This document shows positions 1 to 64,000 of a stretch of 64,000 nucleotides of DNA, piece by piece. Positions within the stretch are counted from its first letter, which is position 1. Each line of letters opens with the position of its first letter. The notes below the pieces were generated by a model. It did no database searches. It had not been told where the DNA came from and saw only the letters and a program-made list of their open reading frames with translations. Source of the stretch: Pyrenula massariospora (taxonomy: Eukaryota > Ascomycota > Eurotiomycetes > Pyrenulales > Pyrenulaceae); assembly GCA_021030905.1 (NCBI GenBank), contig JAGFMI010000015.1, positions 434,001 through 498,000 of the forward strand, given 5' to 3'. Both the position numbers and the translations under genes were made by a program.

Positions 1-719
1 GTTGTGTTGTTAGAACTTTTAGTAGTTCTGCAGATATCTCGCATTGCAGAGTCCGGGGAGAAAACGAGTATACTCCAGCCAAGTAAGAGGTCTGGGAAGC
101 CTGAGCATTTCAGCTTCGGTTCCAGGGCATTGAAAAGCTCCTTCAATTGAGATATGGTTGGTAATAATTGGTCTCTCGAGGTGGAATCCTTGAGAAGAAG
201 GTGCAATGCCGTTGCTGCTTGAAAATTTGAACCTATCGTATAGAGCGTGGCGGCTAGACCAAGAAATCTTGCTGAACGATGATCGCCAAGTCAGTCCACG
301 ACGCTATATATAGTGTTTGCATTGTCGCATTTACCTCCGGCATCTGACGATGCTAAGTAGTCTGCAGTATCTCCAGGCGTAAAGCCAATGCTGATTTCGA
401 AATGTTTCAGAACGGGAAATTTGTGCTTTCGGCGAGCCAATTGCTCGACTTTGAGCCTCGTTTCAGGACAGACTGCTAATTGCGCTCCAAATCTTTCGCA
501 AGCTAGAATAGCTAATGGTTGAACATTGTCGCCTGTGCAAGCTCGCAGAAGAGTGGAGCTAATGCTTAGGACTTTACCAGCAGTGGTATCGATACCCCAG
601 TTGAAACTGAGGGCAGGACCCGATGGATTCGGTGGAGCCGCCATAAATGACGGCTTGTGTCCAGTAAGATGATTATTGTCATAGAAGCTCAATTGCTCCG
701 CTCTTGTTTTCGAAAGCAG
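1..719 (-). CDS. Conserved Pezizomycotina protein of unknown function, partial (runs off left edge; 5' exon unresolved)
   Basis: The frame 719-335 continues after an intron (334-272, 63 nt; GTAAAT donor, CTGAC branch, TTCAG acceptor) into 271-1, which stays open to the window edge. The intron is needed because an in-frame TGA lies inside it; splicing joins ...SSDAG to ARFLGLAATLY. The text (SFYDNNHLTGHKPSF, SGPALSFNWGIDTT, LACERFG, TISQLKELFNALEPKL) resembles a protein family I remember as widespread in filamentous ascomycetes and without assigned function; that is recall, not a search. No ATG precedes the conserved start, and a TGA stands at 722-720, so a further 5' exon probably lies upstream, between 720 and about 850. 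No domain, signal peptide or membrane segment is evident in the visible part. Confidence 0.6.
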
Positions 720-2520
720 TCACGCGAAGGTCTCCTGTCATCGCGCAATGGAGCACATGTGAGGCTGTTGGATCTTTTGACCTTAAACATGATTAGGAAA
801 CATTGTAGAGGTTTACAATGAGGCAGGTTTCCACGCTCTTGGCGCTCTCAGGTAGCAGGAAGGTCATCGGTTGTCTGGATGCCTTAATGCCAACAGTCGC
901 GATCTTCCATTCGGTCGCTTCAGAATTGGCGCACACCATGACCATGCTTATCGTTAACAAGGACTGGACGCCACAACTTCATTGCCTGGCAGCCTAGTGA
1001 TCATTCCCGCAGCCTGCATGCGCAAGGTTGATCAGCATATTTGAACGGACGGCTGGAAGAGCCGATTGTCCCATGGAATTGTGCTCTCCATCTCTCTTTT
1101 TACCCATAGTTGCTTCATGACCATAAGTATTGCCGCACATGACCCGTCGTTGCAAGGAGTGAGCAGGCTGCATTTTGCTCATGTCGAAACGATGATGACC
1201 GAGGGTCTGTCTAGGGGAGGACTCTAGTTAGAGTTGAAGGAGCATTCCCAGCCTTTCGTGTTTGCGCTACCGCTGCAGCTCTGCAGATCCCGCCTGCCGC
1301 CTGCTAGGGAAGCCAGGAGGACCCGAAGCCTTAGGAAAGCCGTCTGGAATTAAATAGAGATGAGGCAGAACCTGAACCCATCTTAAACTAGCCAGGAATA
1401 GTTGTGCAAGATTGAAAAGGCGATTGACTTTTAATACAAGAGTATTGGCACCCTGACTGACTGGTGTGTGTATTGTAGAATATTCAGCCGCTTCAAATGT
1501 TAGGTGCAGCCGACTTTCCCAGATAGCACGGATATGTCGGCGGCTGAGAAGATCATCTGCAGTGAGCTTTAAGTGGCCGTCAAGGCTATCAAATGGGCAC
1601 GTGTGCAATGGCACTCGCTTACTGGCTTACTACGGGTTGAGGTCCCATTCATCAAAAGTCGGGCTAGGGTTTGAGGTTGCGGGTAACAGCAAGGCAGCCA
1701 GTGTTAACTTGGAGAACTCAACCTCGGTCTTGGACATTTCCGACTCTGCAGCTGATGGTTCTTTATGAGTAGGCAATATTTGGTTGTACGGATCTTGAAC
1801 TAGCGTGCGCACATCGGCTGAGATATTTACAAGTAGCATTGATTCTGGCCTCTTGATCGATTAAAATTTCGGGCAGCTCAGCAAAAGTATCGACTGCCCT
1901 GTCAGAGTTCCATGTCATGCTTTCACAAACTTGCCGCTATATGATTTTAGTCTGTGTAGGAAACGGTGTCCAATCCACAGCGCGCGGAACAGACAAGGGC
2001 AAACATTGTAGAGATGATTAATAGGAGGCGAAAATACCACCTTTTTATTGTGCCGAGACATGCTGAAGTTTTTGGCCTCCTGATACAGCATGAATTAAAA
2101 AGTTGGAATGGTAGAGTAGTGGAAACGAGCAACTTTTGTGCTTGATTTGGACAGATTTAGATCCTGCTTGTATCAATGATTTCGCATTTGATTGAGCTCA
2201 TGTAATGGAACGCGCTTCTAGAGAAAGATACCAGGCCGCCGCTCACAGGCCAAAAGACCGAGCTGACAGGTTGCTATCAAAGCTCCCTTAGTACCTAATG
2301 CGCGTTCTATTACATAATGAGGCATGTGTCGCCGACGGCAAGACTATGGGCTTAATCGAGGGCCCGAGTCTTTGCACAAAGGTGGCAAGGGGTTGAGCGG
2401 GAGAAAATAGGGTATTCTTGATAACCTAAAAGGGAAAAAGAGCAGGTTGGTTACGCGATACAATCACAGTTGAACAGGAACTTGTCACAGCAGCGTATCA
2501 TTCGTATTGATATCTGTTCC
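720..2520. other. Gene-poor spacer, no supported gene
   Basis: Several short frames on both strands overlap each other and show no recognisable motif, good start context or splice-linked extension. The right-hand part probably holds an unresolved 5' exon of the gene ending at the left edge. I see no RNA gene or repeat here. Confidence 0.5.
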
Positions 2521-3290
2521 TTACATGCCACTCAAATAGTTGGCTTCCTTGATCCCTTTCCTTCTCGCCTTACGCATGCTCTTAGTAAGTTCTGCCGCCT
2601 TCGCACCGTGTTCAAATGCAGTAGCCCCTTCTTCAGTAAAATTGACGCTCTGCTCGTGAATAGGGACCGGCTTCGGCGTATTGCTATGTAGAGCATCCCG
2701 TTTTTTCTCGTATCGGGCTCGCTGTTTCTTGGTCATCGCTGAGACCTGGTCAGTAACCTCGAAAGTCCGGAGGAGCAGGTGAGATGGATCTTACAAGCTA
2801 CATCTACCGAGGTAGCATCTCTTTCAGCTGAAGCTGGATCTTTGTCTAGAATCGTCCATAACCAGTCCGGATATTCGTCATCTTCTTTAGCAAGTACAAC
2901 CGATTTTAACTTTGTGTAGCCCAGTCCTCTTAATTCCTGTCCGCCTGCGATCGAGCTATTGACTCTTACGGTCTTGGCGTGGGTGGGAGGCGGCGTTGAA
3001 GGAGGTGAAGAAGTCGACTGGGTTGAAGGGAACTCGGGCGTGCTCAGAGGTTGAGAAACACCGGGTGTCGAAGAAGAAAGTGCTGACGGAGATGTTGAGG
3101 TAGATGAGGAACCCGGCTGCCGAGGTGGTGTTGTAGTCCCCGGCTGAGACGCGGCGTTTGTTGCAAGTCTGAGAAATTGGCGTTGAGGAGCACTTGTACC
3201 TCTGCTCGCAGGATTTGATGCTGTGAAAGAAGCTCTGGTAGAAGTTGAAAGTTGCGAAAGAAGCATGCGGCGGCAATTAGAGCAGATCAT
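2521..3290 (-). CDS. MRPL37: Mitochondrial large-subunit ribosomal protein mL54 (MRPL37 type)
   Basis: Two exons, 3290-2795 and 2738-2521, with a 56-nt intron (GTAAGA donor, TTACTGAC branch, CTCAG acceptor); the product is about 237 residues. The N-terminus (MICSNCRRMLLSQLSTSTRASF) is basic, Ser/Thr-rich and free of acids, as in a mitochondrial targeting peptide. Residues about 35-110 are a Ser/Thr/Pro-rich low-complexity linker. The conserved core follows: GLGYTKLK, then DDEYPDWLWTILDK, the hallmark of the mL54 family, and after the splice TKKQRARYEKKRDALHSN and a basic tail. mL54 is a structural protein of the mitochondrial 54S ribosomal subunit, so the site of action is the matrix. The linker is longer than I would expect for the family. 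The family call is from motif recall; the splice is well supported because it joins the two conserved halves in frame. Confidence 0.85.
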
Positions 3291-3688
3291 GTCGGGCTAT
3301 AGGAGGGGATAAACTTGGAAAGGAGAGTTCACGAGCTCGAGAATGGTCTCGATGTACTGACAAGAACCTTTTCAAAGGTCTTCTCGTGCAAGCCGCCTCT
3401 CGACGAGATCAGAAGTAAATTTCCGAGGGAAACAAAAGATACGCCAAGCCTCTTGGCATGCGGTCCCATCACGCGAATTCTGTTCAGCCATTGTCCTTTA
3501 TCCTCCAACAGCTTACAGATGCAATGATCTAACACTCTAGCTCTCAGTTCTCAAACTCGAAGCAAAGGACTCTTTAATTCAGGTACGAGCTACTTTACTA
3601 CTGAGTCAAAGACTTAACACATTAGTCTGTAGTTGCTAATAAACAAGACAACCTCTCACAACAACCAGATATGTACCCTTTCAAATCA
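3291..3688. other. Promoter of the mL54 gene and 3' flank of the oxygenase gene
   Basis: About 400 bp between two minus-strand genes. Small frames on both strands here (3315-3535) look like chance frames. No repeat or clear regulatory motif is seen. Confidence 0.4.
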
Positions 3689-4735
3689 TCACAATCCATC
3701 CCCAGGTGTCCAGAACTTTCGCCAACGATTGTCTCCATTCCCGTCTTCAAGATCCCTCATGTCATAGAATCTCAAGTCAGTACTGAGACGAATCTTGTTC
3801 TCTAAGTCCTCGTTCATACAACTTCCATGGATCATGCATGGATGATGAAATACGACATCACCTGCCTCATAATTACCTGTAAGCCACCTGTAATCCCTAG
3901 GTATTTTGTCGTTTCTCTCAGCAATAACAGCATAGTCCCTCTCGAAGCGTTTAGGATTATCCGACAGCATGCCAGTTTTTGCGTTCATGTTTTCGTTGAA
4001 GGCTGAAATACGCTCTTCCGGCGTCATGTGCTGCGAGCGCCTAGAAAAGTCGTCTTCAATAGCCGTTCCAAGCTTGTCAGAGTTCTCAAGATATATCAAC
4101 CCTCCACCAGTCGGCTTGATATCGCCAATCGGAACCCAAGCGGTGAGAAAGTATGCGTCTCCGCCTCGGAGGAAAAGCTTGTCGTAATGGACGCCGGTGC
4201 TTGCGCCATGAGGGACGTTATGCCGAATCATTGTACGCTGTAGTAGGAATTCACGATCCCAACCTCTGACTTCACGCACAAATTTTCTAAGAGACGGATG
4301 CGCCACGAATGCCCGATAGTCCTCATCGGTATGAGCTTCAACAAGCACTTTCAAGTCCTCGCCTTCAGGATCACCATTTCCGATACCACGATGCCTCTCT
4401 GGGTCTTCCGCGTCATTGTAAATGCCATCAATTGGGTCGGTCCCCGGTTTTAAAATGCCAGTGTGTGCAAATTGCTTGAAGTAGTTCTCCCGCATTCTCA
4501 AAACATCATCGCGAGGGATAGCCCCTTTGATGAAGCAATACCCGTCTTCTTCTAGTCGCCGGCGCATCTCTTGGACAGGTGTATCTGCCTGGGTTTCGCG
4601 CAGCCAATCCAATTGAGTCTGTTCGACACGACCATGATTTGCCTTTACATGGGTAGGCAGCCGTCCTTGCGCACCTCCATCTTTCAAAGTTCCATCTGTA
4701 AGTTCCCTTGGCACTGGAGCGACTGCGACTGCCAT
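3689..4735 (-). CDS. Phytanoyl-CoA dioxygenase (PhyH) family Fe(II)/2-oxoglutarate oxygenase
   Basis: A single-exon frame of 348 residues starting at the only early ATG. The double-stranded beta-helix metal triad of the PhyH family is visible: HYD (H183, D185) in GVHYDKLFLR and a distal His in FHHPCMIHGS (H303). A downstream Arg (R316, in NKIRLSTD) is placed to bind the 2-oxoglutarate carboxylate. The N-terminal part has the usual LEEDGYCFIKGAI segment in which the helical cap begins. No signal peptide or PTS1 tripeptide is seen (C-terminus GDGL), so a cytosolic enzyme is more likely than a peroxisomal one. Fungal members hydroxylate varied small molecules and many lie in metabolic clusters; no such cluster surrounds this gene, so the substrate cannot be given. 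All key residues are present, so it should be active. Confidence 0.85.
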   Translation of the reverse strand: MAVAVAPVPRELTDGTLKDGGAQGRLPTHVKANHGRVEQTQLDWLRETQADTPVQEMRRRLEEDGYCFIKGAIPRDDVLRMRENYFKQFAHTGILKPGTDPIDGIYNDAEDPERHRGIGNGDPEGEDLKVLVEAHTDEDYRAFVAHPSLRKFVREVRGWDREFLLQRTMIRHNVPHGASTGVHYDKLFLRGGDAYFLTAWVPIGDIKPTGGGLIYLENSDKLGTAIEDDFSRRSQHMTPEERISAFNENMNAKTGMLSDNPKRFERDYAVIAERNDKIPRDYRWLTGNYEAGDVVFHHPCMIHGSCMNEDLENKIRLSTDLRFYDMRDLEDGNGDNRWRKFWTPGDGL

Positions 4736-6181
4736 TGATTGGGGCTGGTACGAAATTTCACGCGACCAACGAAAAGAGGAACTTGATGGTGTTCACAAAT
4801 AATGGTGAGGTCAGCAGTATTCTTGACTGATGATGTCAAGGTAAGTAAAGGTCATGGAGCTTAAACAAGTCGAATCGATAAAGATATAACGGTTGAGGAT
4901 AGTTGAAAGCGCCAACAGAAACTCTGTCGCCGGCAGATAAGGTCTCTTTGATGTCGTTGTCGCTTGATGAATCAGTGTTGCTCGATCCCACCGTTACTAT
5001 TCCTGCTATCCATTGCCCAATGAGAAATTTCTGCTAGCCCGGAAGGATGCAAGGGCCGCTTTCGTACTAGCATCCGTCCCGCCTTTCAGATCATGTGTCC
5101 CTGATCGCTATTAGGAAATGGAAAAGTCTCCATCCGGGTCAACGGTCCCAAAGATTATCTGCGAAAAGAGTAGGCGAATGATAATAGACTTCCTCAGGTT
5201 GATTTTTGGGATGCTCGTGATTGGACCTCAATGATCATGCATATCGAGCCTTTCGCGGGCCACGGGCAGATCATCCGGCTGTGTAACGGTCGTTGGTCCG
5301 AATGAGGCAATTTTGAAGCCTGTCGAGCAGTGTGAAAAGAGCCGCAGGATCGTGTTCATGAAATCGATGGTAGACGCCGCTGAGTCACTTTAGGTATGCA
5401 GGTATGTCTAAACTTACCCTTCAACCTCATTGTCCTTCAGCGTTTAGAGGGTGGACACTCATATTCTTTCCTCTATATTTTCCTCATTCATTGGAGAGGT
5501 CCAAACTTTCTGTTATCTCTGTCATCATTGATCCTACAGTATGCTTCTCACAAGATTAAGCAACTGTCAACTTCGATGCAGCGCCTTGCAGGTTCGCTCT
5601 ATGGTGGTGTCGTGGTGCCTCATCCTTCAATCAGGTACTATGTGCCATTTTCGGTTATCACTGCCCAAGTGTTAGATAGTGGCTGAGCATTGTTCGACCG
5701 ATCGTCAGAAGATGAGAACTAACTAGACTCGCAGATGCTGGAGTAACGAGACGAAAATCACAGCACTACCTTAGCGAGGACAGCAGCGCCTGTATATCTA
5801 TTCGACGACCAAGCACCTTATAAGATAGTCTTTCGGTTCGCTCATTGAACCTCATGACCGTCAATCTTTCTCAAAAACTGACTCTCAGGCCGACGGTATA
5901 TTTATCACACTATCTCAATGGAATTATTACTTTTAGGTGCCAATTCCTTCTTCCCGCCGTCTATACAAGATTCCTTTGCTGTCTTCATCTACAGAAAATC
6001 CCGCTTAATCAGAGTCCTAAATTATTGGGTCTCTACTGCACGTCAAAGAAATTTAAATATGACGCAGCGCTGTGGATTCCTCTGAAGATATTGGCAGCAA
6101 TCGCATTTCGCAAATGCGTGCGACATTGTTCTCCACAACAGGGTCCGCGAAAGTCTCGATTCAGAGTACTGGAGCTTAATA
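4736..6181. other. Spacer with oxygenase promoter; no supported gene
   Basis: 1.4 kb without a convincing gene. Plus-strand frames at 5396-5686 and 5845-6189 lack family features and good context. The right end is the 3' flank of the alcohol dehydrogenase gene. Confidence 0.4.
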
Positions 6182-7270
6182 TCACATAACGACCGTCGCC
6201 CTTCCCTTCAGCTTACCCTCCTTTAGCAGATCGTATGCCTCTTGAATCTGATCAAATGAAAACCTCTCAACATCTACGCGCAACTTTCCAGCCTCGAACA
6301 ATTTACACACCTGCCTCAGATCATCTCTAGTACTCGCAATCGAAGTCATGAATTCACACCCAGTAGGCAAAAGCCCCCATCCCACCCTAATACTCCCTCC
6401 TTCCAACCCGGGAACTACAATCCTCCCCCCAGCCCTCGACACCTCCGCCGCCAACTTCAACGAGTCGTCACTCCCAACAAAATCAACCACCCCATCCACC
6501 CCCCTCCCTCCATTCCGCCTCAAGATCTCCTCCGCCGCCCCCTCTCCCGCCCTCACCGCCTCATCCGCGCCCATCTCCCTCGCAACCCCAAGCCTCGCCT
6601 CACTAACATCCATCCCAAAAACCCGACACCCCCCACCCAGAATCTTCCCAAACTGCACCCCAAACGCCCCCAACCCGCCAACCCCAATAACCACCATCGC
6701 CCCGCCCGCCCTCAACCTCCCCCCTCCCCCTCCCTCCCCCAACTTCCTCACCGCATGAAACGCCGTAACCCCCGCATCCGTCAACGCCGCCATCTCCACC
6801 AAATCCACCCCCGGATCAACAACCACCACCTCCTCCCTTGGCACAGCCAAGTACTCCGCCAACCCCCCATCCTCCCCCGCCCCCCGCGTCACCGCGACCG
6901 GCCCCGCCCTGTACGCCTCGCAATAGTTCTCCTCCCCCGCCAAACAAAACCCGCAATTCCCACAGTGCCGAATATGATGCACCAGCACTTTATCCCCGAC
7001 TTGCACATCCGTGTCCGCGACCGCCTCCCCAATCTCCACCACCACGCCCGCGTTCTCGTGCCCGAGCACAAAGGGCGCGGGGAGGTGCGCGGCGTAGAGC
7101 GGGTGACCCGCCATAAGGTCGAGGTCGGTGCGGCAGAGGCCCACGGCGGCGGTTTTGAGGAGGAGGGCGCGGGGCCCCGGGGAGGGGATGGGGAGGGTGG
7201 TGTATTGGCCAAGGGGCGAGGACCAGGAGGGCAGTGCGAAGGCGCGCATTGTGTTTGGGGGAGGAGGCAT
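6182..7270 (-). CDS. Zinc-dependent alcohol dehydrogenase (MDR superfamily)
   Basis: An intron-less frame of 362 residues if the ATG at 7270 is used; a second ATG seven codons on (7249, MRAFALPSW) is equally good. Catalytic zinc ligands are seen in GLCRTDLD (C46) and GHENAG (H71, E72). The four-cysteine structural zinc lobe is [15 protein letters not shown] (C103, C106, C109, C117). The Rossmann motif is GVGGLG (196-201), and the Asp in FGMDVS after the second strand favours NAD over NADP. The chain ends with the family's [10 protein letters not shown]. It should oxidise a primary or secondary alcohol, or reduce the carbonyl, in the cytosol; the substrate is unknown. The frame stays open upstream through the microsatellite, but that Ile-His-Pro-Ser repeat is best read as untranslated leader. 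The top strand is strongly C-rich left of about 7070 and G-rich to the right (see findings). Confidence 0.88.
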
Positions 7271-7340
7271 GGTCTGGGGGGAGGGATTTTGATTTTTTTT
7301 TTTTGGGCGGGGAGAAAGCTGGCGGGGGGGGAGCGTGATA

Positions 7341-7396
7341 GATGGATGGATGGATGGATGGATGGATGGATGGATGGATGGATGGATGGATGGATG
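7341..7396. repeat. (GATG)14 tetranucleotide microsatellite
   Basis: About 14 uninterrupted GATG units, the last one degenerate, lying 70-126 bp upstream of the alcohol dehydrogenase ATG. It is followed downstream by an interrupted T tract (about 7287-7304). On the minus strand it reads as (CATC)n and happens to be open in the dehydrogenase frame. Such a repeat is expected to vary in length between strains. Confidence 0.97.
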
Positions 7397-8937
7397 AATG
7401 TTTTTCTTCGGTTGTTTTGCGAGAACAAAAAGCTTCTCTTCTCGTGTTAGGCTGGTATGGAGTTTCTGGTAGATTTTCACGATACCCTGTCTGCTTTGCT
7501 TCGATGGATACTTCAACCGGTTACCTACGGCCGTGGACTGCAAAGTAAGGCAAGGTAGGGCTCAGGTCTTCGATCACGAATATCGTATTGTAGAAACCCT
7601 ATCAAGCAAGCAGCAGCAGTGACAAGCACTGCATTGGCAGATAGATAGATCCCTTCGGACATGCAGCTTGCTTCAGATCTCAGTCAGATTCCCGCGTGAT
7701 CCAGTTAGGTCAGAACATCTCACCCTCCCCCCTCTCCACACCCTCCATCTCTCACTTCCAAAGTTCACATCACCGCGGATACGAGTACGCCAGAATGCTC
7801 AAAAAGCGGGGAAATGTATGTATCCAGCCAAAGCAGGCAAAAAGCGGCGTGCGGACTTCTCTCTCTCGTGCGACAATCCAAACGGCAATCGTCCAACGAT
7901 CGATCTGCGCGTATCCCCCTTTCCCCTTCCGTCACTCTACCTAGCTAGTTAGTACGAACACCTGCAGCCCTACGTAACGTAACGTCGTCGCCGTCTCGCC
8001 CGATTGCCTTTCAAAAGACACGGCTTGCCGCATTCGTGCTCCGCGTTCCAAGAACGGGAAAGGAGTGTTTCCGAAACAATAAGTTTCTTTCGTAAGTTTT
8101 TTGGGTCTCTTTGTCCACACAGATCCGGAACCGGTGTTTTGGGTTTTCAGTCTCGGGTCCTTCCGGGGACCCGGGAGAGGGTCACCTCGGAGGCAGAGCG
8201 AGGCTGTGGGGTGGAACATGCATACATATTCGTTCTACCGGGCCCCCAAGGATGGGAATTTGCGATTCTGTCGTCTAATTTCTGTCGGTCTGGAGAGGAG
8301 AAGTGGGTTTGTGTTTCTCTCGGGCGATGGGGAATTTTGGTCACATGGGTGAGGTGTGTCTGTCTCAGGTCTGAAGGAGCAACTCGAAGGAGGGATTCTG
8401 CATGTTGTTGATGAAGACAAGCTCGGCCGCTAAGCGAGGGATCCGTTTCTCGAACGCTTCTACGGTAGATTTTGTACAGCGTGAGGGCACGCGACAGCAC
8501 AACGCAACGCTGTAATGTCTCGCTGGTTGTACTACGTAGACGTTGTTACGAGTGTTATCCGGGGATGGCCCGTTGGGGAAAATGTGAGACACTGACACTC
8601 TTCTCGTTGTGTCACGGCGGATTCGTTTCAGGAGTTTTATCCTCGGCAGGCCAGGATTCTGGTTCAATCTTTGCGAGATAGGGGGAGAATGATTCACAAC
8701 AATTTGGAAGAATGGTAGTTTGTGTATGTACGGTGATATATAGAATATGATACAAAAGAAGTCATGCCCGATACATCGTAACCGAGGGTCTGGTCAAGTA
8801 AACGAGGGACGCTTTTGCTAAAGAAAATCCTATACAATCCAAGAAAGGTAAACCTGTACATTCGACTCTGCCTTCTTTTTGAGCGTTCGTACCAAACAAA
8901 GTCGTAAACGACAGTCATAAGACCCTCTGCATGTCTG
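7397..8937. other. Spacer between alcohol dehydrogenase promoter and Cu-ATPase 3' end
   Basis: No gene is supported. Overlapping frames on both strands at 7668-8700 show no family features. The top strand is C-rich around 7720-7930 and G-rich around 8150-8360, one of the weaker skew-switch regions. The last 200 bp probably hold the Cu-ATPase 3' UTR. Confidence 0.4.
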
Positions 8938-11900
8938 CTAAGCTCTCCCTAACCTCACCCACTTCAAAGCAACGGCAACAATCACAACGGGCACCACACT
9001 GACAAGCTCTCCCAAGCCAGCATATGCCGGGGGGATTCTAACGTGACCACCGACCCCCGCCGCCAAGCTCAAAGCGGTCAAATTATATATAGCGCTCCAG
9101 CAAAAGTTGAAGATGATCCTCCTCCACACCGCTTGAGACAGGTCGAGGAGGACCAGAATGCCGTTGAGGGCGGGGTGGACGAGGACGGCATCGGCCGCAG
9201 ACTGTGCGATGTCAGTCCCTGATTCGTTGACGTGGATACCTATTGTAGCCGTGGCGAGGGCAGGGGCGTCGTTGGTGCCGTCACCTATGAAAATAACTGT
9301 GTTTTTATCTCTGCGGCTGCGGCGGCGGCGAAGTGTGGGCTTTTTGCTATCAATTGGGGATGGCTGGGACATAAGACTTTGGATGTACTTTTGTTTATCT
9401 CCGGGGGAGCGGCAAGAGAGCGCGTTAGAAAACGGGATTCCTAGTGCGGATGCAGCCGATTTGACGGGACCGTCACTATCGCCGCTGACGATGGAGACGG
9501 ATATGCCTTGCTTGGTCAACGAAGAGACGACGTCAAAAGCGTCGGGACGGAGGGTGTCTTGGAGGCCATAAACGGCCTGGAGAGAATCGCCGATGGCAAA
9601 ACAGCAGACTGTAAGATTTCGAGGAATGAGTTGCTGAATGGCGAGCAGGGAGTGCGGGGCGAGCCATAGAGAGACCCCTACGCGGACAGTATTGCCATCT
9701 GCGTTGCCCTCGATACCTTTTCCTGGCACGCTTCGTATGTCATTGACTGCAGATGGAACGGTTCCTGCGGACTTGAGATAGGTTGTCAATGCGGCAGCCA
9801 CGGGATGCTTGCTAGATTGGCAGAGGCCCAAGATGAGCTCTCTTGTCCGCTGCGGGGAGCCTTCCAAGTAATGCTCTGCCTGTATTGTCAGCTTGCCCTG
9901 GGTCAAGGTCCCTGTCTTGTCAAACACGACATGAGTTGTCTTTCGTGCTGTCTCGATCGTCTGCGCTGATTTAAAAACCACGCCACGGTCAGCTGCAACG
10001 CCGCCAGCGATGACAATGACCATAGGCACGGCTAAACCAATAGCACAAGGACAGGATATGATGAGAGTGGCGATAGCGTAGGTAATAGCTGTGACAACTG
10101 CATTAGAAGCCTGTTGTTTGCGCACTGAGATGCCAACAGCAATCCAGACCACAAAAGTTATGGTAGAAAGCACTGCAATTACAGGGACAAAATAGCCCGC
10201 TACCACGTCTGCAAGGTCCTGAATTTTGGGTTTTGAAAGTTTAGCCTGATCCACCATGCTTGCAATTGAACTAATTGTGTTGTCTCCCGGGAGACGAGTC
10301 ACCTGTACAGTCAGGGCGCCGGAATTGTTGATGGACCCAGCAATGACAGTAGATTTTTCGTTCTTCTCGACGAGTGTCGATTCCCCTGTCATCATTGATT
10401 CATCCACCTCTGACGAACCCGAAACAATTATCCCATCGGTTACGATTCGTGAATCAGGCGCCACGTGAAAGATATCTCCATATTGCAAGAGACGGGCATC
10501 GATCTCCGTATGCTTGCCGTTCTCGACTATCAGAGCCGACGGAGGCTGTAGAGACCTAATTGAGATGGACTCGACAGCTTTCTGACGCGCTAAAGCACTG
10601 ATGAAGTCTCCGACCATGATCAAGGTAACCAGCAGGGTGCTTGTTTCGAAGAACTCTCCCGTAGACAGTGGCCGTCCCTGTACAGAGTAGCCAAAGGCAA
10701 CGAGAGAGAATACATATGCTGCAGTTGTGCTGAGCACGACGAGCAAATCCATCTCAATTACATGAGAAAAGATAAGTGCCTTCAGGGCCCCCACATAAAA
10801 AGGTCCCGCAACAACGACTTGGATAATTGTGGCAAGCGCAAGAGACGCAGACCCATAAATGAGTTCGTGTTTTGGTAGTGGGGCCCAAGCCATTACCAAC
10901 ACTGGCACCGTCAGGACTGCCGATAGAATTGTGAGGATACCGATTCGACGAACTTGTCGACTGCCAGCTGCTAGAGATGGGTCAGCTTGGAGAGGAGCTA
11001 GTCGAAGCGGAGATCCGAATGCTCCTTTAACAAGGTCTCGTGCACCGATAGTCTTCGGATTGTAAAATACTCGGACAGTCTCTTTATCAATAGACATCAT
11101 GTCGTTGACGCCGGACGGAAAGCTCTTGCTGAGAAATGACTTGCCGTCGCCTGGTATGATGACGTCCAGCTCATGCTGCTGATTGTGGTACCTCTCGTAT
11201 TTGAACCCAGTAGCTTTTTCCAGTTGGTTAATAGCAGCATCGACAGACAGGACCGCAAGATCAATGTCGAATTCGCATCGAGCAAGTACCAGACTAACTT
11301 TGACGTTTGTAATGGATGGCGTTTCACGGCATGATTTCAGAAGCTTTGTTTCACAGCCGGCACATGTCATTCCTTGAACCGTGAGAACAACATGTTCTGA
11401 GGTAGCGGCTATTGGGACTCCCTTTTCGATGTCTATGGTGCTGATAGCATTGTCAAGCACCTTTGAAAGCCGCTTTATGCCATGCCGTTGCTCTTCTGCG
11501 AATTCTTTTTCCGAGCAAGTTTCCTTCTCAGAGAAGGAGGAACTGTCGAGTGATTGGACTAGAGACGACGGTCGTTGTTTCATGCTTCTGGAATAGGCAC
11601 TGTGTGCTATGGCGGAAGGTTCTTGACAAGACGAAGTCACACAACAAGAATCCCGTCTGCGAGCACAGGATATAGAAGAGCGCGGAGATTTAGCCTTGCG
11701 CGAGCCTCGACGACGAAGAAGCCGTTGTTGAGTGGCGCAACAGGATTCTAGGTTACGCGCCAAAGTGCCTTGCAGATACACCCGAGAGCCTCTAACCTCT
11801 CTACGTACTGTTGACGGGATGTATTGACGTGAGTGTCACAAGTCACTTCGGTAGATGCCCTTGTTCTGCAGCTATCCTGGGTAGATTTGCTTTGGGAAAC

Positions 11901-12523
11901 TGCATGGAAGTGAGCGTGGGGGTTCTGGGACAGATCGAGGCATCCATACCAGTTCTCTCATGACATCGATCCTTAAACTTTCGCAGAGCTAGCCGGTCAA
12001 GGCATGATTCTAGATATTCGTATGTTAGTACAGCAAGCTCACATGATGAGGGTTTAATACCATCGCAGCACCGAGCGTTCCCGTTTGACTTCTTGACTTC
12101 GCATTCCTCGCAGGCTTTTTCTTGACTACCGTCATTCTCGCAGCTGTTTTCAGACAAAGGGTTCTCGTGATCTGCGCCATTTTCCTTCATGAGGACTGAA
12201 CCGTCCTGGCGGCAATCATCTAGATGAGGATCTTTGGCCTCCTGAGGAGCTATGACAGTGCAGCAACCACCGGAGCAGACTTTTCTCTCCTCATCGGAGA
12301 TTGACCGAGAAGTCCGGCTGTTATCGGCGCAGCAATTTTCTTCATGAACTTGGTTGGGCTCAAATGGGGCACCACTGTTCCAGCAGTCTGCCTTTCCACT
12401 TTTGCGGGATGCTACATTGGCATTACCAGCTTCGGAGGACGAAGCGTCTCCGGTAGTCTGGTTGCAGCAAGTATCGGGGCAAAGACCGTCATTATTCGGG
12501 TTCCGTTCCGTCGAGCATGCCAT
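8938..12523 (-). CDS. Copper-transporting P1B-type ATPase with cysteine-rich N-terminus; apparent one-base frameshift
   Basis: Exon 1 is 12523-11950; a 50-nt intron (GTATGG donor, CTCAC branch, ATGCAG acceptor) spans 11949-11900; exon 2 is 11899-8938. Total coding length is one base short of a multiple of three. Exon 2 begins in a frame encoding CDTHVNTSRQQY and LEALGCICKALW, conserved in this fungal family as I remember it, and meets TAG at about 11750. The next frame over continues with NLESCCATQQ and the whole pump, so one base seems missing near 11750. After about 190 residues rich in Cys pairs (NCCADN, SGGCCTV) comes an HMA domain (GMTCAGC, near 11360), then the membrane domain with SCPCAIGL (copper motif), DKTGTLT phosphorylation site, KHPVAAAL and GDGTNDAPAL. 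The enzyme exports Cu(I) or loads secretory cuproenzymes. The N-terminus could buffer copper like a metallothionein. Whether the frameshift is real or an assembly error is unknown. Confidence 0.82.
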
Positions 12524-13286
12524 GATTATTCGCTGTGTTTAGCTGGCACGAAACAGGTTCTGGGACAGACAGAAGAACATTGCAGAAATGGAAATTTTCC
12601 AGAACAATAATGAGAAAGATCAAATCTACGATCTTGAGCACTGAACGTAGGATAGAGATAAATACCTATTAGCCTTAACTTCATGATCAAAGTTAACGTC
12701 AACAGCTCGAACCTTCTGCAAGGCCCTCAATCAAGGAAAATGTTAGTCATGCCTTGTATTGTTGCAGACGTACGTTGCGAAGCGCATGGGGTTTGAGAAA
12801 CTTCCCCACAAAAGGATGAAATACGACGGCTCATCACGTGATCCGAGTCTTCCGTGCCACCGAGGACCCTGCATCCACTACGAATCTGTCGTCAAATTGC
12901 AGGCCGTCGGTAAGTCAGCGAACTGGACACCAACCACGTAATTCTGCCTCGAGTCTACCGAGTTTCAAGGTTTCTGGAAAGCCTAACGTGGTGCTGTCAG
13001 ATCAAGAACGAGCTCCACCTGCTGTCAGATCTCAACTGCCGATATGACATCTCAGGTTACGCTTGTGGATACGAGAAAACATTTCATATCTCATTGCTCT
13101 TCATAACCAGTCGAGCGAGCTAAGCTATCTCACCCCCAGGTGTAATAGATGTGAGTCGTGTATATGGTCCGATGAGCGAAGGCACACTCATGTATATCCC
13201 AAGATCGATACACAACATGGCAAGCCAACTCACTCGACTCCCACTTCCACATTAAAAATAGCTCCTTTGCACAAGATTATACCAGT
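12524..13286. other. Cu-ATPase promoter and OPT 3' flank
   Basis: About 760 bp between two minus-strand genes. Short plus-strand frames at 12759-13344 show no family features. No repeat is evident; I could not identify a copper-response element by eye. Confidence 0.35.
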
Positions 13287-16030
13287 TTACGACCAACTAC
13301 CCTTCGGCGGGCCGAAAGTCTCGCCTTCGCTGAGCATGGTCTGAATAGCCGTTCCCTGCCAATCCATCGGGTTAAGAGTAACATTATTGCCCCACCAGGA
13401 TGGTGCATCGGTGTTGGTAAGATTGAGTGCAGCAATGATTATAATGGTAGCAATAGCGAGGCCGACGTCGAGCGCAGCCGAGGTGATGTAGTTGAAGCGC
13501 ATCCACCAACCGCGGTATTTGTTGCGGATATACTTTTGGAAAACGAATCCCACGATACCCCAGGACAGCTATCAAGACATTAGCAATCAAAGAAGCAAGA
13601 CTGGGTAGTCATGAAGCTACTTACGTAGTTGAGGGGCGTTGCAGGCGGAATGTATCCGGTACCACCGAAAATAATGGGCGCGGAGAGGAAGCGAATGTTC
13701 GAGCGAGGGAACATGCGCGCACCGGCATAGATTATGAAAGGCATGGCAAAACCCGCAAGCCAGAAGTATTGAAGAGATACATAAGTCGCACCGGGAGAAA
13801 AGAGTCGCTTCGGACCCACGAGACCCCAGATAACGGAAGCGTTGAAGAACGTACGCGGCCCAGGACACGTAAATTTGTTTGCTTGCTCAGAGGTGCAAAC
13901 GTCGGAGATGTGGTTGAGACCCCAGATGACAACACCGAGTTGAACAAAGGCGGACCAGATTGTGGCGATGGTTTGACCCCAGAACATGGATCGCTGAGGG
14001 ACCTTCATGTAATGGCCAAGCTTGAGATCTTGAGTGAACGCAAGGGCTTGGGTCATCGTGATGTATCCGTAAGTCTAGATGGCGATGTTCAGCAAATTGA
14101 ATTAAGAGACGGAGTAAAAGTTTTTTACCTTGAACAACATCATTGCCAGTGGCCGACCAGGCTGCATATAACCAATAATGAACTCGGTGAACACGTTCAA
14201 GCCAAGCTGAATGTTGGTGATTCCTTGGATCATGCCGATTGGGAGCATCCACACGGCGGAGATCAGGTACGCGATGATCAAAGCCCACCAGGTGAGATGC
14301 GTTGGCCAGCCATAAATAGCACCGAAAGACATGCCAATCATGCCAACGAAGAGAATGCCATACCACCAATTAGGTACGAGTGGGTATCTCTTCATCATCT
14401 TGGTGTGAATGTCATCCATCTCACCACGGGTAGCTTTGGCTCGATGCCAGATTTCACGGCCGTGGAAGAGGCCGATATGTGAGATAACAGCGGCAATAGA
14501 AGCAAAGTTCAGGCCATAGGCCATAGCAAACGTCGTGGACAAGAACAGGGGAGAATAGTTCTACAGCAGTTAGCAAAGTTCGGCGCGAGATCAAAAGGAA
14601 CATACCCGATATTTTTCAACATCCAAAGTATACTCGGGGGTCAACACTTTAGACACATTGTAGATACCCTGAGCGTTATCCCAAGTATTGTTGTCGCTGA
14701 TCGGTAAATACTTCCCGTACCAATGTCCACTGTAGTGCAGAGCCGATGTCATGATCCAGAACCAAAATACGACACCAATCAAGGTGTTGCCAATAGCGTG
14801 CCAGGGGGGTATCAGAGGACTAAAAATGTAGCCAGTAATCTGTGTCCAGTCAAAGGTGATTGGGATCAATGAGATACCAGTCCAGCCTCCGAAGAGCTGA
14901 TTCACGATGACATTATTTGGCCGGATGAATGTTGCAAATGCGAAAACGCTCAAGGCCTGGAAGAGGAAGCCTGGAATCCAATACCAGACGAAAGCGCCAA
15001 CAAAAACGTACAGGAACCACCTGTAGCGAGACATGCCCCATCCATTGGTTTTGGCTGGATCGGATCTTGAATGGTCATGCAAGCCATACATAAAAGCCGT
15101 GTTCACTAGCTGCGCGGGCCATATCATCGAAGCCGGTTCAACGAGGAATTTCCGCATAAGGCCGGCGAGACCGAATCCAGTAACTTGGGTTGTCAGCGCC
15201 AGGAGGATATTGAAACCCCATCCTAAACAGCGGGTTAGAGTACTATTCTATCGCATTCTTAATAATCTATCGTACCGAGATCATTTTTGTAGAAGGCCTT
15301 CTGAACAACAACCGTGTCGGTGAAGTAAGCCACACCAGTTCCGAATGACGCATTTGCCATTACAACAATCAGAGTATGCTCTTTAATGTTGAACGGACCA
15401 GGGTTGAGGTTCCACCGAACTCCAAAAGTATTGAACTCTCGGTTGGGCAGAATCCAGGCCATCCCGCGTCCGAGAGGATAAGCCACCAGCTGAGCGACGT
15501 AGGTTGTGATCGTGATCGACGGGGCACGGAGGGAGAAGAGCGCATTGAGACCTGAACCGATTGTCGTCAAGAGCATGCCCAAAACCCAAGCCCGAATCGT
15601 GTTGCTAGGTAGGTCTTCATCGTAGTTTCGCACCGAAGCTCGCACCTGACCAAAGTTAGTTGGGGCTCCCGCACAACCGAACGTCCAGTGGGCCATGTAC
15701 CTCAGGATATGGTGAGTTCTCCACCATCTCACCGACCAAGTTGGCTTCTGCTTTGACATCATGAGAGGCCATAGCCTCATCCACAATATCGAAGGCATCG
15801 TTGCTCATGTTCGGGTCCCATTGGTGTTGAATGCCGAACATGCTGAGCTTGCGATTGGCTTCGTTTTCGCTGAGGCCGGCGACCTCAGCGTAGGCAGGAT
15901 CCTTCTCATCGACAGAGCCGACGACATGCTCGGTGCCGCCCACATTCATGTCTTCCTCGCCGTGGAAGGCAGGGTTTCCGCGATCCGTATTAGTTCGGGC
16001 AAAGCCCAACCTTTTCTTGAAGGACGACAT
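13287..16030 (-). CDS. Oligopeptide transporter, OPT family (small-peptide subfamily)
   Basis: Six exons: 16030-15701, 15645-15276, 15222-14606, 14560-14129, 14074-13625 and 13568-13287, with introns of 55, 53, 45, 54 and 56 nt; all keep the frame, giving about 826 residues, usual for the family. The cytoplasmic N-terminus is followed by SPYPEVRASV, the classic entry to the transport domain. Further signatures are NPGPFNIKEH, many hydrophobic helices (about 12-16), QDLKLGHYMKVPQR in exon 5, and PLNYLSWGIVGFVFQKYIR spanning the last junction. OPT proteins are proton-coupled plasma-membrane importers of tetra/pentapeptides or glutathione; some carry metal chelates. The neighbouring copper pump is a separate unit with its own promoter, so linkage to metal uptake is only speculation. 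The start at 16030 gives MSSFKKRLGF; a longer upstream frame exists but adds non-conserved sequence. Confidence 0.93.
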
Positions 16031-18663
16031 CTTGAGTGTGTCGCAGCGAGGTTGCGCTAGGGAGGGAGGAGTCGAGCGACAAGATGAGAGTAGGCTGGTT
16101 GAGGGGAGGGGGAGGAGCATTCACTATAAGGCAAGCAGGGTGTTTTCCTCTACTGCAATCATCGACCCATGCCCATGTCGGGGCACCTTAGCTCATGTGA
16201 GAGCCCCGGGGATGGTGGTGCGAGAAGGGTGAGATCGGCCAATGGGAAGGCGGGTCAATGGGCATCTAGCCCAAGAACAAGCAGGGCCCTCTTATCGTAC
16301 CTACAGGGTAGCTACGGGCGGACTACGTCCATATCGATGGTTATTGGGGGGTCGGCTCAAGGAGGCAGGAACAACGACAGCGTCATGCTTGGCCATCGTC
16401 ACCCAATGATGCGCGGCTGCGGCGAGGCGAATCTGGGACGACGGTTATGGTTATCACGCCCTGGTTGCACCTCGGTCGAACCGAGCAGGAGCAATTGCGG
16501 CTTTGGTCGATGGCGACGATAGCCCGCGATTATTTGCAGAAAGAAGCTCCGCTGCCGAGTCTGGGCAGGCAGGAGCTAATGTGACGCTGCTCCATGGGTC
16601 CTTCCGGACGTGGGCTAGCAGCCGCGCGTGGGGCCGGTGGAAACCGACAGATTGGCCCGCGGGGGCAGGCGGTGAATTGATTGACAGCCAATGGCCCAAG
16701 GATAAGCATGACCCTCTTGCCCCCCGGTTAAGGACCTGCTCGAAGCTTGCAATCTCTGGACGCTCTGGGCGCCTTTCCCACTTGCAAAGGGCGTATACGG
16801 AAAATGGATGCGTCTTCTCCCTGATGCAGCGTGTAGTTGTATGTTGCCCGCTGACGGGCGTCTCTTGGCCGCCGTTCTTGGTCGGGCTTCTTGGTGATAA
16901 GCACCCGCGCCACCAGCCGCCTCCTATCAACGACTGCTCATTTGAGTCTTGTTCGCAAGCCCAGCCCACTAAGAGATGGTCACATTCATCCCTCGCTCGG
17001 CAACGTCCCTGCAAGCCATCGCAGGACCGTCAGCCATCAAGCCGAAAAGGACAAGTTGTCGAGATATCGAAGACGTCAAAAGGTCTTGGTACTGGCTCGC
17101 GCATGCAAACCTTTAACCCTTACCTCCCAAGTGCCCCGCCAAGCATAATGTACAATAAAATGCACCTAACAATAGATCGCCCCAATCTTCTGATATCGAC
17201 AGCTCCTCCATGAAAACCCCCTCGCTTTGATTGCACTGTCCTACCAAGGGGGTGAGTGTTCCCAAAGAAAAAAAAGAAGTTTCAATTGATGCTCGATTTG
17301 AACTTCCTAAAACGTAAATATTAGTTATCATTCAGCCGTTGGCCTGAGCTCGCCGTTCAGGCGCAAAAAGGTCCTAATACATCTTAGCACCTTCCGTACC
17401 AGCTACCTAACCTTTATAAATTTACAGTCTGCGCTGGAAGAGATCGAGAAGTCAGACCGGATGAATTGGCGAATACGGGGAGTGGCGAGAGGGAGAACTT
17501 CGTCTTCGGGGTGGCATGCGATCTGCTACATTACCCCACGCGGGTTTTTTACATTGGGCTGAGTGAGACGAAGACGGACCATGGCAGCGTCATCAAGATA
17601 TGGAAAACGAAGTCCCTATCTGGGACTATCTCCAGGTAGATAAATGTCGCTTCTAGAGTAGTGCCACGCTACCTTGCTTCTCACGGCCTCAGGATCGCGC
17701 ACTGAAGACGCGATCTGTCGTATCAACCCCACCATCTCTACACCCTGCTAACACGATTCGGATAAATGATGATCGCCTGCCACGCAACGTCATTGAACCG
17801 ATATTACCTCCTCGCGCCTCTCACAAGCTAACGGTATTGCACGAAAAAGGCTAAGTTCTACTGTTCACGACAGCCTCATTCTCCGTCTCACAATTGGATG
17901 CGAAAAATCAACGCTACGAGGCGAACCAAATACGCGCACGATACCACACTTAAACGCGAGTGATCGATTTGTATCCTGGTCTCGGAGCCCGGAACCAACC
18001 CTGCACGTTGCACATGTGCCGCATGTACCCCGCAAAACCCTGATCGCTGATTGCTTTAGCCTCCCATCTCTAGGAATCCTAGAGAGAGCGGGTAGAAAAT
18101 GATGCAAGTCTATAAAGAGCAAATTGTTGGGCTTTGGGACTGATGCTGAGCTTGGCATCCCTAAAGCCACGCCCCGGATTTTAATAACCACAGCATAGTG
18201 TCTCGAGTGTTAGGTGGGATCAGTTCAGGGCCTTAGCAATCAATTGCAGGCACCATACAGTCTCTGAAGTTGCGTCGCTTCTCTAACCCCCAGCTTGAGT
18301 CGCTTTGCATCCCGCTGGGCCTCTCTACTACCCTGATTAACGTTCCCGTCTCGGGGTTTCCAGCTTGCCAGCCTGATCAGGTGTCAGCCTCGTAGTATCT
18401 CGACGGGGGCCAACGCAGCCATAATGTTTCAATGCGAGACTGGCCCGTAAAGCTCCGACCAACGACCCCTAAGCAGCAAAAATGCATATATGCCATCGTC
18501 CATCTTGCGAAGCCCGAGTAGAGTAGGTACTAATTCAGGCAGCAACCCACAATTCGCGGCCTCTGGTAAATAAAATCCTGTACTAATCAAGTTCCCCTGC
18601 GTTTTCTCGACCTACTTCTATCTATTCATTATTTTCCCACTCTCGCCATCGTTTTCCTTCACC
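16031..18663. other. 2.6-kb divergent promoter region (OPT leftward, cupin protein rightward)
   Basis: Long intergenic space between divergently transcribed genes. Frames at 16169-17213 on both strands are mutual shadows in GC-rich DNA, with no family features. The right 60 bp before 18664 is pyrimidine-rich (CTTCTATC, TTTTCCC), as in fungal core promoters. No tRNA or repeat was recognised. Confidence 0.4.
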
Positions 18664-19722
18664 ATGGCCCCCGAACGCACCGCTACTAAAGACCAGGACG
18701 TCGTCTCTATTGACGGTCCGGCGAACCGCATCTACGACTTTAGCCACGCCCAACAAGACCTGCATACCGTCCACGTTACAGTTCCAAAAGGCAGCAAGTA
18801 CCGCGGCGAGCCTTTGCACTGGCATGAGCAATATACGGAAGTATTGACATGCATCGAGGGCCGCGCACACGCCTACTGGGGTACTGGACTTTATTCTAGC
18901 GTTGACGCTTTCTTCTCCGCCGGATCAAGCGAGACCATTCCAGGGTGGGCGGCACATTATTGGGGTAGAGAGGATCAGTGGCAGACCGCTACGAAGCAGA
19001 AGGAGGTGGGGGGATGGAGAAGAAGGATCTCACCGCTATCAGGCACTGATGCACGGAAAGACGAAGATGCGCCCTTACTCTCACCGAGGTCGGACGATAT
19101 CGAGAAGCAGGCAGCCCACGCCCATGCTGCTTTGAAACCTCTAACAGAGGCGCCAACAACTGACAACCCTAGAAACACCACCGACTCCGACCGTGACAAA
19201 CCCTTAACCGTCTCCATCTCTCCATCTTCGAGCTACTGGGACCAGCGCCACTCCGCCGCCCACGAGCTCCTCCATCGCCACGTCGCGTCGCTCACCCTCG
19301 ACGCCGAGCTCTACCCAACCCTCCCCACCACCCCACTTCCCATCCGCCTGCTCTTCTCCCTCCCCTGGTTCCTCTTCCCCCACGCCCTCCGCGCCTACCT
19401 CATCGCCTACTTCCTCTCCATCCAGCTCCTTGTGCTGTACTCGACCGACCCGCTGGATTTCCACCCGTACCTTGGCACCGTCCCGGTGGTATGGTTCTGG
19501 ACATGGCGGGGCTTATTTGTATATCGGGCGCCGGAGTGGGCCGCACGGTGGCAGTGGAATAACATGATCGTTGTTAGTCATCTGAAGGTTGCGTTCTGGG
19601 CGAGGGTCGGGAAATGGTTTCTTGGCATGAAGGAGACGTATCCAGAGTATACGCCAGAGAGGTTAAAGGATGTTTTGAAGGACTATCCAAGCGCGGGGGG
19701 AAGCGGTGTTCAGAAGTCCTGA
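18664..19722 (+). CDS. Cupin-domain protein with C-terminal membrane segments, unknown function
   Basis: A single-exon frame of 352 residues; its ATG sits in CACCATGG, an optimal context. Residues about 30-115 look like an RmlC-type cupin: LHWHEQYTEVLTCIEG carries a HxH...E pattern (H52, H54, E59) that could bind a metal, and GWAAHYWGRE follows in the second half. Residues about 115-210 are a Ser/Asp-rich linker. The C-terminal part holds two or three hydrophobic stretches (RLLFSLPWFLFPHALRAYLI, FLSIQLLVLY, VVWFWTWRGLFVY), then an amphipathic end. A soluble cupin tethered to a membrane is an unusual arrangement; I do not recognise a characterised homologue. The gene changes from C-rich to G-rich coding strand near 19,460 (see findings). 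Confidence 0.75.
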   Translation: MAPERTATKDQDVVSIDGPANRIYDFSHAQQDLHTVHVTVPKGSKYRGEPLHWHEQYTEVLTCIEGRAHAYWGTGLYSSVDAFFSAGSSETIPGWAAHYWGREDQWQTATKQKEVGGWRRRISPLSGTDARKDEDAPLLSPRSDDIEKQAAHAHAALKPLTEAPTTDNPRNTTDSDRDKPLTVSISPSSSYWDQRHSAAHELLHRHVASLTLDAELYPTLPTTPLPIRLLFSLPWFLFPHALRAYLIAYFLSIQLLVLYSTDPLDFHPYLGTVPVVWFWTWRGLFVYRAPEWAARWQWNNMIVVSHLKVAFWARVGKWFLGMKETYPEYTPERLKDVLKDYPSAGGSGVQKS

Positions 19723-20656
19723 GGGCGATGGGCTCGAGGCTTCTTCTCCATTTCATAGGTCTATTTCCAACTTCCATAGGTCGTCTACCCTCACGTGTAC
19801 GAATAGGAGTGGATCCTAGTTTCAGACAGCATCTACTGCGTATCCTTTTTCCGCACAACCCTCATTCTCGAACTGCTACATCGGGGCTAGTGCCATTTCC
19901 CATGCTCTTCTTCTACAAAGCAGTTCCAATGAGCCCTCCCCAATCGGGTGGTCCTTCTCTTCTTATTTCATCTCACATTGATATGGCTTGGAGACACACA
20001 ACTCAATCTCGAATTTTCCCCCTTTAGAAATTGACAATTCCCCCCCCTCCTCTCTACCCTTTCTCAATTAACCCAATCCCCAACTCGCTGAAACCGGTCG
20101 ACCCTCTCGCCTCCTCGTCTCGTCCCGTCCCATCCCGTCCCTTCCGCGTCACCGTCGCATTGAATCCAAACGACCCTTGCAAGGCAGTTTCCATACCCAT
20201 ACCCATACCCAAACCCTGCGACACCTATATATCACACCGCAACAACCAAAACATATCCCCCAATCAATGCTCCCTATCGCTCCCCCGATAGGCAGGCAGC
20301 CTAGGTAAGGTAGGTAGGTATCTCCCCCATTCCCAAACCCACCGCATCCTATTCTGTTGACAAGGAAATGCCCCCCGCACGCCCCACAATCGTACACCCC
20401 ACAATCCCACAATGCTGTATCCCACAATCCCAATCCTTATACTGGACTAAGGTAAACCAAACCAAACCAAACTACGCTTCATATAGTCCAGCACAGCACA
20501 GTAACTCACACTACGGCACAACCAGCTTCTGCATGAAAGCCCACAACTCATCGCCATCGCAGGAGCGCAAATCTCGCCATACGTACGTACGTATCATTCA
20601 TCCATCCATTCATAAAGCCGGCTAGCCCTCCCTCCGTTTCGCAGCGTTTCTGAACT

Positions 20657-20673
20657 CCCCCCCCCCCCCCCCC
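20657..20673 (+). repeat. C17 homopolymer
   Basis: Seventeen consecutive C on the top strand, at the end of the C-rich arm of the skew switch. Such tracts vary in length and are error-prone in assembly. Confidence 0.95.
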
Positions 20674-21093
20674 TGGGCCACTCCGTAGGTAGCCAAGTGT
20701 GAGGGCACGTGCCAGGGCACTTGGCCAGGGTACCTTGGCAACTCATTATGCTCGTCCTTATTAGGATTAGCCCTTGAGGTACCCTTATAGAGCGCTTCTA
20801 GATAGAATAACTAATAATATCAGACTTGAAATGATGCTCTTATACCAAGTCTGTGTGGGGACGTTTATCACGGGCTCATCTTGATGTCTCCGAGATACGG
20901 GGCGTTCTGTGAAGGCGGGGGAGGGTTTAGAAAGCTGTGTTGCTTAGCTGGGTAGCTGTTTACCTGGATACCTGTAGGGGGTTGGGTGGGTTGTTGGTTG
21001 GATGGGTAGTTTTGGCGCGGACGGGCTGCCTACCTAGGTAGGTTGGGCATGGCGGTATTTGGAAGGGTATGCATGCAGGCCGGGGTTAGCATT

Positions 21094-21117
21094 GTAGGTA
21101 GGTAGGTAGGTAGGTAA
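21094..21117 (+). repeat. (GTAG)6 tetranucleotide repeat
   Basis: Six tandem GTAG units in the G-rich arm of the convergent spacer. Related TACCTAGG and GGTAGGTA words occur nearby at about 20301-20322 and 21030-21042. Confidence 0.93.
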
Positions 21118-21584
21118 ACGGGGCTCTTTGGGGGGTGGGGGGTATGGAGAAGCTGTACCGGCCTGGATAGATGGGAGAGATGATAGGTGGTTAGGCATGT
21201 AAGTATTGATGAGTTGGTAGGCAGTGCTGAAAAACGAGGGAAAGAAATATAATGACAGTTGTTTTGAAAATGTATCTTTGAATTATGAAGCGAGGAAGAG
21301 AATTGTGACGGCTCAGGTTTTCAATATGCAGGTTTGAATTATGTACTCGTTCGAGGTATTTTGTGAGTGTTTTTGATAGCCAACGCTGCACTCTTTAGTT
21401 TGATCTGGATTTCTTTTGCAAGCAAACACGAGAAAAGAACCCGGCAAGGACTTGGTGCAATATTCACAGCTACCTCCACACGCCCACCCCACAATGCTGT
21501 TCTTCATGCAGACAAAAGATTACTCCGTATGCTCAAATGCTCTTCTTTGCAGATCCTCTCTTCTCTCTCTCCCAGCGCAATCCA

Positions 21585-22397
21585 TCACAGCAACGCCGCC
21601 GCACCCACAGCGACCGCCAACAACCCCGCCGGAGCCTTGATCGCAGCACCCACCCCCGGCGCAGACGTCGAGACCGCGCTCGCGGCCGCACTACTCGTCG
21701 CGCTAGCCGAGCTACTATCCGTGCTCGTGCTTGCCGCTGCTGAGCTCGAACTCGAGTCACTAGACGACGAGGACGAGGTGCTCGTGCTCATCGTGCTGTC
21801 CGAGCTATTCGACGTCGAGCTCGACGAGCTGGAGCTCGAGCTCCCGGATGTAGTCGAAGACCCGCTCGTGGACGAAGAGGACGCGGTGCCGGTGGACGAC
21901 GCGGCCGAGGGGGAGGCGGTGTTGGTGGCGCCGTTGATCTGGAAGTTGTTGGTGAAGTTGATCTGGTCGGGCTGTTGGTCGTTGATGATCTCGATCGTGT
22001 AGGCGAAGCCTTTGCTGACGTCTGTGGGGATGTTCACGGTCGTGGAGCCGCTGTTGGGGATATTTGCTGTTCTCTGCGTAAGCCACAGTCGGGGGATGAA
22101 AGATGGAGTGGGGGGAGACTTACCGGCAAGGACGGTACCGCTCGTTGGTCCGATATTGCCGCTCTGATATTGGAGCTTGATGGTCACGGTTCTGGCCCAT
22201 TGTCAGTCTGCGTCCTTCTTCCAAGCACAGCGTTTCAAAACTCACTGGCCCTGCTGATTTCCCCACGACAGAGGCAACGGCTTGCCGGCCTGCACATCTA
22301 ATCCTTGAGCTGGGATGTTGAAGGCGTTGGGGCTGTTCTGGGCCGCGACAAGGGCAGCACAGAGCGCCAGGACAGATGAAAAGATGGAGACGCGCAT
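21585..22397 (-). CDS. Secreted Ser-rich GPI-anchored wall protein with Kre9/Knh1-like N-terminal domain
   Basis: Three exons: 22397-22246, 22191-22124 and 22066-21585. Intron 1 (54 nt, GTGAGT, CTGAC, GCCAG) restores GNQQGQTVTIKLQY. Intron 2 (GTAAGT donor) ends most simply at 22067 (57 nt), giving TVLAANIPNSGS; the nearer CAG acceptor would break the frame. Residues 1-19 are a signal peptide (MRVSIFSSVLALCAALVAA). The next hundred residues (LPLSWGN, TVTIKLQYQSG, AYTIEIIND) resemble the Ig-like Kre9/Knh1 N-terminal domain found in fungal surface proteins. A Ser/Thr/Ala stalk of about 100 residues should be heavily O-mannosylated. The end (GVGAAIKAPAGLLAVAVGAAALL) is a typical GPI-attachment signal. 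The likely place is the plasma membrane or cell wall. The role is unknown; a part in beta-glucan architecture is a family inference. Confidence 0.8.
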
Positions 22398-23307
22398 GGT
22401 GATTACAAAGTATACAGGTGAATTATGAAGAGTGTATGTAAGAGGTTGTGCAAGCGAGAGAAAGCGAATAGAATAAATAAATACAAGAAGCTTGACGTGA
22501 GATGAAACGAGAGACGCAACTACTGTGGTAAGAAGTACAAAGAAAGAAAGCACGGGCGCACGGGGATGGGGAAATTAAGTAAGAGAAAAAAAAAATGAAG
22601 ACTGACGAAAGCATGGCCCGAGTACGAAGTGAGATAGTGCCTGTGGATCCAAAATAGCCCATGCCCATGCCTGTGAGACGTTGAGCTCAAAGGGGCACTA
22701 AGCCGGGGGGCAAAGATCGTTCTCCAGGGGTCGCCCACTGTTTCTCCGGGGAAGTGGATTGATCCAATTGACGCCTGATCGAGAGAAGCTGCGCCCCTGA
22801 GTCGATGGCACTAGTCCCCGATATCGCCTAGCTCCGGCAGTTTAGGCTCGTGTCGGGGGCCGCTAATTAACGCATAAATTCTGGTGTGAGAGAAGGGGCG
22901 ACCCGCAAAGCCTTTTTCATCCTACCGACCCTCCGAGGGTTGGAGCTTGTTCGTGTTCTAGGTGAGGCGCAGCTGGACAGAGAGCGAGTCTATGGGGATC
23001 TTCGCCACTTTTTTCAGGTCGTCCCCGCCCTGTGTTCAATACGTCCACTGTGCTTGGGAAGATATCCATCTTACTTGGCCGCGCAGGAGGCCTTGAGGAG
23101 GATAGGGCGCATGGCTAGGCCAATGTTGAAATGGCCCCTTTCCGCACATAGGGGTTACATATCTTGAAGCACAATATGAACCGCGGGAAACCTGGCCGGA
23201 TCAGTGCTTGTTTGACCCTTCGAGAGTTGTGCTGGAAGATGCTTCGAATTTAGAACTGATGTCTCTTCTTGTCTAATTGACTAAACCTATCTTCCGTCGG
23301 TTCTGCC
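22398..23307. other. Wall-protein promoter and AA9 3' flank
   Basis: 900 bp without a supported gene. The stretch just upstream of 22397 is purine-rich on the top strand, which means pyrimidine-rich on the coding strand, as in fungal promoters. Small frames at 22423-22738 and 22886-23167 are not convincing. Confidence 0.4.
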
Positions 23308-24314
23308 TCAAAAGTCCAAGCCAAACAGGTCCTTTGCATGCCTCCTCACCTTCTTCTTGATTGTCGTCACAGCCGGCCCTGGAACTGTATAACTTGTGAA
23401 GGATACATACAAGTTAAACAAGATACCTGGATCAGTGTTCTTGTACAACGCGGACCCTGCCACCCCGCCGGAGAGCGTCGTCGTCCCACTTCCTGACACT
23501 TTGAGGTTCACACACTGTGGGTAACTTTGAGCACCATTCAGACTTCCTGCTCCATGCAGTGCAATTATCTCGTGCCTCAACACATAGTTTCCTGCCTTTA
23601 AGCTGCTGGGGATCTTGACGCTCCATGTGTTGTTGTTGGCAGCCAACTGGTCCGAAGCCCATGTTCCCGGGACGGGGCTAGGGGTGATGACACCGGCTTG
23701 ATCGATCTTGGTGAACTTCAGGGCGGCCGCGGTCGTAGTGGTGCATTCTCCATTGCAGGGAGCGAGGTATTCGATGACAGGACCCTTGTGTGAGTCGGGC
23801 CATGGCTGAGGTGACCATTCGAGCTGGATGGTGCTGCCGGCGGTGACGGGGACGTACGCCTGGCCTGGCGTAGCGGATTTGTGGCATGCGATGTCGGAGG
23901 CTAGTGGGAGACATGTCAAACGGAGTGGATTGCGGGGGAATGGGAAGCATACTTCCAAACGAAGCCGGGGAAACAAAGCCGATATCTTGATTCAGTGCGT
24001 ACCAGCCGGCAACTTTTGGCGCAGTGCCAGTTGGGTAGTAGTACCACACCGGGTCACCGCCAGGGTACTGTGTATATCAGCGACTTGCACCAAGGCTCTA
24101 TGCTCCGCAGAAAGCAGTTTAAGGGTAGGGCAGAGGCTTCCAGAAAGGAACAATGTAAGACTTTCATCTCGAGTAGCACGAGATGGTACCATCCAAAATT
24201 GAGGCGACTTACCCAGGTACCTCCAGAGACGACGCCAGAAACATAGCCGTGGCCAAGAACCGACACAGGCGCAAGAAGCGCTGTGAGCAGCGACAGGTTG
24301 CTGAAAGAAAGCAT
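23308..24314 (-). CDS. AA9 lytic polysaccharide monooxygenase (formerly GH61)
   Basis: Three exons: 24314-24213, 24067-23953 and 23900-23308. Intron 1 is 145 nt (GTAAGT..ACACAG) and intron 2 is 52 nt (GTATGC..CTAG); both keep the frame, for 269 residues. The signal peptide (1-21, ending SVLG) exposes His22 as the new N-terminus, HGYVSG, the first ligand of the copper histidine brace. The second His lies in [12 protein letters not shown], and the axial Tyr and conserved Gln in GAQSYPQC. Cysteines in SDIACHK and YPQCVNL are placed for the conserved disulfide. The enzyme is secreted and breaks cellulose or hemicellulose oxidatively. No cellulose-binding module follows; the chain instead ends in about 30 basic residues ([10 protein letters not shown]). 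An upstream in-frame ATG at 24326 would add four residues; 24314 gives a cleaner signal peptide. Confidence 0.93.
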
Positions 24315-27300
24315 GCTGTCTATCAATGTACCCCCGCCTTGTCGCAGGTGTGAAGATGTTCAAAATGTTTTAGCGCTGCTCCCTGGAAAGACATGAGGAG
24401 CAAATGGTCTTTATATGAATATAATGAAACCCGTATTTCCATTCAAATCCGGCCAAGCTCTCTCAAGGATGGCGTAAGATGGAACATCTCCACAAAGTTC
24501 CGAAGCATTCTTGGATTACTAGTCTGAGTCCCATCATTAAATGGTAGCTCGGTGTTATCGTAAACATTCTGGATATGAAAAAGTCACATTCCGATTTGTC
24601 GAGATAGCAAGAGAGCTTGTCGGGGCCTTGTCATTCCGTATCAGAAACATGTTAGTGCGGAGCAGAGAATAAAGAAACGAAGGCCGCGACCACGCATTGC
24701 AAGGTTGGAGGTCGAAAAGTCCAGGGTACGACCGAATCAGGGTTGAATTGTGAACGCACGCCATGATGTGCCACGGCAGGCTGTGGTGCGTGATCTCTGG
24801 AGAAAGACCGCCCGCAAAATTGCGTCGGCACGGAAACAATTTCCCGGCGCGGAGTATTGCTTGGAATATATGAAATAAAACCGTCCCCTCGTCCTGGTCT
24901 ATCGCTGCAACCTCAGCTGATATGTAGACTGGAAATGGGAATTTACAAGCTGCCAGATGTTTCGCAGATAGATGAAGGCGAATTTGTTTGTCCTCTAAGA
25001 CAATCTGAGAGTACGAAGCATTCTTTGCCCTTAAGCGTCAGAATGACCTACCTTCTGGTTCATTTTTGTCCAGATTCTATCACAGACTGTCAGTGAGAAA
25101 TCAATCCTCTCGTTATACCTCCTTCCTACAAGTATTTTCAAGGGATTATCGGTCCGGCGGCGACCGGCCCCTGAGATAAGCCCACGGAATTCGTCCTTGA
25201 GAGAGACTGCAATCGGTACATCACTTAAATCAGTAATCAGAACATGTCCGTTAGTCAGGTCCACCAATAACCTTCTATGCACGCGCGAAAATTTAGTAGT
25301 ATACCTTACTTGTGCTCATAAATGGTTCTCGAAGTCGTGGGTGACTATGCCGATGGATGAGCTACTGACCCAAGTTCATCGATTCACAAAAGACACATGA
25401 TAATTTAGAAGGGTCACACAATTTTCAAGCTTACTTAGGGGACTATCCCAGATCGGACGAAAGCTACTTCAAGTCAGTAAGAACCATGTTTATGTCTAGA
25501 AGACTCGGCATTGTCGTTAGCCGGGCAGCGTGTAAAACGTATTCAGAGCTGGCCTTTCGCATTTGCGTACTAAACATTCAGCAGATAAGGCATTTTCAGT
25601 AGACAGGATTTAGGAAACGGCGTCCCAAGTACGCAATACAAGAAAGGGCGAGAATACCTCTTGATGCACTTTCGTGTCGCTGCACGTTCGCATCCACGGC
25701 AATGCTTCCAAAAATGCCCGGCGTTCCGAATCCTACCATGATTTGTTCTGAGAAAGATAAATACTGCACCGAGCTCAAAGACGCGGCGTCTTCCAGCATT
25801 CAGATATGAATACTACTTGACCACCGTATCTTAAAGTAAGCCGTGGTGGATGCTTTTTCGCTAGGGATAGGCGTCAATTTTGATATAGCTTGTCCAAATT
25901 AGAGCGCTTTGTAGTCAGTAATGATCTGATTTGCCTCTCCGCCTATAGAAGAGGGGAAATCAATGTGCTCTCTCTCAAGTAGCGATAACACCTTCTTAGC
26001 CTCGATGAGCTAAAGTGTCTCCATAGCGAGGAAGTCTCCTATCAATATGACACCTCGAAGCGACCTGTACTGTACGGATGACGGAGATCGCTTCGACGTC
26101 GAACGCTGATGAAATCAGAGTCTTTGGCAAAGACACGAATGTCGCAAAGGGTTCTTGACAAAAAAGAGAGAAAGGAACGCCAAAGGGGCTGACATAATAC
26201 TTTGGGCTCCCCAGACGTGACCTACTTGATATTAGGCCGTACGCTTAAATCTCGATAGTACCAAAGAGCATCTGGGCTACAAATTCAGTAGATCCGAGAT
26301 ACATGCCCTCGGGGGAAGTCGGTATGGCTGTGGCTATTGATCCGCCTGTACGTCTGTTGATAGAATGAAGATGTCTGCCTGGACATATCTGCCGTATAAG
26401 CGACCCGTACTAGTTGCACATGTCGCCGAGAGCACGTTGAAGCTGTGCATGTCTCCGACGTTCCTCGGGAAGGAGGTGGTAGGTTTGATCGACCGGGAAA
26501 CCTGTCCTCGCAGGATGTTTCGGTCAACATCGTGCCATCATTGGGGAACTCGGTTGATCGAAAGACGCTGGTCTGTGAAGGAGATGTGAAAGACAGCTTA
26601 GAGGCAGCACGGTACATACACCTGCAGCTACCCGGATTGATCATCACATATGGAACGCTTTGGGACGTCAGAGAGCGGAAAGCCGATAGACCGAATAACG
26701 GGAGCAACCCACGGCAATGGGATCAATTGTAACTGTCTGGATTTCAGGAGCTTCTTTGAGATATGGAGCAAAGAATTTCTGATCTGTAAATGACGTGAAG
26801 AAGGATTAAGTCGTGCAACGCTTGATGCACAATCCGGTGCCCAAGTGAGGCGAGCAGCGGCACAGTCCAGAACCACCCCGCCGGCACATTGACCGCTTCC
26901 CTCGGAATGTTAGTACAGGCACGCTTAGCTCTCTTCGTCTCAAGCGTTCAGCCATTAATATCTATGGCACAGTATCGGAGCGCACCCTGGAGCCATGTGG
27001 ACATCCCAGACTGGTCCAGGTACCATGGTCTCACACTCACATGTGCCACAGAGTTTCAATCAACTCTTCCGGCGTCGGTCTGGAAGGGGCATCATTATCA
27101 CAACATGCTCGCTGGAGAAGCCCTTCCGCGACGTGCATGTGTTCTGTACCAGGAGTTGAGGTGAAGAAGATCGGATGTAGCTGTCCACCGGTTAATCTCG
27201 AGTTCTCCCATTCTGCGAGGGAGATCGAGAAGCGAATGTGGCGTGCCGTGCAAAACGTGGCCGGGTGACAGGAGTGTGCTTCCCCCGTGCTTCTCGGTTC

Positions 27301-27749
27301 ACTTCGCCTAAAGCATGAGGGAGCAATCTGATGCACATGGGGTATGTCAACCAGGTATGCGAGCATGCATGCGAATTCGAGGCGTGAATGTTGTCCATTG
27401 CATTGCGCATTGCACCGCTAGGGAGGGGTTTTTCTCTTCCCCCTGAAGAGCAACGGCCCAGCAGCGTCTACAGGACCCACCAGCGATTGACGCGCCATTG
27501 TGGGAATCTCCAGCATTCGTAGCCGCAACAGGACATAACCCCTGCCATCAGCAGGGTAATAATAGAGAACAGTTCCCAGTGCTGCCGTGAACGGGCATTT
27601 CGCTTCTTCCTCTTCGCCTGAAGGGAGCCAAAGCATGGTCCGTTGTCTCGCATTTTCGAAAATTCGCTTGCATGCCGTAAGCCACATCTAAGGGACATCT
27701 ACTTTCAGCAGAGGTGCAGGAAGGGCGGCCGCCGCCATTCCACACCAGA
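24315..27749. other. 3.4-kb gene-poor divergent region
   Basis: Lies between the AA9 gene (leftward) and the conserved gene at 27750 (rightward). Frames are short and mostly overlap one another. Only one stretch (27037-27366, minus) has a protein-like text, listed separately. I see no terminal repeats or transposase-like text. Confidence 0.4.
27037..27366 (-). pseudogene. Possible gene relic with kinase-like C-terminal motif
   Basis: The minus-strand frame ends with LHPIFFTSTPGTEHMHVAEG and then SRPTPEELIETLWHM; RPT.EEL near the end of a helix is typical of the last part of a protein kinase domain. The frame stays open upstream (HSRLEFACMLAYLV), and a good donor (GTGAGT) follows at about 27042. 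No catalytic loop, DFG or glycine loop was found around it, so it could be a remnant, an unresolved exon or chance. Low confidence. Confidence 0.2.
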
Positions 27750-29822
27750 ATGGCTGCCCTCGCCCATAAGAGCGAGGTCATCGCTCGTACCCCTTCCAGC
27801 AGAAAACCGGAGAGACTGCTGCTCAACCTGACCGATGAGGATTTCGACCAATCACCCGAAAAGTCACCGCTTCCTTCGCCATTGAAGCTGTATGCGGACT
27901 GGACCAAGACCATTGCAACGAGCACAACCGGCTCGGACGCGGAGGCTGGCATCTCAGAGGGAGACCGGGAAAGTATGAGACCGTCGATGACAGAAGATTG
28001 CGACTACGACTCACTTCCTCCTGCTCTACGACGAAAGGTACGTAAAATTCTTTACGCTGAGCACTGGGCGAACGCTGTGGTGCACCAGCCAATTCAACCG
28101 CTATTTCCAGGCACACAGAGTTCTTCGGCTGCGAACCGTGGTTTGTGCCTGGAATCTGTGGGGAACACGGCCTTGCGCAGGTACCCATCCATCTGCCGGC
28201 CCCCATCCGATTACCTCTGATAGCCTTGTTCTCACCCTTCGTGCTCCCAAGCTGCACCACCAGCGATTGAATCAGTTTTAGCCGCAGATTGATCCGTTCT
28301 CGCCGCTTTTGTCCTCATTGCGGTGGATGCTCTACTCAATAGAGCAATGCCGATCGCTGACTTGTTGATCATCTAGTACTTCTCAAGCTTAGAGCGATTA
28401 CGACTTGCTCAACAGGCTAACAAGCCAGACCTCGTCCAGAAACATGGCGCCCTCACCGGAACATACAGTGTCTCCATATCCGCAGGCCAATCGCGACCGG
28501 CAAAGGAAAGTCGCTCCTCATCATACCTCCTTGGACGTTCTTCCTCGAAGCGTTTGCAGAAGCAAGAGTCCCAAAAGTCAGACTACATAGCTTCTCAAGC
28601 GGAGACCGAGTGGTACATGTCACTTCCCAAAAAGATCCAGCGAAAGCATTTCACACAAGAGGAGCAAGTGTTACTTGCAAACAACCGTGACACTATCATT
28701 CTAGATGCGGCAGACGAGAAGCTTTACCGTCTCGGCCAAAAAACGAATCATTCCTCTCAGAGCATGCGTTCGACGGCACAGTCGGGGAGCGACCAATTCG
28801 CAAAGCCGCAGCCAGATGTCATTACCGGATCCAAAGCTGAGCCTACTCCTCCATCTGACAATGAGAAAAGCGCTTTCGCCGACAGTTTCCGCTGGCTTGA
28901 GAATGAGTCGGATATTGATTTAACACTGGATGACTACCACACACACATCGCCCAGATCGCTGATCCGCCAACCAGTCCCAACTCGGCTGTAAAGAGACGG
29001 CCGTCTTTTCGAAGATTCTCGTTAACAAATGGGCCATTTGGCCGCAGCTCAGGCTCGTCCCCAAAAATTTCCGCTGGGTCCTGGTCTCGTACCCCGAGCG
29101 TGTCTATGCCCTCGTCGGCCCACAACCGAGCCCAATCCATCACGAAGTCTACGCTCGCCGCTATTCGTCGCACTTCTCTGCAGTCTGCCTCCCCCATTGA
29201 CCCTTTGGCAAAGCATTACCGAGATCCGGAAGCTCGCTTGAAGCTCCGGGTCTACCTTGCCTCGCCGCAAAAGTTCGATGAAGCAGTAGAATTTGGCTTT
29301 CCGTCGCTGAAAAAGGAGACAGAAGAAGTTGTTCGACCAGCCCGGCCTCCAATGATCAACATTAAGGATGCCAATGGCAGTTCCCCTCGGAGCTTTCTCG
29401 ATGATGATAATAATTCCCTTCAAAATGACGAAGTTCCAGACGCCGAACATGACATAGCGTCAGTATCTGAAATTGATACTCCCAAAACACCAGAGGACCT
29501 TCCCAAACAGACGCTATTACTCTCTACGAAGGAACAGCAAACAAGCATCGACAGCGTTGCTTCTAACGTTCAGCCACGTGTAGTCGTGTCTCGGCCGGAC
29601 CCGTACGCTCACGCGTCAGCGGGCAATAGGGAGATGACCCTCCATATGACGCTGACTCGCCCGGACTTGCGGACGACTGAGGATGACAAGAAATCGCCCG
29701 ACATGGATGCTTTGAAGCTCGCTGATCTACCCCCAGCAGAAGATGGATCGAATATCTGGGACTCGATCCCAGCCGACAGCCGGAAGGTGAAGAAGATGTG
29801 GAAGAAATTGACTGGGCGTTGA
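27750..29822 (+). CDS. Conserved fungal Ser-rich protein of unknown function
   Basis: Exon 1 is 27750-28037 and exon 2 is 28377-29822; splicing across a 339-nt intron (GTACGT donor, GCTGAC branch, ATCTAG acceptor) joins LPPALRRK to YFSSLERLRLAQQ, giving 577 residues. The ATG at 27750 begins MAALAHKSEV. The protein is largely disordered and rich in Ser, Pro and Asp. Two better-conserved blocks stand out: SLPKKIQRKHFTQEEQVLLA at about 170-200 and PLAKHYRDPEARLKLRVYLA followed by KFDEAVEFGFPS at about 380-420. I recall similar blocks in hypothetical (sometimes called mucin-like) proteins of other Pezizomycotina, but no known function. The C-terminus (NIWDSIPADSRKVKKMWKKL) is basic. No signal peptide or membrane span. 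The intron is unusually long for this window. Confidence 0.75.
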
Positions 29823-31116
29823 AGAAAATACAGATTTTAAAGGGGATCATGTCTTGGAGCTGCTTTGGGCATCCTTAAATATGACGTTCTTAGCGAGGCG
29901 TTAAGGCGTCGATCATGATTGAATTACTCAGCTTTTTGGGATACAGGGCCACAATCTAGGACTACTGTGCATAAAAGTCATCTAGTTCATTTTCTTTTCT
30001 TCCAATTCCACGTTCTCAGAATGGCCAATACGAACTTGCCACTCAGACTTAATTTGGTACCCTTCAACGACATAATTTCCATGTCTTTCTCTCTGACCTG
30101 ATGGTCTTGTAGACTAGTTCCAGATGCAATTGGTCGACATTAATAGCCTCCTAATTCCTAACTCCTGAGACCATCTGTCCCCAGTAGAAGGCCTTGCATG
30201 CTCAACGGGCAAAGAGGCTAGGGACATTAGACTTCAAACAAGCATCTGGGGAAATTGTCGGTATAATGGCCTCACACATGGAGCAAGCATTCTTCGTCGA
30301 CTAAGTCAACGGAATTCATTCTCAGTCAAGCCTCGATTGTTCAATGACGGCGTGCTTGATGCCGTACATTCGGCTGTCTCAAAACGGAAGCCAAGAGTAA
30401 GAAAGTGCATCACCACGAGAGTAGTTCAGACGTTGGACTTGTGTCATTTTGTGGTGAGGACGTCCCTGGACCCGCCCCCACGGTTCTTTATTTTGCGGTT
30501 GCGGTATTCTTTGGACCAAGCCCCGCTGCAGTGAAGACCATCAGGACCAGCCAATTGACCCGGTACCTTGGGTCAGAATCTATCACCTATGTCTTGTTGG
30601 AAATAGAATAGTTCACTTGCATATGGTAAATGAGTGCAGTGATGTTGAAGGACCGGTCGCCGGCGACGAACTGACCTCCGCGGGCCCCGGCCCTGATGGC
30701 AACGTTTTCGGCCCCAATCTTTTTTGGAGGCGTTTTGACGCAGCCTTCTCTACAAGCCAACGTGGAAGGACCGCTCCACAACACCTGGTGCTGTACAACA
30801 ATCTTCATCCCATATCCTTAAGTCATTGGAGACTTTTCTTTCCGCGATTTGTGTCTACCTGGTTTTGATTATCTTATCTCCCACAAAGGCTGTGCGAGTC
30901 AGCCCCGCCAGCCGGAGGTGCTTACGACGACCAGGAGCTGAGCCCTTTCGGGGATATTGATTCGAGGGACTGTGTCTACACAACGCTTGGAGACAGGCGA
31001 CACTATACCAGAAACCTTGAGGGTGGAGAATAAATCACGGATAGCCGGAGCTTTAGCCCTACGACGACGAGTATTCTCCCTCCACCAAAGCAGTCGATGT
31101 TCTCAGATTTGTCGCC
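29823..31116. other. Spacer and VPS10 promoter
   Basis: 1.3 kb between two plus-strand genes. Frames at 29919-30868 lack family features. No repeat or RNA gene was recognised. Confidence 0.4.
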
Positions 31117-34100
31117 ATGATCCTACGGTCAAGGCCGTCGCGGCCAGTTGCACGGCCATTCCTCCTCACGCTCCTCTCTTCGATATTGATCCTACCCTAT
31201 TTAACTTCAGCTGCCTCTGGTCCGAAGATAATAAATTCCGAGTTCTCGGTCGCGCTGAATCCTCTTTACTGGTTCGATGACACCGACAGCATTATCGCCC
31301 TCGATGGCTATGAGAATACGGTATATGTTTCTCACGATGCAGGCGCCAGCTGGAATCCTGTTGAGGGCGACGGTCAAAAGGGTATGTCGTGGATGATCTG
31401 GCCCCATCTATGGAACAAACAAAAAGCGTACATTGTCGGAGCCGAAAATTCACACTGGGTGACTACCGACGCGGGGAAATCATGGAAAAGATTTGAATTG
31501 AAATACACTACTAGTCTTTTCCACGAGCCATTCTCCTTTCATGCGACGGATAGCAAGAAGGTGATATTTCACAGCACGGAATGCCTGAGCCTCTTCGACT
31601 GTCGCGAGACAACGTATTGGACGGACGATGACTTCAAGACAACCAAACAGTTACGGACTGATAGTCGAGGGTGCTACTGGGCTATTGGCACACCAGAGGT
31701 TGGACAGGGCATCGAACTGAGCGAAAAGATACACGATCGAATCTTCTGCGTGGTGGAAGGACTATATTCTCCTGCGTCTAAGAACAATCGACTTCTTGTA
31801 TCTGACGATCATTTTGAGACCGAGAGAGAACCACTCTTGACCGAGGGTCGGACTGTGAACGGAATCATCGATCTTGCACACGTTAAAAAATACCTTGTTA
31901 CAGCCGCAAAAAGCGAAGGCAGCTACGAGCTTGCCCTATATATCTCCGACGATGCTGAGACGTGGCATAGAGCGGAGTTTGGAGATGGTAGACTTGAGGA
32001 AAGTGCTTACACCTTGCTTGAGAGCACCAACTACAGCATCCAGGTTGACGTTCAAACCGAAGCAAGAATTGCCATGGGATCTATCTATGCTTCGAATTCG
32101 AATGGCACGTATTTTACGAATAACATACCGCACACAAACCGGAATGGGGATGGCCGCGTTGACTTCGAGAAGATTCAGGGCATTCAGGGTGTTTATCTGA
32201 CAAATGTGGTCGATAATTGGAAAGAATTTGAAGCTAGCCGCGAAGAAAAACGAGTCATCACTCAGATTACTTTCGACGATGGACGGACATTCCATGACAC
32301 AAAGGCTGGCGACAAAAGGCTCCATCTTCATTCAGTCACCGATATGCAGAATATGGGTAGAATATTTTCAACTCCGTCCCCGGGTATTGTAATGGGTGTT
32401 GGTAACACTGGGTCTGCTCTGCGTGAATGGAACGATTGCGATCTCTTCGTTTCCGATGACGCCGGTCTGACTTGGCGGCATGCTCTGGATGGTCCCCATC
32501 AATACGAGATTGGCAACAATGGGGCTGTCCTCGTTGCCGTGGACAATTTCGAGCTGACGGACACTATCAGCTATTCCATAAATCATGGTAAAGACTGGGA
32601 GACGGTTAACCTTGATATTGGTGACAAGGTGAAGCCCGCAATTCTAACAACTGTGCCGGACTCAACGAGTCTTAAGTTCTTATTCGCTGGTATCAGCGGG
32701 AGAGGCGATAATAGACGATGGCATTTCTTTTCGATAAATTTCGACGAGCTACACGAGCGTAAATGTGGCGCTAAGGATATGGAGAAATGGCCTGCTCGGG
32801 TCAACGAGGATGGCGAACCAAGTTGCCTAATGGGCCATAAGCAATTCTACTACCGCAGAAAAGCCGATGCCGAATGCTTCATTGATGCAGAATTCAAAGA
32901 TCCGGAACCAACCTTTGAAAAATGCCAGTGTACGGAACAGGATTTTGAATGCGACTTCAATTTTATACGCAACAGCGACCGCAGTAAATGTGTGCCAGTT
33001 GCTCCGTTGACGGCCCCAGAAGGCGCTTGCAAGAACGACGAGGATACCTTTAAAGGCTCTTCTGGTTTCCGGCTAATACCTGGTAACGACTGCGAAGGTG
33101 GCATTAATCTTGATGAAGAGATCGAGCGACCTTGTTCAGATACTGTTCGCAAGCCTGTTGCTGAAGGCATTTCAACAGAAAAGACTTATTTCAATGCGGA
33201 CAAATTCAACGAGTACTATTATCTCGAGCGAACAGAATCGAGTCATGGTGACGATGAAACAGTTATCATGATGACAAGTGAGCAGGAGGTTTACCTCAGC
33301 AAAGATCACGGTAAACAATGGGAGCATATTCTCAAGGACGAGCCAATTATTCAAATCAGGCCGCACGACTATTTTCACGATGTTGTCTACTTTGTGACTG
33401 GAGGAAAGAAAGTCTTTTACTCAATTGAAAGAGGAGATAGCATCAAATCTTTCGAAGCGCGAGATCCTCCTACCACGTCATATGGACTATCCATACTGAA
33501 CTTCCATGAGAAATACAGAGACTATATATTGTGGACTGGTGCAAGAGATTGTCCAGGGGACAAATGCCATGACGTCGTGACTTACTCTACAGACCGCGGT
33601 TCTGACTGGAAGGCTCTCGCTCGCTATGCAAGAAAGTGTGAATTCATTAAACCAGAAGGTCGACGAGAACGCGAAAATCTCGTGTATTGTGAGCAATACG
33701 AGGATGAGAACCCGAGAAATGCGTTGCAATTATACTCGAGCGATAATTGGTTCGCTGAGTCAGAAAAACATTTTGACGACATTATCGGATTCGCAACCAT
33801 GTCAGAATTCATCGTCGTGGCCGCCCAAGACAAAGAGCAACAATCCTTGAAAGCAGATGCCAGCGTTGATGGCAGGACATTTGCTGATGCAGAGTTTCCG
33901 AAGAATTTCCAGGTTTCCCATCAGTCAGCGTACACTGTTCTTGACAGCTCTACTCACGCTGTTTTCCTCCACGTTACTGTCAATGGGGTTGAAGAGCATG
34001 AGCATGGTACTATTTTGAAGTCAAACAGCAATGGAACCTCCTATGTGCTCTCGATGAAAGGTGTCAACCGTGATACAGATGGCTTTGTCGATTTTGAGAA

Positions 34101-35676
34101 GATGAAGGGCTTGGAAGGCGTTGCCATGGTCAATGTGGTGGACAATCTCCAAGCATCAGACGAAACTGGGGAGAAGAAAAAGTTGAAGACTATGATCACA
34201 CACAACGATGGCGCACAGTGGGCTTTGGTTGATGCTCCTGCCAAAGATGCTGATGGCGCCAACTTCCCCTGTTCACCGAAAAATAAAGAAAAATGCTCGC
34301 TACATCTACACAGCTTCACAGAACGCAGCATCAAGAGCGCAACTTTTGGATCGTCTTCTGCTGTCGGCTTGATGATCGGTGTTGGTAACGTTGGTGAATA
34401 TCTCACCCGCAAGGAAGACGACAGTACCAATACTTTCATCACGCGGAATGGGGGAATTTCATGGACGGCTGTCATGAAAGGCGCGTACCTTTGGGAATAC
34501 GGTGACCAAGGAAGCGTCATCGTGATCGTCAAGCAATCCCGACCGACAAAAGTCATCTATTACACTTTAGATGAGGGCGAGCATTGGACCGAGTACACAT
34601 TCACGGACGTCGAAATGCAAATTGATGCCCTATCCACTGTCCCATCTGACTCGTCCATGAATTTCCTCATGTGGGGCGCTGAAGTTGGTGCAGGTGGTAA
34701 ATCCGGCGTTGCAACGGTAAATATTGATTTTACTGGTCTTAAGGAGCGACAGAGGAAGTGTGAAGTCAACGAAGATGGCAAAGACACCAAGGACTACGTC
34801 ATGTGGGAGCCAAAGCATCCTTTGCAAGATGAATGTCTTTTTGGCCACATCACTCAATATCACAGGAAGCGACCCGAAGCTCAATGCCGCAACGGCCTTA
34901 ATGTCAATTTCGAGCACAAACACGGCATTAAAAACAATTGTTCCTGCACCCGCCAGGACTTTGAATGGTTAGTCATCTGCAGTCTTTTCTTTTCTAGTAC
35001 ACGTTACTGACATGTTCATAGCGACTACAATTACGAACTCAAATCCGATGGGTCCTGTAAACTCGTTGACGGCTACGAGCCACCAGACCACAGCCTCATC
35101 TGCAAGGACGAGCCAGATCGCATCGAATACTACAAGCCAACCGGCTACCGTCGCATCCCGCTCACCACATGCGATGAAGGTCGCGAACTAGACAAGAGCG
35201 AGGCATTCGCCTGCCCGGGCCACGACAAGGAATTTAAACGTAAACACGCGCTCAGCGGGGCCGGATTGTTCTTCGCCGTCACCATCCCGATCGCACTGGC
35301 TGGACTGTTCGCGTGGTACTGCGTCCGGAAGTGGAAGGATGGGACGTTGCAAGGGTTTGGGCAGATCAGATTGGGTGAAGGTGGGACTGTCCAAGATAGT
35401 CCTCTGGTCACATGGCCGGTGGCGATTATCGCTGGGGCCTGGGCGGTGGTACAAGCGTTGCCATTGCTGGGGATGAGCTTATGGAGGAGCGCGAGAGGGT
35501 ATGTGCCTGTTGGAAGAACGAGCGGGACGTATGGCGGAGGACGGGGTGGTGCCGGCGGGAGACCGTATACGGATCGTGGAGCGTTCTCGGCACGGAGGGG
35601 TGATTACTCTGGGGTGGTGGAGGACGAAGATGAGTTGTTGGCGGGAAGTGAGGATGAGGATGGCGGGGAGGTGTAA
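31117..35676 (+). CDS. VPS10: Vacuolar sorting receptor Vps10 (sortilin family)
   Basis: Exon 1 is 31117-34967 and exon 2 is 35022-35676, with a 54-nt intron (GTTAGT..CATAG) rebuilding QDFECDYNYEL; the product is 1501 residues, the usual size of the fungal receptor. After a signal peptide (about 1-33) come two Vps10/sortilin beta-propeller halves with repeated Asp-box text ([32 protein letters not shown]). Each half is closed by a cysteine-rich 10CC module ([10 protein letters not shown]...[19 protein letters not shown]...[10 protein letters not shown]). A membrane span follows at about 1360-1384 and a second hydrophobic stretch at about 1410-1437, typical of fungal members. The acidic C-terminal tail ([17 protein letters not shown]) faces the cytosol. 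The receptor cycles between late Golgi and endosome, delivering hydrolases such as carboxypeptidase Y to the vacuole with retromer help. Confidence 0.95.
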
Positions 35677-36942
35677 TTGGAGATACTGGCCAAAAATGAT
35701 ATAAATGAAAGCGTGGCTTAGGACGAGGGCTTTGGTAAATGGGTTCTTCATTCGAATGGTTCGCGTCTCAGCAAGCCTGTCGTTTCATCGACTGATCTAG
35801 TAAGCTTTCTTGTCTTCGAAATATTACATGAGATGTGAATTAAGACTTTGAACACTCGGAAAAACATCGAGGTCTTCCGAAAATTCATCACCCTTAATGC
35901 GCACGAGAATCGATCTCTGCCCTTTCATAAAAAGCCTTCTTCGACCTTCGTATCCTCCGAGGAGATTCCTTGCCGCCGTTAGTAGGACTTCCTAATATGT
36001 GAAGCTATCTGTCTAGGATTAAAACCGGGCCTCAGGGGTCAAACTTCCTAATCAGATTTCGGAAGCGCTTCCCTGTACTATCTTATAAAGTCTCGTCAAC
36101 TATGAGACACGACTCATAACAATTTATCCAGTCTTTTACATATTATACGTAGGGATTATCTTCAGGTACAGTCTTCGACATGTGCAAAAATAGAATGATC
36201 GACATTGTTCCTGCATAGTGGTATAGAGCTCTTAGAGCCTTCGCTGTCTCATCCTCCTTTAGGACATAGGCTTAGGATCCGTCTCTGACTATGGGCTTCC
36301 GTGGACTGCTGATTGGCCGTACCAGTAACCTTTCAGGCCTACGAAGTTGCAATTATGGGGGCCTGTTCATGGATCTTGATGAAAAGCATACCATAGCGCC
36401 GCACCTCCTGAGCTGCCGCTAGGCAATGATTTAGCTTTTCTTCTGCGGGACGTGGTGGGGGGGTCCAGCTTCGGGGACAGGTGAAGACAGGGTGAATGCT
36501 CATCTACGCATGTGAGTGATGCATCTCTGAATTATGATGGGAAACCCAGTTAACCGATCTCTTTCTTCGATCAGATCCTTCTAAACTCTACGCTCACAAA
36601 ACATGCCACAACGGTTAAAGGCGCCTTGCACGGTCTCCGCCTGAACGACCTCGGCAAAACATTGCTCCTGCTCCGCACATCCTCCCTCATTCCCTCGCTT
36701 CTCCCCTCCACGTTATGCTAGTCTCCCACATTTCTCTCCCCCAGCCCGTCAAGATTTCCCTCGCGATCGAAGTGAGCTCTCCTTCTGCCCCATCACCATT
36801 TGTTAAACAGCCCCAATTCCCCCAGCGCGACCGACCATCCCGCACGTCGATCTTCTGTTCGGGGTTCAGACCGTCGCTGGATAAAGCGAGGCTGGAGGAT
36901 ATCGATAGGAATATAAGAGAGAGGCGGAGAGGGAGTGAGGGT
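35677..36942. other. VPS10 3' flank and cytidine deaminase promoter
   Basis: 1.2 kb without a supported gene. From about 36640 the top strand is C-rich and from about 36880 strongly purine/G-rich; the deaminase frame is open back to an ATG at 36715, so part of this could be coding. Confidence 0.4.
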
Positions 36943-38280
36943 ATGGAGGGGCTAGGGGAAGGGAGATTGAGTGAGGAGGAGAGGAGGACGTTAGGGGAGA
37001 AGGCTGTTGAGGCTAAGGAGGGGAGTTACTGTGAGTTTTGTTCTATTGTTCCTTCAATATATGATTTGGATTTTCCTCTCTCCAAGACCTTTTAATTCTG
37101 TCAGATATATTCTCTATCTCTTTATTGTCGTGGAAATATCTCGCGTTGAGAGGCATGTTCCTGACTCTTTGTCTAAGTGGCTGGACAAGAGATTTGTAAT
37201 TCTGAGCTAAATGAGGAGGCTGTATTTGGTCCTGCGTATTTCTAGCCCTTGAATAGGGCTGAACAGGATAAGATCAAAAAGAGCATTGCGATCTTCGCTT
37301 CTCGAATCCCGGAAGACTCGAGATCGGTGCTGAATGTTTACATTCATGTACATATTTTCTTCTATTTGGTTAACCATTGATCTGGTCTGCTTTTACCGCA
37401 GTCAAATATCTTTTCGCATTCATATCGTCCTCTCTGTACTCTCTATATTACACCTTATACTCTTATACTCCTATTCTCAACACGTTCACTCTTCCACACC
37501 CACCCCACTAAGCCCTCCCCACCACTGCAGGCCCCTACTCCCGCTTCCGCGTCGGCGCCGCCATCCTCCTCACATCCTCATCCACGCAAACAGCAACAAC
37601 AACAACCGCCGCATCCCCACCCTCCCCAATAACAACAACATCCAGCCCTCCCCACTCAACCTCCCCATACCAACCCACCCCCTCAACAACCGACTCCTAC
37701 CACACCCCCACCAGCCTCCCATCCCACACCACCACTACCAGCAGTGACGCCGGCGCACCCGCAAAACCCCCCGACGCCGCACAAAACACACGGCGCGAGA
37801 GCTTCTACGTAACCGGCGCCAACGTCGAGAACGCAAGCTACCCCGTCGGGATCTGCGCGGAGCGGTGCGCGCTGGCGGGTGCCATGGTAAGCCTTTTCAT
37901 TTACCCCCCCCCCCCCCCCCCCAAACTTTCGCAAAGTAACTTGTGTAATATGTGTAGGCCCGCCACCCCCGCCCTCTAGTCCGCGCAATCGCCGTCGCGA
38001 CAGACGTCTGGCCGCCCGCGAGCCCGTGCGGCATGTGCCGGTATTTTCATCCCCCATCCTCCTTTCCCCCCCCCTTCTCCCCCCCTTTCCCTTTCCCTTT
38101 GAGGCAAGCTACTGAGAGTGGGGGGGTGGAATGTTTAGGCAATTTATCCGCGAGTTCTGCACGCAGGCGACGCCGATCTACATGTACGGGGCGAAGGGGG
38201 TGGGGGAGTGGCGGGCGCGGACGCTGGGGGAGTTGCTGCCTGATGGGTTTGGGCCGGGGGATTTGCTGGAGCGGGCGTAG
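36943..38280 (+). CDS. Cytidine deaminase with a long low-complexity insertion
   Basis: Four exons: 36943-37030, 37531-37886, 37958-38040 and 38139-38280. The introns are 500, 71 and 98 nt; the coding sum is a multiple of three (222 residues). The first splice gives EAKEGSYCPYSRFRVGAAIL, matching the well-known start of the fold. Zinc-site motifs are NVENASYPVGICAERCALA (Cys-Ala-Glu) and PPASPCGMCRQF (PCxxC). The enzyme deaminates cytidine/deoxycytidine to uridine/deoxyuridine in pyrimidine salvage, in the cytosol. Two oddities: about 74 Ser/Thr/Pro-rich residues sit between VGAAILL and FYVTGANVENA, where ordinary enzymes have about 10-15; and intron 1 is far longer than its neighbours. The start is uncertain: an in-frame ATG at 36715 would add 76 poorly conserved residues. 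No other gene is needed to explain the region. Confidence 0.85.
37904..37922 (+). repeat. C19 homopolymer inside an intron
   Basis: Nineteen C in a row, 17 bp after the donor of the 71-nt second intron of the cytidine deaminase gene. It is length-unstable in principle and close enough to the donor to matter for splicing. Confidence 0.95.
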
Positions 38281-38603
38281 GAAGAGGGGAAAGGTGAGGG
38301 TTGGGGGGGGGGGGCGCTGATTAGGCTAGGTTAGGGTGGCTACTTTGTGGTCGTGTCCTGGAATTTGGAGGTATGATCTGAGGGTTGGGTATCATTTCTG
38401 TCTACCATGAATTACAGAACAGAGCTCGCCAACACCCATCTAGAGGCTGACTAATGATCTGGTTTATCCTGCTGACCTACCCGCTCGCGTCTCATCTGCA
38501 AAGATCAAACCCCCGTTAATGCACACGAGTCATCAGTAGAGCTCGATATGGTAAATGCCAACCCTTCAACACCCGACATCCCAAAGTACCGTAAAATATC
38601 GTG
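38281..38603. other. Convergent spacer (cytidine deaminase / RanGAP)
   Basis: About 320 bp between two gene ends that face each other; holds both 3' UTRs. A G10 run lies near 38304-38314. Nothing else seen. Confidence 0.45.
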
Positions 38604-39875
38604 TTACAACCCCGTCTTCCCCAACTTCTCCGCCAACTCATCCACCTCCTTATCCTCCTCTAGCGGCACCTTCTCATCCTCCGCCTCCTCCGCCTCCCTC
38701 AGCACCCGCTCCCCGTAATCGACCTCTTCCTCCTCCTCCCTCTCCGCCTCCGCCCCATCGTCTTCCTCCTCTTCACTCTCCTCCTCGAGCTCATCCAGTT
38801 CATCGATCCCCCAGTGATCCTCAGGATCCTCGTCCCTGCCGCGCTCCTCCTTCCGCTCGCTAAGCAACTCGGATAAGGCCTCGACGCTCGGGTCGTCCTC
38901 GGAGAACTTATTGCCGTTTAGCTCCACCCTCCGGAGAGCAGGTAGGCCGTCCTTGGTCGCCTGCAGCAGAGCCTTCACCCCTTTCGCATCGATATCATCA
39001 TACTGCAGCCGCAAAACCTCTGTTTTACTATTACTCCCCTTCCCCAGCGCCTCGAACACCTTAATCGCCCCCCTCGCGCCCAGCAAGTCGTCCCCAACGC
39101 CCAGCTCCTTGAGCTCCGTCCAGTTCCCCACCGCACCAGCCAGCGCCGTAGCGCCCATAATCGTAAACGTGTTGTCCTGCATATCCAGCACCTCGAGCCG
39201 CTTGCACCGCGCCAGCCCTTCTTTCAATAAGAGCGACACCCCCTCCTGCCGGATCCCATTCTGCGTCATCTTCACACTCCTCACCCCCCTCGCATGCGCC
39301 GTATACACCCCCGCCCACGCGCCCATACTCCCATTCTCCAGCCGATTCCGCCCGCACACCACGCTCTCCAGCTCCGGCACCTCCCCCCTGCCCTCAGCAC
39401 GCGCCTCCGCCTTGCGCCGCGCGAGCTCCGTCAGCGCTTGCGCAATCGCCGCCCCCGCGATGGGGCCCATGCCGTTGTTGTTCAGCACGAGGTGCTGCAG
39501 CGGGGTGTGGCGCGAGAGGAAGTGCACGAGCGGGTCCTTGGTGTTGAGGCCGAAGGCGTTGTCGCTGAGGTCGATCGTCGCAAGGCGCGGGCAAGATAGC
39601 AGAGCGGTGAGGAGGGAGGAGAGGGCGGGCGGGATCTCTTCGAGGAGGCGGGAGGTGAAGATGTCGTGGAGGTCGGCATTGGTCAGGGAGGTTTGGGCGG
39701 AGAGGAGGGGGGCGAGCGAGGCGCAGAAGGGGGCGCCGAGGGTGTTGCCGGAGAGGTCGATGTGGGTGTATTGGTTGCTGGTTTTTAGGGGGGAGGCGTG
39801 GGTTTCGAGGTCGGTGGCGGTGTCGAGTTTTAGGCCTTTGTTGCGGAGGGAGAATGTGGTCGAGGGGGACGCCAT
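38604..39875 (-). CDS. RNA1: Ran GTPase-activating protein (RanGAP, Rna1)
   Basis: A single exon of 423 residues. Eleven or so leucine-rich repeats fill residues about 30-345 (HIDLSGNTLG, TIDLSDNAFG, HLVLNNNGMG, SVKMTQNGIR, EVLDMQDNTF, RVELNGNKFS). The catalytic loop LHDIFTSRLLEEIP carries Arg76, equivalent to Arg74 of fission-yeast Rna1, and the Asn of NNNGMGP sits where the second catalytic residue is expected. The C-terminal 80 residues are strongly acidic (ELEEESEEEEDDGAEAE), as in fungal homologues, and there is no SUMO-targeting domain as in animals. It stimulates GTP hydrolysis by Ran in the cytosol and so keeps the gradient that drives nuclear transport. Top-strand composition is C-rich left of about 39450 and G-rich to the right. 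It is divergent from COX17 with 329 bp between starts. Confidence 0.93.
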   Translation of the reverse strand: MASPSTTFSLRNKGLKLDTATDLETHASPLKTSNQYTHIDLSGNTLGAPFCASLAPLLSAQTSLTNADLHDIFTSRLLEEIPPALSSLLTALLSCPRLATIDLSDNAFGLNTKDPLVHFLSRHTPLQHLVLNNNGMGPIAGAAIAQALTELARRKAEARAEGRGEVPELESVVCGRNRLENGSMGAWAGVYTAHARGVRSVKMTQNGIRQEGVSLLLKEGLARCKRLEVLDMQDNTFTIMGATALAGAVGNWTELKELGVGDDLLGARGAIKVFEALGKGSNSKTEVLRLQYDDIDAKGVKALLQATKDGLPALRRVELNGNKFSEDDPSVEALSELLSERKEERGRDEDPEDHWGIDELDELEEESEEEEDDGAEAEREEEEEVDYGERVLREAEEAEDEKVPLEEDKEVDELAEKLGKTGL

Positions 39876-40204
39876 GGTGGGGATTTAGGCTGAAGATTAG
39901 AGTCGTGGGAGATGGGTTGATTTGTTCAAAGGAGAAGTGAATTAAGGATGTCGACGACGCCGCAATGCTGTGAATTTCAGTCCGCGCTGTGTAAGTCTAT
40001 GAGTCTATGAATATTGATCTGTAGGCAGACGAGGATTTGTTTACTCCAACTCAAGACAATTTTATGCCGTCAGCCCACAGAACCACACACCAATCGGAGT
40101 TAAACCAGATTATTGCCGCATTAGCTCATAGACAACATTTCTAAGCTCGAATTAAACCACTCTCCGAACTCTTCAACACCTACAAGCTTTTGGGAGCTCT
40201 TAAG
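39876..40204. promoter_or_regulatory. Bidirectional promoter of RNA1 and COX17
   Basis: 329 bp between the start codons of two divergent housekeeping genes; both 5' UTRs and both core promoters must lie here. It is AT-richer than the flanking coding DNA. No specific element was identified. Confidence 0.5.
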
Positions 40205-40561
40205 ATGTCATTACAAGCCGTCTCCTCGACACCCACGAGTAAGCGATTCTTACCCGACGACCTTACCTCTGTTATCAAGAACTAACAAACGCCGTGCAGC
40301 ACAATCCTCACCCGAGAACCTTGCCTCAGATCTCAAGCCCAAGGGCGAGACAGCGGAGAAAGTCAAGGCAGGTTTTGACCCAACCCTTCTATAAAACAGA
40401 AGCTAACTGTACTTCCCCAGCCATGCTGTGTCTGCAAAGATGAGAAATCTCAACGAGACGAATGCATGCTCTTCTCCAATGCCGACAATCCGCAGGAAGA
40501 CTGTAAGAATATGGTGGACAAGTACAGGAGTTGCATGGCGGGGTATGGGTTTAAGATTTAG
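40205..40561 (+). CDS. COX17: Copper chaperone Cox17 (three short exons, second intron probably GC-AG)
   Basis: Exons 40205-40238, 40300-40367 and 40421-40561 encode 80 residues. Intron 1 is GT-AG (61 nt). Intron 2 most simply runs 40368-40420 with an AAG|GCAGGT donor, CTAAC branch and CCCAG acceptor, giving VKPCCVCKDEKSQRDECML. The GT two bases further on shifts the frame to an early stop. An alternative GT donor at 40362 (GTCAAG) would also keep the frame and drop VK. The CPCC-type copper site (KPCCVC) and the twin CX9C helices (CKDEKSQRDEC and CKNMVDKYRSC) are intact, as is the C-terminus MAGYGFKI. Cox17 carries Cu(I) in the mitochondrial intermembrane space to Sco1 and Cox11 for cytochrome c oxidase assembly. 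The N-terminus is short and poorly conserved, as usual. Confidence 0.93.
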
Positions 40562-40795
40562 GCTGGGGGTGGGGGAATAGGGAGGGGTGGCCTTGGTTGT
40601 ACTATACTCTCTGCTCTAGGGAATCGGTTTGAAAGACTGCATCAGCATCACGGGATAGAAAAGCGCTGAATTGGTTCCACTGCGAAAATCCGGTTCGGGT
40701 TATCTCACTGTTCATTGTAATTATACAGTATCAGGTCTCGAGTATGCACATCTAAATATGTATTAAACTCTTCCATGACTATGTACAGGGGTATC

Positions 40796-42577
40796 TCAAT
40801 GATTTTTTTGCTTCGCTTTTCCCTTAGCAACCTGATCGCTCATATAATCTGCCAGAATCCCACTGTGTAGTACCAGCTTCCAAAAACACCATAAATAGCA
40901 AATTCCAAACCCGACTGCGCCTATCAACACATTTGTGACCGGATAAAGATCAGGCTTATTGTCTGGAGGAGGAATAAAAAATTCCAAAGCATGCCAGGCA
41001 ATGCAGGCGAGATAAAACCCGGTATGTAAAATAGCAGTGAACCAGCTCAAGCTTTGCTCTGGCGCCTCTGCGTTCTTAGTGTAGACCGAAGATGATGTAG
41101 GCGGTATACCGATCAGATAGCTCCACAGTAATGTTAGTACAGCATATGGTATGGCAAGACCGTCCCGCTTCAGTAATGGATAGAGAGTCCAAGTGCCCAA
41201 TAAATTCGCCCAGCCGATCCAAGCGCGATACTCTTTGCTGAGACCCATGGGTCCACCAAGCAGAAGAGTCATTGGAAGGAGCGGAAGAAGAACCGATTTT
41301 TCGTGGACTTGAAACGAGAAGAGGAAGAAGCCCCACGCTGAGGTTGCTAAGGCGTATGGGAGCAAAGCCATGCGGGGTACGGCGCCAATAATCATACTCG
41401 GACCAAGGATGGAGCAGAAAGTGAAGTACAGTGATAGTCGTTGAAGAAATGTTGGCGATACAGCATGGAGTTTGTAGAATGTATGGAGGAAGCACCAGAA
41501 GTTGGCCACCTTATCTTCGAAGAGTCCGCGGGCGAATGGAAAGATACGGTGAATTGCTTGGGTGAATTGGAGGACAACAGAGTAAAGATATGACGAGGGA
41601 GAAATTTCCATTGGAAGGGCTCTTATCAACTTCGGCGTAGTCGATTCAATGCTGGGTAGACCGCGATATTTATCGTAAGCAGAGCCAGCAAGGAGAGGTA
41701 GGAAAACTACTCCAAATGAAATCAAAGTGACCATAGCAAGAAGCAGAAGTCGTATTGGACGGAATCGAGGAGTGAGACAGGATCCTAAGAGGTAGGCGAA
41801 CATGGCCGGCGAATAGTACAGTGCCATTTGCTTGAAAGTCAGAGAAGCGACGAAAAACACAGCCGACCATAGAATGTGGCCAGAGAATGTGCTGGCAAGA
41901 CTGGCCACCAAAAAGCCAAGCATGACGCTGTTGTACTGGAAATGGCCGTGGTCGATGAGGAGAGTAGCGGGTTGCATTAAGACAGCGACCAGCGCGATTG
42001 ACATTCCAAAGCCACCAGTACCTTGGCTTTGGCTATATTTCCGCAGGAAGATTATGACTGCAGGGATATAGGTGACATATTCAGAGATGAGGACGGTGGC
42101 TCGCATGTAGACCTTAAGAGACTGGTTCTCAACTCCTCTCGATTTGTCTAAGGCGTACCATGAGGGGTTGATAAAGGATCCCATCTTACCAAGAATCCAG
42201 CTGTGGTACGCCGTCAACGGTGGATAGTCCAAGCCCCAGTACGGAAGATCATAGAAATACCAAGTTGATATCGGTAGATGGGTAGTTATTTCCATCCAGT
42301 GCCGTTGGGCTTCGAAATCACCATGCATCGGCGGCTTCTGGAAACCAGAATATCCCCAGAAGCCCGTCGTCCACCTGAAGAGACCCACCGCCATGAGTAT
42401 CAAGGGGAGTGTAATCCATTGTGACCCTATGCCACGTGTTGGCCAAAGGAAGGCCACGAGCGAAAACGCTGGCTTGGGAACCTTGGAGGAGTTGAAGATG
42501 ACAAGGTCTGATCTTGCTTTTGATGGAGATCCCTGCCTCCGTCTCTTTCGCGATCGGTGATTTGAACTTGAAGACAT
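40796..42577 (-). CDS. ALG6: Alg6, dolichyl-P-glucose:Man9GlcNAc2-PP-dolichol alpha-1,3-glucosyltransferase
   Basis: A single exon of 593 residues. After a basic cytosolic N-terminus and a first membrane span, the lumenal loop carries the GT57 signature: HGDFEAQRHWMEITTHLP followed by PYWGLDYPPLTAYHSW; the acidic residue in GDFEAQRHW is the presumed catalytic base. IDHGHFQYNSVMLGF and FVASLTFKQMALYYSPAMF are further conserved segments. About eleven or twelve hydrophobic spans follow. The chain ends in KQKNH, a KxKxx dilysine signal for retrieval to the ER. The enzyme adds the first glucose to the lipid-linked oligosaccharide used for protein N-glycosylation. Its paralogue Alg8 is the main alternative, but the text is closer to Alg6. 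The gene is convergent with COX17 (234 bp between stops) and divergent from the nucleolin gene. Confidence 0.92.
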   Translation of the reverse strand: MSSSSNHRSRKRRRQGSPSKARSDLVIFNSSKVPKPAFSLVAFLWPTRGIGSQWITLPLILMAVGLFRWTTGFWGYSGFQKPPMHGDFEAQRHWMEITTHLPISTWYFYDLPYWGLDYPPLTAYHSWILGKMGSFINPSWYALDKSRGVENQSLKVYMRATVLISEYVTYIPAVIIFLRKYSQSQGTGGFGMSIALVAVLMQPATLLIDHGHFQYNSVMLGFLVASLASTFSGHILWSAVFFVASLTFKQMALYYSPAMFAYLLGSCLTPRFRPIRLLLLAMVTLISFGVVFLPLLAGSAYDKYRGLPSIESTTPKLIRALPMEISPSSYLYSVVLQFTQAIHRIFPFARGLFEDKVANFWCFLHTFYKLHAVSPTFLQRLSLYFTFCSILGPSMIIGAVPRMALLPYALATSAWGFFLFSFQVHEKSVLLPLLPMTLLLGGPMGLSKEYRAWIGWANLLGTWTLYPLLKRDGLAIPYAVLTLLWSYLIGIPPTSSSVYTKNAEAPEQSLSWFTAILHTGFYLACIAWHALEFFIPPPDNKPDLYPVTNVLIGAVGFGICYLWCFWKLVLHSGILADYMSDQVAKGKAKQKNH

Positions 42578-43070
42578 TGCTGCATCAAAGAAGATGTGCC
42601 TGCTCCACTAGTAGCAATTGGCACACCAGTTGAGATTCTCTTACTAGAGCTAATGACTCTCTTCCACGCGGGAGCGGTAGTACTCTGGCCGCGACTCTCA
42701 GGTCATCATCTTCTGCTCAGTTTGAACATCATTGCAAAGCTATACAGCCTCAAAGATATATGCTAGTAATTGACAATTCAGTACAGTATGTCACTGTTCG
42801 TCTTTTGAATGCCTTGTACGATTAGATAGATAGAACTTGAGCTCCGGATTTCGAGCTTCTGGAGCTTTGGGCGAGCTAGCCTGAAAGAAGCCTAGCGTCA
42901 CGCACCAAAAAATCTCGAATCCTGACCGCATAATCCGCTTCCCCGCCATTCATTTTCCCTTTCGCTTCTACAGCTTCGAAAATCTTTTTCTCTTATAGCA
43001 TATTTCTACAACATCTCTACCATATTGGATCACGAGGGTTTGGCAAGTTACATACTTACCAGAGACTGAC

Positions 43071-43357
43071 TGAGGGTTCATCACTTGAGGGCTAAGGCTT
43101 TACTGCCGTCTTATCTGTGGGCTTCTTTGAGGGGTTCCATAGACAAGCTGTGGGTAATTGGCTTGTCTGTCATCTGAGGGCTTCCAAGTTGCTTTCTGAG
43201 GGCTCTGCGTATACTGAGGGCTGTCAGATCATATTTGATCTGTTTGCAATAGATCGCGAGAAAATTGCGATCCAGACCGCCAAGAGCACGTGGGCAAACA
43301 CAGCTGGGGTGTTTGAAATTTTCGCCGCACAAACATTTATATTCACTACTGAGGGCT
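43071..43357 (+). promoter_or_regulatory. Reiterated TGAGGGCT octamer in the ALG6/nucleolin divergent promoter
   Basis: Exact TGAGGGCT occurs at 43086, 43175, 43197, 43215 and 43350, all on the top strand. Single-mismatch forms are at 43071 (TGAGGGTT), 43116 (TGTGGGCT) and 43128 (TGAGGGGT). Several copies are preceded by CT or ACT. The cluster ends about 160 bp before the nucleolin ATG at 43516. Spacing is irregular, so this is not a tandem repeat; a transcription-factor binding array is the natural reading. I do not know the factor. Confidence 0.65.
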
Positions 43358-43515
43358 ACTTGATTTTGCCGATCTTCGAGTGTCAGTACTAGTACGTGTC
43401 ACCTACATCTCACATACACCACCAACCACCTGTATTTTCATGTGCTCCCAGCGCCGTCTTCTTTTCTCTGCTTCTAAGGCAACTACTAATGGATCTTATT
43501 TTTAGATTATTAAAT

Positions 43516-45230
43516 ATGTCGAAAACTAAGTCCAAGAGCTCAAAGGCCGAATCCACCAGGATTGAGCCTAATGTCATTCCCAAAACAAAAAATACGGGGG
43601 TCACGAAACCGTCTCAAGCACCAAAGGCCAAGAGCAAGGAAATAGCCAAAGGAGTTGCAGAAAAGTTGAAGAACAAGAAGGCGAAAATTCCTTCTCCGGA
43701 ACCTAGCGACTCTGAGAGTGACGAAGATGTGAAAGAGGACAGTGAAGCTGAGAGCGCTTCCTCACCCAGCTCTGCTAGCTCTGAGGACGATCAGAGCGAG
43801 AGTGACATCGAAAGGCATGCTGCCCTACCAAAAGCTGCCAGAGCCAATGGAGCTCTCGAAGCTTCCGATTCTGATGATTCTGATGAGAGCGCTGACAGCT
43901 CTGATAGCTCTGCCAGCTCCGATGATGAGAATGACAGTGAAGTTGAAGCTCAATCTTCTCTACCAAAAGCTACTCCAGCTGTGGCTATGAAAGCCAATGG
44001 AGCTCCGAAACGTGCAGATTCTGATGCTAGCGCTGACAGTTCTGACAGCGACTCAGAGAGCGGCTCTGACGCAGCGAAACCGGTACATGGTGCCGTAGAT
44101 TCTTCCGACGAAGATGAAGATGAAGAGGAGACTGAGACTTCGAAACCTGCCCGGCAGACCAACGCCGCAGAGCTGTCCAAGAAACCCGCTGTCTCAGCCC
44201 AGTCTTTAGATAACGGTTCGGATGACGACTCTGGCGATAGCAGCGAGGCATCTTCTAGCGATGAAGACGAAGACAGCGAAGAGGATGTGGCTACTAAACC
44301 GGCCCCCAAACGCAAAGCTGAAGAGGAATCGCCATTCGCTGCAAAGAAGGCGAAGGCTGATCGCGAGAACCAAAGTGACAACGCTACTGCCAGTAAAAAT
44401 CTCTTCGTTGGTCAACTGGCTTGGGCTGTCACGGATGAGACACTCACCGAATATTTTCAGGAATTCGGCGAGCTGACTCGTGCAAGTGTCATAACAGATA
44501 AGGCAAATGGACGATCAAAGGGGTATGTCATGATGAATGAATCTCTTACCTGCTAAATGCTAATTCACACAGGTTTGGCTATGTTGAGTTTGCTAATGCC
44601 AAGGACGCTAGTAAAGCGCAAGCTGCGATGCACGGGGCGGAGATCGAGGGCCGGAGTATCAGAGTTGATTTCTCGCAGCCTCGCCAAGAGAAAGGTTCCT
44701 ACCAAGAGAGGGCACAAAGCCGCGCTAAGTCTTTTGGAGACCAGCAAAGTCCACCCTCCGATACCTTGTTCGTCGGCAATGTCGCATTTGATGCTGATCA
44801 GGGTACACTTACCGAGGTCTTCAATGACTACGGGTCCATCTTAGGTGTTAGGCTTCCCACCGACCGAGATACTGGGGCTCCTAAAGGTTTTGCATATGTG
44901 ACCTTTGCCTCTGTCGACGAAGCGAAGGCGGCTTTGGAAGGGGCACAGGGGGCTTACGTTGGTGGACGATCGCTCCGTCTTGACTTCAGCACACCGCGTC
45001 AAAATGGCGACTCTTCTGCTCGCGGTGGGTTTGGTGGCCGCGGAGGTGGTCGCGGAGGTTTTGGTGGGCGTGGTGGAGGCGGGCGCGGCGGCTTCGGTGA
45101 CCGTGGTGGACGTGGTGGCTTCGGTGACCGCGGCGGACGTGGAGGTCGAGGCGGCGCTCGTGGTGGGAGAGGTGGATCTACCAATCGGGGCGGCCTCAGT
45201 GATTTTGCTGGCAAGAAGACAACGTTTTAG
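43516..45230 (+). CDS. Nucleolin-like nucleolar RNA-binding protein (Nsr1/Gar2 type)
   Basis: Exons 43516-44522 and 44573-45230, with a 50-nt intron (GTATGT..CACAG) rebuilding SKGFGYVEF; 554 residues. The start at 43516 gives MSKTKSKSSK; the frame is open further upstream but that text is not conserved. Layout: Lys-rich N-terminus, acidic Ser tracts (about 60-265; SDSESDEDVKEDSEAE, SSDEDEDEEETE) suited to casein kinase 2, then RRM1 (LFVGQL at about 296; GFGYVEF) and RRM2 (LFVGNV at about 400; GFAYVTF). A GAR domain of GGRGG/GGFGDRGG units runs from about 481 to 535 and the end is KKTTF. Nsr1/Gar2/nucleolin helps process 35S pre-rRNA and assemble the 40S subunit. The GAR domain is normally methylated on arginine. 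Control is probably through the octamer array upstream. Confidence 0.92.
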
Positions 45231-46042
45231 GTTCTGCATGTTGCTGCTAAATGGATGTCGGGGAAATGTCACATACTGGGTTGACGATGTGCTCGATATT
45301 GGGGTCTCCGTCTTGGACGCCAGATAGAATTAGTGGTTTTATGCCGTAAGCATAAAGAATTGTCACATTAAAAGCTAATGTAGAGTTTTTTGAACACGAT
45401 TTACGTTGATGAATCAGAACAGTGTGCCAAAGTCATCAGCACCCTCCGTACCTTAACTCTATGTCTTGGCGGCGTCTTTGTCTCGCAGCCTGGCATCCGG
45501 AATCGGAGCGGCGCACGTGCACGCGGGCCACGATCATGCGGGCCTGGACCCTGGTTGCTGACGCTTCCATCCCCAGCCCACTCCCTCTTCTGAGCTCCTC
45601 ATTATCCACTTGAACAGTATCTGTCGTTCTGAATTGGTCGTCTCTTGGGTATTCGGCCCCATCCTGGTCCGGCCAACTGGCTTGATTCCCATGGCGATAG
45701 GGTATGCTGTCAAATAGCCCCACGCGCAGCCATCATCGCCCTTGGCACGGCCGCAACAGCCCAACGTGGGGGAGAGCGGTGAACAGACGCCGACTCTATC
45801 ACGGAGGAACTTGTTCTTCTTGAAGACACAAGAGAGCTCCTTCTGTCCTATGCTGCATTTTTTGATTGTTGAAACAATTTACGACGTGCCGTCCCCGCCA
45901 AGGTGACCTTGACCTCACCCATTCGCTGGAGAATTGCTCGATTTACCCCGGATCCTACGACTCAGCCTGTGTCTGATGCTTTTTCAACCCTGAATGACCG
46001 ATCAAACAGTCCCTTAGGAGGTGCAGACTCTCCTTCTTCGAC
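45231..46042. other. Spacer, no supported gene
   Basis: 800 bp between two plus-strand genes; the left part holds the nucleolin 3' UTR. Short frames at 45390-45764 have no family features. Confidence 0.4.
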
Positions 46043-47500
46043 ATGAATCCATATCATCCCGACAGAGGGGATCATCCGTTGGGGAGGGCGGATGACCCCC
46101 GACCCGTACCATCACGGGACATCCGAAATCCTATCTCGAGGTCATTGACAGGTCCCAGCAGACAAAGATCAGAAGGTGCGTTACAGTCTATTGCATACGG
46201 CTTGACATGGTATCGCGATAGCCATAGACCTTGTTCTTTGATTCATTTGCACAGTATGTACTCATTTCCGCCTTTCACAGACTCCTGGATCGAGATATCC
46301 TCGCAGCCTTCATCCTCGTCCCTCTCCTCTACCGGTGACGACGCCACAGCCCGGCTTGCGCACGACCCTTCCGCTCTTCGCCGTCGTCGACGCCGACAAC
46401 TACAAAATCTTACCACGAGAGGCATGGACTCTCCTACATTATCCACAAACGCCCAGGACAGCAGTCAGGATGAATATGAGGAAAGCGATGAGTCCGAAAG
46501 AGTCATGAATAGTTCCAATGAGGATCTACCACAAGAAGCAGATCGCCCTTCACCGTCGCTGGGGTTGCATGGTGCCACTATGGCAGATGAAGAAGACGAA
46601 GATGAAGACGACACATCCACAGCTTTAGGAACAAGGACTTCGGAAACTGTATTTACACCACAACCGCACGCCTTTTCCCAGCCATCTTCAGCTCAGGTAT
46701 CTCATCCGGACAATACTGCTCGCCTAGACTCCTACTTTCCACCAGAGTCGTTACCGCTGCCCAGCAATCGAACGATTACGCAACGCGATCTTCGTAGGGG
46801 ATCATTAGGCCGACCACCTGTAAATCCACAGCATACACCTTACAATGTTGTTGCGCCGTCTCGCTCCTATCAGCCAGATCATGATGCCGCCTTACGTGCC
46901 AGCCTGTCAACACTATTATCATGCGCAGCAGCTGCGAGGGGCCTCCCAAAACGCAGTCAATCTTCTCGCGGTCAACTCCCAATCCAGAACGCTGCAGTTG
47001 ATCCGACCTCCATAAGGTTGGTCCCGGAATCAAGACTTCCTCGTGGCGACTCTTCTCCAGAAAATAACTCCATTCCTACGAGGCGTTCTCGCGCTACGAC
47101 TGTTTCCTCCGCTTCCATGACACTCTCTAGCACTCACCCGACATCATCTCCTGACCCTTCAAAGCAAAGCACGAAACGCAAGGTGCGCGAGTCTTCTAAA
47201 GACAGGCTTCCCCGTGCATCGAAAAAGTCTCGTTCTGCGGCAAAGACTGTCCCAACCGACGAGGCTATCATTTCCCCGACTTTAATGACATGGATGATCT
47301 CCGCAGGGTTTGTTGTGCTTTTTAGCGCTGCCAGCTTTGCTGCTGGATATGCCTGGGGCCGCGAGGTTGGAAGGATGGAAGCAGCCATTGCACCTACGAA
47401 GGATGGCGTGCAATACGGAAGGGACATGGTAGGAAGGGGAACCAGCCTAAGAAGACTGAGGTGGGGTGGTAGCTCTTCTAGCGTCCGAGTTGGTGCGTGA
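46043..47500 (+). CDS. Conserved fungal protein with one C-terminal membrane span, unknown function
   Basis: An open frame of 485 residues. The well-formed part starts around the in-frame ATG at 46256 (MYSFPPFTDSWIEISSQ), which may be the true start or the beginning of the second exon; the text before it (46043-46255) is less convincing. The middle is disordered, rich in Ser and acids (DEEDEDEDDTST), with YFPPESLPLPS and then DHDAALRASLSTLLSCAAAARG, a helix that I recall as conserved in filamentous fungi. A basic block (KRKVRESSKDRLPRASKKSR) could be a nuclear signal. One hydrophobic helix (TWMISAGFVVLFSAASFAAG) lies near the C-terminus, followed by a short basic tail. This looks like a tail-region-anchored membrane protein; the compartment is unknown. 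Confidence 0.68.
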   Translation: MNPYHPDRGDHPLGRADDPRPVPSRDIRNPISRSLTGPSRQRSEGALQSIAYGLTWYRDSHRPCSLIHLHSMYSFPPFTDSWIEISSQPSSSSLSSTGDDATARLAHDPSALRRRRRRQLQNLTTRGMDSPTLSTNAQDSSQDEYEESDESERVMNSSNEDLPQEADRPSPSLGLHGATMADEEDEDEDDTSTALGTRTSETVFTPQPHAFSQPSSAQVSHPDNTARLDSYFPPESLPLPSNRTITQRDLRRGSLGRPPVNPQHTPYNVVAPSRSYQPDHDAALRASLSTLLSCAAAARGLPKRSQSSRGQLPIQNAAVDPTSIRLVPESRLPRGDSSPENNSIPTRRSRATTVSSASMTLSSTHPTSSPDPSKQSTKRKVRESSKDRLPRASKKSRSAAKTVPTDEAIISPTLMTWMISAGFVVLFSAASFAAGYAWGREVGRMEAAIAPTKDGVQYGRDMVGRGTSLRRLRWGGSSSSVRVGA

Positions 47501-48375
47501 ATACCCAACAGAACTCAAGCGATGTTATGATTGTGTTCAACGACATTATGAAGTGGTAATGGTTCCTTTTGTTGGATGGAATGCACGGTTTCTTGGAGTT
47601 TGGCATCAGGCAGGAGGATCTGGAAAGGGGCCGGAAAGCTGTCCCATCTCAGTTTACAAGAACTCAGAGTATTTGTGGAGTTGCAAAAGAACGGGCATAT
47701 CGAGAAGAACAGCCAGGAGTCATCAAGGAGGGATATTGTCTCATGTGCAAAGCATTGGCACGGCATCTTGTCTCCCTCACATTGCCACAATAGAGTCATA
47801 GTCTACCCTCCTACTTGTCATAGAATGCACCAACTCTTTAACAACCTTTAACGATTTCTATAAGCATAAATGTTCGACTGCAATACTCACTATTAAAACC
47901 GGTCTCTGCTTTCAAGAAGGTACTCGCAGAGTATGTTTTTAAGAAGGAAATATATCCTTCAAAGTGTAAAGCATTGTAGTCGAGTAATAATTCAGGTTCC
48001 CCGTCGGGAGGCTCGCAGTCGACGCCCAGCCTTGCAGGGATCATGTCCCAAAACTATCAAAGCTTCATGTCGGGCAAATCGCTCGTAAAGACACCTCAAA
48101 AATTGACCCCACAATTCCTCTCTACATCTCATAATCGAAGGCTTTTATGAGCGTCAATTACTTACTACTCAGAGACTCGGTCGATGACTGCATTGCTAGA
48201 TCATGCAGCACAAGCCCGATTCCCTCGATCTTGTCCCTGCAAGAGCGCAAGCCTGCCTATCTTCTCGTGAGAATCTGAACACGCTCAGCGTGCTATACAG
48301 GCCATCCGATGAGCTGTAGGGACAATTGATCCTCCTACAAACCATAATTGAGACAACCTTTATTCTCCTTCAAAG
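47501..48375. other. Spacer and SEC10 promoter
   Basis: 870 bp without a supported gene. Overlapping frames at 47466-48044 on both strands are not protein-like. No repeat seen. Confidence 0.4.
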
Positions 48376-51005
48376 ATGTCGTATAGAGCGACCCATAACT
48401 CCCAGACCGGCAGCGGCCGCTCGATCTTCCCTCAAGGCCCTACATTCTCCCTGGAAAATTTCTCAAACCGAGACTTTATTGTGAAGGACTTCGTAGAGTC
48501 GCTGGCAGACTCTGTCGTCCCTCCGAACCGCCGCTCTTTACCTACCAACCAGACTTTCGACCCAAAACCTCTGATTCGAGCCTTTGAGCTTGCTCAAAGG
48601 CAACTGAACGAACTCTCGGGGGATCTAGAACTGCGCGAGAATGAATTGTCGGCCGCTGTTCGGCGCGCAGAAGCGCAGCATGCCTCAAATACGGAGACGC
48701 TTGGGAGAAAACTTGATCAAACAATCGAAAGCTTCCAGAAGCTTGATACATCACTCAAAACCTCTGCGGGAGCCGAGAGATATGGCGGAAGCATGGCGGT
48801 AGAGACTGGGAAAAAGCTGGAAGAGCTGGATAGACAACGACGTAGAGCGCTGGACGCCCATTTCTTGATCGAGTGCTGGGACGAGGTCAGCAGTAATGGA
48901 GAACTTACCCTGCTAGAGAATCTCCGAAGGTCCGGAACAGGGGAAGGTAAAATAAGGTCTGCCCACATTGCAAGACAGCTTCTCAGGATCAGCCAGCGAC
49001 TAGATCCAAGGAGTTGGAATCAGATCAATGGAGCAGCGAAGCAGACGAATGGGGTCGTCAATGGAGTTACTGGCGCAAGGCACAGAAATACAAGGGAGAT
49101 CATTGAGAAGTTTTCCGAAACGCTTGAGAAAGATCTGCTCAAATCTTTCGATGACTTCTATCGGAGGGCAAACTTCGATGGTATGCGCGACTGCGCTACC
49201 GTGCTACAAGACTTCAACGGCGGAGCTAGCGCTATCGCTACCTTCGTCAATCAGCATCAATTCTTTATCGACCGAAGCAATCTGATCACCGAAGAAGTTG
49301 GAGGTGACTCAGAGACCTGGGAAAGGTTAGCAGATCCCGATTCTGAACCTCCTGGTATTGAGCCGAGCCTGCAGTCTCTCGTTGACGAGGTTAAAGTAGT
49401 GGTACAAGATGAATCTAGCATCATTAAGAAGGCATTTCCGTTCTATGAACAAGTGATTTCCAAATTCCTCCAGCGGGTGTTTCAGCAATCGATACAGCAG
49501 CGTCTCGAGATGGTTCTCGAGAAGGCAAACTCTGTGTCGTCCTTGGCTTTCCTTCGGTCTCTACAGGCAGCACGGAGCTACATTAATGCCCTTGTGGATG
49601 ATCTCAAATCACATGGATTGACAGAACACCCTGACACCATCTCATCTCAGACCAGCTTGGTCCTTGATCAACAGTTGGATGATCTATTCGTACCTTACTT
49701 TGCCGGCTCGACCTACATTGAGAGGGAGAAGAAGAACCTTGAAGAGCTTTACAATTCATTAATGTTCAAGTTTACCTTATATCATTCGCGCAGAAAGAAG
49801 GTCCCTACGACGTTTCTAGCTTCCTTAGCCAAGTCAGGGAGCGACATGTTGGCCTCAGCTAAGGACGCTTATATCAGCCGGCTAGACTCTTCTGATTTCA
49901 CAGCAACCCAGAAGAAGATGCTGCTTAGAGTCGCAGGTCTAAGAGATGCTGATGCACGGCAACAAGACATAGAACTTACAGATGCAGACGGCCGGTTGAG
50001 CATTCCCTACACGAAAAGAATGTTGAAATGGCTCGCAGAAGGTGTTGGCAGAGGGCTCGACCTCAGTGGCGGAAGCGAAACACCGAAAGATGTATCAGCT
50101 CTGCTGCACATGCTACTCGAACACATGGGAACCAATTATGTGGAAGTGGGTCTGGACGCTGCTGCTGACCAGGCACTTGCAGCTGAATCTATTAAGCAAG
50201 AGCCAGAGTTTTCATATCTGCCTCAGCTACGAACTGCTATTAGCATCATGAACCTTATGGTTACAACAGTCAATACTGTTCTCGTGCCGTTAGCTTCTTC
50301 GAGTGTGACGATCCGCCGTAACATGGAGAAGCAGACAAACATTGCGCTTAACAGGTTAGAGGACCGGATCAACTTAATTGAACAAAGGACGGTCGATGCG
50401 GTCTTGAATTGGATGAACAGGGTGTTGGGCAATCAGAAACGCAACGACTTCCGGCCAAGAGACGATGCCCTTGATGCGGCCTTTCTGGAACAGCTTCAAA
50501 CTTCTGTAAGTTCTTACCTCTATGACGCCACTACTTCCCACGCCCATTTGTTATAGCATGTGCCATTTGCTAACGGCCTCAGACCTGCCTTTCCATCTGT
50601 AACTTCCTCCTCAAATTCCAAGCCGCTGCCTCACAAGGACTAGATGGCCAAAACTTGACAATGTTCCTTACCGAAGTGGCGATTGGCATACGGACCCAGC
50701 TCCTAGAGCACTTCAAAAAATTCCAAGTTAGCCTTAATGGGGCGCTTATGGTTGCTAAAGATATCACTCGATATCTCGGCTTACTAAGATCCTGGTCATT
50801 AGAGCAAAATTTTCTAAATTCTTTGGACATATTAGCAGAAATTGGGAATCTATTTGTCATCCAACCCGAAGCTTTACGGGAGAGACTGCGCGGGGGAACA
50901 GGAAGTGCGCTGGCTGGGGTTGGCAAAGAGAATTTGCGACCGTATATATTGAGACGAGAAGACGCCGGGAGCGTGGGTATACAGGCCGTTTTGAACTCGC
51001 TGTGA
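48376..51005 (+). CDS. SEC10: Exocyst complex subunit Sec10
   Basis: Exons 48376-50505 and 50583-51005, with a 77-nt intron (GTAAGT donor, GCTAAC branch, CTCAG acceptor) joining LQTS to TCLSICNFL; 850 residues, the normal size. The N-terminal third is coiled coil (ELAQRQLNELSGDLELRENEL; RKLDQTIESFQKLDTSL), the rest a series of helical rods. Family text includes HIARQLLRISQRLDP, EREKKNLEELYNSLMFKF and NWMNRVLGNQKRNDFRPRDD, with LLEHFKKFQVSLNGALMVAKD in the second exon. Sec10 is one of eight exocyst subunits, linking Sec15 to the plasma-membrane side of the complex and tethering secretory vesicles at hyphal tips. No odd features. The start gives MSYRATHNSQ with AAAGATG context. Confidence 0.93.
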
Positions 51006-51669
51006 ATGAAAAACACAAATTTGCTGAGACGCGGCCGCTGCTGCAAAATCCCTCGCAGTCACTAAGCACAAACTAACCGCTCGCTCTTCTGATGCGGTTG
51101 TTATTGTTACCCCATTCTCGGTCCTTGGGTATGTACTGGTACGCGTAGCAAAAGCGTCTAGTGGCAGGAGAAGACCTTCCTTTCCCTACCTACGAAACGA
51201 AAAGGGGCTCTTGTCGACGGCCGATGTCATACTCAGGCACTCTTGGAGAAATCCCCGGATCTGCCCACCGGCAAGTTTGGTTTCGACGTCGATCTTTAAA
51301 CGTCGTTTCATCCATTATTGGTGGAGTTGGACTTCCGTGCCCGAAAAGGGTAGGTCTGTCTCGACGGCTTCTCCCCGCACGTTCACAACTCCACCCTGAC
51401 GAGGCTAACCCCCTACCTTTCGTCAGGTACATTTATACACCCCCGCAAACAAATCTCTTCGACCTAACAATTCAGAGATGGTCTGCGAGCTAAATGAGAT
51501 GAAGTCATCAAACTTCTCGTCGCCCGTCTTTCACCCGATGCGCTGGGCCATCTGCCGACTGGACAAGAAATTTTTTATCGCATCAGGCAATAGCAATAAG
51601 ACTGGGGGATATCCACTGAAGAAGAGATCGATTTGGTACGCGCTCCTCACACAAGTCAGGGTCGACGAG
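51006..51669. other. SEC10 3' flank and arabinofuranosidase promoter
   Basis: 660 bp. The arabinofuranosidase frame is open back to an ATG at 51478, but the text there is not signal-like, so I treat it as leader. Nothing else is supported. Confidence 0.45.
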
Positions 51670-54066
51670 ATGCTGAAGCTAGTGCTAGCCATCATCGCCA
51701 CAGCTGGCTTTTTTAGTGACCATGCCGATGGCAAGATACCACGACATAGGAAAATAAGACAAAGGCAGACGTATTCTTATTCGCCAGGTATTAATGGTTC
51801 GTTCACCAACGTGACAAATGCGCAGCTCTCGGTGAACACGCAGAATGGGACGAGAAATGCAACAGCGCCGTTGCTCTATGGATGGATGTTCGAGGACATC
51901 AATGTAAGGAGCGCGATCCCTTGTGCTCAAAACTGGTACTGATCGTTTCGTTTAGCACAGCGGAGATGGTGGTATATATGGCGAAATGCTGACCAATCGA
52001 GCTTTTCAAGGTAGAAAACTTGATGCTCAGATATCGGATTACATACTAAAAGTTTGAAGGATCGACTTCGAAAATTGGGGCCATCCAAGGCATTCCAGGT
52101 TCCAGCGTTCAAAGCTCAGAAAATCCACTCCTTCCCTGGGGGCCTGTTCTGACTGGGTGGGGCGCTATTGGAGATGTGCGGCTTTCTCTTGATATGCTAC
52201 ATCCGCTGTCGGACGAGCTCCCCATCGTCCTCGAGATTGATATCCCAACTAATGCTACTGGAGAAGTTGGTATTGTGAACTACGGTATGTACGGGTTACC
52301 CTTGAACATGAATGTGGGCTAATTTTCAAGGCTGGTGGGGAATGGACGTTCGACCAAGAACGTACAACGCCTCGTTTTATATCCTTGCTAATAACCCGCG
52401 ATACAACACCACCTTCACTGGCATTGATGTAAAGTTGCGATCAAATCTAACAAGTGAGGTTTGGGCAACATCAACGATTCCAGTGGGCAACGACACAATA
52501 TCACCTTTTGAATATACCCAACTTTCCGCGGAAATTGTCAACACCGTAACAGCACCTTATGTAAATAACTCCTTCTCTATTACTATGGATGGCGCAGCGG
52601 TCGCCGGCAATACTTTCTATATTGGATTAGCAAGTCTCTTCGGCGAGACGTATAATAACCGTCCAAACGGTATCCGCAAAGACCTCGCGCAACACGTCAA
52701 AGATCTAAATCCTAAATTCTTGCGATTCCCAGGTGGCAATAATATCGAAGGTTATTCTATCTACGAACGTTGGAAATGGTACGATACAGTTGGCCCTTTA
52801 ATCCATCGCAAGAGCCGAGTTGGCGATTGGGGATATACTAATACAAACGGCCTCGGCTTGCTGGAATTCTTGGAATTCTGCGAAGATATCGGGATGGAGC
52901 CGGTGCTTGCTGTTTACGCAGGGTTCTCACTTGACGTCTTTGGTCAGGAAGGAACTTCATTCCCGGAATCTAGGATGGGCGATGTACTTCAAGAAGTGCT
53001 AGATGAACTCGAATATTGCACAGGCGATACTTCAACAAAGTACGGAGCTATGCGGGCGGAGCATGGACATCCAGATCCATTTGTGATCAATTATGTTGAG
53101 ATTGGTGAGCATCCCTCTGGTCCCCCAAAGCCTATGAAACCCCGCCTTGGCACACCCGTCCTCCCTGCTTATCAAGACACCAATTGACCCGTCGATTCTC
53201 CAGGCAACGAAGACTGGTTCAGCACAACCTACCCCTACCGCTTCCCCTACATGTACAACGGCATCAAAGCCGCATACCCCAACATCACCCTAATCAGCAC
53301 CGCCTTCAACGAAAACCCCAACTACACCATCGACATCCCCCCCGGCGGCTTCTGGGACACCCACCACTACGAAGAACCCACCTTCTTCCTCGAGCACTTT
53401 TCCGAATTCGACAACTTCGCCGCCACCACCAACCTCACCGACGTCTCCGTCTTCATCGGCGAGTACTCCGTCTTCCAGGTCGACACCCCATCGGGCGTGG
53501 TCAACTTCTCCGACCCGGTCGGCGAGCACATCTTCTACCCTACCCTCCTCGCCGCCCTCGGCGAGGCCGTCTACCTCCTCGGCGCCGAGCGCAACCCGAA
53601 TGTCGTCAAGCTGAGCAGCTACGCGCCGAGTTTTCAGAACTTGAATTGGTATAATTGGACGCCGAATTTGGTGCAGTTCACGGCGAGCTGGGACGAGACG
53701 ATTTTGAGTGTGAGCTATTATATGCAGAGCATGTTTGCGCGGTGGCGCGGGACTGCCGTGCTGCCCGCCACGGGGACCGTTAATCCGCTGTTCTGGGTCG
53801 TGCTCATCGACGAACCCACCAACGTCATCTATTTGAAAATCGTGAACACGGCCGGCGCGCCGATACCGCTGAGCATGAGCCTGGACACGTCGTTTAGCAG
53901 CGTGAACGGGACGATACTCACGAACGAGGATTTGAACGCGTTTAATTACAAGAATAATCAGACGGCGGTGGTGCCGGTGCCGTTTAGTGTGGGGAATGCG
54001 AGCGGGACGGCGTTTGAGTGGGATGTGCCCGCGTGGAGTGTGAGTGTGTTGCAGTTTGATCCGTGA
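51670..54066 (+). CDS. Secreted alpha-L-arabinofuranosidase, glycoside hydrolase family 51
   Basis: Five exons: 51670-51903, 51956-52010, 52060-52284, 52331-53104 and 53204-54066; introns 52, 49, 46 and 99 nt; 716 residues. The start at 51670 gives a signal peptide (MLKLVLAIIATAGFFSDHADG). The first splices assemble WMFEDINHSGDGGIYGEML and NRAFQGS, the entry to the catalytic domain. The acid/base Glu is in NYVEIGNED (E432) and the nucleophile in VFIGEYSVF (E516). FLRFPGGNNIEG and GWWGMD are further family motifs. A C-terminal beta domain completes the fold. The enzyme removes terminal arabinose from arabinoxylan and arabinan outside the cell. Codon use changes sharply at the last intron: exons 1-4 are balanced in third positions, exon 5 starts almost all-C-ending and turns G-ending near 53600 (see findings). 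Many N-glycosylation sites (NGS, NVT, NAT). Confidence 0.95.
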
Positions 54067-54515
54067 TCGGGGGGGGAGGGGGGGAGGGGGGATTCCTGTC
54101 CGTGGGCGGAGCCGCCGTGAGCTCGCGCGACGGGTGCGGGTCTGGTGGTGGTGTCGGGGCGAAGCTGGGGGATGAAGGATGAGATGCCACACCCTTGGCC
54201 GAGCGCTGCTGCCTAGGGACGAAGTCGATCCCCGTAGCAGCCGTATTCAGGAGTTGACTCCATCCATATCAGAAAGCAATACAGACATAAAATCAACACA
54301 AGTAATCAGCTAGTTTCTACAGAGTGTACCTGGACATTGCAACCATTTTCCGACGCAAGACACTACCACTATGGTCTTGTCTTCTCTTCCCTAAAAGTCA
54401 TACATGGGAGTAATCAAAGCTCGAAAATCTCGTTGTAGAGCAAAGGAAGCCGTCGTTCGCAGTTTACGTGGTGTAAAGGAAAAGACACCGCTCGCTGCCT
54501 CGCACGTTCTGGGTC
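54067..54515. other. Arabinofuranosidase 3' flank
   Basis: 450 bp. Begins with a G-rich stretch (54067-54090), the right end of the skew-switch region. No gene seen. Confidence 0.4.
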
Positions 54516-54917
54516 TCAGGAACGGTGGCCATTCGTCTTGAATGTAGTCCAGATGTGCTGAAGATTTGTAGAATGCCGTGGAAGAAGCTCTTTTAGCTGG
54601 GGGATAGTTGGAAGATCGAAAGTCGACGGGAACCCCCCTTTCCAGTGGCTGCGCGTGCGCGGGTTGTAATCTTCAATGCTTTCGCAAGGCCATTGGGGCA
54701 TTTGGGCGGGAGCTCGGGATTCTGCAGAGCTTTTGAGGCTGGATCGATGCCTGTGGGCAAGGGTCAGTGCTGTTTGGATGGCTGTGAACGGTGGGTTGGA
54801 GATCTTATATTCATACCATGGGGTGAATGAAGTGTTGGGGAAGTCGGAATCAGAGATAAAGCTTGCTTGTGAATTCCCGGTCTTATGATGTAGACCTTCC
54901 GACAAAGAATGCTTCAT
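54516..54917 (-). CDS. Small hypothetical protein
   Basis: An ATG-started frame of 133 residues on the same strand as, and 59 bp beyond, the Clr5-ankyrin gene. The text is fairly protein-like (WYEYKISNPPFTAIQTALTL, PQWPCESIEDYNPRTRSHWKG, TFDLPTIPQLKELLPR) but I do not recognise it. It has no signal peptide, membrane span or known motif. It could instead be 3' UTR of the neighbour, a C-terminal remnant of a larger gene, or chance. Confidence 0.35.
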   Translation of the reverse strand: MKHSLSEGLHHKTGNSQASFISDSDFPNTSFTPWYEYKISNPPFTAIQTALTLAHRHRSSLKSSAESRAPAQMPQWPCESIEDYNPRTRSHWKGGFPSTFDLPTIPQLKELLPRHSTNLQHIWTTFKTNGHRS

Positions 54918-54976
54918 ACCAACGGGCTGACTTTATCATCAAGCTCATCCTTGTTGGACGTGATTTATGGCCAAAG

Positions 54977-57900
54977 TTAATCGTCCTCGTATTCCTCGTC
55001 TTCTCTATCGTCTATGCCAATCTGATCGGCCAGAGCTTCAGCCTTCTGCTCCAGAAAGTTTGCTATGAAATTCTGACGACAGCGCCTTGCCTCCTTTGCG
55101 GCGCTTTTGCATTGCTGCTTAAGTCTCCATGCATCTTGAAAATTGGCCATGAGGAGTTGTACAACGTCGAGGTGGCCGTGAGACGCGGCTATGGCAAGCG
55201 GAAGACTGCGTGCTGTCCCATCTCCATAACACGGATCCGCTCCAGCCTTGAGTAAGCTGCATACAATTTTAAAATGACCCCGACGGCAAGCATCCTGCAA
55301 TGCCGACCGTCGATAATTATAGACAGGACTATGATATCGAAGATTCACGTCAGCTCGAGCTTCTAGAAGCACCTGAACTAGATCTAAACTTTCCAGAAGG
55401 ACTGCTATATGAAGGGGGGTTCGATCATCTGGATAATCGAACAAGTTGACGTCAGCTCCAGCTTCTAGGAGGATCTGAACAAGATCTAATCTTCGCCAAA
55501 AGAATGCCATATGAAATGGATTTTCCGCTCTGCAATATGTTCTTTGGTTGATCTCAAATCCTTCGCGGATCAATTGCTTCACTAGATCAGTGTCACCAAG
55601 CCTGACTGCCGCAGCAATCGGCTGCACACATCCACTCGCCTCCTTACGAAATGTACAAACAGTACAGGGGAGTCCGCGTAATATAATTTCGTAGCTTTTG
55701 TCATTCGTCGATGTCACGTAAGTAAGCCATTTATCTGTGATGGTTGCGCCATTTCTTGTGAGCAATTCCAGAATCTGAACGACTTCGCTAAGACTGCGAT
55801 TGGAGTGGTGGAAGCACAGCAGTATCCCTTGATCAGTCAGTTCGGATACCAAACTTGGCTTGGACCCGATAAGAAATGGCAGAGTCTGATCCCAATGAGC
55901 ACCTCGAGCGCAAGCTCTGAAGAAGGTTACTGTGAGGGGTAATCCTGAATTAACGAGCGCGTGCAGAAAGAGAAGATCGCCACCGAAGGCCCATCCATTG
56001 CCGAAAGCCTGTGTATCGTCCCAAAGAGCGTTGAGCTGTGACCAGTCTACGCGCCATTTATTTTGTTCAGAGCTTTTGAGGATCATGTGTAAACTTTGCA
56101 GGGCACCATCCTTTCCGGATTCATCAAGGATCAGCGCAAGCAGCTGCTCTTGCGATGTATAGGGTTGCTCCTCTAGACATAATCCGATTAATGTTTGGGA
56201 AAGCTCACCGTGACCACAGCGATCGAAAGTTGCTTTAAGAATGTCGCTCCAAGAGCCAATGCTGTTTTGTGCTAGCCGAGGAAGCAAAAGCGACAAGATC
56301 TGCTGGTTTTTCGTTTCAAAGATAGAACATAAATTTTCCTGAGAAATAAGATGACTGGCATCCCCTAGACATTTCAGTTGAGGATCTCTGTCCATGAAGT
56401 ACAGGCACAAACGCAGATTTTCTGACTGGATTGCTGCTACTAGAAGGTTTCCAAGATGACTGGATAGATCTATGGACGATTGGAGTAGCCAGTGAATCTG
56501 ATCTTCGTCAAGATATCTCATAGAATAGCCAACATCCCGCCATGCATCCGGAGAATGGTTTATGAGGCCTTCCACCATTAGCAAGTTCTGTTTTTGTATT
56601 GCCGCAAAGAGACAACTTTCGCTCAGGACTCTGCCATGTGGCAGCGATATGTTGACCAGCATTTTGTGTGCAATACTACTGAAGTCGTCCTCATGAGCTG
56701 TTGAAGGGATCTCGGTTGAGCACAGAAAGTCAAATTCAAGCGTGTCCGAGGCTCGATAATAACTGCAAAGAGCCTCAAGAAAGGGAGTCGCATTTTCCAT
56801 CCAAGCTCCGAGAAACAGCAAAGCCCAGTGGATTTTACATTCCTGGACGGTATAGACAGCACTCCTCGAATCCAAAATAACGGTTACGACAGCTTGGGAG
56901 ATTCGTATGACTCGGGGGTCCTTTTTCATTAAGAAAAAATGAAGCAAACGGCCTAATGGCTTCATATTGGGATGCTCAGATTTCACATAGCCATCTGGAT
57001 CGATGCCTGCCTTAAGAAGACGGCTTACAATTCTTTCATTCTGCTTTTCAACAGCGAGGTGAATAGCACATCCATCATTAAAACTTCGAATTTCTTCTAG
57101 AGCAACTCCACGGCTCAAAAGAATCTCAAGCAAGCGCTCATCTTCGAGACTGACGCTACTCAGAAGGGCTCGCGCGCCAAAGAGCGAGCTAGTGGTCGTC
57201 TGTAGATCGAGGATCTTTTCTATTACAACGTAGAAGTCGTATCTTCTCACAATAGAAAGTAATTCGTCAAGTACTTCTACTTCGTCCATTGCGCCAACAA
57301 GTAAATTTAACGTTTGATCTTTGTAGGGCCGAAAAAGCCCATTAGTAGAGCCAATAACCATGAACTCGATGAGCCATAGGTACGAATGTAGGCCTGAGCT
57401 TAGATCTAACGTCCTCAGAGGAATTGGGAAATCTGCGACCGCTTCAGGAATCTTTTGCCACTGCACGTCCATGCTATATGATGTTTCCGGCAACATCAGC
57501 CGAGACTCCCACTGCATCGAAGTGAAGTAATTTCCAACGACGGGCAGAATATCCTGCAACATCCGATGGCCTGAGACCTGGAAAGGGTCTCGCAGAAACC
57601 ATGGCGCAAATGAGACTTCTAGCTTGTTTCGGAATTCCAGAGACGGTAGGCCGTCCATGATGACTCTGCGCTGGGACGAGTGATGGTTTGCGCCGCCAGA
57701 TTTTTCATGGTGCGGCGTACTCCGGCGGGCAAGCAGTATTCCAGCATCGGGAGATCTTGGTGGTGTGCACACCCTGATATCTTCCATTGGTCCAGGGCTT
57801 GGACTCTGAGCTGCGGGCAAGCGGAGCTTGGGCAGATCGTAACGCTGAATTGCCTTTCGAACTCTAGAAGCGTCTAAGCGCCGATCTTGGAACCAGACTT

Positions 57901-58150
57901 CGCTCGGACGGGAGTCTTGTTCTCGTCGTTTGATCGTCTTGATAACTCCTTTCCACTGTCGCTGGGATAGATTCTTCGAGATCTTCCATTTCTGAAGTTG
58001 ACGTTCAACTTGCCCTTTGTTGGCTTGAAACCCTCGAGTGGCTAAAGTATCGACTAGCTCATCCAAAGTAACATCCTGTTCGATAAAAAGAGCTGTAATC
58101 GTACTCTTCTGGGCGTTCCACGCCTCTTCGGAAATCCGCCCCCTTGGCAT
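54977..58150 (-). CDS. Clr5-domain protein with C-terminal ankyrin repeats
   Basis: A single intron-less exon of 1057 residues. The N-terminal 60 residues are a Clr5 domain (ISEEAWNAQKSTITALFIEQ, LATRGFQANKGQVERQLQKW), a small DNA-binding-like module known from fission-yeast Clr5 and common in filamentous fungi. A Ser/Pro-rich linker (about 110-160) follows, then a long helical region with scattered degenerate ankyrin text (CAIHLAVEKQNERIVSRLLKAG at about 375). Clear ankyrin repeats lie at about 860-1010: LVQILLEAGADVNL and LVQVLLEARADVNL are adjacent, nearly alike in DNA too (about 55340-55500), then IVCSLLKAGADP and LDVVQLLMAN. The acidic C-terminus is DDREDEEYEDD. Clr5-ankyrin proteins form large, fast-changing families; the role is unknown, possibly transcriptional silencing or self/non-self recognition. 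Confidence 0.85.
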   Translation of the reverse strand: MPRGRISEEAWNAQKSTITALFIEQDVTLDELVDTLATRGFQANKGQVERQLQKWKISKNLSQRQWKGVIKTIKRREQDSRPSEVWFQDRRLDASRVRKAIQRYDLPKLRLPAAQSPSPGPMEDIRVCTPPRSPDAGILLARRSTPHHEKSGGANHHSSQRRVIMDGLPSLEFRNKLEVSFAPWFLRDPFQVSGHRMLQDILPVVGNYFTSMQWESRLMLPETSYSMDVQWQKIPEAVADFPIPLRTLDLSSGLHSYLWLIEFMVIGSTNGLFRPYKDQTLNLLVGAMDEVEVLDELLSIVRRYDFYVVIEKILDLQTTTSSLFGARALLSSVSLEDERLLEILLSRGVALEEIRSFNDGCAIHLAVEKQNERIVSRLLKAGIDPDGYVKSEHPNMKPLGRLLHFFLMKKDPRVIRISQAVVTVILDSRSAVYTVQECKIHWALLFLGAWMENATPFLEALCSYYRASDTLEFDFLCSTEIPSTAHEDDFSSIAHKMLVNISLPHGRVLSESCLFAAIQKQNLLMVEGLINHSPDAWRDVGYSMRYLDEDQIHWLLQSSIDLSSHLGNLLVAAIQSENLRLCLYFMDRDPQLKCLGDASHLISQENLCSIFETKNQQILSLLLPRLAQNSIGSWSDILKATFDRCGHGELSQTLIGLCLEEQPYTSQEQLLALILDESGKDGALQSLHMILKSSEQNKWRVDWSQLNALWDDTQAFGNGWAFGGDLLFLHALVNSGLPLTVTFFRACARGAHWDQTLPFLIGSKPSLVSELTDQGILLCFHHSNRSLSEVVQILELLTRNGATITDKWLTYVTSTNDKSYEIILRGLPCTVCTFRKEASGCVQPIAAAVRLGDTDLVKQLIREGFEINQRTYCRAENPFHMAFFWRRLDLVQILLEAGADVNLFDYPDDRTPLHIAVLLESLDLVQVLLEARADVNLRYHSPVYNYRRSALQDACRRGHFKIVCSLLKAGADPCYGDGTARSLPLAIAASHGHLDVVQLLMANFQDAWRLKQQCKSAAKEARRCRQNFIANFLEQKAEALADQIGIDDREDEEYEDD

Positions 58151-60591
58151 AGTCCTTTACTCAGAGAACAAATGTCGGATCATGTACAAAAGGAGAAAGC
58201 TTGAGTATAGGTCCAATCCACCTAGGGACCTTCGGAGCAAGTATTTCTTAAGAAGTCCACCAACTACTAAATACTATGGTAGTCATGAAGGTCACAGGTG
58301 GTCAGAGGTACGATGGAAGGGTGTCCCAGACTCTTGTCTGAGCCGAAAACTTGGGATCATGAGCTGGTGAGATGCAAGTAAATTGGAAAAGCGCGTTTAA
58401 AGCCAAGTAATGACTTTCTTCTAAAGTACAACTTGAGATTATCCTGTCAGTATCAGAATCTGTCGAGTCTCGAAAGCCTTGTTTGCGTGCTTAATTGAGT
58501 AGAGTAAAGCATGAGCAGCTATGTGTCGAAAGCGGGCTTTATAAGCTCAAAAATATCTGGAGCCTTTCTCATAAGGACCCTGGATGCAATGGTTGGCTGG
58601 TACCAAAATATCGCCAAGCCCGGAACTTTGCCAAGTCTCTCCCCTAGGCATGTCCGAAGACTAATCAGGCTTAGCCTCTGTTTCGGTGAGCTTTCCATCA
58701 TTGACCTGAGAGAAGTTAGGGAAATATGTAAAGCCTGCTTTCATCTGGTATTTGCGCGAATGTGATCAATCGCTCTATCAAGAAATCAACATGTCACATT
58801 CCAAGCTGGTGCGTAATTTCAAGGGGTGTACCTTGTGCCGTCAACCTCAGGACCTCATACACCATGGTCTGTCTCACTCGCCGGGCCAACTCGTCCACAT
58901 TGGTCGTGTTCAGGCCCACCGTGTCAATTGTATTCATTACTATCCCAACTTCAGTCACGTGGCCACATCTTAATTTGTCTCGCTCAAACCAATGACGGCG
59001 AATGAGGGTTGCAGAGAAAGAAAGCCGATGGCAACGCACTTTGATCAAAAATCCCCTTCTGCTTCTAAGATATGTACGCCAACTTACCAATCACAATAGG
59101 CATGATCGGTATCTTCGCTTGAATTGCGTGGTGAAACGTGCCTTTTTAAAAGAACAGCATTTTAGGGTTGAAATAGGACGACTGAGTGCCTAGTGAGAAC
59201 ACGTGCATGCTTCAGCTCGACCGCTGCTTCTCGGGGAGCATCCACCATGGCACTGTAGATCCAGTACCGTCCCTCTGAACGAAGAGAGTATCGACTACTA
59301 ATATTGCTCTGGAGACATTTGTTGTCAGCCTGTGCTTGAGCTACAACATGTTGAATATCCTCTGCGTGGAGTTGGACTCATGTGTCCCATGACCCTGTAC
59401 GACATGCCATGTTCCCAAGCCTGACTGCGGGCACTGCCTGCCTTCGCCCTTGTGACTCACTTGATTAGCAATCTCATCACAGGGTGGTTGTGTTAGCCAG
59501 ATGGCTGAGCAAGAAGTGTTCCAACGCGTCTGATGTTGCGCTGAGACCTCATTCCCAAAGAAGCTAAGCTAGAACAGCTTTAATGCCCCGAGGACGCGCC
59601 TCTGAAGAGCAAATGGCTGTGAAGCTTGAGGAGAAAAGGACTTGAATGCCACGGCCATCTTGGGCCATGTGAGCATACTTTATCATCAAATTGTCACGCC
59701 GACTCGCACGAGAATAAATATGGCAGCCGCAAGCTGAAGCAACGGGTGCGGTTTACACTGAGGAGATCTATCTTAATGATTATTTCAGCGATTGAGGTAA
59801 TCCATCTTAAGGCCATCCAAGATAAGTAAGATATTGATGCCGGCTCTCCTTGAAGCTCTCAACCCAACAGTCTACAAGAGAGGAAGGGTTCCTGGTTAGC
59901 CATAAAACTTACTTATCCCATCCTAACTTGTCAAACATCAGTTCCCTTGCATATTCAAAATTTTCCCAATCCCCAATTCATCGGACGTTCGACACCACTC
60001 AACATCCTCCCATTCAACCCTTCTTTCCACATGAAATAGAGATCGCCCGCCACAAGCCCCCCGAAGAGATAATCCACTCCTCGGGATTGCCACTTACGTC
60101 GTTGATCCATAAATCCGCCGGAGGATCTCGAGACTCCTCTCTTCCGTTCTAGATAGACCGGTATTTCTTGGAGAAGTGCCCGTCAATCTTTCGCTGAACT
60201 TCGAGGCTGGAAGGACTTGGATACATAGAATTGCGGAAGGGGAGTTGGGATCTCGAAATGTATAATTGAACTTCTGTTGCAAAATCTATGGAAACTTTTC
60301 CATGGCTGACATTGTCCTCTAAATAGGGGAAAGGTGAGTTTGAAGAGCATGAAGAACTTGGCTCTATATGCATCTTAGATCTAGAATTTTTTTTCCTAGT
60401 GCGCTTTTCCAAAACAAATGGCCGATCCCGGTTATAAAAATATAAAATGCTCTATCCGTCCCTCAACGTTACCAAGACTACTAACTTCTTCATGCACGCA
60501 TCACAATCATCGTCATCTTCAGAACGCATCTCACAATCCACCGTATAGGCATTCACATACCTCCCACAACCATCTCGATTATAAAGACAAC
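58151..60591. other. 2.4-kb gene-poor region
   Basis: Between the Clr5-ankyrin gene start and the ornithine carrier stop. Short frames on both strands; only 58794-59090 (minus) has recognisable text and is listed separately. No terminal repeats, transposase-like frame or RNA gene seen. Confidence 0.4.
58794..59090 (-). pseudogene. Possible relic of a lysophosphatidate acyltransferase-like gene
   Basis: The minus-strand frame contains IDTVGLNTTNVDELARRVRQTM, which resembles the C-terminal segment of 1-acylglycerol-3-phosphate acyltransferases (PI.T.GLT..DVD.L..RVR..M). I found neither the HX4D motif nor the FPEGTR motif upstream on that strand, so if the match is real this is a fragment. Chance resemblance is quite possible. 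Confidence 0.2.
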
Positions 60592-61734
60592 TCACCCAAA
60601 GCGACTCTTTAACCCTTCATACACCGCAAAAATAAATGCCGAGCTCGGCGCGCTGCGGAGACAGGTGATCCCGCACCCGCGGTAAAAGCCGCGCAGGCCG
60701 TCAGTCCTCCAGACCTGTTTCCCTGTGGCGAGAAATGCTTGTCGTCCCTTTGCCTGAGTGTCTGGGCGGCTGGATGAAGAGGAGAGCTCTTCGGTCTGCA
60801 TCCGCGATTTGATCGTGTCCGCCGGGTAGAACATGAAGTTGTACATAACGCCTGCGGTTGCGCCGGCGAGGAGCTGTTGGTGGAATTTGAGATCGGCCTT
60901 TATTTCCTGATCCTTGTTCCGTTCTTCTACAGCGTCCTTCGCACATCTAGTCTTCCTCCTGTCCAGGCTTAAGAAGAGAGCCTTGACACCCTCGTAGCCC
61001 CCGAACCATGCCGCGCTTCCCCCGGTCTCCCGGATCAGTGTACCGAGTTGACCGTGCCAAAAGCCAAGAAAGCCATGTTCGCGGAAGATTTGAGCAATTA
61101 GACGAAGCGGACCAGGGGGCTTTGGCTGCTGGACCGAAGAAGACACGGGCACCTGCATCTTGCACTTTACTAGCTCGATTGGCGTCAGAAGGAGCGAGGT
61201 GAAGGCTCCACTTGCGGCGCCACTAAGGAGCAGGAACTTCAGCGGCAGATCTTCTGATGATTGACCATCTTTCTTTGCTTGTCTGTGGTGTCGAAGGGAC
61301 GGCACGATTGCAATAAGCAAATCTTTCGCGATGCGATATGAGAAGAATAGTGACGAAGTCTCGATAGCGGCGCCGACTAGCGGGGCGGAGATCCCCCTGT
61401 AGAGAGATAGGAGGCCTGCTGTTCGATGGGCATGCGCCAGGACGGAGAGTGGCCCGGTGAATTGTGGGTGGTGAGGTGCTGAAACGACTGGAGAGGGAGA
61501 ATGCACGACGTGGGCGGGAGAGGTCGACAGGGTGGACGTCGATTGGAGGCGAACTTTGATTGTATCGAAAGGATATTCAATGAACTTGCCGACTATGCCG
61601 GCGAGAGAGCCGAAGAGAATGTCATGAAAGGCGGAAATTGCGGCAGATTGAGATGCGAGGTTCGTGGTGGTGCTTTGTGTGGTAGTGGAGGCACCTTTGG
61701 CTGTTTGAAGGGAAGACGCTGGATGAGCTTCCAT
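60592..61734 (-). CDS. arg-13: Mitochondrial ornithine carrier (arg-13/ORT1 type, SLC25 family)
   Basis: A single exon of 380 residues with three mitochondrial-carrier repeats. Signature motifs are YPFDTIKVRLQS (first), TPIELVKCKMQV (second) and YPADTIKSRMQT (third), each followed by the G-rich half (SLYRGISAPL, GFWHGQLGTL, GFYRGCGITC). LVGAAIETSSLFFSYRIA, ETGGSAAWFGGYEG and LRSAPSSAFIFAVYEGLK match the ornithine carrier branch, and the Glu in repeat 2 (PIELVKCK) replaces the usual Asp, as in basic-amino-acid carriers. It exchanges ornithine/citrulline or ornithine/proton across the inner membrane, supplying arginine synthesis. A Ser/Thr-rich N-terminal 30 residues and a linker in repeat 1 are variable. 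The function is assigned by motif recall; the carrier family is certain, the substrate likely. Confidence 0.88.
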   Translation of the reverse strand: MEAHPASSLQTAKGASTTTQSTTTNLASQSAAISAFHDILFGSLAGIVGKFIEYPFDTIKVRLQSTSTLSTSPAHVVHSPSPVVSAPHHPQFTGPLSVLAHAHRTAGLLSLYRGISAPLVGAAIETSSLFFSYRIAKDLLIAIVPSLRHHRQAKKDGQSSEDLPLKFLLLSGAASGAFTSLLLTPIELVKCKMQVPVSSSVQQPKPPGPLRLIAQIFREHGFLGFWHGQLGTLIRETGGSAAWFGGYEGVKALFLSLDRRKTRCAKDAVEERNKDQEIKADLKFHQQLLAGATAGVMYNFMFYPADTIKSRMQTEELSSSSSRPDTQAKGRQAFLATGKQVWRTDGLRGFYRGCGITCLRSAPSSAFIFAVYEGLKSRFG

Positions 61735-62288
61735 TGAAGCCAGTCGTCTTCGTAGATGAATATAAGTTTATGAGGCTCAGTTGTACTCAGAATGAGTGTT
61801 CTGCAAATGTTATCGAGGTAGCATTGTGCGGTCTGTCTACCCTGGGGCGAAGGGTAGCGGTGAGAGCTTTTGAGGTTAAATCAAGTTGACTGAGTCATGA
61901 TCGCCAACCACATCCACTATAGTGCATGCTATACATTGCGTCTCTGATCGCTCAAGCTGGGTACTCAGTGTGGACGAGCCGGTGTAGGAAGTGCCGGTCG
62001 AAAGTTGGTGCCCGATGCGAAAAATTTCCGACCGGCGCTCGAGCAGGGAATAGGGCATGGCGGAGACTAACATCGACAAGAGATAAGATAAGATTAGATG
62101 AAAGTTTTCCCGCACTGTCTTCATCAGCTCTTTCCTGGATTGACTCCTCATTAAGCGTTGTGCGCACTGTTTTTCTCTAAAAAAGTGCATATATATTTCG
62201 AAACACGCGAATGTATACTATTTCTCAAGCTAGAAATCGCCGTTAAAGCTTACCCTCCCAACACGAAGCTCCACGACCTCCGCACATC
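61735..62288. promoter_or_regulatory. Divergent promoter region of the ornithine carrier and CGR1
   Basis: 550 bp between two divergent start codons. It must hold both promoters. Short frames in it (61876-62190) overlap on both strands and are not credible. No specific element was recognised. Confidence 0.45.
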
Positions 62289-62682
62289 ATGTCGCAAAAG
62301 CCTCCGCCCACCAAGACCCTCCGCAAAAACGGTACCTCCCTCTCCCACCCCCACGCTCATCCCGCACACCCCTCCGCCAGCTCACACGCCCACAGGCAAA
62401 TCCTGGCACACCCCCCGTACCGCCTTCCGCCCAACCTCCGGCCTCACCACCTTCGCCAAACGCCAACAGGCGCGCTCCACCGCCTCCGCCACAAAGACCC
62501 TCGAGCGCGAGATGAAGGCTGAGAAGGAGTCGGCGAGGGAACGCTTCGTCGAGGGGATTAAAGAGCGGAGACGGAAGAAGGAGGAGCAGGCTCGGTTTGA
62601 GAAGATGGAGGAGAAGATGCATAGGAGGCGGGTGGAGAGGGTGAAGAGGAGGGAGAAGAGGAATAAATTGCTCGGGAAGTGA
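62289..62682 (+). CDS. CGR1: rRNA-processing protein Cgr1
   Basis: Exons 62289-62331 and 62396-62682, with a 64-nt intron (GTACCT donor, CTCAC branch, CACAG acceptor) joining KTLRKNG to KSWHTPRTAFRP; 109 residues, close to the usual 110-120. KSWHTPRTAFRPTSGLTTF is the conserved core. The remainder is a long basic, charged helix (FVEGIKERRRKKEEQARFEK, EKMHRRRVERVKRREKRNKLL), characteristic of the family. Cgr1 acts in the nucleolus in 60S pre-ribosome processing and supports heat tolerance in Aspergillus. The coding strand is C-rich in the first half (61 C to 16 G in 62281-62400) and G-rich in the second (60 G to 7 C in 62581-62700). Confidence 0.9.
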
Positions 62683-62955
62683 GTGGGATGGGGGAGTGGT
62701 GTGGAAGATGGGGTGGAGTGCATGGGGTCTGGCGTTAAAGGAGAAGGAAAGGTTCAGTGTGTTCAAACACGGCGGTTTTGGAAGCATATTTGATCAATGA
62801 AATTAGTACTGATCATCAGCAGGCTACCGTGAGGAAGTAAACCATCTATTTCGCTAGGCAAGCTCGTGGCAAATGATCCTTTTTCGTCTTCTCTATATTC
62901 AGTACGGGGTATCTTGTCTATATTATATCGTTCAAATCCGCATCGCATCCTAGAC

Positions 62956-63942
62956 TCATAGCTCATCGAAGAAACGTAGACGGTCATCTTCCCCTGAATG
63001 ACTTCCCTGGCCCAATTGTCCATGAGAGGACGGGGTCGACGGCATTGGTGGTGTAGAAGTCCGTTTGGAGCTGCCGTGGACCACGGCGCTTTTCACTATT
63101 TCTTGCACATCCTCCGGCACTGCATCCAATCGCTTCATGAGGTCTCCTCCTCTGACAGCCATGGCCTGCGTATCGTTTTCTTTCGCCTCGAAGCCCTGCA
63201 CGACACGGTCTTGCACCGTTCTATTCTCCCACCAGATTCCTACCAATACACTTACAATAATGATGATTGCACCACAGATCCAACAAAATCTTAGTCTCGA
63301 ACCAACCTTCTCCTTCCACTCCCTCTCCCTTTCTTCCCACTTTTCCACTGTCTTCCTGCACGCCTCTAATCTTTGTCCTAGCTCAGCTGCCTTTACACTT
63401 CCCCCTCGCAACCTCCCTTCCAGCTCCATGATGCTCCTCTCACGAAGCTCAAAGCCTTTTTGGAAATCATCCAGGCTTCTATCCACATCAGCCTGTAGTC
63501 CACCGCTTCCTGGTTCCGCAGAAATTGATCCGGCAAAGCTGTCCCTCATTGCCTCCGTCTGGTTGAGAAGGCTTTTGAAGGACGTTACCGTCGCGACAAG
63601 CTGGCCCAGCTTCTCTAGGAGGTTGTAGTACGTGTAGTCTAATCGTCGAGTGATTTCCGTGCTTGTCTTAGATATGTCATTTAATCGAGCCCTGAGCTCC
63701 TCTTCCGCATTCCTCGCCGCTAGTCGCAGTTTTGCAAGATCCTCTTTCGTTGCAGCGGCGACCTGGGCTTTCTTTCTTGCTTCCGACTCGTCAATACGCA
63801 TGCTAATCAATTGAGCGGTCGTAGGTTCCCGAGCCGGAGGCTGCGGCCGAAGACTAGACGTGGTGGGGCTACCATGCGAGCTATGGGGGCGAGAAGAATC
63901 GGAGACCGCGCGGGGACGAGTGTAGGAGCGGGAACTATTCAT
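62956..63942 (-). CDS. Conserved fungal coiled-coil membrane protein, unknown function
   Basis: A single exon of 328 residues from ATG at 63942. The first 45 residues are Ser/Arg/Pro-rich. Coiled coil fills about 50-110 (ATKEDLAKLRLAARNAEEEL) and 150-215 (KGFELRERSIMELEGRLRGG; KWEEREREWKEKV). One membrane span follows (FCWICGAIIIIVSVLVGIWW, about 220-240), then a tail of about 85 residues ending DDRLRFFDEL. The layout suggests a single-pass protein of an internal membrane with a long cytosolic coiled coil, such as a tether or adaptor. I recall similar hypothetical proteins in other Pezizomycotina but no function. It is convergent with CGR1 (273 bp between stops). Confidence 0.72.
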   Translation of the reverse strand: MNSSRSYTRPRAVSDSSRPHSSHGSPTTSSLRPQPPAREPTTAQLISMRIDESEARKKAQVAAATKEDLAKLRLAARNAEEELRARLNDISKTSTEITRRLDYTYYNLLEKLGQLVATVTSFKSLLNQTEAMRDSFAGSISAEPGSGGLQADVDRSLDDFQKGFELRERSIMELEGRLRGGSVKAAELGQRLEACRKTVEKWEEREREWKEKVGSRLRFCWICGAIIIIVSVLVGIWWENRTVQDRVVQGFEAKENDTQAMAVRGGDLMKRLDAVPEDVQEIVKSAVVHGSSKRTSTPPMPSTPSSHGQLGQGSHSGEDDRLRFFDEL

Positions 63943-64000
63943 CCGGCGGAGTGAATTGGTCGAGTTGTTATTGCTAGGAATGTGAAGGTGGAGATGATGC

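Follow-up and report, generated by a model that had tools for sequence, protein, structure and literature searches.

Discrete C-to-G strand switches at G+C peaks in the genome of Pyrenula massariospora and their possible origin at meiotic break hotspots

In the genome of Pyrenula massariospora the top strand is C-rich to the left and G-rich to the right of discrete centres, and this C-then-G pattern (a dyad) is real and genome-wide. We counted strong switches (250-bp arms, at least 0.2 per base) in 304 kb, made up of 25 stretches sampled from this one 37.8-Mb genome, and found 22 C-to-G against 4 G-to-C switches, which puts strong dyads some 14 kb apart on average. Permuted and randomly flipped 150-bp blocks gave 3.0 C-to-G and 2.4 G-to-C switches, with maxima of 8 and 7 in 60 runs. 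Mean G+C was 0.617 at the 22 C-to-G switches and 0.532 at the 4 opposite ones. Among 588 random positions, the two polarities were about equal beyond a skew of 0.2 (33 versus 37). Because skew has to come back, opposite crossings often fall where two dyads abut, and a tally of crossings at all positions is uninformative, so we turned to sites picked by G+C alone. The polarities are told apart by strength and G+C, not by the number of crossings. The original prediction, that C is always followed by G, was too strong: opposite crossings occur, some of them strong (38424, +0.49/-0.48; 40040, +0.54/-0.39) in the window, as we call the whole 64-kb stretch of DNA first analysed. Its expectation that the opposite polarity would be rarer was borne out for strong switches and failed at random points.

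G+C peaks were picked without regard to strand in the window and 23 loci, and each was scored by whether skew was higher in the 400 bp to its right than to its left. Peaks closer than 450 bp to an end were left out, and locus L001, which sits within the window, was excluded from the scans. At G+C peaks of at least 0.67, the right side had the higher skew in 21 of 22 cases. Below 0.67 the bands were weaker and uneven in polarity, with 6/12 at 0.64–0.67, 21/26 at 0.61–0.64, 22/43 at 0.58–0.61 and 47/83 at 0.55–0.58. G+C troughs ran in the reverse direction to peaks, since among 140 of them none was C-to-G and 16 were G-to-C beyond 0.2. For a later sample (loci L025–L035, of which only L035 enters the 304-kb switch count), the G+C-peak count was fixed beforehand and peaks within 300 bp of an end were dropped (none was flagged as edge). 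The right side was higher in both peaks of at least 0.67 and in five of the six of at least 0.63; three of these five agreeing peaks had the same sign in both arms and are thus gradients, not clean switches.

Ten switches had been named in the window by eye, with four hand counts that proved exact (67 C/12 G, 63 G/16 C, 61 C/16 G and 60 G/7 C). With 300-bp arms, nine of the ten came up when negative-to-positive crossings were ranked (7065, 62502, 36853, 39454, 20753, 19484, 38099, 21765 and 8041); the tenth, at 53620, was missing from that ranking, yet was clear at fourfold-degenerate sites. The C-rich arm of the first dyad (6350–7065) lies within a minus-strand alcohol dehydrogenase gene (Pfam ADH_N, ADH_zinc_N), with C at 86 and G at 8 of 112 fourfold sites within 600 bp. 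Its G-rich arm (7065–7380; G at 33/51 fourfold sites) extends beyond the likely start codon (about 7272, placed by eye) into upstream DNA, where 7273–7335 holds 31 G and 5 C in 63 bases. A GATG repeat at 7337–7400 falls partly inside this arm. The same extension beyond a likely start codon (about 39876, again by eye) was seen in a gene named by its PDB match to Ran GTPase activating protein (RanGAP, E 7e-95). Here the C-rich arm (38450–39455) had C at 76/108 fourfold sites within 600 bp, the G-rich arm (39455–39960) had G at 66/90, and the upstream part, 39877–39960, had 32 G and 7 C; the 3' flank was the weakest flanking arm (47 C/26 G of 154). In CGR1 (Pfam Cgr1), the C-rich arm (62240–62502) contains an inferred intron at 62332–62395 with 38 C and 7 G of 64 bases, and the G-rich arm (62502–62765) continues past the stop codon at 62682; in the 3' flank, 62683–62765 holds 41 G and 5 C of 83. 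Toward the 3' end of a GH51 arabinofuranosidase gene (Pfam), single bins were almost uniform: within its C-rich arm (53188–53620; C at 59/71 fourfold sites) the bin at 53338 was 23/23 C, and within its G-rich arm (53620–54100; G at 51/67) the bin at 53938 was 19/20 G.

Other dyads in the window were centred at 21765 (21480–22200), in a minus-strand Kre9/KNH-type wall protein gene (PF10342; fourfold sites 27/41 C in the C arm, 39/85 G in the G arm), and at 19484 (19160–19780), in the 3' part of the plus-strand open frame 18574–19722. A Pfam search with this frame gave no match, which leaves its earlier 'cupin' label unconfirmed. The dyad centred at 20753 (20000–21200) lies in spacer DNA, where two convergent frames face each other with their 3' ends, and had 238 C/89 G at 20100–20700 and 122 G/37 C at 20880–21160. 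It showed no significant codon periodicity and no frame of at least 150 amino acids; six of its 23 short frames were run against Pfam. Neither arm of the dyad centred at about 36823–36853 (36550–37000) had significant codon periodicity. The label of cytidine deaminase, once given to this region and the next, found no Pfam match in frame 36619–37095; it is possible for frame 37512–37979, whose Pfam cytidine deaminase hit lay just below the cut-off and which adjoins the dyad centred at about 38099–38112 (37430–38350). The dyad near 8041–8130 (7600–8750) was recovered with low amplitude (-0.25/+0.24), and a phase test gave p=0.02 for its C arm and p=0.6 for its G arm.

The 12 genes used for counting silent-site composition were picked because a usable frame and a dyad were present. 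Eleven had a family match that passed the cut-off; the twelfth, a membrane-protein gene, had weak, below-cut-off hits only, and the starts of this gene and of Spc19 are approximate. The pooled C strand had C.67, G.15, A.11 and T.07 at fourfold sites, and all 24 arms of these genes, chosen for their dyads, had the expected sign. The C/G log ratio was 1.47 (gene bootstrap 1.27–1.70), an excess of C over G of about 4.3-fold, and it was the same effect whether the C strand was coding or template (C.703 versus.673). On the coding strand C lay toward 5' and G toward 3' in 12/12 genes, an order that would follow from any intragenic dyad. The arms reached about 500–600 bp each way from the centre and then faded, and silent G+C (GC4) was.86–.90 within 300 bp and.52–.53 at 600–1000 bp. 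On the G-rich strand of the pooled G arms, T occupied 53 of 658 fourfold sites (8%) and C 114, while T made up 24–32% of top-strand fourfold sites in four control genes. As T drops on the G-rich strand, the skew does not arise mainly by change of C to T. The original claims of symmetry around the centre, of no dependence on gene strand, of a cause other than codon bias and of presence outside codons were upheld. The arms, which might have vanished at fourfold or non-coding sites, were stronger at the former and kept in the intron and flanks. Beyond 700 bp there was a trend only, with a weak, non-significant reversed skew at 800–1000 bp (-0.13, interval -0.34 to 0.06). At 1500–2000 bp the sign was again that of the arms (+0.24, interval 0.13 to 0.34), an excess for which neighbouring dyads are the one explanation at hand. 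Tandem repeats were rejected as a cause, those found being short and covering little of the arms.

We put at about even chances the reading that each dyad was left by a meiotic double-strand-break hotspot of long standing, with the break sites placed by inference at its centre. Initiation of recombination had been listed among several symmetric processes and is now the best fit. GC-biased conversion with a strand asymmetry would be the mechanism, and escape of C:C mismatches from repair is perhaps its cause. At a break, the 3'-ended strand that would pair with the partner chromosome is the top strand on the left and the bottom strand on the right, so that, on either side, it would be this strand on which C is favoured. 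Conversion near the break would favour G/C over A/T, as in ordinary GC-biased conversion, and at G/C polymorphisms C would win on the 3'-ended strand. A broken chromatid with C and a donor with G would form a C:C mismatch in the heteroduplex, poorly handled by mismatch repair, and a broken chromatid with G would form a G:G mismatch, repaired toward the donor. On that strand C would then gain over G by (c - 1/2)(r_GG - r_CC), a positive quantity as long as conversion is more frequent than restoration (c > 1/2). Since the sign needs conversion-directed repair, a restoration bias would flip it, and the weak reversal to be expected from this at greater distance did not reach significance. Over evolutionary time, many such events would leave a C-rich left and a G-rich right arm, each matching the heteroduplex in length. 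A two-parameter model (GC bias and C-over-G only) gave C.66 and G.16 against the observed.67 and.15. Escape of C:C alone predicted T/A of.103/.076 on the C strand, and the reverse was observed (.071/.106); an extra difference of G:T over A:C repair gives a fit, but with as many parameters as data. Matches to a Spo11-type protein, six MutS-type proteins (one of them MSH2) and three Rad51-type proteins indicated that the break and repair machinery is present. Counting against the hotspot reading are the even split in the G+C band 0.64–0.67 and the centres, 28 of which shared no convincing motif (6- and 8-mers were little above dinucleotide shuffles). A centre motif is not required of hotspots in species without PRDM9. 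The share of C at fourfold sites also depended moderately on which base stood next to it (.62 to.81), and biased conversion predicts no such context effect.

GC-biased gene conversion at recombination hotspots raises G+C locally at silent and non-coding sites and overrides codon choice, and in its ordinary form it treats C and G alike. Our dyads share the local silent excess of G/C over A/T. They differ in the preference for C over G on one strand, with a sign that flips at the centre; equal preference per strand, as expected of plain GC-biased conversion, was absent at fourfold sites, with support from the polarity-blind peaks. Such conversion is named for yeast, mammals, birds and plants (PMC5844332). 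The repair difference needed is base-specific and strand-sensitive, like that described for yeast ARG4 and HIS4, where C/C repair was three- to five-fold less efficient (S. pombe being similar), G/T was the best-repaired mismatch, and post-meiotic segregation showed a 5.0 times enrichment of SNPs yielding C/C or G/G (Mancera et al., 2011; PMC3218862). Those differences were measured in crosses, and the accessible text of that paper draws no tie to genomic strand skew. In S. pombe, C-C mismatches frequently evade canonical mismatch repair (PMC4154643). Intragenic hotspots are found in a fungus, Z. tritici, with 1435 of 2578 in exons, and in this same species, with its published hotspot map, GC-biased conversion is reported as extremely weak or absent (PMC5844332). 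For Neurospora, repair of asymmetric heteroduplex is reported to favour restoration where the marker lies over 3 kb away from the initiator (PMC4727923). We counted against the hotspot reading a single-strand-annealing study whose available text makes strand decisive and not mismatch type (PMC9001825). Among the matches listed in a search of the open literature (titles and abstract starts), none tied strand GC skew to meiotic hotspots or heteroduplex repair; papers on gerbils apparently use 'GC skew' for high G+C content.

Recombination might also act through mutation, if break-primed repair synthesis (top strand rightward, bottom strand leftward) or an exposed displaced strand turned C and A into G. 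This would give the same geometry and polarity, would make polymorphism unnecessary, and agrees with a G-rich strand depleted in both C and A and with the neighbour-base effect. We nevertheless hold it unlikely, because the bins of pure or nearly pure C and G in GH51 would demand a very large mutation bias, and deamination of the exposed 3' tail should, we reason, give the opposite sign. A different proposal is that the initiation and termination phases of the polymerase, or selection against C late in the transcript, make each gene run from C to G. The same polarity, including fourfold sites and untranslated regions, is reported for almost all fungi tested (PMC3315797), and codon periodicity in at least one arm of 26 of 33 dyads (28 scanned centres and five added by hand: 53620, 21765, 20753, 8041 and L018:5004) places most dyads in genes. 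For single genes, however, transcription is inadequate. The MSH2 frame, matched to Msh2 along its whole length, contains one and a half dyads, its coding strand being G-rich, ordinary (GC4 0.40), C-rich and unevenly G-rich in one frame. The GH51 frame ahead of its dyad (52312–53187, about 875 bp) had ordinary GC4 of 0.33–0.48 with 40 C/19 G, and the membrane-protein gene ran for about 1050 bp at ordinary silent G+C before a dyad near its 3' end; one switch per gene at gene ends was therefore not what we found. The Vps10, ALG6 and Clr5-ankyrin genes had no strong dyad, and of five MutS-type frames besides MSH2 three had none, that of L026 a weak one and that of L031 a G-rich stretch. Seven of the 33 dyads were aperiodic in both arms, one of them between convergent frames, and the skewed sites gained G+C too. 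An origin in transcription is accordingly improbable.

Replication origins had also been proposed, each centre being a bidirectional origin from which cytosine loss leaves the leading strands G-rich. The polarity is right and gene strand irrelevant, and T exceeded C on the G-rich strand at 300–500 bp (.15–.17 versus.08) and in 3/12 G arms, as C-to-T change predicts. Against origins, the arms are just some 600 bp long, a strong dyad occurs about every 14 kb and more than once within MSH2, and loss of C should add T and leave G+C unraised, whereas silent G+C rose to.86–.90 and T pooled over the G arms fell below both C and background. We rate this highly improbable, and very improbable the related idea of R-loops or paired sense and antisense transcription from the centre, with the G-rich strand exposed on each side. 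Its symmetry and scale of some hundred bases are suitable, and the outer-arm excess of T over C would suit a minor deamination component. Such divergent transcription would need antisense starts inside most affected genes, and more than once in MSH2, and deamination alone would lower G+C, yet G+C rises. Silent G+C up and T down together disfavour deamination at origins or R-loops as the sole cause. Selection on codons, amino acids or mRNA structure has next to no probability in our judgement: most arms are coding, but their strength is equal whichever strand codes, switches fall within genes, and the arms in intron, flanks and spacer refute it. The low weight given to origins and R-loops depends above all on the rise in G+C, the length of the arms and their spacing.

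The original prediction knew of no description of such switches inside fungal genes; this holds only in part. McLean and Tirosh (2011) described, as averages over genes, C-biased 5' and G-biased 3' gene ends in almost all fungi tested (64 species, Figure 4b; PMC3315797). Alike are the C-then-G order on the coding strand, its presence at fourfold sites and in flanks, the small change in A and T, and an argument against cytosine deamination (PMC3315797). Their skew is averaged over genes, anchored at gene ends and put down to transcription (PMC3315797), whereas ours breaks up into separate dyads, each sharp, peaked in G+C and reaching about +/-600 bp, missing from many examined genes, more than one in MSH2 and some apparently extragenic. 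We infer that averaging intragenic dyads over genes would yield a curve like theirs. We suggest, tentatively and with more doubt than confidence, that through C:C escape on the 3'-ended strand durable hotspots each write a C-then-G dyad (centre the break zone, arms the heteroduplex length), so that one genome is a hotspot map and fungal gene-end skew an average of dyads. If so, hotspot positions, persistence and heteroduplex lengths would be readable from a single assembly without crosses or population samples, also in never-crossed fungi. Biased gene conversion would gain a strand-asymmetric component tied to the measurable weakness of C:C repair, the widespread fungal gene skew so far attributed to transcription would be a by-product of recombination, and analyses of codon usage and protein evolution in such genes would be distorted. 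The GC-compositional strand bias of plants and fungi at transcription start sites resembles the dyads in its C excess near gene starts, and differs in being apparently anchored to those starts (PMC555766).

Our sample comprised the window (bases 434001-498000 of contig C6 in a genome of 37.8 Mb and 33 contigs), 23 10-kb stretches (18 + 5) from other contigs and both flanks of the window, and later one more stretch; all composition results refer to this one species. Its gene set, which includes a Clr5-ankyrin gene, indicates a fungus, probably a filamentous ascomycete. The original prediction had named ten places where a C-rich arm gives way to a G-rich arm on the top strand. Nine were recovered with 300-bp arms, and the tenth, at 53620 in the GH51 gene, was not in the ranked list and is clear at fourfold-degenerate sites; a recount of the four hand counts of C and G was exact. 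Strong switches, defined by 250-bp arms that each carry no less than 0.2 net bases per base, were rarer in the G-to-C than in the C-to-G direction, as predicted (4 versus 22 over 25 stretches, 304 kb). This excess of one polarity held for strong switches and did not show at random points (33 versus 37 beyond 0.2, n=588). When 150-bp blocks were permuted and randomly assigned a strand, so that each locally skewed block was preserved, the result was 3.0 C-to-G and 2.4 G-to-C switches, with maxima of 8 and 7 in 60 runs. Two of these four fairly strong G-to-C switches are one at position 9379 of stretch L014, 621 bp from the end of that stretch, and one at position 771 of L019, which adjoins a dyad at 1216.

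Crossings counted at all positions are uninformative because the skew must return, and sites were therefore picked by G+C alone, blind to strand. At G+C peaks of at least 0.67, right-side skew was higher in 21 of 22; lower G+C bands were weaker and uneven (6/12, 21/26, 22/43 and 47/83). G+C troughs were reversed, with 0 C-to-G versus 16 G-to-C beyond 0.2 (n=140). In a later sample, under a test fixed in advance, the polarity agreed in 2/2 peaks of at least 0.67 and in 5/6 of at least 0.63, three of these five being gradients with both arms of the same sign. The dyads are a real, strong, genome-wide and strand-symmetric compositional feature.

Strong dyads are about 1.2 kb wide and on average about 14 kb apart, and G+C is highest at the centre of a dyad. 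For 25 peaks, the log ratio of C to G on the C strand (top on the left, bottom on the right) was 0.24 at 0-100 bp and 0.82 at 100-200 bp, with no difference from zero detectable at 600-700 bp. We used fourfold-degenerate sites because they are free of protein constraint, and the arms survive there alone, 12/12 C arms and 12/12 G arms having the expected sign. Since these genes (ten, four on the plus and six on the minus strand, with two added later) were picked for carrying a dyad, the arm signs are only descriptive, and the proof lies in the strand-blind tests. In the ten genes, the top strand of the left arm has 512 C, 99 G, 89 A and 49 T at 749 fourfold sites, and that of the right arm 457 G, 114 C, 53 T and 34 A at 658. 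Within 300 bp of the centre, silent G+C is.86-.90, falling to.65 at 500-600 bp and.52-.53 at 600-1000 bp. The C fraction reaches.79 at 200-300 bp. The predicted independence of gene strand was borne out (C.703 where the C strand codes,.673 where it is template); the neighbouring base alters C moderately, from.62 to.81.

The arms also extend outside codons. In the CGR1 dyad (62502), the inferred intron inside the C arm has 38 C and 7 G in 64 bases, and the 3' flank inside the G arm 41 G and 5 C in 83. Codon periodicity was absent from both arms in 7 of 33 dyads at a cut-off of p<0.05; missing periodicity may stem from introns, so some of the seven may be coding. One of the seven, the dyad at 20753, occupies the spacer separating the 3' ends of two convergent frames; no frame in this spacer reaches 150 aa, and the six short frames searched had no Pfam match. 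Its G arm holds a GTAG repeat of 5.8 copies (21094-21116). Upstream of the alcohol dehydrogenase gene, sixteen GATG repeats (7337-7400) occupy the outer edge of the G arm. Arms may be enriched for short tandem repeats. Elsewhere, GGTGGCCGCGGA-type tandem repeats at 45033-45172 form a local G-rich, G+C-rich stretch; the region 44801-45200 (G+C 0.625, skew +0.25) was not recovered as a C-to-G switch.

The original prediction knew of no description of such switches inside fungal genes. This stands for discrete dyads, none of which we found described in titles and abstracts among the matches listed, but not for gene-averaged skew, which is published: in almost all fungi tested, coding strands are reported to favour C at 5' ends and G at 3' ends, at fourfold sites too (PMC3315797). 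That polarity is the same as in our dyads, which are partly anticipated by it. The dyads nevertheless differ from a gene-end effect, as single genes tell them apart. In the MSH2 gene (L028:1-2346; MutS domains II-V, with PDB chains named Msh2 matched over their residues 165-923), 13-18 of 20 fourfold sites are G in the first 600 bp of the frame portion in this stretch, followed by a brief C excess; the sequence is ordinary at 751-900 (GC4, the G+C at fourfold sites, 0.40), 33/37 sites are C at 1201-1350, and beyond about 1650 there is an uneven return to G (16/26, 11/23, 10/27, 13/18 and 11/11 per bin). A G arm and, after it, a complete dyad therefore share a single reading frame. Likewise, silent G+C in the GH51 gene is ordinary (.33-.48) for about 875 bp, in which C mildly outnumbers G (40 to 19), before fourfold bins with 23/23 C and then 19/20 G, and a membrane-protein gene has about 1050 bp of ordinary composition before a weaker dyad. 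Fourfold profiles of Vps10, ALG6 and a Clr5-ankyrin gene showed no strong dyad. Averaging intragenic dyads over many genes would yield a curve resembling the published skew. Several more dyad genes encode small conserved proteins (Spc19, Mis14-like, CGR1, V-SNARE and ATP10), and a possible cytidine deaminase frame lies at 37512-37979 (24.3 bits for Pfam dCMP_cyt_deam_1, where the cut-off is 25).

Skew at replication origins, on leading strands and at R-loops is usually put down to deamination of C where a strand is exposed, a process expected to increase T and decrease G+C. In the arms, silent G+C goes up instead, and the G-rich strand has T at 53/658 sites (8%), compared with 24-32% of top-strand fourfold sites in four control genes, which makes deamination unlikely as the main cause. 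Between 300 and 500 bp from the centre, the G strand carries more T than C (.15-.17 versus.08), as do the G arms of 3/12 genes, which leaves room for a possible minor deamination component. Origins would moreover be expected to produce skews spanning many kilobases, which the width and spacing of the dyads do not match. The dyads are probably linked to recombination. Their arm length is similar to that of meiotic heteroduplex, and a break at the centre would give exactly their symmetry: the top strand on the left and the bottom strand on the right would be 3'-ended and in heteroduplex with the partner, and C would be favoured on the 3'-ended strand on both sides. A recombination-linked mutation bias is a possible cause as well.

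The mechanism we infer within the break-repair reading is an escape of particular mismatches from repair. Pooled composition resolves into three components, G/C over A/T (1.30), C-over-T with A-over-G (0.93) and C-over-A with T-over-G (0.53); the bootstrap interval of each lies above zero. The first would be ordinary GC-biased conversion, and the strand-asymmetric part mismatch-specific escape. A broken chromatid with C opposite a donor G would form a C:C mismatch, and one with G a G:G mismatch; if repair near the break is donor-directed and C:C is poorly repaired, C would be lost less often, with an advantage of (c-1/2)(r_GG-r_CC). The observed sign would follow only if repair is conversion-directed. 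The repair order is supported by reports that yeast repairs C/C with three- to five-fold lower efficiency and S. pombe about as poorly, G/T being repaired best (PMC3218862), and that C-C mismatches often escape canonical repair (PMC4154643). A model with GC bias and C-over-G only gave C.66 and G.16 (observed.67 and.15) and put T slightly above A, which is the wrong order; adding a difference of G:T over A:C gave an exact fit, which is no test because all degrees of freedom are spent. Judging by protein matches in the genome (Spo11-type, six MutS-type and three Rad51-type), the break and repair machinery seems to be present. The mismatch-repair gene MSH2 itself bears a G arm and a full dyad. 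Of the five further MutS-type frames, one (in L026) has a weak dyad and one (in L031) a G-rich stretch, and the last three carry no dyad. In Neurospora, markers more than 3 kb from an initiator are reported to undergo restoration (PMC4727923), and the sign reversal farther out that restoration predicts appeared as a non-significant trend only. Around the 25 strongest G+C peaks, a C excess of the same sign on the C strand returns at 1500-2000 bp (log ratio +0.24, interval 0.13-0.34), which perhaps reflects neighbouring dyads with a preferred spacing.
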